The notes beneath the pieces are model-generated. The model saw nothing but the letters and a program-made list of their open reading frames with translations. It made no database searches and was not told where the DNA came from. The translations under genes and the position numbers were made by a program. A DNA stretch of 64,000 nt, from positions 122,638-186,637 of the forward strand of contig WELB01000248.1 in assembly GCA_009602725.1 (NCBI GenBank), read 5' to 3'. Below, one piece after another: positions 1-64,000 of the stretch (its first letter is position 1; each line of letters starts with the position of its first letter). Source of the stretch: Spirogloea muscicola. Lineage: Eukaryota > Streptophyta > Zygnematophyceae > Spirogloeales > Spirogloeaceae.

Positions 1-990
1 GAAGGCCAGTTCGAGCCTTACAGAGCCTTGCTGGTAGCGCCCTGTCTGATTAGGCGTCCTGTCTAAATTGGCCTCGTCAACAAGTCGTGTACACCCTCTG
101 CATGCACCTTGCTGGCCTTTACAGCCGCTCTTCTAATATCAGCGACAAATTCTCCTTGCCTCCTCCACAAGCCGGGCGGGCGCACCGACGGTCGGTGCCC
201 TGGCAGGCTCGCCAACAGGCCGGGCGGCTCGGCCCGGCGCACATCAAGAGGCCCGCGCCCAGTCAGCGCCGCCCCGCCATTTTTTCGCCGAGTGCTGCCC
301 ACCTGCGGCTCCTGTCAGGGCCGCCGGAGAACACCTCTCAAGAAGAGTCCCCCGTTCTGCCATAGCCTCTCAAGGCCCCGCAGTCGCTGCTTAGCTCGTA
401 GTTTGGCCCCTTCGAACCTTGTCAATTCTTTTCGGGCTGGCTTCTCACAGCCCTTGCCCCCATTGGGAGAGCCACTTCTTCTTCTCAAGAAGTGAGCTCT
501 TCCTGAGAGTCCGCTTGATGCTCTCTTCTCTCAGTCCTTAGCACTCCGGCTCCTTCAGACCTTGTCCATTCCTTTGGCCTGGCCTCTCCCAGCCACCACT
601 TAATCTGGCCGCGCTTGCTCTTTCTAAAGAGAGGGAGAGCAGGGGGGGGCTGTGAGTGGACAGCCCAGAAAGAATGAACGAGGACTGAAGGGCCGAAAGG
701 CGCCAAAATAATAGCAGTCTAGAAGGTACACTGCTATGGAGTTGCAAAGATGTGTGTGCATGACACAGCCTAAGGAGGGAAGGGGGGGAGGGAGAGGAGA
801 GAATAAGGAGGGAAAAAGCGTGTTACAAGTTGTAGAGGACCTGAGTGGCCAAGTGCAGAGGCAAGCGGCTCCACAAACGTGATCTCCTTTGGACCTCGTT
901 CAGTCTTTTGTGGGGACTCATATCCTTAGCCACCTTAACATAGGGCTTCCTTTCACGTAGCCTTACTTTTTGCACTAATTTCTGCCCGAA
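1..990. other. Repeat-rich intergenic DNA, no gene seen
   Basis: No open frame here resembles a protein. The stretch is built from pieces that recur elsewhere: a hairpin-bearing short repeat at 399-485, a second at about 545-620, and GC-rich DNA at 60-320 that resembles, in reverse, the DNA upstream of the Cys-rich genes. The motif around 990-1,025 (GTGTTGGCTTGATGTAGCC) recurs near 10,865, 12,045, 20,525 and 53,490. Confidence 0.6.
399..485 (-). repeat. SINE-like short dispersed repeat (group B)
   Basis: On the minus strand it reads GTGGCTCTCCCAATGGGGGC, then a hairpin (GGGCT...AGCCC), then AATTGACAAGGTTCGAAGG. GGTTCGAA resembles a pol III B box and the TGGCTC start resembles an A box. The same order recurs at 5,311-5,395, 5,613-5,692, 32,490-32,570, 48,025-48,100, 48,325-48,405, 49,380-49,460, 56,405-56,490 and 56,710-56,785. 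No polyA tail or target duplication was found. Confidence 0.5.
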
Positions 991-1229
991 CGATGTGTTG
1001 GCTTGATGTAGCCTCCAATTTCATGCGCAACGCGCGCCTTCCCATTCTTTCTCCCCTTTTTTTTTTCCCAACCAGCGGGCGGACGCTCGACGGTCGGCGC
1101 CCCGGCAGACTGACCGACAGGCTGGGCGAGATGGCCCGGCGCGTATGGGGCCCGCGCTCAGTCGGCGCCGCCCCGCCAATTGCGCCGAGTGCTGCATCAG
1201 CCGTCGCTTCCCCCCTCCCCCCCCCCCCG

Positions 1230-1369
1230 NNNNNNNNNNNNNNNNNNNNNNNNNNNNNNNNNNNNNNNNNNNNNNNNNNNNNNNNNNNNNNNNNNNNNNN
1301 NNNNNNNNNNNNNNNNNNNNNNNNNNNNNNNNNNNNNNNNNNNNNNNNNNNNNNNNNNNNNNNNNNNNN
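1230..1369. other. Assembly gap (140 N)
   Basis: Unknown bases, preceded by a C-rich tract and followed by 103 A residues. The same position before copy 6 holds a long C run (59,347-59,378). The gap probably reflects homopolymer collapse. Confidence 0.95.
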
Positions 1370-1841
<472 letters not shown>

Positions 1842-4198
1842 ATGGGGACATTCAGTCTGGCTTGCAAAGCTCGGCGGCTGCGCTTCCGTTACCTCGTGCT
1901 GCTTGCCGCTGTCGGACTTTTCAGCTGCAGCCATGTCGAGGCTGTCAAGGAGGAGCTCGAGTACGCCATTCTCAGCGACGAGACCGGGGAGATGTTCCAC
2001 AGCAAGGGGCTGCCAGTTGGCACGACGACCAACAGCGACGACTGCATCCTAGTGCATCACACAGGCTGCACTTCGAGGGCAAGGTGAGGGGACGAAGTGC
2101 CCACTGAAATTTAGTGTTTAAGGTTCATGCTCTGAGGTGGCCGTCTCTTCTATGTCGGTCCCTTCTACTCAGTGCATCCCAGAACACAGGCAAATCTGCG
2201 CAGATCAGCAGAGGTGGGCATCTCGTGCAAGCCTTCAGAAACGAGGTATCTGGGATTGACGATGTCCTTCTTGATGCGGCAGATGGCGCTGTGTGACATG
2301 TGAGGCAGGAGATCACGTGGCGGCTGATCGCTTCACCAGCTGCCATGTCAAATTTGAGCCCGTGGAAGGAGCATCCTTAGTTCGTTTGACATGTCAGGCT
2401 CTTAACCACATGACAGAGGGAGTCTCCAAGCTTGTGGATACTGGCTACTACCCCAAGCTCTTTCCAACAGCACTACGCAAGTGCACCTGGCCTCATGATC
2501 GCGTCCCTCCACTCCGGCCTCATCGCACAAAGCTCTGTAATGATACCCAGGACCGTTATGAAGGGCTTCAACGCGAGAGGCGACTGGCAGGCTCCACGTG
2601 CGCAAGTAACGGCTGCACAAACAAGCCGTGCAGCGGCGCTCCTGGCGGTACCGCAGGCAGTTGTGGCTGTGAAGGAGACTGCACCCCCTCGTGTAAGAGA
2701 GTCCTTCACCCATTTGTGTCATCATTCCATTGATTCGGAATAGTCAACATGCATTTGAAGTGTTGTGTTGGTTACAAAGCATGAGGCCAGCCATGGGATA
2801 CGGCTGCAGGGAACACAAGTACTGCCATCGTCAACACAGAAGTACTTATTCACGTCTACACTGGAAGTACAATAGTTGGAACCATTTACGTTGTCAATGT
2901 TTGCACATCAACTTCACAACCTGCAATGTGAATATGGGATGAAGACTATAGCTCCTGCTTGTTGTTGCCACTTTCTGGCAGGCGGGTGCTCATGCCAAGA
3001 CGTTGGGACCAACGGCAACACCAACTGCCAGTGTGTTTCAACAGCTTCGGGCAGTGGTAAGAAGGCCACAGGTGCATGTTCCTCGTAAGAGAGCAAGACA
3101 GTCTATATCACGTAAAACTCAAGGAAGCAAACACGAGTGTATGGCTGGACGCTGTCACACTTCCAAATCTTGCAGACGGGAACATAACAGGTAGATGGTA
3201 TACCCACATAGAGCTAAATACAACAAAGACTTGTATGACATCGCACATGGGCTATTATCTGCTTGCAGACTGCGCGCAACCGCCTCCACCTTCACCGCCA
3301 CCCCCGCCTTCACCACCGCCACCCCCGCCATCACCACCACCACCATTGCCTCAGTGCAGGGGAGGCAATTCATGTGTCTTACCGAGTGACTGTCAACATC
3401 CCTGCATTTGCGGAGATATTCAGTGTCCAGAAATTGGCCCATGTGTTGGCACTTGTGAGTAGCGTAAGTGCACAGAATTATGCATTATACGGTACAGCTG
3501 TGTGCCCTTTTAAGAAGATATGCCTCTAGTATTTCGTATTAGTATTCGTGTTGATATTTCGTATTAATCGTACAAGATTTTTAAAAGCGGTATGTGATTA
3601 TCAAGGGATGTGAGAGCTTAACACATTCTTAAGGAGACAGCCTCCTTGATGCACGAGATCATTATTGCTCTTTTCACAGCTCGTGTAAGCAAAGTTTATG
3701 AGGGCTACAGCGTTCACACTTTAGTGAGAAGCAATGAAGGAAGTCCTACGACTACATGAGGTTCAAGCATCCTAATGGTGGACTAAGGACTACAGCACCT
3801 TCAAGCGGCACTGTCGATCGCAAGAACATGTGTAGAGCGTGGCAAGCTCCTCTCACGATGCTAGCTGCACAGGACCTGACAGCCCTGCAGGTGTTAGCTC
3901 CAGTAACCTGCCTATTCGTCTCCTGTAGATCTGCTGTGCTCTGCCAGAAAGCAGCTTCTGTGGTCCTTCGTATCAGAACCTCATATAAGTACGCATTGTT
4001 GTGGCAGCTTGTAATCCGCCACCGGCGCCGCCACCTCCAGTTTGTGCGAACCATGGATGTGAATGTTCCGCACGGATGGGTGGCTACATCTGCACATGTA
4101 ACATAGACGGATGTAGTGGGTGCTCTGGCGGAGACTCTGGATCAAAAGATGAGAATCATGTGGGATGCAGAGGCGTTGATTGTGGTCATTGTTTGTGA
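1842..4198 (+). CDS. Secreted cysteine-rich protein, family copy 1 (with proline-rich cassette exon)
   Basis: Inferred exons are 1,842-2,083, 2,283-2,692, 2,982-3,056, 3,269-3,454 and 4,008-4,198, giving 367 aa; skipping the 186-nt fourth exon gives 305 aa in the same frame. The ATG is the start conserved in all copies. Residues 1-34 form a signal peptide (Arg-rich n-region, then a YLVLLAAVGLF core). The remainder of exon 1 has KEELEYAIL and DDCILVHHTGC. Exon 2 opens WRCVTC and contains LVDTGYYPK. Exon 4 encodes Ser-Pro runs, then a Cys-rich tail. The last exon has PPAPPPP followed by a small Cys-dense, EGF-like spacing. The protein is probably exported and disulfide-bonded. Its function is unknown and I do not recognise the family. 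The splice model rests on phase agreement with the other copies, not on transcripts. Confidence 0.65.
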
Positions 4199-4860
4199 AG
4201 TGGTCGACTTGCCACTGTATGGAACTTGTGGAGCTTGATATGTCAGAACAGTGAGACTAGAAGTACACAGATCTGAAGTTCTCAACTTGCCCTGCCTTAG
4301 TGGACGACATGCACTAGTAGATCGCAGAGCTTGATCATTCAAACGAATGGGTCTAGAAGATTGACGACTACGAACTTAGAAATTGCGGCTGCTTATACTT
4401 ACGGCGGCTGTAAAGATCAGCCTGTTCATCACAGAGAGACAGGGAGTGCAAGTTAGGGAGGCGGAGCCGTCAGGCTGGGCAACAGGGTCCTCTTAGTACT
4501 CCCGTTGGGGGGCTGCGTTGTCTGAGAGCCTACATCTTACGAATAGTATATGACAAGATTCTACATGCAAAAACCCGCCCTAAACCCTAACCCTAAACCC
4601 TAAACATTGAACCCTAAACCCTGAATCCTCAACCCTAAATCAATAATAGCTTCTGATATTTGTCTCTGAAATTTGCGCTACATGGTGTACTTTTACATTC
4701 GTGTGATTGCTTAAGCAGGCATGATGAGCAAGATTCACATGCAAGATGCTGCATCCACAGGCACACTATTCAGATGAGTGCAATTGTCAGGCGCCTAAGG
4801 GATTTGTAAGAAGCCCACAATGTCTAGCAGCAGACGCGCAAAGAAGTCCACACATGCAAG
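4199..4860 (+). other. Conserved DNA downstream of Cys-rich gene copies
   Basis: The same sequence follows copies 3, 4 and 5 (22,389-22,980; 27,545-28,135; 55,347-55,955), including GCGGAGCCGTCAGGCTGGGC near 4,460 and GATTGC(T/C)TAAGCAGGC near 4,705. It carries no conserved open frame. It is probably 3' untranslated or flanking DNA carried along in the duplications. Confidence 0.55.
4575..4643 (+). repeat. Interstitial telomere-type repeat (CCCTAAA)
   Basis: About 70 bp of CCCTAAA and degenerate versions. In copies 4 and 5 the corresponding site holds about 13 bp of ordinary sequence (TATGTAGAAGAAC in copy 4), after which all copies resume with TCA(A/G)TAA. The run was therefore inserted after the duplications. 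The heptamer is the plant and green-algal telomere unit. Confidence 0.85.
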
Positions 4861-6740
4861 AAAAGGAGGACCATAATTAGTGATATATCCTTGCTATCAT
4901 CCATGGAAAGCTTAAATATATCCTTGCTATTATCCGTGGAAAGCTTTGAGCGAGAGGAGAGGGAAAGACGAAGGAAATGGATAAAGCTGACGGGAAAGGG
5001 GGAGGTAAAGTTGATAAATTGCTCACAGGAACCGAGGATAGGGAGTAAAAAGCCAATATACGAAGGAAAAATATTGGCATGGGTAACGAATGCTCAACAA
5101 TAGACGGCAAAAGTGGGAGTAAAAGTGTCTCGAATAGAGTGCAACGCGTAAGAGCGGAGGAGGATGGTGGAAGTACGGACCAGAAGGAGAGAGGGAGACT
5201 GTGGGAAAGAGTGACAAGTCGGGAGAGAGCGGCGGGGGTACAGGGTGAGTGCATCTGAGAAGCTTTGACTCAATGCTCTCAGACAAAGGCATAAATTGAC
5301 GTATCAGGCCCCCGGCCCCTTCGAACCTTGTCCATTGCTTTCGGGCTAGCTGTTCACAGCCGTTGCTTTCTTCGGGAGAGCCACTTCTTCCTTTCGGTCG
5401 GCCAAAAATGACAGCGCTCCCGAATGGACTGGTGGCCGTGAGAGGCCAAAGGTCCCTCCCTTGGCAGGGTGGACCCTGCAAGGGTTACCCCGGCATGGGC
5501 GGATTGCCCGCCCGCACCTGGGCGGGCACTTCTCCGTTAAGCAGCCCGCCCGTGCCTGGGCGGGCCACATGGCAATTCTTGTCACTTCTTCTCGGCCTGG
5601 CTTTCAACAGCCCTCGCCCTCTTCGAACCTTCGTCAGTTCTTTTCGGGCTCGCTTTTCACAGCCGTTGCCACCATTGGGAGACCCACTTCCCTTCACTTG
5701 CTCGTCAAGCGGCTAGCGGCTATGATGTAAACAGCACCGGGTTGCCTGACCAAACGGCTTGTCCTTCCCCCTCTCTTCTCTGCTTCCGCTTGGGAACTAA
5801 TGTCACCCTGTCACCTTGGGCACCTTAGCATAAGTCTTAAGGAATGGACAAGGTCTGAAAGGGCCGGATGGCGCAAGTGAGAGAGCCAGTTGCTCGGCCC
5901 TCGGCTCAGATGCGCCTGGCTCTTGCCTCCACATATGCTTGCCCGCGGCTACCTGCAGATGGTGTAACGCTATTTACATGGCTGGAATGTCAATGCAGCA
6001 GTAATAACAGATGCCTGGAGACTAGACACCTCATCCGGCGGACAATAATTGACTGTCAGTGCCGCAGGAAAGGCTTGACAGATGCCTGGAGACGAACATT
6101 TCACCAGGCTGACGACTGGGAAGCATGGATCCAACCTTGAGCTGAGAGCGGCGCAACCCGGAGTCGGTGACGCGCGAGACAGCATGGTGCTGGCGCTGAG
6201 ACGGCGACGGGAGGCGGCAGCGCTGTAGACTGCCTTGACGGCGTCGTTAGCCGTGAGTGTTGACGGGAACGATAGACGGCTGACGATGGCCCGAGGTAGT
6301 GACCCGCCAGTTGCTATTGACGGGGCATCGACGGGGACCGTCAGTATGGCGGTGGTGGCCGACGGATGTGTAGATTGTCGGTGGTAGCCCGTTGGTAGCC
6401 GTCGACAGCTCGTGGACGGGACGTCACCGAGAGCCTGGGTTCCTGTTTTGCCACCCGGGCCCGTATGGCCGGGCTCGAAGTCCGTCGGGCTATATGGGAA
6501 ATCCGAGATGGCGAAGGGGTTGAAATCTCCACCCAACGTCCGATCCCTAGACCCTTGCCCCATCAGTCCGTTGCTCATTCTACATTGCAGCCCCATCCCA
6601 GTGCCTTCCCCGCTTTTCCTCGCGCAGCAGCTCGAGCTTGACGATCCACAGCATTACTCATAGGCGAGGTGAGCAAGCTGACTTCAAGGCCGCTGGCTCG
6701 CTGGCTCAGGTCTATCGTATGCGCCTCTCCATCTCCGTGG
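4860..6740 (+). repeat. Segmental duplication block D1
   Basis: Matches D3 (55,955-58,720) in the same orientation and D2 (46,130-48,830) in reverse. Relative to D3 it lacks about 0.9 kb at 5,750, where the flanks share CGGCT-GTCC. It contains two group-B short repeats, an LTR-like GC-rich stretch (5,440-5,760), the leader motif CTCGGCCCTCGGCTC near 5,895, and a fragment of the LINE C-terminus (6,680-6,740). Open frames inside are not conserved between the three copies. Confidence 0.8.
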
Positions 6741-6779
6741 GTACTAATGTCACCTTAGGCACCTTAGTCTAGGAGGGGG

Positions 6780-9700
6780 AAGGGCTCGCCCATTGAGGAT
6801 AGGGGCTGAAAAAAGGTTAGTCCTTTGGGTTGGCCTCTCGCTAGGTCGCGGGCGTCGCCGCCGCCGCCGCCACCCCTCCAAAACCCCGGGCCGCCGCCGG
6901 CGTCGCCGCCGGCGGCACCCGCCGTAGGGTCCGCGGCGCGCCGGCCCCCTCCCGACCTGTTCCTCGCACCGCCGCAGCCCCAGCTCCCGCCGTCGCCATG
7001 CCGCCCGCCGCCGCCGCCCTCGCCTCCGCCGCCCCGCTCCCCGTCGCCCCAACCGCGCTTTCACGCGCCGCTGTCGGCGTCGGAGCCCGGAGTATCTCCA
7101 GGCGAAGCACCTTTNCATGCCAGCCCCACCGGCACGCCGCCCGCAGCGGCCGTCGCGGCTTGCAGCCCCATCGCCCCGGCCCTGGCATCTACTCAGGCGG
7201 CGCATACCACGGAGCATACCACGGAGGCCATTACTCTATCGCCTCCCGCCCGAGAGAAGAGTTGGGCACCTGCGTTATCGCCTCCACCGCTGAGATGCGA
7301 GGGGACCCACGAGGTGACCACGCTCCTCCATCCTCAGCGTACCATGCCCCATGTGCTCGGCCCTGACGTCCCTGAGTGTGCTTCTCCGGCGACAGAGGTG
7401 CCGCAGCCGCCACCGCCTGCCGAGCCATCGCCACCACTGCCGCCGTCGTCCCCCCCATCTCCCCCGACGCCGACTTCCCAACCATCCGCCATCCCGCCTC
7501 TCGAACCGCCCAGCCTTCCGCAGTCGGCGCCATCGACGCCGCCCCCGCCACCGCCGCCTCCAACCCCGCCGAGCGAGCCAGCTTCGCCGCCGTTGCCCCC
7601 GCCTCACTCGCCCGAACCACTGCTGTGCAAGCACTGCCAGAGGACCTTCACCTCGCGGTCCGGCCGGGCCAACCACGAGCGAGCCTGTACGTGCAGTAAC
7701 AACCGCGCGGCACAGGCGCGGAGCGCAGCGGCAGCGGGTGGTCGTCGGGGCAGACCAGGCAGGCCTCCCGCGTCGTCCCCGCCCACTCCTCAACACTGGC
7801 AGTGGCTGGCTGGCCTCGACCTGGCCCCAGTCCACCGCCAGGCGGCCCTGCCGCTCCTCCGCCACGTTCCGCGCTGGGTGCGCCCGCACCTCCGCCGCGC
7901 GCTCCGCCCGGTGACGCAGCGGCTCGTCGCGGACCACCGGGACGAGGCGGCGTGGAAGTTATTCCTCCTCTTCCCCCGGCTGCTGCTCGGGCGTGCCTCT
8001 CCCGACAGCCGCATGCAGGGCCAGCAGCCACTGCTGGAGCGCGTCCAGTTGTTCGAGAGCGGGCACTGGGAGGAGCTTCTGGCTCGTCATGACGCCGCCG
8101 TGGCAGCCTCTGCGGCCAACCGTGGGGGCACAGGGGCAGCGCCCGACAGGGCCGCCAGCGTCCGTCGGGCACTCCGCTTCGGCCACGCGGGTGAGCTTTC
8201 CAGGGCTGTGCAGGCCCTCGACGATGCGATGCTGGCGCCGACCAATGCGGCGACTCGGGCGGCCCTGGACTCCCTACACCCCCCGGCGAGCTCCCCCCTG
8301 CCACCGTGGTTGGCCGCCTTCGCTCCACCAGAGGAGGTGGTCTTGGATGCCAACGCCCTCAAGAAGGCTCTACAGACCAGCCGTCGCGCAGCCGCCGGCG
8401 GCCCCTCCCGCATGCTTACTGAGCACCTGTGGGAGATCTTCCTAGAGGGAGAGGCTGCGGACTTCAACGCGCTGCTGCAGATCTGCCAGCATCTGGCCCG
8501 GGACAATGTGCCGGCCAGCATCCGCGGCGTACTGTGCACCAGCACGCTGCTCGCCCTTGACAAGCCGAGCGGGGGAGTCAGGCCCATTGCCATTGGGGAG
8601 GTCCTCTACAGCCTGGTGAGCCGCGTTCTCTGGCAGCAGCATGCGGGGCCGGCGCAGGTGCACCTGGCGCCATATCAATACGGCGCGGGGCTGCGGAGTG
8701 GGGGCGAGGCCGTGGTCCACGGGGTTCGAGCAACCTTGGACCAACACCCAGGGTGGCTGGCACTGGCCGTCTACGTAAAAAATGCGTTCAACACCGTGGA
8801 GCGCGCCTGCATCGCGGAGGAGCTCCGGGCCGCCTTCCCCTCCCTGGTACCCTCTTTCCGCTTGGGGTACGGTCAGCCCAGCGACCTCCTCTGGAGGACA
8901 GGGGGTGACCAAGTGGAGGTCCTGCAGTCCCAAGCGGGCACGCGGCAAGGGGACCCCCTCGCCGGCTTCTTCGTTGCGCTCGCTCACCACCGGGCTCTGC
9001 AGGCTACCGGCGGCACATCCAGGGGTCCTCCTGTCCACCTTCGCCGACGACACCACCATGGTCGGCCCTCCGGAAGACGTGGCGGCGGCCTTCGTCACCT
9101 TCCAGCGGCAGCTGGCCACCCTCGGCCTGTCCACCCGGGCGTCGAAGTGTGCGGCTTGGTCCTCCTGCGGCCTCCCACCCACCCTGGCGCTGCCCCCCGG
9201 ATGCCTGACTCCCGCAAACGGCTTCACCCTCCTGGGGGTCCCCATCGGCGCGCCGTCCTTCGTGGAGGGGCAGCTGCGGGCCCGCCTCGAGGAGCACCTC
9301 CAGCCTGCGGCCCGGCTCCCCGAGCTGCAGGATATGCAGCTGGCTTTGGCCATGTTGACCATGGCCATTGCGGAGCGACCCCAGTATCTGACGCGGGCCA
9401 CCCCGCCGTCCCCAGGGGCGCTGGCGGCTTACGCGGGTTTTGATGCAGGCATGGTGACGAGCCTGGCGGCCCTGGTCCGCCACCAGGGCTTCCCCCAGTC
9501 GCCTGCCGCCCTTCACCAGGCCACGCTTCCCCTCAGGTACGGCGGTCTCGGCTTGCGGCCGCTCGTCCGTTCCTGCCGGGCAGCGTACCTCGGCAGCTGG
9601 GCGCAGACATCCGTCTCCGTGGCCCAGCGTTTCTTGGTCCACGGCCAGCGTGCGCTGGAGCAGGCGGTGGTGGAGGTAGCCACGGGTGTGCTGCCTTTCC

Positions 9701-10895
9701 AGGCGTCGCTACGCTCCGCCCACCAGGAGCTGCTCGCGGTGCACCCGGACCTGGCGGGCCAGGCGGTCTCCTTTGCGCACCTCGCGCAAACCGCCGACCA
9801 GCGCGTCCAAGCGCGCTTCGCAGCCGCAGTGGACAAGGCAGCCTGCACCACCGCCTTGCTTCAGCTCCCAGAGGCCGACCTGCGCGGGAGCGCGCGAATC
9901 CACTCGGCCTCCTCCCCGGGGGCCGCGGCGTGGCTCCAGGCCCTCCCCCTCAATGAAGCCCTCGCACTCCCGGACGAGGTGTTCTACAGTGCCGTCCACC
10001 GGCTCCTGGGCCTGCCGCCGCCATGTCTCCAGGGTGTGCAACAGTGTGAATGTGGCGAGCGAGGGGCCGAGCATGGGGAGCTGGCCGCGCATGTTCTGCG
10101 CTGTTCCCATGGCGGAGAGCGGACAGCGGCCCATGACCATCTCCGGGATGCGATGCATGGCATCCTTGTGGAGGCTGGCTTCTCGGTGGCAGCCGAGAAC
10201 TCTGCCGTCATGCCGCTCCAGCAACGGGCCGACGGTCTCCACGCTCGTCGAGTGGACCTTGTGGCCACCCAACCAGCAGGCGGGCCACGTCTTCTCCTGG
10301 ACGTGGTGACCACCGACTCCTATGACCGCTCACATCCAACCCAGTGTGCCACCAAGGCTGGGCATGCGGCAGCCTGCGCCGCTCGGGCCAAGGAGCTAAA
10401 ATACGCAGATCACCTGCAGGAAGACGAGTTCTTCCCGCTCGCCATCGATACGCACGGGGCGCTGGGCGCTCGGTGGCTCGAGCTGCTCAACCAGCTCTCT
10501 CGTCATGCCATTGCCCGCCGCTTCCATGGGGAGCCGGTGGACTCCCATGCAGCAGGGTCGCTAGCGCAGGTGTACCGCATGCGCTTGGCCGTCTCGCTGC
10601 AGAGGTCTATGGCCCGCGCGCTGCACCTGCGTGCAGGCAGAGCCCTCGCTGCAGCCTCTGGCTCTGGCCAGGGGACCCGCTTCCAGGAACCCAGTCTCTC
10701 TGACCTGAGGCTGCTAAGCCGGGGTTACTGAGTGCTTCGTAGCTGCTTCGTTTCTTTTCTGTGCTCGTTGTTCTTCGCACTTCCCCTGGCCCCTTCTCGT
10801 CCTTACTTTAGGTCTCTGTATTACGTAGCCTTGTTTAGTTTGCACTCGACTCTGCTTGAACTGTGTATTGGCTTGAATTGGCCTCCCTTTTCATT
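6780..10895 (+). mobile_element. Non-LTR retrotransposon with restriction-like endonuclease (R2-like layout)
   Basis: A C2H2-type finger, reverse transcriptase, CCHC knuckle and PD-(D/E)XK nuclease occur in the order known for restriction-like-endonuclease LINEs. The 3' end is taken at about 10,895 because TTAGGTCTCTGTATTACGTAG to TTGGCTTGAATTGGCC recurs at 11,985-12,075 after another LINE remnant. There is no poly(A). The 5' end is uncertain: the first 50 bp resemble the short dispersed repeats. Confidence 0.8.
6825..10731 (+). pseudogene. LINE polyprotein: zinc finger, reverse transcriptase, endonuclease (frameshifted)
   Basis: Frame one runs 6,825-9,443 and frame two carries on to 10,731; the switch lies near 9,000-9,025, between reverse-transcriptase motifs B (TRQGDPLAG) and C (FADD at 9,040-9,051). 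The first 250 residues are proline-rich and followed by a finger CKHCQRTF...H...C (about 7,625-7,690). In motif A the sequence is AVYVKNAFN: Tyr stands where the catalytic Asp (DVKNAFN) is expected, at residue 650. The C-terminal part has CECGERG..H..H..C (about 10,046-10,103), then RRVDLVA, LLLDVV and KELKY, fitting a restriction-like nuclease. One N at 7,114. Either a dead copy, or two base errors in the assembly; the domain calls are secure. Confidence 0.8.
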
Positions 10896-10916
10896 TCAGC
10901 CCCGCGAGCCTTTTCT

Positions 10917-11060
10917 CCAGCGGTCCATGGCCCACGCCTTGCACCTGGGTGCTGGCCGTGCTCTAGCTGCAGCCTCTGGCTTTCGTCAGGGGGATTGCTT
11001 TCCTTCCGCCTGAAAGTCTTTCGGATTTGCGGCTCCTCACTCGTGGTTACGAAGTCTTCA
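10917..11060 (+). mobile_element. LINE 3' fragment
   Basis: Encodes LQRSMAHALHLGAGRALAAA, matching the C-terminus of the element ending at 10,731, followed by a sequence also seen at 58,880-58,910. A 5'-truncated relative directly downstream of the full element. Confidence 0.75.
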
Positions 11061-11789
11061 TCCTGCCGGGCAAGCTCTGAGACGGCGCTTTGCCCCTTTC
11101 GGACCTTGTCAATAGTTTTGGGCTGGCTTCTCAGCCACTGCTGTCAATCTGGAAGCTTTCCTTCTGGTCACAGCCCTTGCCCCTTCCTTTCGGATTGTCC
11201 ATTCTTTTTTGGGCTGGCTTTGCCAGCCTCTCTTCTCTATGGGCGCGCACTTCTTTTGGATGGCCACTTTCCTTCTTTCACCACGCCATGCGCACCGCGT
11301 GCTTCTTCTCCGATCGGCAGGCGAAGCCGACCACCTGATACTTGGCGGCCACTGAGCAGCCGCGAGCTCGCCCGGCCACTGAGCAGCCGCGAGCTCGCCC
11401 GAGCAGCGTGGCACCACGTTGCATGGCCGCTTGCGCGGGTCCCGGCCCCACGCACAGTCTGGACGGTGGCTCCCCTGCCTGAGCCGCTTACCGGCTGGGC
11501 CGGCACGCGTGGGCACATGGTGCCAGGACCGGCCGCTTCGAGCCGCTTGGTGGGGCCCACCCTTCGCTAGCGGTTGGCGCTGGGCGTGCGGCTGCGTCAG
11601 CAATCGCTGCCCCCCCCCCTCCCCGTTGGCCCCCTCCCCCTTCACCGAGGGGACCATCTTTGCCCGTGTGCCATGGATATCTACGGCGGCTACGGCTTGA
11701 AATGGTCCTCTCTGATCCAGCATCTGGCCCGGCTGGTTGATGCGCGTCGTAGAAGTCGGGGGGGCAGCTTGTGCCACTCCAGCATTCCA

Positions 11790-12078
11790 CAGGCCTTAGT
11801 TGCATACTATAGAATGCGGCTCTCGCTTTGTTTGCTGCGCTCGCAAGCCTTGGCTCTTCATCAACGTGCAGGGCGCGCTCTAAGTCGGGCCTCCGGCTTT
11901 CGTGGCGGCGCTCCAGCTCCCCAAGTTAGCTTGTCCGATTTGTTTGTGCTCTCCCGTGGGAACTAATGTCACCTTAGGCACCTTAGTTTAGGTCTCTATA
12001 TTATGTAGCCTTGTTTACTTTGCACTCGCCTCTGCTTGAACTGTGTATTGGCTTGAATTGGCCTCCCTTTTCATATCA
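11790..12078 (+). mobile_element. LINE 3' fragment with shared 3' end
   Basis: The reading frame ends at 11,966 and contains YYRMRLSLCL and HQRAGRALSRASGF, a diverged version of the LINE C-terminus. It is followed by the same 3' tail as 10,806-10,895 (TTAGGTCTCTATATTATGTAGC to TTGGCTTGAATTGGCC in outline). The intervening 11,061-11,790 shows only repeat-like DNA and no credible gene. Confidence 0.7.
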
Positions 12079-12185
12079 TGCGCCGCGCCCCGCGCGCCTT
12101 TCTCTCTTCACCGGCACGCCCAATCAGTCTCTCCCTCTTCTACTTCTAGAAAGCGGCCGTAAAAGGCGAATCGCGCTTCCAAGTT

Positions 12186-12552
12186 GACTGGTGGCTGTGT
12201 AAACGCCAGCCAGGTGCATACGGAGGGTGTTCGTGACCATGTAGCGGAGAAATGCGCGGGCGTAGCGAATCCTCCCTGGCCCCTTCCCCGGCCCCTTCAC
12301 TCTCTCGTCTGGGCTGGCCTCTCCCAGCCACCGCCGTCTCCTAGAAGCGTCTTCCTTCTTCCTTGTCCCCACTATTGGCTCCAGCAGCCGCACAGGGCCC
12401 CCTCGCTCTCTCCCCCTCTCCCTCTGCCCTTCCGTGGCTCGCCCCTCCCGCTCCCTTTCCCGCTTCTCAGAGAGTCCCGCGGCGCTCGGCCCTCGGCTCG
12501 GATGCGCCTGGCTCTTGCCTTCACATCTGCTTGCCCATCCGGCTACCTGCAG
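12186..12552 (+). promoter_or_regulatory. Upstream module of Cys-rich gene copy 2
   Basis: Near-identical to 1,475-1,841, without the poly(A) and gap. The match begins just after a LINE 3' tail (ending about 12,078), suggesting the module travels as a unit with transposon debris. Confidence 0.5.
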
Positions 12553-13992
12553 ATGGGGACATTCAGTCTGGCTTGCAAAGCTCGGCGGCTGCGCTTCCGT
12601 TACCTCGTGCTGCTTGCCGCTGTCGGACTTTTCAGCTGCAGCCATGTCGAGGCTGTCAAGGAGGAGCTCGAGTACGCCATTCTCAGCGACGAGACGGGGG
12701 AGATGTTCCACGCCAAGGGGCTGCCAGTTGGCACGACGACCAACAGCGACGACTGCATCCTAGTGCATCACACAGGCTGCACTTCGAGGGCAAGGTGAGT
12801 GGACGAAGTGCCCACTTAGGTTTAGTGTTTAAGGTTCATGCTCTGAGGTGGCCGTCTCTTCTATGTCGGTCCCTTCTACTCAGTGCATCCCAGAACACAG
12901 GCAAATCTGCGCAGATCAGCAGAGGTGGGCATCTCGTGCAAGCCTTCAGGAACGCGGTCCCTGGAATTGACTATCTCCTTCTTGATGCGGCAGATGGGGC
13001 TGTGTGACGTGTGAGGCAGGAGATATGTTACGGCTGATCGCTTCACCAGCTGCCATGTCAATTTCGAGCCCGTGGAAGGAGCATCCTTAGTCCATAGACT
13101 TGTCAGGCTCTTAACCACATGACAGAGGGCGTCTTCAAGCTTGTGGATACTGGCTACTACCCCAGGCTCTTTCCAACAGCGCTACGCAAGTGCACCTGGC
13201 CTCATAGGCGCGTCCCTTCACTCCGGCTTAGCACACAAAAGTCTGTAATGATACCCAAGAGCGTTATGAAGGGCTTCAACGTGAGAGGCGACTGGCAGGT
13301 GACGACTCCACGTGCTCAAATAATGGCTGCACAAACAAGCCGTGCAGCGGTGCTCCTGGCGGATCTGCAGGCAGTTGTGGCTGCGAAGGCGACTGCACCC
13401 CTTCCTGTAAGATACTCCTCGATTCATTTTTGTCAATTCCCAGATTAGTCATACATAGTCATACATGCATTTGAAGTGTTGTGTTGAGTCCAAAGCATGG
13501 GGTCAGCCCTGGATCGGCCTGCACGTCTCACGAGTACTGCAATCGTCCAAACAGGAGTACTTATTCACGTCTAAAATGAAGTTATTTTATTAGCACCATC
13601 TATATCGTCAATGCTTGCAAATCAACTTTCGCTACCTGCAGTGTGATTACGGGATGATGACCATGGCTCCTACTTGTTGCTGCTACTTTCTGGCAGGCGG
13701 GTGCAATTGTCAAGATATAGGGACCAATGGCATCACCGACTGCCAGTGTGTATCAACAGCTTCCAGCAACGGCATTAAGGCTATGAGCTCTTCATCGCGT
13801 TGTTGCAAGGAGAGGTGCTATTACTCTCAGGCGATAACGTGCGATGGTACTAGCGCACTTGCTTGTTGCTGGTCGGCTGATGGATTGAAGAAGGATTGCT
13901 CAAGGTGCACGGCTAAAGATGCTGGTAAACCTCTGGCAGATTGTATGTGCGATTGCAAGACCCTGTTTTACAGAAGTACTGGTGTCTGCTGA
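12553..13992 (+). pseudogene. Cys-rich family copy 2 (frameshifted, alternative C-terminal module)
   Basis: Inferred exons are 12,553-12,794, 12,994-13,406 and 13,697-13,992. Exon 1 is intact and almost identical to copy 1. Exon 2 carries three separate one-base deletions relative to copy 6: near 13,024 (GAT then ATGTTACGG), near 13,092 and near 13,228. The total is three bases, so the frame is restored at the exon end, but the first shift runs into TAG at about 13,088. Exon 3 is open and has the type-B tail (CCKERCYYSQ, ACCWSADG, STGVC). The signal peptide and tail are still readable, so decay is recent. Correct protein production is unlikely. Confidence 0.75.
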
Positions 13993-14066
13993 ACCCCCCA
14001 GCCGCTTCTAAAGGCTCAAACTTGAGCGCACATTGCTGAAGATGATATCTCAGTAGTACGGCTAAG
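13993..14066 (+). other. Spacer after copy 2, shared with copy 6
   Basis: CAGCCGCTTCTAAAGGCTCAA and following DNA match 61,273-61,348 closely, so the duplication that made copies 2 and 6 extends past their stop codons to about 14,260 / 61,560. Confidence 0.6.
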
Positions 14067-15620
14067 ATGACGCCATTAGCAATGCTCGTGCCATTGCTGG
14101 TGCTTGCATACAGAGTCAGAGCGGACATACAGTCGTTTAAGAGGATCTTGAATAGCAACCAATACAATGAGGGGTCTTTTCGCTACTGCGACCACTGCTT
14201 GCAATGCTTTTACGGCATCCACTGGCTTGCTTGCAGGCCGGGATCTAACCCTTGGCCAGGGTGATGCTCTAGTACTGACCGGTGGTTGCGAAACAGACAG
14301 CCCCAATGCGTTTTTCATGGCCAGCGGTGGTTGTACCACAACAATTGACCTGAGCAGTGTCACACCAGGAAATAGCAACCCCAACAACAATCAGATGTAC
14401 ACTTTCACTTGGATAAATAAGGGGGTCCCTTGTAACAGGAGATAATGCAGTAGTGAGAGCCTGCTGCAATAGAGTGCAGAAGCCTGCACCAGCTCTTTGC
14501 GGGCTTATGGCTCTCGAACCCTGCACTTACAGCACGTATTATCCAGTTGGAAATATAGTTATATGCTGGAGCAGCAACATCGCTACATCACAACAATATG
14601 GCTGGACTGCCCCTTATGGAGGCTCCATTGTCGCGGTCTCTGTATCGATTGCTGCAGTTACAGGCTCACGAGGAGCAGCTATTGTAGTAGTAAATCACAT
14701 GAACAAAGGGAGATAATTTGAACACCTCATTTTCACACGGACGGAGGCACAAACCCGTTTCACTCTAGTTACCCTGCTAATGAATATAACTTCATAAATG
14801 GGGACATCAAATCATTCTCTAATCCTATCTAAACTTGGTAAATTGCGTGGCTTGGACAACAATAAGGTACCTTCTATTGGCAATTTAGGAGCCATCTTAG
14901 CATCGTATCGAGCGTACCCAAGCAGACGCTCGAAGACTGATGAAACGATAGATATGTGCTGCTTGTGCTATTGCAGATGATGGAGGTGATGATGTTGTTG
15001 CCAACTCTCCTCTCTTTCTTGAGCATTCGCGCTGTTGTTGCAGCTAAGGCAAGCTATGCAACTATAGGCAGTGTTAATGGCGAGATTACTTTTATGGGGA
15101 ATTATCACAACAACGAGGAGTGCTGGATAGGACCACTGGCAGAACGAGGCGGAGATAGATTATGGCATAACTATAGGTGTAATATAGGTTTAGGCATAGG
15201 TGTAGGTATAATTATAAAGAGAAGCCCACTTAGTACCAAGAAGTGCATTTTGTAGTTGACATGACAGATAGTGACATCTCTTATGCATGATGTGAGCTGG
15301 TTGATCTGAAGACTATCGAGCAGCCGGTCCCTGTTAGGCGTGGAACGTACCATCGACTACTTTGTAATTGGAATGTCTTGCACTATACCTGCAAACATGT
15401 CACAGTTAAGGTCTATATTTCTAGTGGATGTGATGGCCGTAGCCCGATATCGAGCTCAAGAGAGGGGAGGATACTCAAAGGAGGGCTACAACCATCATGC
15501 TGTACTGGGAGTTGCAATCGCGAGTGCACAGACATGGGCCCAAGAACAGATGACCCTTGCCCTTCTGAAATATCATCAAAGTGCACAGGGACATTGAGAG
15601 GCCCCCCCCCTGCAGCCTAA
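14067..15620 (+). other. Candidate exons of one or more secreted proteins
   Basis: Several short open segments look protein-like, but no complete gene model could be built. At 14,067 an ATG begins MTPLAMLVPLLVLAYRVRA, a good signal peptide repeated with two substitutions at 61,349. At 14,237-14,445, after a TTGCTTGCAG acceptor, an open segment has LTGGCETDSPNAFFM and GGCTTTIDL. At 14,490-14,716 there is another (GNIVICWSSNIATS). At 14,956-15,255, after TATTGCAG, a second signal-peptide-like start leads into GEITFMGNYHNNEECW, weakly like the start of a CUB domain. At 15,378-15,620 a Cys-rich segment (SGCDGRSPI, CCTGSCNREC) follows. No clean donor of matching phase was found for the first exon. 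The relative at 61,349-61,560 has in-frame stops. Confidence 0.35.
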
Positions 15621-15715
15621 TCTATGATGACTGGAACTGTGTGACTGATGTATGCCACCCTGTGCTCGTCGTTCATAGATAGAAGTGAGTGTAGTCTGAA
15701 GAGGAGTGCACTCTA

Positions 15716-15907
15716 TTGATTGCTAAAATGGCTCGCTTATTATGCCTTGTGCGCGCACTAGCAGCCTTGGTTTGGTATGCATATGCAACAGTATCTCATC
15801 GTGGAAGCGCCGATCACCAAGTGTGTGCATCAGAGAGCACCATACTAGTGGCAGGTTCTGTGATAAGTAATCAGACACTTGGGCGGCCGCATACTGATCC
15901 GGCATGA
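15716..15907 (+). other. Short signal-peptide-like ORF, unrecognised
   Basis: An open frame of 63 codons starts MIAKMARLLCLVRALAALVW, resembling a signal peptide, then SADHQVCASESTILVAGS. It could be a first exon of a gene, but no splice partner was identified and it ends inside the hairpin at 15,893-15,920. Confidence 0.2.
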
Positions 15908-15920
15908 ATACCGGATCAGT
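15893..15920. repeat. Perfect inverted repeat (10-bp arms, 8-nt loop)
   Basis: ACTGATCCGG, loop CATGAATA, CCGGATCAGT. Arms are perfectly complementary. Role unknown; no T-run follows. Confidence 0.8.
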
Positions 15921-16050
15921 GAGGCAACAAGAGAGAGGCACAGCCCTGCTGCTGCCTGCTGCCTCGGCAGCCCGTCTTCACCGGCTCTTCTATGAGTAGT
16001 CTGTGGCTGCTCCCCTCAGGGGACAGTCCTGGCTTTTGAGAGAGGTGAGT

Positions 16051-16068
16051 CGCCGCCTGTTGGCGGCG
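16051..16068. repeat. Perfect GC hairpin (7-bp arms)
   Basis: CGCCGCC, loop TGTT, GGCGGCG, lying just upstream of the minus-strand duplicated module. No function assigned. Confidence 0.6.
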
Positions 16069-16199
16069 CCTCAGGGCAACGTATCCCGCTGCGTTGTTGA
16101 CTTGGTGCTTTACTGTGTTGGAGGTTCGCTTCTAAATTCCCAGTGAAATAACCCAAGGACCTCTTTTACGAACGCTGACTGTCTCTATTGTACCAGCTT

Positions 16200-18441
<2,242 letters not shown>

Positions 18442-20359
18442 AGGGGGGGGCGGGGCCCTCTCCCCCCTCCCACGGCCCTGCCACTCGCCTGGCAGCGCGG
18501 CTGGGCCCCAGGCGGCCAAGCCGGCTCGTCAAGCCCCGCCGGCCGGCGCGGGCGGCTGCCGGTACAGCTTGTCGCTTGGTGGGGGCCCACGGGCCCGCTT
18601 GGTCGGATGTGCGTGGCAGAAGCCGCTAATCGATTGGCTGAAGATTGCAACCGCTGCCTCCAAGGGGCCAATACGACGAACGCCCAGCAGGCGCGGTCGC
18701 CCGCGCCCGCCGCCCACCCGACATCCCGCGGGCTCGCCGGCCCGAGATCCCGCGGGTTGCTCAAAGTAGATATGTATCATCTGTCTCTGTTAGCAATGTG
18801 ACGGACTTGCTACTGACTGTCAGTCCTGACCTTAAATGCTCGTGCTCCCTCGCCCCTTTCGGACATTGCACATGCCTTCAGGCTGCCCTCTCACAGCCCA
18901 CTTCGAACAGAGCCCCTTTCTCACAGCCATTGCTTTACATCATACCAATTATTTCTCTGTCAGACCTTATTCCCATCTTTTTCTGGGCTTGCCTTCCACA
19001 GTAATCGCCTTACTTTGAAAGACTGAGTCGAGAGCCTTTGAAATATGAACAAAGCCGTCAGCAAGGTGACGACGACCGGGGATGCCCACCATTGAGCCGC
19101 CACTTGACTGGCACCGCCCTGGGGCACGCCGGTCGTGGCGGCGTTCCGGGAGGGGAGGGTATCAGCTGACAAAAGCACCGCCCATGGTGCATGCCTGTCG
19201 TGGGGGGCATGTCGGCCACGCACGCCCGGGCCGGCCATGTGCTCGTCGAGCTTGTAATCTCGCCCACGAGTGGCCCGCCAGCTGCCATCTTGACCTGCAA
19301 CTTGCAGATGCGAGGAGGGAGGAAGCGAGGGCGGGGGAGAGGAGAAGATCACTTTTCCCGTTTTACACAAGAATTTTAGTAGAGGGCCATGGAGAGAGCA
19401 GGAGAGGGGGAGATGGGGGAAGAGGGAAGAAGAGAGAGAAATAGCTCGCCCATTGAAGAAGAGGGGCTAGCAAAGCCAGCCCAGGAAAGAATGGACAGAG
19501 GGAGAAGAGAGGCGGGAGGGCGGGTGTGGCCAAGTGCAAAGCAAGCCAAGTATAGATGGATACACACCACGAGCTGCTAAGCTGACCCCACTAAGTAACA
19601 AGGAGGAGATTGGATTTCGAATGTCGAGTATAGAATCAGAGGTCGCTAGAGGTCACGGATCGCGCCGACAGTGCGGCGAGAAGCATCCGCCCCTAGGCCA
19701 CAATCATTTGGAGTAAAGACTAAGACAGTTACATTCCTCTTCCTTCTATAGAATGGCCGGAAGCCGCAGAAAGCACGAATGAGCTGTCTATGATTCCTGC
19801 AAGTGGGCGCTCAAAAACCTCCGGTCAGCAAGTGAAGATCACAGTCAGTAGAGGGCTGAAAATCGTCGCCCTGTCCGGCAGAAGTGAGAGAAGCAATGGC
19901 AGTGGTAGAGTATCACGTCACTGCGATGGAAATGCTTCCTCCCTGTCGATGCCGGGGCCCCTGGCTTCTGCAAGTTGCACGTCGAGGTGGCCGTGATTGG
20001 GCGGGGCCCCAGGCTCTCGGCGCGATGCCTAGCAGGCCCGGGCGGGCGTGCGGGGAGCTGACACCGCCCCGGTGCCGCCCATAACCGACCCTCCGCGCGG
20101 CACATCCGGGGCCGGGCGCCGGCCTCGAGAGCCCGCCGTGGCAGCTGCGGGCGGCTTGGGCAGCCAGTACTTCACAAGCGTGGACATGCCGATTGATTTG
20201 ATCGGATTGCGCTGATTCCTCTCTCTCTCTTGATTCGAGCGAGATGCCGCGCCCCCGTGCCGCCGACTGCGATTTGTGCGGCTCGCCAAGCATGGCGGCG
20301 GGCGCCGCGGCGCGCGGGCAGGATGAATGCGGCTGCTGATGTAGAACAAGCGGCTGTGG
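18442..20359. other. GC-rich and repeat DNA, no gene seen
   Basis: No reading frame resembles a known protein. It holds a group-A short repeat (19,439-19,500) and, at about 19,890-20,360, GC-rich DNA like that upstream of copies 4 and 5. Long frames across the TC tract are compositional artefacts. Confidence 0.5.
19439..19500 (+). repeat. SINE-like short dispersed repeat (group A)
   Basis: GCTCGCCCATTGAAGAAGAG, then GGGGCTAGCAAAGCCAGCCC hairpin, then AAAGAATGGACA. The same pattern occurs at 32,092-32,160, 32,670-32,745, 50,036-50,095, 50,100-50,165 and 50,998-51,062; in the 32,115 copy the hairpin is a perfect GGGCTGG/CCAGCCC. Confidence 0.55.
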
Positions 20360-20763
20360 TATCCAGCCAGGTGCTTGCAGAGGGTGTTCTGGCTGTATAG
20401 CAGAGAATGCGCGGGCGTGGCGACGCCTCCCTCTCCCACTCCCGCTCCCCTTGCTCTCGTCCGCCTCTTTCACCTTTCCTTTGCCCCACTTTCCAAAAAA
20501 TAAGTTGTTGCCCGAACAAAGTATTGGCTTGATCTGGCCACCCTTTCATGTCATGCGCCCCGCATGCCTCTCTTCCCTTTCTGCTCTTTCGAGGCTCATC
20601 CCTCCCCCTCTGAGTCTCTCTCCCTCTTCTGCAGAGACAGCTATTACCAAATTGACAACAGTGGCTGTGAGAGGCCAAATAAGAGTCCCACGGCGCTCGG
20701 CCCTCGGCTCAGACGCTCCCGGCTCTTGTTTCCACACCTGCTTGCCCATCTAGCTACCTGCAA
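20360..20763 (+). promoter_or_regulatory. Upstream module of Cys-rich gene copy 3
   Basis: AGCGGCTGTGGTATCCAGCC through GCAGAGAATGCGCGGGCG, then the CTCGGCCCTCGGCTCAGACG leader. It is more diverged than the copy 1/copy 2 pair but in the same order. Confidence 0.45.
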
Positions 20764-22388
20764 ATGGGGACATCCAGTCTGGCTTGCGAGGCTCGGCGGC
20801 TGCGCTTCCGTTACCTCGTGCTGCTTGCCAGCGTTGCACCTTTCTGCTGCAGCCATGTCGAGGCTGTCAAGGAGGAGCTCGAGTACGCCAGTCTCAGCGA
20901 CGAGACCGGGGAGAATTATTCACACCAAGGGGCTGCAAGTTGGCATGACGACCAACAGCGACGACTGCATCCTGGTGCATCACACAGGCTGCACTTCGAG
21001 GGCAAGGTGAGTGGACCAAGTGCCCCCTTTGCTACAGCTGTCATGCTTTGAGGTGGCCGTCTCTTCCTACTCAGTGCATCCAGAACACAGGCAAATCTGC
21101 GCAAATCAGCAGACGTGGGCGTATTGTGTAACCCTTCGGAAACGTGGTCCCTGGGATTGACGATGTCCTTGTTGATGCGGCAGATGGCGCTGTGTGATAT
21201 GTGAGGCAGGAGATCACGTGGCGGCTGATCGCTTCACGCGGGCTCGAATTCGAGCCCGTGGAAGGAGCGTCCTTAGTCCGTTAGACTTGTCAGGCTCTTA
21301 ACCACATGACAGAGGGAGTCTCCACGCTTGTGGGTAGTGGCTACAACCCCAAGCTCTATCCAACAGCGCTACGCAAGTGCACCTTGCCTCATGAGCGCGT
21401 CCCTCCACTCCGGGCTCATCGCACAAAACTCTGTAACAATACCCAGGAGCGTTATGAAGGGCTTCATGCCAGAGGCGACTGGCAGGTGGCGGCTCCACGT
21501 GTTCAACGGCTGCCATAACATGCCGTGCAGCGGCGATCCTGGCGGAACAGCAGGCATTTGTGGCTGCAAAGGAGGCTGCACCCCTTCGTGTAAGATACTT
21601 CTCCACCCATTTGTGTCAATACTATTCGGAACAATACACATGCATTTGAAGTGTTGTTGCTTCCTAAAGCATGGAGCCAGTCATGGATACGGCTGCACGG
21701 TACACAAGTACTGCAATCGTCCACACAGGAGTGCTCATTCACGTTCACAGTGGAAGTATAAGCCCTAGCACCATTTAGGTTGTCAATATTTGCACATCAA
21801 CCCGCGATGTGAATACGGGATGAAGACCATAACTCCTGCTTGCTGTTGCCACTTTCTGGCAGGTGGGTGCGCTTGCCAAGACGTGGGGACCAATGGCAAT
21901 ATCGACTGCCAGTGCGTATCAACAGCTTCCAGCAATGGCAATGAGGCCGCAGCCGCAGGTGAACGTTCATCGAAGCAAGACAGTCTAAGTCAATTGTACC
22001 TCCAGGATCATAAGTACTCCTGTGTATGGCTAGACGCGGTCACACTTGCAAAGCGTCTCACAATGCTAGCTGCACAGGAAGCGACGGTCGTGCAGGTGTT
22101 AGCTCCAGTATCCTGCCAATCTTGTCTGCATCCGGTAGATCTGCTGTGCTCTGCCATTGAGCAACTACTGTGGTCCTTGGTAGCAGATCTTCATGAGTTT
22201 GCATTGTTTTGGCAGCTTGTCCAGTCTGTGTGACTGGACATCATGGATGTGACTGAACCGCAGCAACGGGTGGCTACCTCTGCACATGTAACACAAACGG
22301 ATGTAGTGGGTGCTCTGGCGTAGACGGCGGAACAAATGAAGGGAGAAACGTGTGATGTCAGGGCCCTGATTGCGGTCACTGTTTGTGA
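20764..22388 (+). pseudogene. Cys-rich family copy 3 (multiply broken)
   Basis: Inferred exons are 20,764-21,006, 21,184-21,589 and 21,863 onward; the relic of the last type-A exon ends at 22,388. Exon 1 has one extra base (GAGAATTATTCAC for GAGATGTTCCAC), shifting the frame. Exon 2 replaces about 15 bp by a 20-bp perfect palindrome at 21,239-21,258 and is frameshifted. At the end of exon 3 the type-A splice donor (AATGGTAAGG) reads AATGGCAATG, so splicing to the last exon is lost. The relic of that exon also contains stops. The signal peptide and most Cys positions are still visible. Confidence 0.75.
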
Positions 22389-23639
22389 AGTGGTCGATTT
22401 GCAACCGCACGGAAATTGCGAAGCTTGCTGAGTCATATCGATGGAACGAGAAGATACACTAACATGAAGTTGTCAACTTGCCCTGCTTTAGTGGTCGACA
22501 GGCACTTTTAGGTTGCAAAGCTTGATGATGCAAACGGATGGGCTAGAGGATTGACTATCATAAAGGTAGTAAAAATTCGGCTGCTTATACTCCGGGGCGG
22601 CTGTGAAGATCGGCCGAGTGCAATACAAAGAAATTGGGAGTGCAATTTAGGGATGCGGAGCCGTCAGGCTGGGCAACAGGGCCCTCTCAGTACTCCCGTT
22701 GAGGGGCTGCGTTTCATTAAGAGCCTGCCCTTCACGAATAGGATATGACAAGGTCGTAGATGGAACAACTCAACAATAACAGCCTCGGATATTTTGTTTT
22801 TGAAAGCTGCGCATGTGCTTTAACATTTCCGTGTGATTGCCTAAGCAGGCACAATGAGCAAGACTCACATGCAAGATGCTGCGTTCACATGCACATCATT
22901 CTATCAGGTGCAATTGTCAGGTGCCTAAGGGGTTTACAGGATGCACAAAATTTCTAGCACAGTCTAGCAAAGAAATCCACACAAGAAAAGGAGCATACTT
23001 GGTGATCTCTCCTTGCTATCTTCCTGGAAAGCATTGAGCGAGAGGAGAGGGGAAGACGAAGGAAATGGAAGAAGTTCGCGGAAGATGGGGAGATAAGCTT
23101 GATGCATTGCCTACAGGCACAGGAAGTGAAGGACTGCTGATGGGTAACGAATGCTCAAGGACTGACGGCAAATAATGGGAGTGATATTTTTTCAAATACA
23201 GTGCAACGATGAAGACCCAAGGAAAATGGTAGGAGTACAGACAGGAAAAAGGGGGGGAGTTTGAATGTAAGATTAAGAAGGGGGGAGAAAATGGCGGGTG
23301 TACAGAGTGAGTGCATATGAGAAGCTTGATTCAGTTTTCTCGTGAAGTTTCTTAGACAAAAGCATGAATTGACCCTCTAAAGTGAACCTTTCCACAAGAC
23401 CTTATCAATTATTTAGATAGCATAATCTGCATTGAGAATTTCATGTTACAGCAGGATCACTGACCAACCTAGGTGACTCCACATTTCTCCCTTTTAGAAG
23501 TATAGCTGTTCTGGAGCAATTGGAGTACTTGAGAATTTCATGGGACACTGTTACAGCAAGATCATTGACCAACCTTGGTGACTGCATTTTTCCCCCTTTG
23601 GAAGTATAGCTGTTTCGTATCGATTGGAGAACGTGCTTG

Positions 23640-23640
<1 letters not shown>

Positions 23641-23708
<68 letters not shown>

Positions 23709-23840
23709 TGTCTGTCTCTCTGTCTCTGTCTCTGTCTCTGTCTCTCTCTGTCTCGGACTCTGTCTCTGTCTCTAGGAGAGACAGTGAAACGGAGAGACGG
23801 AGAGACGGAGAGACGGAGAGACGGAGAGATAGAGAGATAG
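23641..23840. repeat. Compound microsatellite (TG)n-(TCTG)n-(GGAGAGAC)n
   Basis: (TG)n at 23,641-23,705, TCTG/TCTC runs to about 23,775, then an 8-bp unit GGAGAGAC repeated about five times to 23,830. Confidence 0.9.
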
Positions 23841-23986
23841 CGACATAGCGAGGAACAGAGAGAGAGGGAAGGATTGAGATAGGAAGGCAAGCCAGGACGA
23901 GAGATAGGATAGAACTGTATGAGTAAGGAGAGGGAAAAGGGAGGGCAAGCAAGACAAGCCAGGGGGAGAGAACTGATGGAAGTGCG

Positions 23987-24023
<37 letters not shown>

Positions 24024-24121
24024 NNNNNNNNNNNNNNNNNNNNNNNNNNNNNNNNNNNNNNNNNNNNNNNNNNNNNNNNNNNNNNNNNNNNNNNNNNNNN
24101 NNNNNNNNNNNNNNNNNNNNN
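24024..24121. other. Assembly gap (98 N) between (GA)n and poly(A)
   Basis: Preceded by (GA)n from 23,991 and followed by GCGGCTGAT and about 78 A residues, then a G run. Low-complexity assembly failure. Confidence 0.95.
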
Positions 24122-24128
24122 GCGGCTG

Positions 24129-24216
<88 letters not shown>

Positions 24217-24814
24217 GTTGGGGGGGCCGCAAGGGGGGCGAGGGAGAGGGAAGGGTAGAGAAAGCTAGCCAAGCCAGGGAGAGAGAGGATGTAAGGACAA
24301 GTGGAGGAAGAGGAAGAAGGGAAGGCGCGCGGCGCGCATGGATTGAAAGCATGGCCAACTCAAGCAAGCACTCGAAAAGGCTTTGACATGTTTGACATGC
24401 TGGGAGTGATGCTTCTATCAACCTATTAGCCAAGCGTCCACGGGTGCGAGATACAGACCTCTTGCGGCACCCACTTACCGCAGCCCGCAGGTCGAGTCGG
24501 CGAAGTCTTTTCCGACCGTCAATTCCTTACTGGGCTGGCTTCTCAGCAGAGCCAATTTCTTTCGTTCTTTCCTGAGGGGGCGACCCAGGTGTTGGGACCA
24601 CGCTGGGCTGGGGCAGTTGGTAGGCAGCCGGCAGCCGGGGCCCCCGCGCCCGCCGCCGGCCCGAGATACCGCGCGGGCCGCGCACCTGCCGGCCCGAGAT
24701 CCCGCGGGCTCGCCGGCCCGAGAGTCCGCTGGCCCCGTATCGCGCCGACAGTGCGGCAGGACGTGCCCGCCCTTGGCCCAAGCTACTCCCACTAATTCCT
24801 CTTCCGTGCAAGCG

Positions 24815-24900
24815 GCCTTTGTTGACCCACATCGCTGGCCACGCAGTAGGTAGAGTAGAGCAGAAGATATTAGAGCACTACTTCGACTACCGATCCCCAC
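24815..24900 (+). mobile_element. Fragment of a LINE endonuclease domain
   Basis: Encodes THIAGHAVGRVEQKILEHY, matching THIAGHAVGRAEQRKLQHY in the minus-strand remnant near 51,885-51,945. The homology spans less than 100 bp. Confidence 0.6.
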
Positions 24901-25344
24901 TGGGCAACAGTACTTCCGCGGCCTCGCCGGGACAGATGGAAACACGGCGGGTCTCAGCAGGCCGGTCATTAGTCATGCGCGTTTCACCGTGCAAGCCCTG
25001 GAATAAGTATAACCTTCATGTTAGCCACAGAAATTTAGAAATATTGGAATGTTTTGAAAATCAATCCAAGTATGTTATATTCGCGTGGAATTGTAAATGA
25101 GCGCTCTGTAGAACAAAGTAATACAGGGCTTGCATGTAAGGCAATGGCTGTAAGAGGCCATCCCAATGTAATGTACAAGGTCTGAAAGGGCCGGAAGTTG
25201 CAGAAAGCACAAAACAACTTTCCACAACTCCTGCGAGTGGGCGCTCAATAAATCTCTGGTCAGCAAGTGAAGATCAGAATGACTAGAGGGCGGAAAAACG
25301 TCGCCAATGCCAAGGACCGAGGGGGCCAAAAGCGCTTTCTCAAG

Positions 25345-25888
25345 CTTGCCCGGTATGATAATTACTAAGCACCCACTAGTGCAGTGGCATTGGTGTGGTA
25401 TTACATTACTGCTTGGAATACTTCCTCCTGTCGGCGCCGGCCCCCAGGGGCCTGCCTGGCGGCCGCGGTCGGTCCGTCAGCCGGAGGCCGGCTGGCCAGC
25501 CTGGACGTCACGAGCGTGGCCCGTGGCCGATCGCATTGCCCGTTTCTTTCTCTCTTGAATAGACCGAGATGCCGTGCCCTCGTGCGAGACGTGCGGCACG
25601 CCCGACATGGTGGCGGGCGCCGCGGCGCGTGGGCAGGAAGACGAATGCGGCTGCCATTGTTAAATCAGCGGCTGTGAAAGCCAGCCAGGTGCATGCAGAC
25701 AGTATTTGTCGATACATAGCAGAGAATGCGCGGTGCAGGCCTTTTCTCTCCTTCTGCATTTCCGAAGCTTGTCCTCCTCCCTCTGAGAGTCTTTCCCTCT
25801 TCTATAAGAGTCTCGCGTTGCTCGGCCCTCGGCTCAGACGCGCCAGGCTCTTGCCTCCACACCTGCTTGCCCATCTGGCCACCTGCAC
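25345..25888 (+). promoter_or_regulatory. Upstream region and module of Cys-rich gene copy 4
   Basis: Matches 52,970-53,684 before copy 5 nearly base for base, including a GC-rich palindrome-prone centre (GCCGCGGCGCG near 25,620) and GCGGCTGTGAAAGCCAGCC. The shared region reaches about 540 bp upstream of the ATG, longer than in copies 1 and 2. Confidence 0.5.
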
Positions 25889-27544
25889 ATGGCGACATCC
25901 AGTCTGGCTTGCGAAGCTCGTCGGCTGCGCTTCCGCTACCTCGTGCTGCTTGCCGCTCTTGCACCTTTCTGCTGCAGCCATGTTGACGCTGCCAAGGAGG
26001 AGCTCGAGTACGCCATTCTCAGCGACGAGACAGGGGAGATGTTTCACACCAAGGGGCTGCCAGTTGGCATGACGACCAACAGCGACGACTGCATCCTGGT
26101 GCATCACACAGGCTGCACTGCGAGGGCAAGGTGAGTGGACGAACTGCCCCCTTTGCTACTGCTGTCATGCCTTGCGAGGGCAGTATCTTCTGTGCTGTTC
26201 CCTCTACTCAGTGCATCCCAGAATAAGTGGCAAGTCTGCGCAGATAAGCAAAATGGAACTCTCTTTTTAACCTTCAGAAACGTGGTCCGTGGAACTGACT
26301 GTTTCCTTCTTGATGCGGCAGATGGCGCTGTGTGACATGTGAGGCAGGAGATCACGTGGCGGCTGATCGTTTTACCAGCTGCCATGTCAAATTCGAGCCC
26401 GTGGAAGGAGCATCCTTAGTTCGTTTGACTTGTCAGCCTGTTAACCACATGACAGAGGGCGTCTCCAAGCTTGTGGATACTGGCTACTACCCCAAGCTCT
26501 TTCCAACAGCGCTACGCAAGTGCACCTGGCCTCATGAGCGCGTCCCTCCACTCCGGCCTCATCGCACAAAAGTCTGTAATGATACCCAGGACCGTTATGA
26601 AGGGCTTCAACGCGAGAGGCGACTGGCAGGCTCCACGTGCTCAAGTAACGGCTGCACAAACAAGCCGTGCAGCGGCGCTCCTGGCGGTACCGCAGGCAGT
26701 TGTGGCTGCCAAGGAGACTGCACCCCTTCGTGTGAGATACACCTCCACCCAATTGTGTCAACACCTGATTCGGAATAGTCAAACATACATTGAAGTGTTG
26801 TGTTGGTTCCAAAGCATGGGGCCAGCCATGGATACGGCCTGCACGTTACACAAGTACTGCAATGGTCCACACAGTAGAACTTATTCACGTCTTCGCTGAA
26901 GTACTCAAGTTTTCACCATATGAATTGGCGAGTCTTGCACGTCGACTTTGTTGCCTGCAGTGTGAGTACGGGACGATGACCATGGCTCCTGCTTGTTGTT
27001 GCCACTTTCTGGCAGGCGGGTGCGCATGCCAAGACGTAGGGACCAATGGCAACACCAATTGCCAGTGCGTATCAACAGCTTCCGGCAATGGTAAGGAGGA
27101 GGCCACAGGTGCATGTTCCTCGTAAGAGAGCAAGACACTCTATATCATGTAAAAAGCTCAAGGATACAACACGAGTGTATGGCTAGACGCATCGTCAGCT
27201 CCTCTCACGATGCTAGCTGCGCAGGACAGCCGTTCAGGTGTTAGCTCCAGTAACCTGCCTATTCGTATCCTGTAGAACTGCTGTGCTCTGCCCATAAAGC
27301 AACCGCTGTGGTCCTTTGTATCAGAACCTCAAAAGTTTGCATTGTTCTGGCAGCTTGTAAGACGCCACCGGCGCCGCCACCTCCAGTCTGTGCGAACCAT
27401 GGATGTGCATGTTCCGCAGTGATGGGTGGCTACCTCTGCACATGTCACACAGATGGATGTAGTGGGTGCTCTGGCGGAGACTTTGGAACAAACGAAGGGA
27501 ATCATGTGGGATGTAGCGGCGTTGATTGTGGTCATTGTTTGTGA
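25889..27544 (+). CDS. Secreted cysteine-rich protein, family copy 4 (intact type A)
   Basis: Exons 25,889-26,130, 26,322-26,731, 27,016-27,090 and 27,354-27,544 total 918 nt (305 aa plus stop) with no internal stop. Introns are GTGAGT...GCGGCAG, GTGAGA...TTTCTGGCAG and GTAAGG...TTCTGGCAG, phases 2, 1, 1. Residues 1-34 are a signal peptide (YLVLLAALAPF core, cleavage probably after HVDA). Residues 36-80 carry KEELEYAILSDETGEM and DDCILVHHTGC. Residues 81-217 form the conserved Cys domain, with pairs such as CVTC, TSCH, LTCQ, RKCTW, VCND and a C-rich end. The last exon adds PPAPPPP and about 11 cysteines in 63 residues. The best reference copy of the family. Likely extracellular or cell-wall; no enzymatic motif seen and no family recognised. 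Confidence 0.8.
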
Positions 27545-28150
27545 AGTGGTCGACTTCCTGACTGTACGGAGATTGCGGAGCTTGACTTGCCACATCAGCG
27601 AGACTAGAAGGTACATGGATCTGAAGTTCTCAACTTGCCCTGCCTTAGTGGACGACATGCACTAGTGGATCGCAGACCTTGATGATTCAAATGAATGGGG
27701 CTAGAAGATTGACAACTTTCAACTTCGAAATTGCGGCTGCTTAAACTTAGGGCGGCTGTGAAGATCAGCCTGTTCATTACAGAGAGACAGGGAGGACATT
27801 TTAGAGATGCGGAGCCGTCAGGCTGGGCAATAGGGCCCTCCCAGTACTCCCGTTGGGGGGCTGCGTTGCCTGAGAGCCTACATTTTACGAACGGTATATG
27901 ACAAATTTCTATGTAGAAGAACTCATCAATAACGGCTTCGGATATTTGTTTCTAAAATCTGCGCTACATGGTGTACTCTTACATTCGTGTGATTGCCTAA
28001 GCAGGCATAATGAGCAAGATTCTTGTGCAAGATGCTGCGTCCACAGGCACACCATTTTATCAAGTGCAATTGTCAGGCGCCTAGGTAATTTGTAAGAAGC
28101 AAACAATGTCTAGCATCAGACTAGCAAAGAAGTCCACAAGCCGCCTCGCC
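27545..28150 (+). other. Downstream DNA of copy 4, truncated at the GT61 gene
   Basis: Homologous to 4,199-4,860 and 55,347-55,955. The match stops at about 28,140, just before the glycosyltransferase gene, so this junction is a duplication or insertion boundary. Confidence 0.6.
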
Positions 28151-28155
28151 TGTGG

Positions 28156-30894
28156 ATGAGCGCCACGCTGAGTGCGGCACTTCAGGCACGGACGCCGCCG
28201 TCGCCGCCGAAGCAGCGGCAGCGCCGCAGCGCCCTGACGCGCCTCGCTTGCACCCTAGTGGTGGCTGGTGCAGTCTATGCCACGGCCGCGCACTGCCGTG
28301 GCAAAGGCGGCTCTGGCGGCGCTGGCGGCGGCAGACGACACTTTGATGGGGCATTGCGTGAGCTTGCGACGAGCTCAGCACGGAACAACGATGCTGCGCT
28401 ATCGGCAGAGGCTGCGGCAACGTGGGGCGGGTGGAAGCTGGAGAGCCCGTTCGGATTCCGTTCGGAAGCAGCAGCTGTGGGTCATGGCACCGGCTTGCTT
28501 CGACGGGAGCGGGCTAGCGGAGCTCGCAGGCGCCAGTTTCGTCTCACCGTCTCCAAAGGCTGCCGCTTCTCCCACCATGGTGCCACTACTGCCATCAGAA
28601 TCACTGGAAGAAACGCCCCGCGTGCACCGCGCACGACTTCAGACGGGCTGGCACTTCAAGCGCAAGCCCGCTGGCTGGCTCGCCCGTGGCGCTGCCAATA
28701 ACCGCATCGACTGGCGCCCCGGCACCACGTTCCTGCTTCTACTCCCCCGGTCCACCACCAATGTTGCGCACTTGGTACAATCTGCTAATAGTCTCCTGCT
28801 TCTCGCTGCTGCCACCGGCCCGGCTCTTCGCCTGCCCGTACACAGGTGTGCTCTCTGCGCCCTGCCTCCTGAGCCCAAATGCGAAAAGACAACAGCTGGC
28901 CGGAGCTCACTTAGGCACGGAGGGAGCACATACATACATGCCTTGAGTGCGTCCATATCCATGTCAACAATTCAAGGTCCAACTATCCCGCCTCGTCCAG
29001 TCTAGTAGGCAGCCTGCTCAAGCACAGAAACGGCTTGCGCCATTACGGGCCTGCCAGATGCTGTCGGAGTCTGCGTGTTATAGAACGCCGGTATTCACGG
29101 TAGCTCTTGTCGTATTGATTGGCGACCGGAAGGAGGAATAGTCTCAGCTTCCTTCAGTGTCCCTATTAAGCAGCAGCACCAATCCGTCTTATAGGTGACT
29201 CTACTTCTGCTGCTCTCTCTCTCTCTGCCTAGCTTGCCAGATGCTCATCCAGTGCAGCTGTGCTCAGGGTGTTGCTTCAGAGAAGCCAGAAGTTTGTGGA
29301 GCGGATGAGATTGCATGGGCCCAATGGTTTCCATGCTGTGGTGCTGAGAGAGGCCCTGAGAGCTGCATTGGAACAGCAATTAGGCCCTGACTGGCCTGCC
29401 TTCGAAGCTGCGGAACTCATGCAAGATTCTCCACTGGCTAGTGACTCTGTCCACTTTGAGTCTTCGTTGCACAATGCAAGTGACAAGTACCCAGTGTGCT
29501 TTGAGCAGGCCATCCTTCCTGGCCTTCTCAAGGTGAGACCCAATGTCTTTGTCTGATATACCTTGCTGATGCAAATTCTTGATGTCCTCTTCTTTGAAGA
29601 TGTCTTACTTGCAGAGACTGTTCAGAATGGTACTTTCTCCTGAAGTCCTTTCAATGGGTTTTCTTCTTTGTGTTCCAACCTGCTGATGGCCTTGAGATGG
29701 AACAATTGCTTCAATCGAATAGACAGGCCCCTTGCTGACATGGACCTGTCTGAGGCATGACATCTCACTGCTGTCCCCCTGCAATAAGTTTTTCACTCCC
29801 TTGGCAGATGGAGTATCACGAGGGCTGCTGACCTTGTGTCGACCTCGTCCATGACGGCAGGGCACTGTCTATCCAGGCGACATTAATGTCGCCGAAGCAT
29901 TCCAACAGAGGCTTCACAAAGCCTTGGAGCTGGGCAGCACCTCTTCTGCGAGTGCTACAAAATTTGTGCAACTGACCTCAGCTGCCTCTTTGCAATATTC
30001 AACAATGCTACAACTCCTTTATGCGCAAAGAGTCGGCACAAGGCGCGTGTTTACAGATACGAGCGAGGAGGCCTTCCGATCGATGATTCAGAATCTAGGG
30101 CCGAGTGTACAAGTTCGTACTGTGAAATTTGATTTTATGAGCTTCAAGGAGCAATTCATAGCATGTCAGAAAGCTCATGTGGTGGTCGCAATACATGGAG
30201 CGAACCTGCTCAACCCTACAATGTTTTCACGTGCTGGTACAGCAATCATGGAGATTGCGCCATACAAGGTATTGTATAATGCAGTATGTAGTGGTCACTC
30301 TATATTGAGCTGTTGCTTGTTGCAGCAAAGCCAATCAACGCCCATCATGTCCGATGCTAGATGCTGTGTAAATTGCAGATGGAGAAGGTTGCAATGCACT
30401 CCAAGTTCTTGCTGGGCATCATGACAAACATCAACTTCCTCTGAACCAAATAGGTACAGCATCCCATGCACGATGTGCAGCCCATGGCGACAGGGCTTCT
30501 TTATTATGGCCATCATTGCAGTCAGGGAACAATGTATGTGGAGGATAGAAAATGGGAACACCTCAGTCGCAAGGAATGTGCGATGGACGCTAGCTGCACG
30601 GCCTTCCACACGCACGGGCGGAATGTCAGCCTGAGCGATGCTGATGTCGTGCAACTTCAGGAATTATTGTCTGCAGCTTGCAGCTCTGCCAGACAAAGGT
30701 TCGACTTGATTGGTGCAGATGACACCCTTCGTAAGGCTGTCAAGAAAAGCAATGCTTCAGAACCAGAGTTGAACTGCTTTCCGATGCCTTTTCATTATGC
30801 ATCCTCACCGATGACATTGAGGCATCGCTATGATTGGATGAGCTCAGGCGGACTACAGCGTCCGAGAACTTGCATTCTCAAAGAAATTGCATAG
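28156..30894 (+). CDS. GT61-family (DUF563) glycosyltransferase-like gene
   Basis: Inferred exons are ?-28,845, 29,241-29,532, 29,861-30,268 and 30,454-30,894; junction phases (2, 0, 0) agree. The key family signature is near the end of exon 3: HVVVAIHGANLLNPTMF followed by IMEIAPYK, matching the HGAGLTN...EI.P motif of GT61 enzymes. Exon 1 contains WRPGTTFLLLLPRSTTNVAH, and exon 2 ends VCFEQAILPGL, both GT61-like. GT61 enzymes transfer sugars such as xylose or GlcNAc to glycans or proteins in the secretory pathway. The N-terminus is uncertain: a frame from 28,156 has a type II anchor (LTRLACTLVVAGAVYATAA), but the catalytic frame of exon 1 starts only at 28,268 in another phase. No intron joining the two was convincing, so a frameshift or missed splice lies between 28,330 and 28,480. 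Confidence 0.7.
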
Positions 30895-32489
30895 CCTTGC
30901 ATATTAAGTTATGTTGTAGAGTACGAGCTACTATTGCGTTGTGCTCTGCCGGCATCTAAGATGAGGCTGAGGCGGCTCCGATATCTGAACCAGTGCATGT
31001 CATCTTCACCAGTCAAACATTAGGTGGCAAGAACATAGGTTTTGCAGTTTGTGGCCTGGTGCGAGGAGAGCTATCTTCGACATCCTTCTGCTATTCTGAA
31101 CATACCTCCCACCCAGTACTTGGGAGCATATGCAAAGCACTGGACAACCACAAGCTCGTGGTAAACAGCAGGCTACATAAGAGGGCTCTATACCCACAAC
31201 TCCATGTCAAGATTGAGTGCACAGCACACACGGACTTCTGTCAGGTGCACAGTGAGCATCTGGTAGTGATGTTTGCAAACTGCACGAGTATCAAGTAAAT
31301 TCTCCGGACTGTCGTCCAACTGTCAAGATGATAAGCAAAGCACAGCAGTCTGTCCATTACAGCGAGCACGCCACATGAAAGTTTACAACCGGCAATGCGG
31401 CTCAATTTGAATATTCTAATCATCACTGTTAGGGGCCACCAATGTAAACGCTGGCCGGGTGGGCTTGGTTCACACCTGCGGGGAACCTTGGCCGCCAGAT
31501 TTCCTGCTGAAATACTTGCACAAGCCAAAAGCAAGATACTGTACAGGAGGTCCTTACTTGAAAGACAAGGTACACATGTTGTTTGAGTCAGTTCTTGCCA
31601 GTCGTTTTGTGTCAACGAATGCTTGTTTGACGAGCAGAGCGAGTGGGAATTCTTATCCCCAACAATTGGAGTCGCCCTGTGTGTGACCTTCGCAAGCCTG
31701 CATCAGTGTCAATTTCATGCACTCGTGCTGAGCAGCCGTGCAGCTTTACAAGTGTGCGACGTGGCTGGTATGGCTGTTGAGGTAGCAGAGTGTCATTCGT
31801 TGTTGGCTGGTCAATGGTGGGCTGCTTCAGGTTCACACGGGGCTGACTCCCTTCCTGGAATAGATGACTCTTCGCCACCATCTACATGCTCAGATGAAGG
31901 AGTCAATACGGAACACACAATATGTATGTGCACAAAACATCATGAGTACTTGCAAGATTGCGCAACATGCGGGTGGCATCCATTCTTGAAAAGTGGGGAG
32001 AAAGAGAGCCCGCATCCCAACCATTCAAACACCGTGCGTACCTGCCACTGGGCCGTGAATTTGGTATCCGAGAAGAAAGAACAAAGAAGAGAAGGGCTCG
32101 CCCATTGAGGATAGGGGCTGGAAAAGCCAGCCCAGAAAAGAATGAACAAAGGACGAGAAGGGGCGAGGGGAAGTAAGCGTGGTGGAGAGCTCGGCCGTCT
32201 CGTACGGCGTGGCTGTTGGGGTGATCCAGGCGCGGCCGCTCAGGCCCGCTATCCCCCCACTGCCGAGAGCGGGCAGTGATTGCTGCTCGGATCCCCGCCT
32301 GGCGCGGTGCCCGCCGCCTCAGCGCGGCGCGAGCGCCCCTCTCCGGGCGCCCGCGCCCGACTCCCGGCTTGGGGCGGGCAGGCCCTCGACGCGGCGCCCT
32401 GGGCCCCGGCAGGCGCCGCCGACTCCGCAGCCTCGCTACGCCCCCGCTCGGGTCATAGGCAGCCGCTATACTGCCCAGCACAGAAGAAA

Positions 32490-32570
32490 GAAGTGGCTCC
32501 CCCAAGGGGGGCAAGGGCTGTGAGAAGCCAGCCCGAAAAGAATTGACAATGTGCGAAGGGGCCAAACTAC
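32490..32570 (+). repeat. SINE-like short dispersed repeat (group B)
   Basis: GAAGTGGCTCCCCCAAGGGG, GGGCTGTGAGAAGCCAGCCC, then AAAAGAATTGACAATGTGCG: same order as 49,380-49,460. The second box is diverged (GTGCGAAGG). Confidence 0.5.
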
Positions 32571-33241
32571 GAGCTAAGCAGCGACTTCGGGGCCTGAAGA
32601 AGAAGTGGCTCTCCCAAGAGGCTATGGCAGAACTCTCAGTAACCTCTCGTCAGTAGATGCAAAGGAGAAGAAAGGGCTCGCCCATTGAGGATAGGGGGCT
32701 GGAAAATGCCAGCCCAAAGAAAAATGAACAAAGGACGAGAGGCAGCCCCATCCTACCGCCCTGTCTTTCCGCCTGCAAGCTATTCTGATTTGCATCTACT
32801 GACGAGAGGTTACTGAGCGTTCGCTTACTGCTGTCTCAGTCCTTAGCACTCCGACTCCTTCAGACCTTGTCCATTCTATTGGGCTGGCCTCTCCCAGCCA
32901 CCAGTTAATCTGGCCGCGCGTGCTCCTGAAACGGCTCAATAGGCCCGAAGAGAAGCCGAAAAGCCCTTAAAAGCCCGCTCCAATGGGGAGGCCCCACCTT
33001 GACGAGCGAAGGCGGGTACCGGTCAGGCTAGCGGCGGGTAAAGGTGGAAGGGTGAGGGAAAAGCAACCCCAGGCTACACTGGCCTTGGTGATTAAGGGTG
33101 GAGGGGCAGGTCGGAAATAGCGGTCTCAGGCTACACTGGCCTTGGGATCGAGGGTGGAGGGGGAGCCAAACGGGCCAAAGAGCCTGCTGTAAAGAAAACA
33201 GAACCATTCTTTCCGACCGGAGATACGCGAGCGGAGGGCTG

Positions 33242-33266
33242 GGACCGAGTAGGTTCGACTCGGTCC
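33242..33266. repeat. Perfect hairpin with GGTTCGA loop
   Basis: GGACCGAGT, loop AGGTTCG, ACTCGGTCC: 9-bp perfect arms. No tRNA fold could be drawn around it. Confidence 0.6.
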
Positions 33267-33606
33267 AGATTCATCCTTCGAGCCGACTTGCCGCCGCCGC
33301 CGCCACCGCCGCCGTCGCTGCTGTTGTCGTCGCTGCCATTGTTGCTGCCGTCGTCGCCGCTGCTGTCGTCGTCGCGGTCTCTGCCGCCGCCACCGCTGAA
33401 CAACCAGCGGACATCGAGTGAGCGTTCCGGACGTGCCAGGAAGGCACGGGCTGGCGCATTAGGTCGTCTACTTGAGGAGCCTTCTACCGGCGAACCCCGT
33501 CAACCCGTACGTAAACCGGTGCTTTGGCTAGACATACTTGATCTTGCTTTATCCCCATCCAATGTATTGATTGCATCTTTGTGAGCATTCTGTACTGGTC
33601 CTAACA

Positions 33607-33733
33607 CCCTTCATTGGGCGTGAAACTGGTTCTGTCCGAAGTCCCTTAATTGGGCTTGAAACTGGTTCTGTCCAGACTCCCTTGATTGGGCGTGAAACCG
33701 GTTCTGTCCGAAGTCCCTTAACTGGGTGTCATC
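33607..33733 (+). repeat. 36-bp tandem repeat, about 3.5 units
   Basis: Units start at 33,607, 33,643, 33,679 and 33,715 with the core TTGGGCGTGAAACTGGTTCT. Thirty-six is a multiple of three, and one frame reads PLIGRETGSVRS repeatedly, but no gene surrounds it. The array ends 15 bp before the left LTR of the gypsy element. Confidence 0.85.
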
Positions 33734-33747
33734 AAATATACCGTTAC

Positions 33748-34259
33748 TGTAAGGAACCTCGCCCTACACACGCATTTAGGGTGAGCAGTCCTTCTTGAGT
33801 TCGGCTGTGGGGGGTTTACGGACCAACCCACTACACAGGCAAAGCACTAGCGCATAGGCGCAGCGGAAGACAGGCCCCGTGGGGCCGCCGTCCGGCGGCG
33901 ACTCCACCTCCTGGGCGCAGGCCGGCGCAGCAGGCCCCGCAGCAAGGTGCGGCGGCGGCTGCGGCAGCGAGCAGCGGCAAGGCTGCTCCTGGGCTTCACC
34001 GGCTCGAACTCGTCTGTTCCGCCTCTGCCTCCAAGGGTCCTCGTGATTCCCCGTGCCACCCCCCCTCCAGGGGTGTGAGCGGGTCGCCCCATGGCCTGCC
34101 TTGCGGCGGGCCAAAGATCCTCCCTTGAACGGGCGGATCCTAGCGAGGGTGTTTCTGGACGGGCGGGACCTGCCACCTGGCCGGCCCACTTGTCCCAAAT
34201 ATCCGGTCACGTAATGCCAACAGAGCCATGCGGCTTAACCAAACGGCTGGTTCATTACA
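33748..34259 (-). repeat. Left (3') LTR of the gypsy element
   Basis: 512 bp, starts TGTAAGGAACCTCGCCC and ends GGTTCATTACA on the plus strand. Aligns with 45,291-45,831 apart from an indel of about 30 bp in the GGGCGGGCC-rich part. Confidence 0.85.
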
Positions 34260-34347
34260 TACCTCCACACTCTGGTGTTCACGTCCTCGGGAACAACGAG
34301 AGAACAGCCGACAGGTATTAAGATGCCCGACGGCTGCTGCCTCTACC

Positions 34348-34878
34348 ATCTAGGGATCTAGGGTTCTAGAACTGTGTGTGGAGCCGCGCTGTACCACCTC
34401 ATGCGCGCATTATAAGGCCCACACACAGTGAAGTGTCGGCGGGGTACTGAGGGGCTCAGGGTTTATCCCTGAGCTAGGGAGTCCGGTGGTCTCAGCGGTT
34501 TGTGGATCGATTGGATCTCCACCGTTGGGGTTGGCGCCGACCCGTGAGATCCAGGCTGGCAGCGCTAGGGCGAGCCGCCGGGTTCAGGGTTTGAGGGGCT
34601 GGGGAGGCTTGCTCCCTTGCACTCACTAGGGCGTACGCCACCGATCCCCGCCGGCCCAGCAGAGCGCACTGCAAGCGCGGCAGTACGGGGGTCGAGTAGT
34701 GAGGTTGCCAGCAGCAGCCACAGCGGCAGCAGCGGCAGCGGCGGCGGCGGCAGCAGCTTCACACGGGAGCTTCTGCAAATCCCCGCAAGGCGTGACAGCG
34801 GCGGCTGCAGCTTGCAGCAATTCCCTGTGCGCTTCGTCATTCAACACCAGCACAGATGTCAGAACTCAAATCTGTACA
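34348..34878 (+). repeat. 5' LTR of the copia element (truncated by inversion)
   Basis: Matches 39,350-39,874 (GTGTGTGGAGCCGCGC... to CTCAAATCTGTACA). It holds a GCAGC-rich tract. The missing first 47 bp, from TGTTG to ATCTAGGG, are found in reverse at 44,034-44,080. Confidence 0.85.
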
Positions 34879-36187
34879 TGGTATCAGAGGATTGGTGGCG
34901 GGAATTGAACACTTTGAGGGCAAGGACTGGCGATTGTGGCGGATGACGGTCGAGATGACTCTCCGCGCGTACCGGCTCTGGAGCGTCGTGCTAGGGGAAG
35001 GACCAGCATCTGATGCGTCAGAGAAAGCTTCTCAGGAGTGGGAGGAGCAGAACGCAGTTGTTCTAGCTTTCTTGATGAACAGCCTGGACCAGCACCACCT
35101 TACTCAGATTGTGCCATCAGGCACTGCTGCAGAAGCCTGGGGAAAGCTGGTGGCCTACTGCGAACCAACAGGCCAGCAGAAGATGCTGGCGGTGCAGCAG
35201 AAGCTTCTGAACTTCCAGATGCAGGAGGGAGCAAAGCTGGCAGAGCACCTTACAGAGTTCAAGCGCCTTGTAGATGAGATGGAGGCAATTGGAGCAAGCA
35301 TGGAAGCAAGTCTGAAGAGCTTCCAGGTGGCGATCCTCCTCAACAGCTTGAAGCACATTCCCAGGTTCAACACTGTTATCACCCTCCTTGACAGTGTGGA
35401 GGACGAGAAGCGCAGCCTGGAGTTCGTGCGGGGAAGATTGTTGCAGGAGGAGAAGAGAGCCCAAGAGAGAGGAGACGAGACTGAGGCCAAGGCATCAGCA
35501 ATGCTGGGTCAAGTGGATATAGGTATGGGTCACAGGACTGGCTTTCAGGGTCAGAACGGAGGACAGGGAGATATTCGTGCCAGCAGAGGTGCCTGCCACT
35601 TCTGCAGGAAGCAGGGTCATTGGAAGGCTCAGTGTCCAGCTCTACGAGCGAAGCTGCAAAGGGACAGGTCACACGTTGCCCAAGGGGAGCACGCCAGCAC
35701 TTCCTACTCTGCAGCCACAGGTGAAACATGTTCCGAAACTCGTGAATACCACTCGTGGTTGGTGGATTCAGGAGCAAGTGCACACATGACTTGCAGAAGG
35801 GAGTGGCTGTAGGAGTATAAGGAGGTCAAGAACTGCCGTGTTTTGTTTGGGAACAATACTGCCGCAGTTGCTGTGGGGAAGGGCTCGGTGGACATAGTTG
35901 CTCAAGTTGCCGGCAAGACCTTCAAGACCACTTTGCAGGATGTCCTCCATGTTCCTTATCTGGCTAGAAATCTCTTGTCTGAGAACATCCTCAACAGCCA
36001 GAAGCTTCGACTTGTGTTCAATCCACAGGGCTGCACGATCCTCAATAGAGACGGAGAGGTGGCTGCCGTGGGGGAAAGGAGTGGTGGACTCTGCTGGCTT
36101 GTGGGTGAGGCTTTGACCCTGGGAAGACAATGCAACGTGGCAGTAGCAAACAAGAATGACAACCTGCAGTTATGGCATCGCAGGCTG
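34856..36187 (+). pseudogene. Copia gag-protease (in-frame stop, then frameshift)
   Basis: Gag begins at ATG 34,856, inside the 5' LTR, and translates through the primer-binding site (HGIRG), as Ty1 gag also starts in its LTR. A UBN2-type gag is followed by the zinc knuckle CHFCRKQGHWKAQC near 35,595 and the protease motif LVDSGASAHMT near 35,762. TAG at 35,810-35,812 interrupts (REWL then stop), and the frame is open again to LLSENIL. Near 36,185 a 2-base loss inside LWHRRLGH disrupts the integrase zinc-binding site. The element is probably not autonomous now. Confidence 0.8.
34879..34890 (+). other. Copia primer-binding site (initiator tRNA-Met type)
   Basis: TGGTATCAGAGG directly abuts the LTR end CTGTACA. 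TGGTATCAGAGC is the usual sequence complementary to the 3' end of initiator tRNA-Met in plant copia elements. Confidence 0.85.
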
Positions 36188-38816
36188 GGACAATGGAGAA
36201 GCTCTCAAGGAGATGATTAAACAACAGCTCGTGAGTGGCTTGACATCTGGAGTTGATAGTCAGCTCAATTTTTGTGAAGGGTGTGTGCTGGGAAAACAGC
36301 ATCGAGGTCCTTTTCCTGCAGGGGGAGGCAAGAGGGCAACCAATCTTTTGGAGTTGGTGCACACAGATGTGTGGGGTCCAGCGCCAGTTGCATCACTGGG
36401 AGGTGGGAAGTACTTTGTAACCTCTATTGACGACTTGTCACGAAAATGTTGGTGCTATATTCTCAAGGAGAGGTCGAGTGTCTTTCAAATCCTCCAGAGA
36501 TGGCGTGCTGCAGCAGAAAAACAAGTGGGCAGACCTTTGAAGGTGCTTCGCTCTGATAATGGTGGAGAGTATGTGTCTAAGGAGTTCGAGAACTTCCTGG
36601 CCCGGGAAGGCATCCAACATCAGCGGACGGTACCGTACACGCCCCAGCAAAATGGCGTCGCTGAGCGAATGAACAGGACCTTGCTGGAGGCTGCAAGGTG
36701 TATGCTCCAGGAGAGTAGACGACCTGACAGCTATTGGGGCGAAGCTGTGTGTACGGCGGCATATCTGCGGGCCAGATGCCCAACAAGGGCAGTGCAGGGG
36801 GCAACGCCAGAAGAACTGTGGGCGGGGAGGAAGCCAGATATCTCACACCTGAGAGACTTCGGGTGCAACGCATATGTGCACAGGCCCACAGAATTGCGCA
36901 ACAAACTGGATCCCAAGAGCACAAAGGCTATCTTTGTGGGATACGATGCAGACACGAAGGGATACAGACTGTTGGATCCTGCGAGCAAGCGCATTGTGCT
37001 CAGCAGAGATGTCATCTTTGATGAAAGTTGGCGTAGAAGTGAGAATGTTGCAGCAGAGGAGAGAATCACGTTGCAGTGGGAGCAAATGCCTGCTATGCTT
37101 GACTCTGAAGAGCCTGTCTTGTGTGGAGATGAAGATGAAGACTCAGAGGATGTTGATGGGCAAGAGCAGCCACTGATGCCGTCGCAGGACTTCGAGGAGG
37201 AGGTGGAGGAGGCGCAGCAACAGCAGGCTGGAGAGGAAGAACAGCGAGAAGAAGAGCAGCCGCAACTGCAGCCACAGCAGCAGCTTAGAAGGAGCACAAG
37301 AACGCAACAGCTTAGGGAGGATCCTGCATACTTCTTTGGTTTTGCAGCTACCGTAGACGAACCCCTGACCATGGCGCAGGCAAGGCAGAGGGTGGATGCT
37401 GCGCAGTGGAAGTTAGCCGCGGCTGAAGAGATGCGTTCCATGGAAGAAAACAAGACATGGACACTTGTTGACTTGCCACAGGGGTGGAAGGCAATTGGCT
37501 GCAAATGGGTGTTCCGACGGAAGAGAGGTGCAGATGGGGAAGTTGTCAGATACAAGGCAAGACTGGTGGCAAAGGGATTTTCACAGGTCGAAGGAATTGA
37601 CTACGATGAAACATTTGCACCAGTTGTGAAATATACCTCCATCAGGGTGTTGCTGAGTCTAGCTGCAGCCAGGGACTTCGAAGTTCACCAAATGGATGTG
37701 AAAACAGCGTTCCTCAATCGAGATCTGGAGGAAGAAATTTTCATGATGCAGCCTGAGGGTTTCGCTGACTCAGAGCAGCCAAGCAGAGTCTATCTCCTGA
37801 AGAAGTCTCTGTACGGGCTAAAGCAAGCGCCCAGAATGTGGAACTACAAGATCGATGACGTGTTGAAGAAGGCAGGATTTGTGCAATGCACCAGCGACAC
37901 CAGCGTCTATGTGCTGCGGGTGTCAGCACAACCAGTGGTGCTGTTGGCTCTGTATGTGGATGATCTGCTCATACTCAGCCCTAGTCTGGAGAATGTCGAC
38001 AGGGTGAAGGGTTTGCTGTGCAGCAAATTCAAGATGTCCAATCTTGGGGAGGTGTCCTACCTGCTGGGTATGCAGGTGCTTAGGGATAGAAGGCGAAGGA
38101 GCATCAAGTTGGGACAGGTCAAATTTGCTGAGCAGGTGCTGCAACGCTTTGGGATGGAGACATGCAAGCCAGTTTCAACTCCAATGGAGTTCAAGCAGGC
38201 TTTATCAAAGGCGCAAGAACCACAAACAGTGAAGGAAGAGGAGGAGATGGCAGGGGTTCCATACCAGCAAGCAGTGGGGAGTCTTATGTATCTCATGACA
38301 GGAACCAGGCCAGATCTTGCAGCAGCAGTGGGAGCAGTGAGCCAGTTCATGCAGCGGCCTGGGGTGGCTCATTGGCAAGCAGTGAAACGGATCTTCAGGT
38401 ACTTGGCTGGGACAACCAATACATGGCTCGCGTTCGGCGAAGAGAGTGATCTGCTGCAACACTCTCCAGCGACCAAAAGAACGTGGGCCCTGAACTCCCT
38501 CCCAAAGGATAGGGGCCCTCCCAGGTCGTCTCGTTCCGTGCCACCTGCTCTGACTGCCTCATCTGCTTCTGCATCTGCTTCGAATGAAAACTGGGCCCCG
38601 ACTCTCTCACAGGATAGGGGCCCTCCCAGGTCGTCTCGTTCTATGCCATCTGCTCTGGCTGCTCCATCTGCTTCTTCATCTGCTTCGAATGGAAACTGGG
38701 CCCCGACTCTATCACAGGATAGGGGCCCTCCCAGGTCGTCTCGTCTCGACTTGCTCGCTCTGAATGCATCTGTAAATAATGAGGGGCCTGCAGAAGGAAG
38801 TGTCGAGCTGCTTTGA
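36188..38816 (+). pseudogene. Copia integrase and reverse transcriptase, interrupted before RNase H
   Basis: The open frame continues from the frameshift. Integrase keeps CEGCVLGKQHR, the catalytic Asp residues (HTDVWGP; RSDNGGEY) and Glu (NGVAERMNRTL). A Glu/Gln-rich linker precedes the reverse transcriptase (GCKWVFRRKRG, QMDVKTAFLN, LYVDDLL at about 37,950). After LAGTTNTWLAFGEESDLL, where RNase H should follow, a 366-bp insert (38,457-38,822) carrying 105-bp tandem repeats adds a Ser/Pro/Arg-rich tail and a TGA stop at 38,816. Catalytic residues of both enzymes are intact. Confidence 0.85.
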
Positions 38817-38822
38817 ACCCTC
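38457..38822 (+). repeat. 366-bp in-frame insert with 105-bp tandem repeats inside copia pol
   Basis: GGATAGGGGCCCTCCCAGGT recurs at 38,507, 38,612 and 38,717, exactly 105 bp (35 codons) apart. The insert splits ...SDLL from LGYVDADW. Its length is a multiple of three, but it ends with a stop codon. Confidence 0.85.
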
Positions 38823-39287
38823 TTGGGGTACGTTGACGCAGACTGGGGTGGAGACGTGGTGACTCGAAGATCAACCTCAGGCTACGTCTTCATGCTAGGA
38901 GGAGCAGCGGTTTCGTGGAGCAGCAAGCGACAGAGATCGGTTGCACTGTCTACCATGGAGGCAGAATACATGGCTGCAACACAGGCAAGTAAGGAGGCAG
39001 TCTGGTTGAATAGGCTGCTTGGGGAGTTGGGGTTCCCACAACACGCTCCGACTCTTATCTACAGCGACAACCAAGGAAGTCTGGCACTAATGAAGAACCC
39101 TGTCCATCATAGTCGGAGCAAGCACATCGACATCCAGTGGCACTTTGTGCGTGAGCTCTTGGAAGATGGCACGGTATACTTCAAATACTGCTCTAGCGAT
39201 GACATGGCTGCCGACAGTTTGACCAAAGGAGTAGCTAGGTTAAAGCATCAGAAATGTGTCAAGCAGTTTGGCTTGTTATCTTGTTAG
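38823..39287 (+). pseudogene. Copia RNase H domain (separated from reverse transcriptase)
   Basis: In the same frame as the upstream pol after the stop at 38,816: [29 protein letters not shown] and [12 protein letters not shown] are the expected RNase H blocks with the acidic residues present, ending in the usual [11 protein letters not shown] region. There is no own start codon in a normal context. Confidence 0.8.
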
Positions 39288-39310
39288 GATCATACTTGCT
39301 AGAGTGGGAG

Positions 39311-39874
39311 TGTTGTAAGAAATCTATGAGACTCTTGCTAGCTCGTATGATCTAGGTTCTAGAACTGTGTGTGGAGCCGCGCGGTACCACCTCCATGCGC
39401 GCATTATAAGGCCCACACACAGTGAAGTGTCGGCGGGGTACTGAGGGGGTCAGGGTTTATCCCTGAGCTAGGGAGTCCGGTGGTCTCAGCGCTTGGTGGA
39501 TCGATTGGATCTCCACCGTTGGGGTTGGCGCCGACCCGTGAGATCCAGGCTGGCAGCGCTAGGGCGAGCCGCCGGGTTCAGGGTTTGAGGGGCTGGGGGG
39601 GGCTTGCTCCCTTGCACTCACTAGGGCGTACGCCACCGATCCCCGCCGGCTCAGCAGAGCGCACTGACAAGTGCGGCAGTACGGGGGTCGAGTAGTGAGG
39701 TTGCCAGCAGCAGCCACAGCGGCAGCAGCGGCAGCGGCGGCGGCGGCAGCAGCTTCACACGGGAGCTTCTGCAAATCCCCGCAAGGCGTGACAGCGGCGG
39801 CTGCAGCTTGCAGCAATTCCCTGTGCGCTTCGTCATTCAACACCAGCACAGATGGCAGAACTCAAATCTGTACA
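39311..39874 (+). repeat. 3' LTR of the copia element
   Basis: 564 bp, from TGTTGTAAGAAATC to CTGTACA, after a purine-rich tract. Intact at both ends, which defines the LTR borders for the truncated 5' copy. Confidence 0.9.
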
Positions 39875-41479
39875 AGCATGAGGGGCGAGGGTAGCGAGGG
39901 CTTTGAGCCCTACGTGCGGTGGTTCCGGCTGCTGCTCTTTAAGCTACGCAGCGAGCCCATGAAGCCAATTGACCAATGCCAGCGATTTACGGCTGGACTG
40001 CCTTCTCATTTTCGCAATTGGGTCGCGGTGGATTCCGCAACGGCACAACGGGTCACGGACTTCACCAAGATGGTGGAGCACGCCCGCAAGGTGCTCAGCA
40101 CGCCGGACATTGCTGGTCCAAGCAAGCGTCCCCTGCTGGAGGCAGGCGGCTTTGATGCAGAGCGAGGCAAGAAGCGGTTCGACACAAGGCACGGCTTGAA
40201 CGCTCGACCTCAAGGCGACTTCCCCAATCCACGGGTGGAAGGCGCTGGCTGCTTCAAGTGCGGTGCCAAGAGCCATCAGCTCAGGGACTGCCTGGCGGCA
40301 GGACCCTCTTCCTCACGGCCACGTCCACAGCGGCCTATGGGCCGGGACCAGGGCAAGCCCAAGGGCAAGCGTGAGTGCTTGACCCCTGCCTCTGCAAGCC
40401 ATTTCATTCAGCCAGACGCACTTGAGCTGTTTGATCTTGCTGGCATTGCTGGCCCGCCAACCAACGTACCGGTTGTGCGCTCCATTTCTGCTTTATTGCA
40501 AGGACTGGAGGCCGGAGGGCCTCTATTTGTGCGGGTTGCCCACAATCACTTGCAGGAGGCTGCAGATGTCTATCTGAGCTGGCCTGAGTGCCGTCGGTCT
40601 GAAGAAATGCTGTTCTTCATCGTGCCGCAGAAGCGCGGCGTGATTGATCAAGATCCGCTGGGGATGTCGCTGTTGTGCTCGCACGAGGCGGGACACAGGC
40701 TCCTTAGGCGTAGCATTGATGCCACTCGGCTTAGGCCTTACCCGACAGCGGTCAGGGTATATGTCGCTCGCACCCCATTCCGTCGCAGTGTCCATGGGGG
40801 ACACACTGTGCTTTTTGAGGGGCTAGTTGCTGCGGCACCAGCTAGGATCCTCATAGACTCAGGGGTCTCAGTGTCCTTCGTCAAAAGGGGTTTGGTGTGC
40901 TCCACTGGCTTGCATTTGCAAGCAGATGGTCTGCCTAGAGTGACATTAACCAATGGCCACCCAACCGATGTGTTGGGCCTGTGCAAGGTTCCCATTCGCA
41001 TCCAGCAATACAAAGCCGAGGTGCCTTGTTATGCCATTGCGGTGACTGTCGCTTTTGATGTGATTTTGGGAGATGACTGGCTTTGCGCCACATCAGCATG
41101 CCTTAATTTTGAACGCCATACTTGCACGGTACAACGTGGCGCACGGCGCTTTGTCCTTTGCAAGCAGCTTCCCTGTGCACCGCCGCTGGCGGCAGGGGCT
41201 TCCATTCTGCTGTCCGCCATGCAGATGAAGCGATTGAATCACAACAACACTGTCCAGATGGCATTTCTTGTGATAGTGGCGTTGAACGACGAATCTAAGC
41301 CTGACTTGTGTGTGAATGCTGTGGATTCAAACGGCGGGGTTCTTGATGAGCTGCTGGAAGAATTTGCGGATGTGTTTTCCGACTCTCTTCCAGACGGTCT
41401 ACCTCCTCACCGAGGTGTGGCTCATACAGTTCCATTGGAGCCAGGCGCCAATCCACCTTTCGTCCCGTGTACCGGCTGA
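39875..41479 (+). pseudogene. Gypsy gag (3' part) and protease
   Basis: Starts exactly after the copia LTR; the frame continues the gag interrupted at 44,081 (LDAL-R joined to MRGEGSEGFEPYVRWF). It contains a zinc knuckle CFKCGAKSHQLRDC near 40,250 and a retropepsin-like ILIDSGVSVSF near 40,850, with DVILGDDWL downstream. A one-base loss near 41,460 (PPFVPCTG instead of PPF-RPVYRLSP) ends the frame. An apparent start at 39,671 lies in the copia LTR and is not the original start. Confidence 0.8.
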
Positions 41480-41489
41480 GCCCTCTCGA

Positions 41490-42773
41490 ATTTTGAGAAA
41501 TGCAATCCCAGGTCGAGGACCTGCTGGCGAAGGGCTACATTGAGCCATCTCAGTCGCCATATGGAGCACCCATCCTCTTTGTCGAAAAGAAGGATGGCAC
41601 TCTACGGATGTGCATTGACTATCGGGCTTTAAATAAACTTACTATCACGAACCGATACCCATTGCCTCGGATAGATGATCTGTTCGATTGGCTTGCAGGG
41701 GCTACGGTTTTCAGCTCCCTGGACCTGGCAAGTGGGTATCACCAAATTCGAATCACGCCTGCGGATGTTCCGAAGTCGGCGTTCCGTATGCCGCTTGGAC
41801 ATTTTCAATTCTGAGCTTTGGTTTGACCAATGCACCGGCTACGTTCCAGGCGGTGATGTCGAGGGTCTTTGGCCCCCTGCTCTACCATTTTATGCTGGTT
41901 TACTTGGATGACTTACTGGTGTTCAGCAAAACGCCTGAGGATCACGTGAAGCACCTGCGCCAAGTGCTGCAGTTGCTGCGTGAATGTCACTTGTATGCCA
42001 AGCGGTCCAAGTGTGCATTTAACCAGCCAGAGCTGACATACCTCGGGCATGTCGTGGGCAAAGACGGCATACGTGTCGACCCCAAGAAGACTTCGGTCGT
42101 ACGGGATTGGCCTGTGCCACAAACTGTGCCTCAATTGCGCTCCTTTTTGGAATTTGCAAATTATTTCCGAAAGTTCCTACAAGGCTATGAGAAGTTGGCA
42201 CTTCCTCTTACGAAGCTGACTCGTAAGGACGTACCTTGGAATTGGTCGTCCGAATGCCAGAGGGCACTTGAGGGGATACAGCAGGCGTTGACATCTCCGC
42301 CTGTGCTGGCTTTTCCTCGTGGAGGCGTGCCATATGAATTCGTCTGCGATGCCTCTTTGACCGGCATTGGTGCCGTGCTCTTGCAAGAGGGTCACCCGTT
42401 AGCGTTTGAGAGTCGCCTGCTGATCCCTACAGAGCGAAATTACACTACGGGCGAGCAGGAATTGCTGGCTGTGGTGCACGCCTTACGTGTCTGCCGTTGC
42501 TACCTGGAAGGTGTGGCATTTACGGTTGTCACGGATCATTGCCCGTTGACATATTTCCACACGCAGCAGCATTTGACTAGGCGTCAAGCTCGATGGGCTG
42601 AGTGCATGGCACCATTGGATTTCCAGTGGGTTTATCGCGCAGGACGTCTTGATGTTGCAGACCCTGTGAGTCGCAACTTTCGTGGCGCTGATGCGGTGGC
42701 TTCCTTGAATGCTTCTGGAGTGCGGGCTGCAGGACTGCGTCCGACTCGTCAAGCTTCTCAGCACCACGGCTGA
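41490..42773 (+). pseudogene. Gypsy reverse transcriptase and RNase H (frameshifted)
   Basis: 41,500-41,814 reads [20 protein letters not shown] and [13 protein letters not shown] (motif A); a one-base loss near 41,812 moves the rest to the frame with FGLTNAPATFQ, YLDD at about 41,901 and ELTYLGHVV. RNase H follows (FVCDASLTGIGAVL, VVTDHCPLTYF). The frame ends at 42,773, just past another shift near 42,745. Confidence 0.85.
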
Positions 42774-44033
42774 GCTCTCTGAGCTCTACGTGCGTATCCG
42801 TAAAGGGTATGGCACAGACCCGTGGTTTGCTGAAGCCGCCAACGTAAGCACCCTCACTGATGACAAAGGCTTCTGGTGGCAAGGTGACGCTATTGTGGTC
42901 CCGAACTGCAATGCCTTGCGCACAGACATAATGCAGGAGCTGCATGATACGCCTTACAGTGGTCATTTGGGAGTGAGCAAAACCAAACAGGCTGTGCGAC
43001 GCCTCTTTTGGTGGAAGGGCTTTTCAGCCCAGGTGCGCGCTTTTGTGGCAAGCTGTGCCACATGCCAGCGTAGTAAGGCAATCTCTGGCAAGCCTGCCGG
43101 ATTACTTCAGCCCTTGCAGATTCCGGAGCGGAATTGGTCTGATGTAAATGTGGATTTTATCACACAATTGCCTAAGACGCGGAACGGCTATAATGCCATT
43201 GTCGTCTTTGTGGATCGCCTGAGTAAAATGGTGCATTTTGCTCCCACTACTACGCGAGCATCGGCGAAGGATTTCGCTGGCATCTTTGTGGCTAAGGTGT
43301 GGAAGCTACATGGAATACCTGAGAGGCTGGTCTCGGACCCCGATCCTCGCTTTACAGGTCACTTCTGCAAAGAAGTCTGCAAGCTCAGTAGCAGGAAGCA
43401 GTCCATGTCCACAGCCTTTCATCCACAAACGGATGGCCACACTGAGCGAATGAATCGAGTTCTTGAGGACATGTTGAGGCACTTTGTCAATTCTAGCCAG
43501 ACTGACTGGGATAACTATTTGGCTCCAGCTGAATATGCTGTGAAAAATGCCTATCATGCGTCCATCTTCCTCAAATATGGTCAGCATCCCCGAGCTCCAC
43601 TTCAGGTGGGGAGGCCGGAACGAGTTCCCGCCGCGGTAGCCTTTACTGGGACCCTCTTGGAGGCTCAGAGACGAGCTCGGCATTTCTTGGAAATTGCCCA
43701 GAGTCGCCAGAAGGCTAATGCTGACAAACATCGGAAGGACGTGTCCTTCGATGTTGGTGCTCAAGTGCTGCTGAGCACGAAGCACTTATCCTTGCTGGCT
43801 GTGGGTACGCGCAAGTTGCTGCCCAAGTGGGTTGGACCATTTGCAGTAGTACGCCTTGTGGGCAAGGTGTCCTACGAGTTGAAGACACCGGTGCATTGGA
43901 AGGTCCATAACGTCTTCCATGTGTCCCAGCTGAGGGCCTTCCTTTCGGATGGTCGTGTCCAACCGCCCCCACCTCCACTAGTCATCGAGGATGATCTTGA
44001 GTTTGAGGTGGAAGAGATCTTGTCTCGCAGGGA
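42745..44033 (+). pseudogene. Gypsy integrase, truncated at the chromodomain
   Basis: Zinc-binding HHCC (ELHDTPYSGHLG; CATCQRSK), then the catalytic set DVNVDFITQLP, VSDPDPRF and HPQTDGHTERMNRVLED. The C-terminal part ends with HVSQLR and DDLEFEVEEILSRR, the beginning of a chromodomain. The true element sequence stops at the inversion breakpoint (44,034); residues after RRDPR in this frame come from reversed copia LTR. Confidence 0.85.
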
Positions 44034-44080
44034 CCCTAGATCATACGAGCTAGCAAGAGTCTCATAGATTTCTTACAACA
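44034..44080 (-). repeat. Displaced first 47 bp of the copia 5' LTR
   Basis: On the minus strand reads TGTTGTAAGAAATC... to ATCTAGGG, the exact start of the LTR at 39,311. It abuts the gypsy gag at 44,081, marking the original copia insertion point. Confidence 0.9.
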
Positions 44081-44704
44081 ATGCGGAGAGCATCCAGCTC
44101 ATTGCGGGCGCGCAGCTCTGCGTGTGGGTCGCCGCACGCCGACGTAAGCGAGCTGCAGAAGAAGTCCCAGCCACCGGACTCCTCGGGCGTAGAGCCCTTT
44201 TTCCAAGGTGTTCAGCACTCCCGGGGCTCCCCTGAGAGGTATGTGGCAGCGAGGCGCACGCGTGCCCCCGCGTCCGTGTTGGAGCAGACGAACCATTCGT
44301 CCATTTCATCCAGCCATGGCTGCAGCCCTCCCCGATCATCGTGACCGGAGAATGGTCGGGGTGCATGGGCCATGGCAAGTCCATGCTTAGGGTTGCCGCT
44401 GCTCTTGCGCATCAGCTGCAACGAGGCATCCACCTCTTGCATGTGCCGCTCTTCGGCGCGTTGCCGGACGAGGAGGGGAGCGCTGCTCCGCGCAAATCCT
44501 CGCAAGAAGCCGGTGTTGAGCTGGGTCCATCGTAGACTGGGCTGCTGCCAGATCCCGAGTAAGGAGTGCAATGCGTTGCAAGTCCCCAGCCGACAAGCCC
44601 TCCAGGCCTCCGGCTCCCAGCTCGACGTGCCCCTCTTGGGCGTGCCCCGCTTGGGCGTGCCCCTCGTGGGCGTGCCCCTCGTGGGCGTGCTCCGCAGCAG
44701 CCAC
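44081..44704 (-). pseudogene. Gypsy gag, 5' part
   Basis: Minus-strand frame with a five-residue repeat (EGHAH/QEGHA, from 15-bp tandem repeats at 44,620-44,695), LLTRDLAAAQSTMD, then, after a frameshift near 44,480, PFSGHDDRGGLQPWLDEMDE and VRLAATYLSGEPREC, the hallmark retrotransposon gag segment. A TGA follows where Trp is likely. The open sequence then continues to ELRARNELDALR at the copia junction. It belongs with 39,875-41,479. Confidence 0.75.
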
Positions 44705-45276
44705 TGCCGCAGCAGCTTGCCCTGCAGCAGCCGACCGCTCTGCCTCCCGAGGAGGGTTCGGCCGCGCACTGGAGGTGTGTGATATTATGCTGGCTGAAGG
44801 ACACTGAGTGATCGATTCAGGCTCCGACAGTCAGCGAACCACACACTCCATACTGCAGTACAGGACATCGCAAGACTGGTGCACCAGCGAACGAGCAAGC
44901 AAGGCAGCGCGCAACTCCACACCTCAATCAGCAGGCAGGCAGACAGCCGCAAATATACCAGGACCAATGCACACGGTCACTGCTGGCCACACGACTGACC
45001 TTACCACACAAAGGCTGCAGCTTAAGCCACACCTCAAAAGAAGCGAACGCAGCAAGTGGTCCTCAAGGATCAGTCGGTCAATCTGGCGTTGGTCGTTGCT
45101 GGCTAACAGCCCGAAGATGGCTCCGCACCCGGCGCTTCCGCTGAGCCGCCTCACGGACCAACGTCTGGCAAGCACTTTATCTTTGACAGAAAAAAGGTCC
45201 GGCCAGCACATCAGGGTGATCCTTGCATCATCAACGGCGAGCACAATAAGTCACAAGCGCGATGGATGCAAGACCG

Positions 45277-45288
45277 CCTCTGATACCA
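45277..45288 (-). other. Gypsy primer-binding site (initiator tRNA-Met type)
   Basis: Minus strand TGGTATCAGAGG, two bases from the LTR end. This fixes the element's orientation as minus and identifies 45,291-45,831 as the 5' LTR. Between it and gag (44,705-45,276) is leader DNA with no gene. Confidence 0.85.
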
Positions 45289-45290
45289 AA

Positions 45291-45831
45291 TGTAAAGAAC
45301 CTCGCCCTACACACGCAGTAAGGGTGAGCAGTCCTTCTGAGTTCGGCTGTAGGGGGTTTAGGGACCAACCCACTACACAGGCAAAGAACTAGCGCATAGG
45401 CGCAGAGGAAGACAGGCCCCGTGGCGCCGCCGTCCGGCGGCGACTCCACCTCCTGGGCGCAGGCCGGCGCAGCAGGCCCCGCAGCAAGGTGCGGCGGCGG
45501 CTCGGCGGCGAGCAGCAGCAAGGCTGCTCCTGGGCTTCACCGGCTCGAACTCACCCGAGCCTCAGCCACCAAGGCTCTTCGTGCTTCCCCGTGCCACCCC
45601 CCCTCCAGGGGTGTGAGCGGGTCGCCCCATGGCCTGCCTGGCGGGCCAAAGATCCTCCCTTGAACGGGCGGATCCTAGCGAGGGTATCTTTGGACGGGCG
45701 GGACCCGCCTCTGGGCGGGCCACTTGACCGGCAAGCCAGCCCGCCACCTGGCGGGCCCACTTGTCACAAATAGCCGGTCATGTGATGCCAACAGAGCCAT
45801 GTGGCTTGACCAAACTGCTGGTTCATTACAG
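45291..45831 (-). repeat. Right (5') LTR of the gypsy element
   Basis: 541 bp, TGTAAAGAACCTCGCCC to GGTTCATTACA on the plus strand, repeating 33,748-34,259 in the same direction. Confidence 0.85.
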
Positions 45832-45949
45832 CAAGGGCTGTGACCAGAATAAAAGCGCTTCCAGATTGACAGCAGTGGCTGTGAGAAGCCAGCCCAATAT
45901 TTTTGACAAGGTCCAAAAGGGGCGAAGGGCTATCTCAGAGCTTGCCCGG

Positions 45950-46165
45950 TAGGATGAAGTACTTCGTAACTACGAGTGGAGAGCCGCAAATCCGAAAGAC
46001 TAGCAGGCGGAAAGAATGCAATCCCCCTGACGAAAGCCAGAGGCTGCAGCTAGAGCACGGCCAGCACGCAGGTGCAAGGCGTGGGCCATGGACCGCTGAT
46101 GGGAGATGGAGAGGCGCATACGATGGACCTGAGCCAGCGAGCCAGCGGCCTTGAAGTCAGCCTGC
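45950..46165 (-). mobile_element. LINE 3' fragment
   Basis: Reverse complement of 58,680-58,890: GCCAGAGGCTGCAGCTAGAG (minus strand encodes RALAAASGF) and the DFKAAGSLAQVYRMR part at its other end. Confidence 0.7.
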
Positions 46166-48830
46166 TCACCTTCGCCTACGAGGAATGCTGTGGATCGTCA
46201 AGCTCGGGCTGCCGGCTGCGCGAGGAAAAGCGGGGAAGGCACTGGGTGGGGCTGCAACGTAGAATAAGCAACGCTTACTGATGGGGCAAGGGTCTAGGGG
46301 TCGGAGGTCGGGTGGAATTTCAACCCCTTCGCCATCTCGGATTCCCCATATAGCCCAACGGACTTCGAGCCCGGCCATACGGGCCCGGGTGGCAAAACAG
46401 GCACCCAGGCTCTCGGTGACGTCCCGTTCACGAGCTGTCGACGACTATCAACGGGCTACCACCGACAATTTACACATCCATCGGCCACCACCGCCATACT
46501 GACGGTCCCCGTCGATGCCCCGTCAATAGCAACTGGCGGGTCACTACCTCGGGCCATCGTCAGCCGTCTACCGTTCCCGTCAACACTCACGGCTAACGAC
46601 GCCGTCAAGGCAGTCTACAGCGCTGCCGCCTCCCGTCGCCGTCCCAGCGCCAGCACCATGCTGTCTCGCGCGTCACCGACTCCGGGTTGCGCCGCTCTCA
46701 GCTTAAGGTTGGATCCATGCTTCCCAGTCGTCAGCCTGGTGAAATGTTGTCTCCAGGCATCTGTCAAGCCTTTCCTGCGGCACTGAGTCAACTTATTGTT
46801 AGCCGGATGAGGTGTCTAGTCTCCAGGCATCTGTCATTACTGCTGCATTGACATTCCAGCCATGTGAATAGCTTTACACCATCTGCAGGTAGCCGCGAAC
46901 AAGCAGATGGGGAGGCAAGAGCCAGGCGCGTCTGAGCCGAGGGCCGAGTAATCGACTCTCTCACTTGCACGATCCGGCCCTTTCAGACCTTGTCCATTCC
47001 TCAAGGCCTATGCTAAGGTGCCCAAGGTGACAGGGTGAAATTAGGAGCCAAGCGGAAGCGGAGAAGAGAGGGGGTGGGGCGAGCCGCGGCAGTGCAGAGG
47101 CAGAGGGAGAGGAGGAAGGAGCGATGGGACCGGAACGGGGGCGGGAATGCGGCTGCTCATATTAAAGGGAAGAAGGGACAGGGAGGCGCTACGTCAGCGC
47201 ACTTCTGTTACGTGGTCACGATCACCTACTGTATGCATCTGGTTGGCTTCTACAGGCTTTTCAGAAATCAGCAGCCGCAATCGAATTTACTGTCGGCGCG
47301 CCGTGGCGGCCGCCGTCGTGGTTGACGCCGCAATTGTGGGCCGCCAGACTGGGCGAAAAGGTGTCGTCCGACCGGCGAGTGCCACGCTTGTGCCGCCCTT
47401 GGCCGGCCGGTTGCCGATCGGACGGCCTTTAGATTTGGCTGCCAGCGGGCTGCCGGCTGCCCGACCGGGGCGACCAGCCGGGGCGACCAGCCGCCGGCCG
47501 CCCCGGCGGGCTTCCGGGGCCGGCACCAGGGCCCGGCACCAGCAGGGGGACTTCGCTCCAACGGCAGATTAAACGTTCAAAGTGACGCCGTAACGCTAAA
47601 ACCAACGCGGTAACATTGTTACATTGCCATTGCCATTTCTCCATTCCTTTGTTTACGACAGGGCGTCGATTTCCCGCCCTCTGGTTACTCCTGCTGACCT
47701 GCTGACCAGAGATTGTTGAGCGCCCACTCGCGCTCAACCACACAGCTATGCACGAGAGTACAGCCGGGGGGGGGGGCTTAGATAACCCCGGGTTAGTATC
47801 AGCAAGGCGGAGTAACTTGCAGCTGGAGAGCTAACTTTCATCGACCTCTCAGCCGAAGAGGTGAATGTGCCTCTTTTGTCCATGCCTTTGGGCTGGCCTC
47901 TCACAGCCACCAGTCAACTTGGCCGCACTGTTCTTGTACAGTATGTGCCCACTTGACTTAGCCTGACTGCAACGATCTCACCGTTTGGTTAGGCAACCCG
48001 GTGCTGCTTAGCAAGTGAAGGGAAGTGGCTCTCCCAATGGGGGCAAGAGCTATGAAAAGCCAGCCCGAAAAGAACTGACGAAGGTTCGAAGAGGGCGAGG
48101 GCTGTTGAAAGCCAGGCCGAGAAGAAGTGAACAGAATTGCCATGTGGCCCGCCCAGGCACGGGCGGGCTGCTTAACGGAGAAGTGCCCGCCCAGGTGCGG
48201 GCGGGCAATCCGCCCATGCTGGGGTAACCCTCGCAGGGTCCACCCTGCCAAGGGAGGGACCTTCGGCCTCTCACAGCTACCAGTCCATTCGGGAGCGCTG
48301 TCATTTTTGGCCGACCGGAAGGAAGAAGTGGCTCTCCCGCAGAAAGCAACGGCTGTGAACAGCTAGCCCGAAAGCAATGGACAAGGTTCGAAGGGGCCGG
48401 GGGCCTGATACGTCAATTTATGCCTTTGTCTGAGAGCATTGAGTCAAAGCTTCTCAGATGCACTCACCCTGTACCCCAGCCGCTCTCTCCCGACTTGTCA
48501 CTCTTTCCCACAGTCTCCCTCTCTCCTTCTGGTCCGTACTTCCACCATCCTCCTCCGCTCTTACGCGTTGCACTCTATTCGAGACACTTTTACTCCCACT
48601 TTTGCCGTCTATTGTTGAGCATTCGTTACCCATGCCAATATTTTTCCTTCGTATATTGGCTATCTACTCCCTTTACCCCCCACTACTGTAAGCAATTTAT
48701 CCAACCTTACCTCCCCTTTTCCCGTCAGCTTCTTCCATATCCTTCGTCTTCCCCTCTCCTCTCGCTCAAAGCTTTCCACGGACGATAGCAAGGATATCAC
48801 CAAGTATGGTCCTCCTTTTCTTGCATTTGG
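46130..48830 (-). repeat. Segmental duplication block D2 (inverted)
   Basis: Reverse-complement of D3 over its full length and of D1 over its two ends. It includes the leader CTCGGCCCTCGGCTCAGACG (minus strand near 46,940), GC-rich 47,390-47,530, LTR-like 47,960-48,260 and two group-B short repeats (48,025-48,100; 48,325-48,405). The frame 46,970-46,788 is shared in part with D1 and D3 but stops differ, so it is not treated as a gene. Confidence 0.8.
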
Positions 48831-48914
48831 CGAGGCCGCAAGCGGGGCCGGAGCGAGGCGAGACTGCCCGAGAGTGGTCCAAACGTGTGCTGTAAGCAGC
48901 CCTTCCAATGGTAC

Positions 48915-49351
48915 GGGCCAAATTACACCGGGACGGACGGACGGACGGGCGGACGGACGGGTACGTGTCGCGCGGTGCATGGAAGGCCCGGTTTTACAAA
49001 CCTTTTTGCGCGCCCCGAACGCGGACGCGCGCCACGGAGGCGCCACATCGGGCGCTGACGAGGACGCCTTCTGCCCCCGTAAAGGAGGAGGCGGCGCCGT
49101 TTGCAACATTTGTTGCTGACTAGGACGCCCTTAATCCCCGTTGGCAGTTTGCCACGAGGGCGGACGGAACTGGGCCCTCCTCCCTAGACCCTAACACCCT
49201 GATCCCGAGGAGGGCCCAGTTCCGTCCACCCCCTCCCCCCGGTGCGCACGTGCAGGCGGCCTCGGCCTCCGTGGCCGCGTCCCCCCCCCCTGGACGGGAC
49301 GAACGCCAGGCGTCCGCGTGCGTCCGTCCGTCCGTTCCGGTAAATTGGCCC
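48915..49351. mobile_element. Small TIR element (MITE-like)
   Basis: Ends are inverted repeats of about 32 bp: GGGCCAAATTACACCGGGAC on the left, and on the right, reversed, GGGCCAATTTACCGGAACGG, both leading into (ACGG)n. No coding capacity. The two sides outside (GGTAC; TTAGG) show no clear target duplication. Confidence 0.6.
49162..49227. repeat. 21-bp perfect inverted repeat inside the TIR element
   Basis: Arms 49,162-49,182 and 49,207-49,227 (GGACGGAACTGGGCCC..., reversed) are perfectly complementary with a 24-nt loop. Confidence 0.85.
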
Positions 49352-50229
49352 TTAGGCAAAAGCTGTGACTGAGAGACAGAGAAGTGGCTCTCCCAATGGA
49401 GGCAAGGGCTGTGAAAAGCCAGCCCGAAAAGAATTGACAAAGGTCCGAAGGGGCCAAAATGACAGAGGGGCTTAAAGNGGGAGGAGAAAGAGAGGCCAGC
49501 CCACTGAAATTGGCTCCTTCCAATGGGGGCGAGGGCTGTGAACAGCCAGCCCGAAATAGGTCCGAAGTGGCTGAAAAGCGCTGGAACACAAAAAGTAAGC
49601 AAGGAGCTATGTAGGATAATCGCTCAGTTAACCTCCGATCAGGAGCCGAAAGTCAGAAAGACTAGCCGCCGGAAAGAAAACAGCGCTTCCAAATGGACAG
49701 CAGTGGCTCTGAGAGGCTTTTCACAGCCCTTGCCCCCATTGGGAGAGCCACTTTCTCTGAGACGCCGGCCCAGAAGTATCGACAAGGTCTGAAAGGGCCG
49801 GATAGCGCAAGAATTAGTAAATAAAGCAAGGCGCAAGAATTAGTAAATAAAGCAAGGCACTAATCCCTAAGACGTCAGCAAGTGGGCTCTCAGTAACCTC
49901 TAGTCAGTAACTGCAAGTCGCTATAGTTAGAGGGCGGGGAAACGGCGCCCTGAATCGCCGCTGGAAACCCTTTGACGAACAAAAGAGGAAATAGCTCTTG
50001 ACGAAAGCCAGACGCTGCAGCCCAAAGAAGAAGAAAGAAGGGTTCGCCCATTCAGCATAGGGACTAGAAAAGCCAGCCCCTAAAGGAGTGGACCAAAGGG
50101 AAGGGCTCGCCCGTTGAGGATAGAGGCTGGGAAAGCCAGCCCAAATAAGAATGAACAAAGTATGAGAAGGGGGCCGGGGAAGCGCTAAGAATAACAAGCA
50201 CAACAAGAAACACAGCAACTACGTATTAG
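49352..50229. other. Cluster of short dispersed repeats, no gene
   Basis: Group-B repeat at 49,380-49,460 and partial copies at 49,500-49,560 and 49,715-49,800; group-A repeats at 50,036-50,095 and 50,100-50,165. One N at 49,479. A 27-bp direct repeat (GCGCAAGAATTAGTAAATAA) occurs at 49,805 and 49,832. Confidence 0.6.
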
Positions 50230-50960
50230 TCAGTAAGCCCTGCTAAGCAGCCTCAGCTCAGGGAAGCCAGGCTTCTGGAAGTGGGTCCCCTGGCCAGAGC
50301 CAGAGGCAGCAGCAAGGGCTCTGCCGGCACGCAGGTGCAGCGCGCGGTCCATAGACCTCTGCAGCGAGACGGCCAAGCGCATCCGGTCCACCTGCGTTAG
50401 CGACCCGGCTGCAGGAAAGTCCCCCGGCTCCCCATGGAAGCGGCGGACAATGGCGTGGCGGGCGAGCTGGTTGGGCAGCTCGAGCCACCGAGCGCCCAAC
50501 GCCCCATGCGTGTCGATAGCCAGCGGGAAGAACTCGTCTTCCCGCGGATGATCAGCGTATATGAGCTCCCCTTAGCTCGAGCGGCGCAGGCGACCGCATA
50601 CCCACCCGATGCGATGCATGGCATCCTGGTGGAGGCTGGCTTCTCGGTGGCAGCGGAGAACTCCCCCGTCATGCCGTTCCAGCAAAAGGGCCGACGGTCT
50701 CCACGCACGTCGCGTAGACCTCGTGGCCACCCCACAAGCCGGCGGGCCACGTCTTATCCTGGACGTGGTGACCACGTCACCACGTCCACAGACGCATACG
50801 ACCGCTCACACACAGCCCGATATGCAGAGGCGGTCGTGGGCCACTGTCCGCTCTCCGCCGTGGGAACAGCGCAGAACATGAGCGGCCAGCTCCCCAGGCT
50901 CGGCCCCTCGCTCGCCACATTCGCACTGACGCTTACCCTGGAGACATGACGGCGGCAGGC
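50230..50960 (-). mobile_element. LINE 3' fragment with internal microinversion
   Basis: Minus strand 50,230-50,600 encodes the LINE C-terminus (RWLELPNQLARHAIVRRFHG, SLQRSMDRALHLRAGRALAA), and 50,820-50,950 encodes the CCHC region (CECGERGAEPGELAAHVLRC). Between them, 50,605-50,818 carries the intervening piece in the opposite orientation (plus strand GILVEAGFSVAAENSPVMP). Truncated and frameshifted. Confidence 0.75.
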
Positions 50961-51094
50961 CAAGGAGCCACGGCACTGCAAAACACCTCGCCAAAGGGGA
51001 GGGCTCGCCCACAGAAAGAGGGGCTAGCAAAGCCAGCCCAGCAGAGAATGGACATTGTCCGCAGGCCTCAAACGGCCACAAAACAATGCCAGGA

Positions 51095-51240
51095 AAGAGA
51101 CGGTCTCGCTCCAGCGCTCTCAGGCTCATGCGGTCCACACGCGCGCTGGCCGCGCTATGGCTGCTGCCTCAGGGTCTCGGCAGAGTGCTATTCTTGCTTC
51201 GAGTTATTCTGATTTGCTGTTGCTCACCCGTGGTCACTGA
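51095..51240 (+). mobile_element. LINE 3' fragment
   Basis: Encodes LQRSQAHAVHTRAGRAMAAA and ends SYSDLLLLTRGH, a diverged LINE C-terminus as at 11,805-11,966. A group-A short repeat (50,998-51,062) lies just upstream. Confidence 0.65.
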
Positions 51241-51686
51241 GCATCCATCTGCATCATTTCGTGTCTTGGTGTGTAGTTTTGTCTTTCCAAGCAGTGGACG
51301 CTGTAAGAGAAAGCGCGGCCAGATTGACTGGTGACGATGTAAGCGGTGGAAAGGGCATCAAAGCCAATTGCTGTCCGTCCTCTTCACTTTCTTTTCCTTT
51401 CATTGCACTAGTTTTTGCCTGAATAATGTATCTGAAGAAGAAAATTTCGTGTATTTGAAACAAACGAAGGCCAAATGGCCAAGTACAAAGGCAAGCACAT
51501 CTTAAGACCTACATGACCTACGGTAGATTGACCCGCTCAGTAACCACGGGTCCAAACATACAGGTCGCTAACCGATGCCTGATTACTAGATGGCAGATAC
51601 GAAGCCCTTCTGCCACCAACTAGAGCTCGCCCAGCTTTCTGGTGCAAAGCATTAGCCTGAGCACGCTGCAAACAGGCCAAAACTCG

Positions 51687-52624
51687 TTATCGCAAGAACG
51701 ACAGATATGCAGCTGGCAATCCCATCTCAGCTGGGAAAACATTTGCATGTCGTGTGTAGCCTAGATTGGCTATCTTTTGAAGGAGAGTAAGGAAACGAGG
51801 ACCTAAGCAGCCAAAGATGTCGATTGCCGCTGGCAGGAGCTGATCACATCGGGGTAAAACGGAGTAGTGCTGCAACTTTCTTTGTTCAGCTCTGCCCACT
51901 GCGTGGCCAGCGATGTGTGTCGATGCTGGACCTTTATAGGCCTCCGTGACCACAACATCGACCAAGACCCGTGGTCCTCCACCAGGTTGCACGCCCACAA
52001 TGTCAAGTGTGCGGCGATGATGACGTCCCTGGGCATCCGTGGTGATAGGCATGATGTTGTTCACTTCCACGACCGCATGGTACCCGGCGTCGCGCATCAA
52101 AGCCGCCAGAGCATCACGGAGGAGGTTGTGGATGCCCACCACTTCTGGTCCAGAGGAGCATCGCAGCATGTGAGTGGCGAGCTCAGCACCCTCTGCGCGG
52201 AAGCCGCACTCACACTGGCGCACCCCAATCAGGCAATTAAGTGGGAGGCCGAGGAAGAGTTGAAGCAACGTCCGAAAGGTCTCGAGCTGATGCTGAAGGC
52301 GCTGGCCACGGCGTGTGAGGTGATCCAGTCTGTGGCTCCAGGTGTGGCGAGGCAAGTTAGGTTTGCCAGGCTCCTTGGATTGTTGTGAATCTCTGGCAGC
52401 CTCCTCAAGCTTCTGCGGCGCTCATCTTCCACTGCCGTAACCAGTCTGGATTGTGCCCCTCTATCCGAAGCTTGGGCGAGGGCGGAGAATGGCGTGAGTA
52501 GGGATTGTATAGAGGGGAAAGACCCGATTGCTGAGTCAAGGATACTCAGATCCGCTTGGAAGGGTAGGGAGCCTTCCTCCACACTGCGTACGGGATCGTG
52601 GAAGCAAGAAGAAGGGGCTCTCAA
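51687..52624 (-). pseudogene. Divergent LINE endonuclease region (second lineage)
   Basis: 52,624-52,229 reads a segment ending near SANLTCLATPGATDW-like sequence; after a frameshift near 52,270, 52,355-51,687 reads FLGLPLNCLIGVRQCECGF, a CCHC-type LATHMLRC, RRTLDIVGVQPGGGPRVLVD, THIAGHAVGRAEQRKLQHY and IDIFGCLGPRFLTLL. Order and residues match the endonuclease of the element at 6,825-10,731, but identity is low, so this is a separate lineage. The Lys of EQRKLQHY and the Asp of LVDVVV would be catalytic. Confidence 0.7.
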
Positions 52625-53684
52625 TTTTCCAATGGGGGCAAGGGCTGTAATGAATTGTGATGTATTGCAGTGTTATGTGATGAATGTATCGGCTTGAACA
52701 GTCCTCCCTATCATTTCTTTCATTTCATGCGCACAGCGCGCCTTCTCCACGACGGCGCGTCGGACGGGCCGGCTACCGGCGACGCCGCCGGCCGCTGCGG
52801 CGCCGGCTGCCGGCCGCGAGCGCCGGCTGCCGGCCGCGGCGGCACCGGCTGCCAACAGACAAGTCGTGCCCATTTGTAGCAAGAGAGGAGAGAAAAGAGA
52901 AAAGAGAGAAGGCGCGCGGAGTGCATGAAAAGAAAGGGAGGCCAACGTTGCCAACGCCAAGAACCGAGAGGGCCACGCTTTCTAAAGCTTGCCCGGTACG
53001 ATAACTACTCAGTACCACTAGTGCAGTGGCATTGGTATAATATCACATTATTGTTTATAATAGTTCCTCCTGTCGGCGCCGGCCCTCAGGGGCTTGCCTG
53101 GCGGCCGCGGTCGGCCCGTCAGCCGGCCGGCCGGCCAGCCAGGACGTCACGAGCGTGGCCCGTGGCCGATCGCATTACCCATCTTCTTCTCTTTTGATTG
53201 GACCCAGATGCCGTGCCCTCGTGCGAGACGTGCGGCACGCCCGGCCTGGTGGCGGGCGCCGCGGCGCGCGGGCAGGAAGACGAATGCGGCTGCTATTGTT
53301 AAAACAGCGGCTGTGAAAGCCAGCCGGGTGCATGCAGACGGTATTTGTCGACATATAGCGGAGAATGCGCGGGCGTAGCGACGCCTCCATCTCCCACTCC
53401 CAAGTCCCCTCGCTCTCTCCCGCCACTCTCCTCTTTCCTTTGCCTTTCCTTTGCCTCCTTTGCCTTTTAAGTGGTTTCGCCTGACCAATGTACTCAGTTG
53501 ATTTGGCCACCCTTTTGTTTCATGCGCAGTGCTGGCCTTCTCCCTCCTTCTGCACTTCCTAAGCTTGTCCTCCCCCCTCTGAGAGTCTCTCCCTCTTCTA
53601 TAAGAGTCCCGCGTTGCTCGGCCCTCGGCTCAGACGCGCCTGGCTCTTGCCTCCACATCTGCTTGCCCATCTGGCCACCTGCAC
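52625..53684 (+). promoter_or_regulatory. Upstream region and module of Cys-rich gene copy 5
   Basis: From about 52,970 it matches 25,345-25,888 before copy 4, including GCGGCTGTGAAAGCCAGCC (53,305) and the CTCGGCCCTCGGCTCAGACG leader (53,618). 52,740-52,860 is a GCCGGC-rich tract without a gene. Confidence 0.5.
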
Positions 53685-55346
53685 ATGGCGACATCAAGTC
53701 TGGCTTGCGAAGCTCGTCGGCTGCGCTTCCGCTACCTCGTGCTGCTTGCCGCTCTTGCACCTTTCTGCTGCAGCCATGTCGACGCTGCCAAGGAGGAGCT
53801 TGAGTACGCCATTCTCAGCGACGACACCGGGGAGATGTTTCACGCCAAGGGGCTGCCGGCTGGCATGACGACCAACAGCGACGACTGCATTCTGGTGCAT
53901 CACACAGGCTGCACTGCGAGGGCAAGGCGAGTGGACGAACTGCCCCCTTTGCTACTGCTGTCATGCCTTGCGGGGGCAGTATCTTCTGGGCCATTCCCTC
54001 TACTCAGTGCATCCCAGAATAAGTGGCAAGTCTGCACAGATTAGCAGAAATGGAACTCTCGTGTAAGCCCTCAGAACCGTGGTCCGTGGAACTGACTGTT
54101 TCCTTCTTGATGCGGCAGATGGCGCTGTGTGACATGTGAGGCAGGAGATCACGTGGCGGCTGATCGCTTCACCAGCTGCCATGTCAAATTCGAGCCCGTG
54201 GAAGGAGCATCCTTAGTTCGTTTGACTTGTCAGGCTGTTAATCACATGACAGAGGGCGTCTCCACGCTTGTGGATACTGGCTACTACCCCAAGCTCTTTC
54301 CAACAGCGCTACGCAAGTGCACCTGGCCTCATGATCGCGTCCCTCCACTCCGGCCTCATCGCACAAAGCTCTGTAATGATACCCAGGACCGTTATGAAGG
54401 GCTTCAACGCGAGAGGCGACTGGCAGGCTCCACGTGCTCAAGTAACGGCTGCACAAACAAGCCGTGCAGCGGCGCTCCTGGCGGTACCGCAGGCAGTTGT
54501 GGCTGCCAAGGAGACTGCACCCCCTCGTGTAAGATACATTTTCACCCATTTGTGTTATTACCAGATTCGAAATAGTCATACATGCATTTTATGTGTTGTG
54601 TTGGTTCCAAAGCATGAGACCAGCCATGGATACGGCTGCAGAGAACACGAGTACTGCAATCGTCCACACAGGAGTACTTATTCACGTCTACACTGGAAGT
54701 ACAATAATTAGCACCATTTACGTTGTCAATATTTACACATCAACTTCATAACCTGCGATGTGAATACGGGATGAAGACTATAACTCCTGCTTGTTGCCTC
54801 GTTCTGGCAGGCGGGTGCGCATGCCAAGACGTAGGGACCAATGGCCACACCAATTGCCAGTGCGTATCAACAGCTTCCGGGAATGGTAAGGAGGCCACAG
54901 GTGCATGTTCCTCGTAAGAGAGCAAGACAAGTCTATATCATGTAAAGCTCAAGGAAACAACACGAGTGTATGGCTGGACGCTGTCACACTTGCAAGCTCC
55001 TCTCACGATGCTAGCTGCACAGGACCTGACAGCCGTGCAGGTGTTAGCTCCAGTAACCTGCCTATTTGTATCCTGTAGATCTGCTGTGCTCTGCCATAAA
55101 GCAACTGCTGTGGTCCTTCGTATCAGAACCTCATAAGTTCGCATTGTTCTGGCAGCTTGTAAAACGCCACCAGCGCCGCCACCTCCAGTCTGTGCGAACC
55201 ATGGATGTGCCTGTTCCGCAGTGACGGGTGGCTACCTCTGCACATGTAACACAGACGGATGTAGTGGGTGCTCTGGCGGAGACTTTGGAACAAATGAAGG
55301 AGATCATGTGGGATGTAGAGGCGTTGATTGTGGTCATTGTTTGTGA
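53685..55346 (+). CDS. Secreted cysteine-rich protein, family copy 5 (intact type A, GC-AG first intron)
   Basis: Exons 53,685-53,926, 54,119-54,528, 54,811-54,885 and 55,156-55,346 total 918 nt (305 aa plus stop), identical in every exon length to copy 4. The first intron begins GCGAGT after AAG; GC-AG introns with a strong AAG-GCGAGT context are usually functional. Relative to copy 4, the substitutions I saw (for example SDDTGEM for SDETGEM, GLPAGMTT for GLPVGMTT) keep the frame. The signal peptide, CVTC domain and terminal GHCL are conserved. It sits in front of block D3 as copy 1 sits in front of D1, so gene and block duplicated together. Confidence 0.78.
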
Positions 55347-55954
55347 AGTAGTCGACTTGCGACTGTATGGAGATTGCGGAGCTTGATATGTCAGATCAGT
55401 GAGACTAGAAGGTACACAGATCTGAAGTCTCAACTTGCCCTGCCTTAGTGGACGACATGCACTAGTAGATCGCAGAGCTTGATGACTCAAATGAACGGGG
55501 CTAGAAGATTGACTACTATGAACTTAGCAAATTGCGGCTGCTTAAACTTAGGGCGGCTGTAAAGGCAGCCTATTCATTACAAAGAGACAGGGAGTGCAAT
55601 TGAGGGATGCGGAGCCGTCAGGCTGGGCAACAGGGCCCTCTTAGTACTCCCGTTGGGGGGCTGCGTTGCCTGAGAGCCTACATCTTACGAATAGTATATG
55701 ACAAGATTCTATGTGGAAGAACTCATCAGTAACAGCTCCGGATATTTGTTTCTGAAATCTGCGCTACATGGTGTACTTTTACATTCGTGTGATTGCCTAA
55801 GCAGGCATAATGAGCAAGATTCACATGCCAGATGCTGCATCCACAGGCAAACCATTCTATGAAGTGCAATTGTCGGGTGCCTAAGGGAATTGTAAGGAAC
55901 ACACAATGTCTAGCACCAGACTAGCAATGAGTCTACACATGCAAGAAAAGGAGG
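55347..55954 (+). other. Downstream DNA of copy 5
   Basis: Aligns with 4,199-4,860 and 27,545-28,135, without the telomere-type insertion of the former. TATACCATTAATAATTAATGGTATA near 55,963 (written here as arms TATACCATTA and TAATGGTATA) is a near-palindrome unique to this copy. Confidence 0.6.
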
Positions 55955-58690
55955 ACCGTTAATATACCATTAATAATTAATGGTATATCCTTGCTATCGT
56001 CCGTGGAAAGCTTTGAGCGAGAGGAGAGGGAAAGACGAATGAAATGGAAGAAGCTGACGGGAAAGGGGGAGGTAAGATTGATAAATTGCTCAACAGGAAT
56101 GGGGAAAAGGAGTAGAAAGTCAATATACGAAGGAAAAATTTGGTATAGGTAACGAATGCTCAACAATAGACGGCAAAAGTGGGAGTGGAAGTGTCTCAAA
56201 TATAGTGCAACGCGAAAGAGCGGAGGAGAATGGTGGAAGTACGGACCAGAAGGAGAGAGGGAGATTGTGGGAAAGGGTAACAAGTCGGGAGAGAGCGGCG
56301 AGTGGTACAGAGTGGTACAGGGTGGTACAGAGGGGTACAGAGTGAGTGCATCTGAGAAGCTTTGACTCAATTTTCTCAGACAAAGGCATAGATTGACGTA
56401 TCAGGCCCCTGGACCCTTCGGACCTTGTCCATTGCTTTTGGGCTAGCTGTTCACAGCCGTTGCCTCCTTCGGGAGAGCCACTTCTTCCTTTCGGTCGGCC
56501 AAAAATGACAGCGCTGCCAAATTGACTGGTGGCTGCGAGAGGCCAAAGGTCCCTCCCTTGGCAGGGTGGACCCTGCGAGGGTTATCCCAGCATAAGCGGA
56601 TTGCCCGCCCGCACCTGGGCGGGCACTTATCCGTTAAGCCGCCCGCCCGTGCCTGGGCGGGCCACATGCCAATTCTTGTCACTTCTCGGGCTGGCTTTCA
56701 ACAGCCCTTGCCCTCTTCGAACCTTTGTGAGTTCTATTCGGGCTGGCTTTTCACAGCCTTTGCCCCCATTGGGAGAGCCACTTTCCTTCACTTGCTCGTC
56801 AAGCGGCTAGCGGCTGTGACGTGAACAGCACCGGGTTGCCTAACCAAACGGTGCGATCGTTACAGTCAGGCTAAGTCAAGCGGGCACATACTGTAAAAGA
56901 ACAGTGCGGCCAAATTGACTGGTGGCTGTGAGAGGCCAGCCCAGAGGAATGGACAAAAGAGGCACCTTCACCTCCACGGCTGACAGGTCGATGAAAGTCA
57001 GCTCTCCAGCTGCAAGTTACTCCGACTTGCTGCTGCTAACCCGGGGTTACCAAGCCCCCCCCTCCGCCGTACTCTCGTGCATAGCTGTGCGGTTTAGGCG
57101 CGAGTGGGCGCTCAACAATCTCTGGTCAGCAAGTAAGGATCGGAGTAAATAGAGGGCGGGAAATTGACGTCCTGTCGTAAAGAAAGGAATGGAGAAATGA
57201 CAATGGCAGAGTAACAATGTTACTTCGTTTGCCCTTAGCGTTACGGCGTCACTTCATTCGTTTATTTACCCGTTGGAGCACTTCCTCCTGCTGGTGCCGG
57301 CCTGGGTGCCGCCCGGAAGCCCGCCGTGGCGGCCGGCGGCTGGCCCGGCGGCCGGCGGCTGGCACAGCACCGGCAGCCGGCAACCGACCGGCAGCCAGCT
57401 CAAAGGCCGTCTGATCGGCGGCCGGCCGGCCATGGACGGCACAAGCGTGGCATTCGCCGGTCGGACGAAACCTTTTTGCCCACGTTAGTTTGGCGGCCAG
57501 ACTTGCGGCGCCAACCACGACGGCGGCCGCCACGGCGCGCCAGCAATATATTCGATTGCGGCTGCTGGTTTTTAAGAGCGTCTGTAAAAGCCAGCCAGAT
57601 GCATACAGTAGGTGATCGCGACTATGTAAAGGAGAAATGAGCTGGCGGAGCGCCTCCCTGTCCCTTCCCTTTGATATGAGCAGCCGCATTCCTCCCCCCG
57701 TTCCGGTCTCCTCGCTCCTTCCTCCTCTCCCTCTGCCTCACACTGCCGCGGCTCGTCCCTCCCCCTCTCTTCTCCGCTTCCGCTTGGGTACTAATGTCAC
57801 CCTGTCACCTTGGGCACCTTAGCATAGGTCTTGAGGAATGGACAAGGTCTGAAAGGGCCGGATCGTGCAAGTGAGAGAGTCAGTTGCTTGGCCCTCGGCT
57901 CAGACGCGCCTGGCTCTTGCCTCCACATCTGCTTGTCCGCGGCTACCTGCAGATGGTGTGACACTATTTCCATGGCTGGAATGTCAAAGCAGCAGTAATG
58001 ACAGATGCCTGGAGACTAGACACCTCATCCGGCTGACAATAGATTGACTGTCAGTGCCGCAGGAAAGGCTTGACAGATGCCTGGAGACGGACATTTTACC
58101 AGGCTGACGACTGGGAGGCATGGATTTAACCTTGAGCTGAGAGCGGCGCAACCGGGAGTCGGTGACGCGCGAGACAGCATGGTGCTGGCGCTGGGACGGC
58201 GACGGGAGGCGGCAGCTCTGTAGACTGCCTAGACGGCGTCGTTAGCCGTTGGTGTTGACGGGAGCGATAGACGGCTCACGATGGCCCGAGGTAGTAACGC
58301 GCCAGTTGCTATTGACGGGGCATTGACGGGGGACCGCCAGGATGGCGGTGGTGGCCGATGGATGTCTAGATTGTCGGTCGTAGCCCGTTGATAGCCGTCG
58401 ACAGATCGTGGACGGGACGTCACCGGGAGCCTGGGTGCCAATTTTGCCACCCGGGCCCGTATGGCAGGGCTCGAAGTCCGTCGGGCTATACGGGGAATCC
58501 GAGATGGCGAAGGGGGTGAATTCTTCACCCGACCTCAGACCTCTAGACCCTTGCCCCATCAGTAACCGTTGCGCATTCTACCGTCGCAGCCCCATCCCCA
58601 TGCCTTCCCCGCTTTTCCTCGCGCAGCCGGCAGCCCGAGCTTGACGATCCACAGCATTCCTTACAGGCGAGGTGAGCAGGCTGACTTCAA
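55955..58690 (+). repeat. Segmental duplication block D3
   Basis: The longest version of the block. Contents in order: purine-rich DNA as at 4,900-5,290, two group-B short repeats (56,405-56,490; 56,710-56,785), LTR-like GC-rich DNA (56,560-56,870), a region absent from D1 (56,870-57,750) that includes an upstream-module-like CCAGCCAGATGCATACAG (57,590), the CTCGGCTCAGACG leader (57,895), and a GACGGGACGTCACCG-rich end. No gene supported. Confidence 0.8.
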
Positions 58691-58910
58691 GGCCGCTGGC
58701 TCGCTAGCTCAGGTCTATCGTATGTGCCTCTCCATCTCCCTCCAGCGGTCCATGGCCCACGCCTTGCACCTGCGTGCTGGCCGTGCTCTAGCTGCAGCCT
58801 CTGGCTTTTGTCAGGGGATTGCTTTCCTTCCGCCTGCTAGTCTTTCGGATTTGCGGCTCCTCACTCGTGGTTACGAAGTACTTCATCCTACCGGGCAAGC
58901 TCTGAGATAG
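58680..58910 (+). mobile_element. LINE 3' fragment at the end of block D3
   Basis: Encodes DFKAAGSLAQVYRMCLSISL and LHLRAGRALAAASGF, ending at a TAG at 58,908-58,910. Block D1 carries the beginning of the same fragment at 6,680-6,740. Confidence 0.75.
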
Positions 58911-59345
58911 CGCTTCGCCCCTTTCGGACCTTGTCAATATTTGGGCTGGCTTCTCACAGCCACTGCTGTCAATCTGGAAGCGCTTTCCTTCTGGTCACGG
59001 CCCTTGCCCCCTTCCTTTGGGATAGCTACTTTCCTTCTTCCACCACGCCATGCGCACCGCGTGCTTCTTCTCTGATTGGCAGGTGAAGCCGACCACCTGA
59101 CACTTGGCGGTCACTGAGCAGGTCCGAGCGCGCCCGAGCAGCGTGGCACCACATTGCATGACCGCTTGCGCGGGTCCCGGTTCACGCACAGTCTGGACGG
59201 TGGCTCCCCCCGCCTGAGCCGCTTAGCGGCTGGGCCGGCACGCTTGGGCACATGGTGCCAGAGACCGGCCGCTTCGAGCCGCTTGGTGGGGCCCCCCCTT
59301 CGCTAACGATTGGCGGCTGGGCGTGCGGCTGCGTCGGCCGTCGCT

Positions 59346-59378
<33 letters not shown>

Positions 59379-59461
59379 NCCCACTCGCACGTCCAATCAA
59401 TCTCTCCCTCTTCTCAGCTGTTTCCTAGAAAGCTGCCGGAAAAGGCGAATCGCGCTTCCAA
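58911..59461. other. Repeat DNA with long C tract, no gene seen
   Basis: 58,911-59,340 parallels 11,090-11,600 (CCACGCCATGCGCACCGCGT and GGTCCCGG-TCACGCACAGTC). A run of about 32 C with one N (59,347-59,379) follows, at the place where copy 1 has its assembly gap. Confidence 0.6.
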
Positions 59462-59836
59462 TTGATTGGTGGCCGTGTGTAACAACCAGCCAGGTGCATA
59501 CGGAGGGTGTTCGTGACCACGTAGCGGAGAAATGCGCGGGCGTAGCGAATCCTCCCTGGCCCCTTCCCTGGCCCCTTTACTCATTTCTCTGGGCTGGCCT
59601 CTCCCAGCCACCGCCGTCTCCTGGAAGCGTCTTTCTTTTCCCTGTGCCCATTATTCGCTCCAGCAGCCGAATTCTTCCCCCTCACCGGGCCCCCTCGCTC
59701 TCTCCCTCCGCCCTTCCGCGGCTCGCCCCTCCCGCTCCCTTCTCCGCTTCTCAGAGAGCCCCGCGGCGCTCGGCCCTCGGCTCAGACGCGCCTGGCTCTT
59801 GCCTCCACATCTGCTTGCCCGTCTGGCTACCTGCAG
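59462..59836 (+). promoter_or_regulatory. Upstream module of Cys-rich gene copy 6
   Basis: TTGATTGGTGGCCGTGTG, CCAGCCAGGTGCATACGGAG, GTAGCGGAGAAATGCGCGGG and the CTCGGCCCTCGGCTCAGACG leader appear in the same order and spacing as 1,475-1,841 and 12,186-12,552. Confidence 0.5.
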
Positions 59837-61272
59837 ATGGCGACATCCAGTCAGGCTTGCGAGGCTCGGCGGCTGCGCTTCCGTTACCTCGTGCTGCTTG
59901 CCGCTGTCGGACTTTTCAGCTGCAGCCATGTCGAGGCTGTCAAGGAGGAGCTCGAGTACGCCATTGTCAGCGACGAGACCGGAGAGATGTTCCACGCCAA
60001 GGGGCTGCCAGTTGGCATGACAACCAACAGCGACGACTGCATCCTGGTGCATCACACAGGCTGCACTTCAAGGGCAAGGTGAGTGGACGAAGTGCCCCCT
60101 TAGGTTTAGGGTTGAAAAATTCATGCTCTGAGGTGGCCGTCTCTTCTATGTCGTTCCCTTCTACTCAGTGCATCCCAGAACACAGGAGCAGATCAGCAGA
60201 GGTGGGCATCTCGTGTAAGCCTTCAGCAACGTGGTCCCTGGAGTTGACTATCTCCTTCTTGATGCGGCAGATGGCGCTGTGTGACCTGTGAGGCAGGAGA
60301 TCACGTGGCGGCTGATCGCTTCACCAGCTGCCATGTCAAATTCGAGCCCGTGGAAGGAGCATCCTTAGTTCGTTTGACATGTCAGGCTCTTAACCACATG
60401 ACAGACGGAGTCTCCAAGCTTGTGGATACTGGCTACTATCCCAAGCTCTTTCCAACAGCGCTACGCAAGTGCACCTGGCCTCATGAGCGCGTCCCTCCAC
60501 TCCGGGCTCATCGCACAAAGCTCTGTAACGATACCCAGGAGCGTTATGAAGGGCTTCAACGCGAGAGGCGACTGGCAGGTGACGACTCCACATGCTCAAA
60601 TAACGGCTGCACAAACAAGCCGTGCAGCGGTGCTCCTGGCGGAACCGCAGGCAGCTGTGGCTGCGAAGGCGACTGCACCCCTTCGTGTAAGATACTCCTC
60701 CACTCATTTTTGTCAATACCCAGGTTCAAAATAGTCATACATGCATTTGAAGTGTTGTGTTGAGTCCAAAGCATGGGGCCAGCCCAGGATCGGGCTGCAC
60801 GTCACACGAGTACTAATGTTCCATACAGGAGTACTTATTCACGTCTTCAATGAAGTACTATCATTAGCACCATCTATATTGTAAATGCTTGCAAATCAAC
60901 TTTCGTTACCTACAATGTGATTACGGGATGATGACCATAGCTCCTGCTTATTGCTGCTACTTTCTGGCAGGCGGGTGCACTTGCCAAGATATAGGGACCA
61001 ATGGCAACACCGACTGCCAGTGCGTATCAACAGCTTCCAGCAATGGCATTGAGGCTATGAGCTACAATTTGCTTGCGGGTTGTTGCAAGGAGAAATGCTA
61101 TTACTCTAAGACGGTAACGTGCAATGGATCTACCGCACTTGCTTGTTGCTGGATGGTTGAAGGAGTAAAAAAGGATTGCTCAAGGTGCACTGCCAGAGAT
61201 GCTGGTAACCCTCCGGCAGGTTTTATCTGCGGTTGCAACAACTTGCTTTACAAAAATACTGGTGTCTGTTGA
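59837..61272 (+). CDS. Secreted cysteine-rich protein, family copy 6 (intact type B)
   Basis: Exons 59,837-60,078, 60,271-60,686 and 60,971-61,272 total 960 nt (319 aa plus stop). Exon 2 is two codons longer than in type A (LAGDDSTC for LAGSTC). At the point where type A exon 3 splices out (AATGGTAAGG), this copy reads AATGGCATTG and stays open, giving a different tail: CCKEKCYYSK, LACCWMVEG, CSRCTARDAG, CGCNNLLY and terminal NTGVC. The tail has about a dozen cysteines, keeping the disulfide-rich character without the proline-rich linker of type A. Same signal peptide class (YLVLLAAVGLF). The only intact type B copy here. Confidence 0.8.
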
Positions 61273-62230
61273 AACTCCCAGCCGCTTCTAAAAGGCTCAA
61301 AGTGGAGCGCACATTGCTGAACATGATATCTCAGTAGTACGGCTAAGATGACGCCATTAGCAGTGCTCGTGCCATTGCTGGTGCTTGCATGCAGAGTCAG
61401 AGCGGACTTATAGTCGTCCAAGAGGATCGTGAATAGCAACCAATACAATGAGGTGTCTTTTCGCTACTGCGACCACTACTTGCAATGCTTTTACGGCATC
61501 CACTGGCTTGCTTGCAGGCGGGGATCTAACCCTAGGCTAGGCTGATGCACTAGTACTGACCGGTAGTTGCTAAACAGACAGCCCCAGCGCAGTCTTCATG
61601 GCCATATCGTGCCTGCTCGTATAGCGCCCACTACGCATCATCCACACCTGAAACAGATAAATTCTGCCCGACTAGCAGCAGCCTGCCTGCATAGCTTCAC
61701 TACCAGGTTAGCAGGCATGCAAAGAATGTGGCAAGAAATATCACCACACACCCCAGTTTGCCAACACTATCTCGCGCAAGTGAAGACTGTCTTCTCGCCT
61801 CACTTTCTCCCTTGCTCCCGCATGAACACCCACGCTCGGAAACCTCTCACCGCCCACTTCAACCTCCTGGCCACCCTGACTTGGAGCGCTGGTTTACTCA
61901 CGCCGGGACGCACGCCGAACTCTCTCGGAATCTCTGCCTGCGGCTGCATCAGCGGTTGTGCTAGATCACTTTTCAACGGTGAATTTGTCGAGAGTTAGCT
62001 TCTCTCCGCCATTCGACATCATTGAAACATACCCCCGCAATGGGGGTCAAGGCAGTAGGTGCAAATATTTAACGTCCTCCGCTCCAAAATTTTCCAACCC
62101 GCTCGACTATTTCTAGGCGATGCTACAATGCCGCTATGGGCCTGGGCATGACGGCCAGCAGTGCTTGTATTACAAGCTGCCCCGAGTGGTTTTCCACCGG
62201 GAAAGAACTACGCTAACATATTCAGATGTC
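61273..62230. other. Relic of the 14-kb secreted ORF, then unrecognised DNA
   Basis: 61,349-61,560 matches 14,067-14,280, including the signal-peptide start MTPLAVLVPLLVLACRVRAD, but TAG follows at once and further stops occur. From 61,600 the two loci diverge; 61,600-62,230 shows nothing I recognise. Confidence 0.5.
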
Positions 62231-62233
62231 CAG

Positions 62234-63985
62234 CATGAGGTTGTCACAAACGTCAATTAGGAATGTCACAAATCAGATAATGCCAGGGCGGCATGCAGGT
62301 TATGTATTATCACAACAAGGACAAGCTACTGTGATGCCAGTGGGCACTACATCTGCAGCAAATATCTTTGCATGACTACATCGGAATACAACGGACAACG
62401 TCGATACAATGCACGCAAGGTAAGGAGATATAAGGTATGACTTCCAGAATCCAGGATCCAGCTTTGTTTCAGTATGTCATGTTGCAATGCGTTGTTCTGA
62501 AATCTCTCTACATGTCAATGTGGTACGTGTTCTCCTTGCAAGTATATTGCAAGTACATGCAAGTGGTCATAGACATGCTTTTAGATCGCACAGCCGACTT
62601 GACAACCTGCAGTAGTAGTCAGGGCTGAAAGCAGGGCATGTTGCACGGCAGAAGGATTCCACTCAGCCATCAAAACCATCAGGCTTGAGAGGCTGGAAGT
62701 TTGTCTAGCGACTCATTTCAGCAGTTGTGGTAAACAAGCCACGCATCTATGACAAACAGTCCGGTAGGTTGTACATCACAGTTCTGAGTAGCTAAGTCTT
62801 CATTGATGATCCGCGCAATAACAAACGATAGTATCACCGTCTTTCTTGGACTTACATTGCCGGAGTAGGCAGTTTTGGTCATTCGTGCATCTGCCGTTGC
62901 AATTTCCATGCGAATCAGGATTTGCAGAAGGGCAAGCTGGTGTATCCTTTGATGATAAAGGGAAGCAATCACAATCACTATCTGGACCGGCCTTCGGTCG
63001 ACAATCGCAGCCGAATCCCATATTCTTCGCTGTTCACAACAATGTTGCAGGGAGGTATGAGTGGGTAGTCTTTCATGAGATAAATCATAGCATCAACCCG
63101 ATGATGGAAGTCACCATATCCTGCACGCCTCCATCAAGCTTCTGAGCAAGTTGACTTCCTATCAACATCTATGCAGATGTACACCAAGCTGCAATCCAAG
63201 TATATATACACTTCATCGCAAACTTAAGAAAGATAGCTTGCAGCTTGACCTGCAGAGCAGCATCTGCCGTGGCAACCACAGCCAACGCCTGCTGTACCAC
63301 CTTCGCCCGGACAATTTTTCTTCCGGCATTTATCAATCGGATGTGTGGTACATTGGTTAATATCTTCCAAAATCCTGCCCTGGCGGAGCCCCTCATAGAG
63401 GTCCTGGGTCTCATTGCACTTTGTCACACGATCGGGGCGCTTGGGTGGGACATTCACATGTGGCCAAGTACACTTGCGGAGAGACACAGGGAAGTGCTTG
63501 GGGTAGTATCCCGTGTCAACCAATGTGGAGAGGCCTTCTGTTAGATGCTGGACAGCTTTGCAAGTGAGACGGACCAAGGAAGCTCCTTCTAGAGGCTCAA
63601 AGGTCACATGGCAGCTCGTGTGGGGGTCTGCATGTACATGGTCACCACTGTCGCATGTCACGCACTTCCACCTGAAATCACTCAAGCCAGCAAACCTGGA
63701 AACTGTCACAAAGCTGGACCTGCTCATTTTGTGTAAGTTGACAGCTGAGGCACGCGTGGATATAGAGGCCTTGCTGACCAGCTTCGCTCAGACCAAAGAC
63801 CAGCATATCAGGAATCAAGCATGCCAATTTCTGGGCAGCGCTGTACAAACAAGGTACAGAATGTTGTGTGTAAGATCAAGCGCCTCGCCAGTGAGTTGGC
63901 CTGAGTGGACGTTTTACAGCTTTCAGAGAGAGGCAGCGCTTCACCTGGCCGCAGGGAGAGGGGAGGGCGAGTGGCGCGTGTGGGT
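62234..63985 (-). repeat. Duplicated module E2
   Basis: Second copy of 16,200-18,290, lacking about 300 bp around the first exon (junction near 63,895, where CAAGCGCCTC is followed by TTGGCCTGAGTGGACG). The stretch 62,234-62,799 is non-coding 3' flank. Confidence 0.75.
62800..63671 (-). pseudogene. Diverged Cys-rich family member lacking exon 1
   Basis: Exons 63,671-63,250 and 63,029-62,800, both open: RWKCVTCDSGDHVHAD, LVDTGYYPKHFPVSLRKC, CRKKNCPGEGG, then GFGCDCRPKAGPDSDCDC and CNGRCTNDQNC. Introns are GTCAAG...TGAACAG. The signal-peptide exon present in the sister copy (17,889-18,116) is deleted here, so export and probably translation are lost unless another first exon lies beyond 64,000. 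It shows the uninterrupted frame that the sister has lost. Confidence 0.7.
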
Positions 63986-64000
63986 CTCTCTCTCTCTCTC
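63982..64000. repeat. TC microsatellite at window edge
   Basis: (TC)n begins here as at 18,288, marking the end of module E2. Confidence 0.8.

Follow-up and report, generated by a model that had tools for sequence, protein, structure and literature searches.

Sequence comparisons confirm the existence of a sizeable multigene family of secreted-looking, Cys-rich proteins in the genome of a zygnematophyte alga, represented by eight loci in the window, that is, the whole 64,000-nt stretch of DNA analysed here. We give roughly even odds (a probability of about 0.5) to the reading that these are secreted, disulfide-rich, N-glycosylated modular proteins of the extracellular matrix, with the cell wall or mucilage as their proposed location. 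Unnamed in any library searched here, the family is of considerable size, is predicted to be secreted and belongs to the sister group of land plants; it offers an example of protein evolution in which the head is conserved and the tails are exchangeable via phase-1 exons. Its members are candidates for protein constituents of the mucilage or wall in zygnematophytes, and the composition of the green algal cell-wall proteome is described as an open question in a review (PMC10762512).

Gene Copies in the Window

The six plus-strand and two minus-strand copies reported in the preliminary description correspond to the eight exon-2 loci found in the window, those on the plus strand being numbered 1 to 6:

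1842..4198, plus strand, copy 1: exons 1842-2083, 2283-2692 and 2982-3056, then two possible last exons, 3269-3462 (exon 4b) and 4008-4198 (exon 4)
12553..13992, plus strand, copy 2: exon 1 open (12553-12794), exon 2 with indels and stops, long exon 3b open to 13992
17330..18107, minus strand, broken subfamily B copy: exon 1 frameshifted, exon 2 truncated; head-to-head with copy 3
20764..22385, plus strand, copy 3, pseudogene: exon 1 frameshifted, exon 2 with a stop and a frameshift, exon 4 interrupted by stops
25889..27544, plus strand, copy 4, intact: exons 25889-26130, 26322-26731, 27016-27090 and 27354-27544; 305 aa, 33 Cys
53685..55346, plus strand, copy 5, intact: exons 53685-53926, 54119-54528, 54811-54885 and 55156-55346; 305 aa; GC-AG intron 1
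59837..61272, plus strand, copy 6, intact: exons 59837-60078, 60271-60686 and 60971-61272 (long exon 3b); 319 aa, 32 Cys
62800..63673, minus strand, subfamily B copy: exon 2 open (63260-63673), tail exon at approximately 62800-63029 (derived from offsets), exon 1 lying past the contig end

Remnants of Copia, gypsy-type and non-LTR elements sit between the copies. Eight open reading frames in the window, a set not matched to individual copies, reach 130 aa or more together with 12 or more Cys and a Cys content of 8% or higher, compared with 0–2 per Markov-1 shuffle (n = 30). The dN/dS tests presented below are stronger support for the reality of the family than this comparison.

When spliced, copy 4 has exons of 242, 410, 75 and 191 nt and intron phases 2-1-1. 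The identity of these four lengths in copy 5, claimed previously, holds if its first intron is of the GC-AG type, and the same lengths are found in copy 1 with the distal last exon. Copy 6 is composed of exons of 242, 416 and 302 nt, hence of only two introns, the exon-3 donor having been lost. Only intron 1 is visible in the minus copy at 17330-18107 and only intron 2 in that at 63260-63673, so that intron 3 is demonstrated for plus copies only. The fixed intron phases described earlier are supported with this qualification and with that of copy 6, which has two introns. The proposed exons of copies 1, 4, 5 and 6 join in frame, as the splice model had predicted. In copy 1 both exon 4b and exon 4 are entered in phase 1, and exon 4b carries a PPPPSPPPPP linker, its frame closing at 3462. 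The open reading frame preceding exon 3 (CEYG..CCCHF) was rejected as probably non-coding under the splice model, lying upstream of the acceptor ggcag|gc and being unused in the spliced product.

The Family across the Genome

The genome-wide search for the exon 2 domain proposed in the preliminary description was carried out on the 153-Mb genome and gave 63 matches, equivalent to about 49 loci on 12 contigs. Exons 1 and 2 were open, with intron 1 at the identical codon, in 23 of the 39 loci examined (22 GT-AG, one GC-AG); in the other 16 they were not open, in at least two of them owing to a contig end. Genes of subfamily B are often arranged head-to-head with those of subfamily A. The earlier suggestion of local amplification and decay is supported, and there are signs of module exchange. 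GRAS factors and gene trios are also present in this green genome, for whose assignment LHCII and GRAS sequences were used; a search for rbcL came back empty, probably because the assembly lacks the organelle.

A Constrained Head

The head, defined as mature exon 1 plus exon 2, comprises about 150 conserved residues. Ten Cys columns are invariant and an N-glycosylation sequon (NDT/NET) is conserved in all 23 aligned copies. The median dN/dS was 0.29 among A-A pairs (105 pairs), and the ratio was 0.20 among B-B pairs (28 pairs) and 0.12 between A and B (80 of 120 pairs usable, 40 saturated); no ratio exceeded 1 in any comparison. By segment, the A copies gave 0.65 for the signal, 0.15 for mature exon 1, 0.09 for the first part of exon 2 and 0.39 for its end. 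Purifying selection on the head is thus strong, with a dN/dS of about 0.1 (0.09–0.15). Both products tested have a hydrophobic stretch at residues 13-35 (the Kyte-Doolittle maximum) and a C-terminus that is not hydrophobic, a profile that predicts an N-terminal signal without a C-terminal anchor, as in a secreted protein.

Exchangeable Tails and a Mosaic Copy

Seven kinds of tail were distinguished. Four have short proline runs, which form a hinge leading into a Cys-rich module; the 3b tail and the two B tails have none. A phase-1 AG acceptor precedes the tail frame in all 10 hand-chosen tails as well as in copies 1, 4, 5 and 6, and since all examined tail exons are entered in phase 1, tail swaps preserve the frame. 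On the head tree, tail types M1 and M2 require four and five changes, respectively, with a single origin in 0% of 200 bootstrap trees; the starred branches of that tree are compatible with one origin per tail type.

The dN/dS values of the tails were 0.33 for the exon 3 core (19 copies), 0.77 for exon 4 (10 copies) and 0.75 for exon 3b (six copies), in sets that include broken copies. Tails evolve faster than the head, and because broken copies are included, these ratios fit relaxation and diversification alike. The label "rapidly evolving" given to the family thus fails for the family as a whole, given the values of the head (0.09–0.15), and suits only the tails (0.33–0.77); the signal (0.65) and the exon-2 end (0.39) are also looser than the rest of the head.

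Copy 1 looks like a mosaic, or recombinant, of two paralogues, with a copy-6-like 5' part and a copy-5-like 3' part. It has 237 informative sites, 161 of them from position 1700 on; within the latter, copy-6-like sites make up 77 of 94 before position 2418 and 27 of 67 after it, a shift that none of 2000 permutations matched (0/2000 as extreme).

Relationship to Known Families

The family is apparently undescribed, as judged against Pfam, NCBIfam, PDB, IMG/VR and GTDB contigs, and the earlier label "unrecognised" is supported within these collections. In Pfam, the 218-aa head matched no family at E up to 1, nor did the 305-aa product at E up to 10; a proline tail had four weak matches, the best at E 0.028 and none to DUF3707, which were dismissed as effects of composition. 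No match was found in NCBIfam with copy 4, or among PDB sequences with either the exon-2 profile or the copy-4 head. The exon-2 profile picked out 19 pattern stretches in IMG/VR and nine in GTDB contigs, none of which was confirmed. Comparison of exon 2 with solved folds (Foldseek, VIA) gave no significant match, starting from a poor predicted model (pLDDT 57.5). No description of the family or its like was found in the literature within reach of our search, which leaves out most subscription journals.

Pherophorins, the extracellular matrix glycoproteins of volvocine algae, are likewise secreted and form large algal multigene families. Their layout of a globular part, a proline-rich spacer and a second globular part, as outlined in PMC9818292, resembles that described here, but the spacer in the present family is far shorter or absent. 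Pherophorins have a long hydroxyproline-rich rod between their two globular domains; in the present family, short proline runs occur in four of the seven tail kinds. Pfam gave no match to the pherophorin domain (PF12499, DUF3707) in the head or the scanned tails, in a search in which HMMER filters drop many weak matches. A search of the genome for DUF3707 was empty, as was its control, which makes it uninformative alone.

The DUF26 motif is C-x8-C-x2-C. The C-x7-C-x2-C of the present family (alignment columns 78, 86 and 89) resembles it with the spacing off by one; this difference, together with the lack of a Pfam match, sets the family apart from DUF26/Gnk2. What they have in common is that DUF26 (Gnk2-like) proteins, according to PMC6368629, are also secreted, Cys-rich and tandem-expanded in plants. 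By description only, the family may also be likened to two secreted algal proteins tied to signalling, Volvox VCRP and Closterium PR-IP (PMC5736609).

Possible Functions

In the matrix reading that we prefer, the protein would be exported and glycosylated, the head would do one job common to all copies, anchoring in the matrix or assembling it, and the tail would determine what each variant binds. Tandem duplication, in many cases yielding head-to-head gene pairs, would generate new head-tail combinations together with gene conversion, the tails being exchangeable in frame because the introns are in phase 1. A bolder version, which we hold only tentatively, sees a new extracellular fold restricted to zygnematophytes, in which a fixed head and exchangeable phase-1 tail exons yield combinatorial matrix or recognition proteins; the two alternative last exons in the single gene of copy 1 could, as tentatively, belong to such a combinatorial set.

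Diverse tails on a fixed head would also suit proteins recognising a pheromone or mating partner in conjugation, the head docking on a common receptor and the tail providing specificity. Closterium is a zygnematophyte. Secreted protein pheromones act in its conjugation, according to PMC5736609, which speaks for this idea; about 49 loci are, however, many for a mating signal, and with no dN/dS above 1 we regard it as unlikely.

A comparably low probability attaches to the defence role put forward in the preliminary description, in support of which nothing was found. The family is Cys-rich, secreted-looking and clustered, with a birth-and-death pattern and faster tails, features that would suit exported antimicrobial or microbe-binding proteins diversifying in their tails under conflict with microbes, but the head is strongly constrained, no antimicrobial family was matched in Pfam or PDB sequences, and here too the absence of ratios above 1 speaks against it. 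Less probable still is a mostly decaying family with few working genes, amplified passively with surrounding transposable elements: the 16 of 39 loci lacking open exons 1 and 2 (at least two because of a contig end) and the element remnants between the window copies would fit it, but purifying selection appears in every computable comparison, including A-B pairs near synonymous saturation, and both splice sites and sequon are conserved.

Gene Copies and Their Predicted Splicing

The sequence evidence shows a genuine multigene family under selection, whose modular, Cys-rich products look secreted; it has so far been seen in one genome. The window runs from position 122,638 of contig C248 to the terminus of that contig at 186,637 bp, within a 153.1-Mb assembly of 471 contigs. 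Exon 2 occurs in it at eight loci, of which six lie on the plus strand and two on the minus strand, as had been counted in the preliminary description:

1842-4198, plus: copy 1; read with its distal last exon, exon lengths as in copies 4 and 5
12553-13992, plus: copy 2, broken gene
17330-18107, minus: subfamily B copy, broken gene
20764-22385, plus: copy 3, broken gene
25889-27544, plus: copy 4, exons of 242/410/75/191 nt
53685-55346, plus: copy 5, exons of 242/410/75/191 nt; donor of intron 1 is GC
59837-61272, plus: copy 6, exons of 242/416/302 nt
63260-63673, minus: subfamily B copy, truncated by the contig end

Under the predicted splicing, exons join in frame in copies 1, 4, 5 and 6. The exact agreement of exon lengths between copies 4 and 5 was reproduced, and the proposed intron phases 2-1-1 hold for copies 1, 4 and 5 but not for copy 6, which has two introns of phases 2 and 1. 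The products of copies 4 and 6 carry a hydrophobic stretch within residues 13-35 and have C-termini that are not hydrophobic; the copy 4 product contains 33 Cys among 305 residues.

Distribution of the Family in the Genome

The genome search with exon 2 that had been proposed, run with the copy 4 query, gave 63 matches with E values no higher than 0.001. Merging two search listings by hand left at least 49 loci on 12 contigs, a lower bound that includes several fragments: 14 on C248, 11 on C215, 10 on C338, four on C450, two each on C339 and C288, and single loci on C395, C297, C55, C102, C145 and C3. Detailed inspection covered 39 of the 49. In 23 of these, exons 1 and 2 are both open, at least in the aligned part, and intron 1 lies at the same codon, with GT-AG borders in 22 and GC-AG in one; this set includes C338:87205, in which exon 2 is frameshifted close to its end. 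The remaining 16 are broken, diverged or truncated by a contig end. Exon 2 starts with WRC in group A (15/23) and with WKC, WQC or WWC in the diverged group B (8/23); the WWC copy groups with A on the tree, yet its branch is long and unsure. The place and phase of intron 1 are common to both groups despite near-saturation at synonymous sites between them (median dS 2.28 for the 80 usable of 120 pairs).

Isolated copies of exon 1 or tail exons (the exons after exon 2) occur at C15:132166-132372, C469:2981-3172, C450:11779-12057, C297:127186-127341 and C3:899658-899813. The exon-2 genome searches found no exon-2 match directly beside any of them, and with the copy 4 query none just upstream of the tail matches at C450:11779, C297:127186 and C3:899658, which suggests stray modules or broken genes.

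Tail Kinds

Seven kinds of tail were seen: exon 3 plus exon 4 (ACKTPPAPPPPVC...GHCL), a long exon 3b, the PPPPSPPPPP exon of copy 1, a CGSPPPPQPPPPPPP-like kind on C215 and C248, CSSPSPPPP on C102, and two B-group kinds, both free of proline runs. A phase-1 AG acceptor directly precedes the tail frame in all ten hand-chosen tails, and also in the window copies. Exon 3 is symmetric (phases 1-1). Where its donor is kept (gtaag or gtaaa), exon 4 comes next, and where the donor is changed to ggcatt or alike, the long exon 3b is usually open; the exceptions are C215:235908, C338:87205 and C395, with exon 4 despite a changed donor, and a split 3b at C338:96507. Genome searches gave 26 matches for exon 3b and 16 for exon 4, mostly at family loci.

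Arrangement and Relationships of Copies

The close B group comprises six loci, two each on C450, C338 and C248, one of them truncated by a contig end. For four of these six, an A copy lies head-to-head at a distance of no more than about 4 kb (C450:14024/17179, C450:20315/23935, C338:92305/87205 and C248:139964/143871, the last being window 18107/20764), and the C450 pairs recur every 6.3-6.8 kb. At C338:46015, no A exon 2 was found within 10 kb on the 5' side.

The closest relative of copy 1 among copies 4, 5 and 6 changes along the gene, which gives copy 1 the look of a product of exchange between copies.

Identity (%) of copy 1 to copies 4, 5 and 6, by segment
Upstream: 77.9, 66.6, 90.6
Exon 1: 92.1, 90.1, 94.6
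Intron 1: 74.2, 74.3, 89.5
Exon 2, second half: 96.5, 98.5, 93.6
Intron 2: 81.6, 89.0, 80.5

The pseudogene copy 2 is closer to copy 1 than copy 6 is (upstream 98.7%, exon 1 98.8%). When copies 4 and 6 serve as the parents and sites are counted from position 1700, the optimal breakpoint in copy 1 falls near 2418; none of 2000 permutations, which treat sites as independent, reached it. On the tree of heads (mature exon 1 plus exon 2), the hand-assigned tail types M1 and M2 need four and five changes, respectively, and a single origin of either appears in 0% of 200 bootstrap trees; the starred branches by themselves would still allow a single origin of each tail type. M1 is clustered on this tree beyond chance (8/500 shuffles as low), and M2 is not (500/500).

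Selection on Heads and Tails

Ten Cys columns are invariant in all 23 aligned copies, each of which also carries NDT or NET, an N-x-T sequon, at one fixed position; the alignment has 62 invariant columns. Every computable pairwise dN/dS is below 1, with medians of 0.29 (A-A), 0.20 (B-B) and 0.12 (A-B). Among A copies, counting only pairs with a finite estimate, the ratio is 0.65 in the signal region, 0.15 in the mature part of exon 1, 0.09 in the first part of exon 2 and 0.39 at its end. For the tails it is 0.33 in the exon 3 core (19 copies), 0.77 in exon 4 (10) and 0.75 in the long exon 3b (6), in sets that mix relaxed and functional genes, copies with a broken head being included. The +1 frame of exon 4 is open in 3/10 copies and its +2 frame in 0/10; in exon 3b neither of these frames is open (0/6 each). 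Together these ratios and frame counts indicate that the head is a protein domain under constraint and that the tails are looser, through relaxation or diversification, either of which would fit the counts.

Relation to Known Families and Possible Role

Up to an E value of 10, Pfam gave no match to the full product; NCBIfam and PDB sequences gave none either, and no relative was confirmed among IMG/VR and GTDB contigs. The family is thus undescribed in the sense of being absent from the libraries searched, none of which is a eukaryotic protein collection. The predicted structure of exon 2 is beta-rich but a poor model, and a fold search with it gave no convincing match.

A role in matrix or mucilage is given a probability of about one half. 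In function the family may resemble families of extracellular-matrix glycoproteins, for instance the pherophorins of volvocine algae, but by the membership test for pherophorins it falls outside them; a genome search for their DUF3707 domain gave no match and was uninformative, as the control search was also without any match. Recognition in mating appears an unlikely function for these proteins, and defence is similarly improbable.

Genome Background and Neighbouring Elements

Chlorophyll a/b proteins gave 68 exon matches in the assembly. Against PDB sequences, one LHCII exon scored 343.8 bits with 8htu, 343.5 with 7xqp (both from moss) and 321.4 with 6kac_Y (from Chlamydomonas); 9vfj_2, a long multi-domain chain, came first by summed score. 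Among LHCII loci on three contigs, the two pairs compared show about 83% identity along 2.3 kb, non-coding DNA included. The recurrence of LHCII and GRAS matches in contig trios (C37, C98, C130; C53, C91, C160; C27, C28, C180) suggests that the genome is triplicated, and a published account of Spirogloea muscicola reports a whole-genome triplication.

Other elements lie between the family copies:

4578-4639, after copy 1 and before copy 2: CCCTAAA, the plant-type telomere repeat, in an interstitial array of roughly nine units (76% matches)
6810-10731, 36147-38813 and 41497-44067: retroelement frames, non-LTR-like, Copia (RVT_2, rve) and gypsy-type (RVT_1)
29855-30424: glycosyltransferase-61-like frame (PF04577, E 3e-8)
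32242-32390, minus: match to protozoan SRP RNA (RF01856), 65.8 bits against a gathering threshold of 65

Plant GT61 enzymes work on wall polysaccharides. The 271 bp around the SRP match have 17 genome matches, itself included, at 91-100% identity, many of them partial; by sequence this is a dispersed repeat, which may be a SINE derived from SRP RNA or may belong to a larger element.
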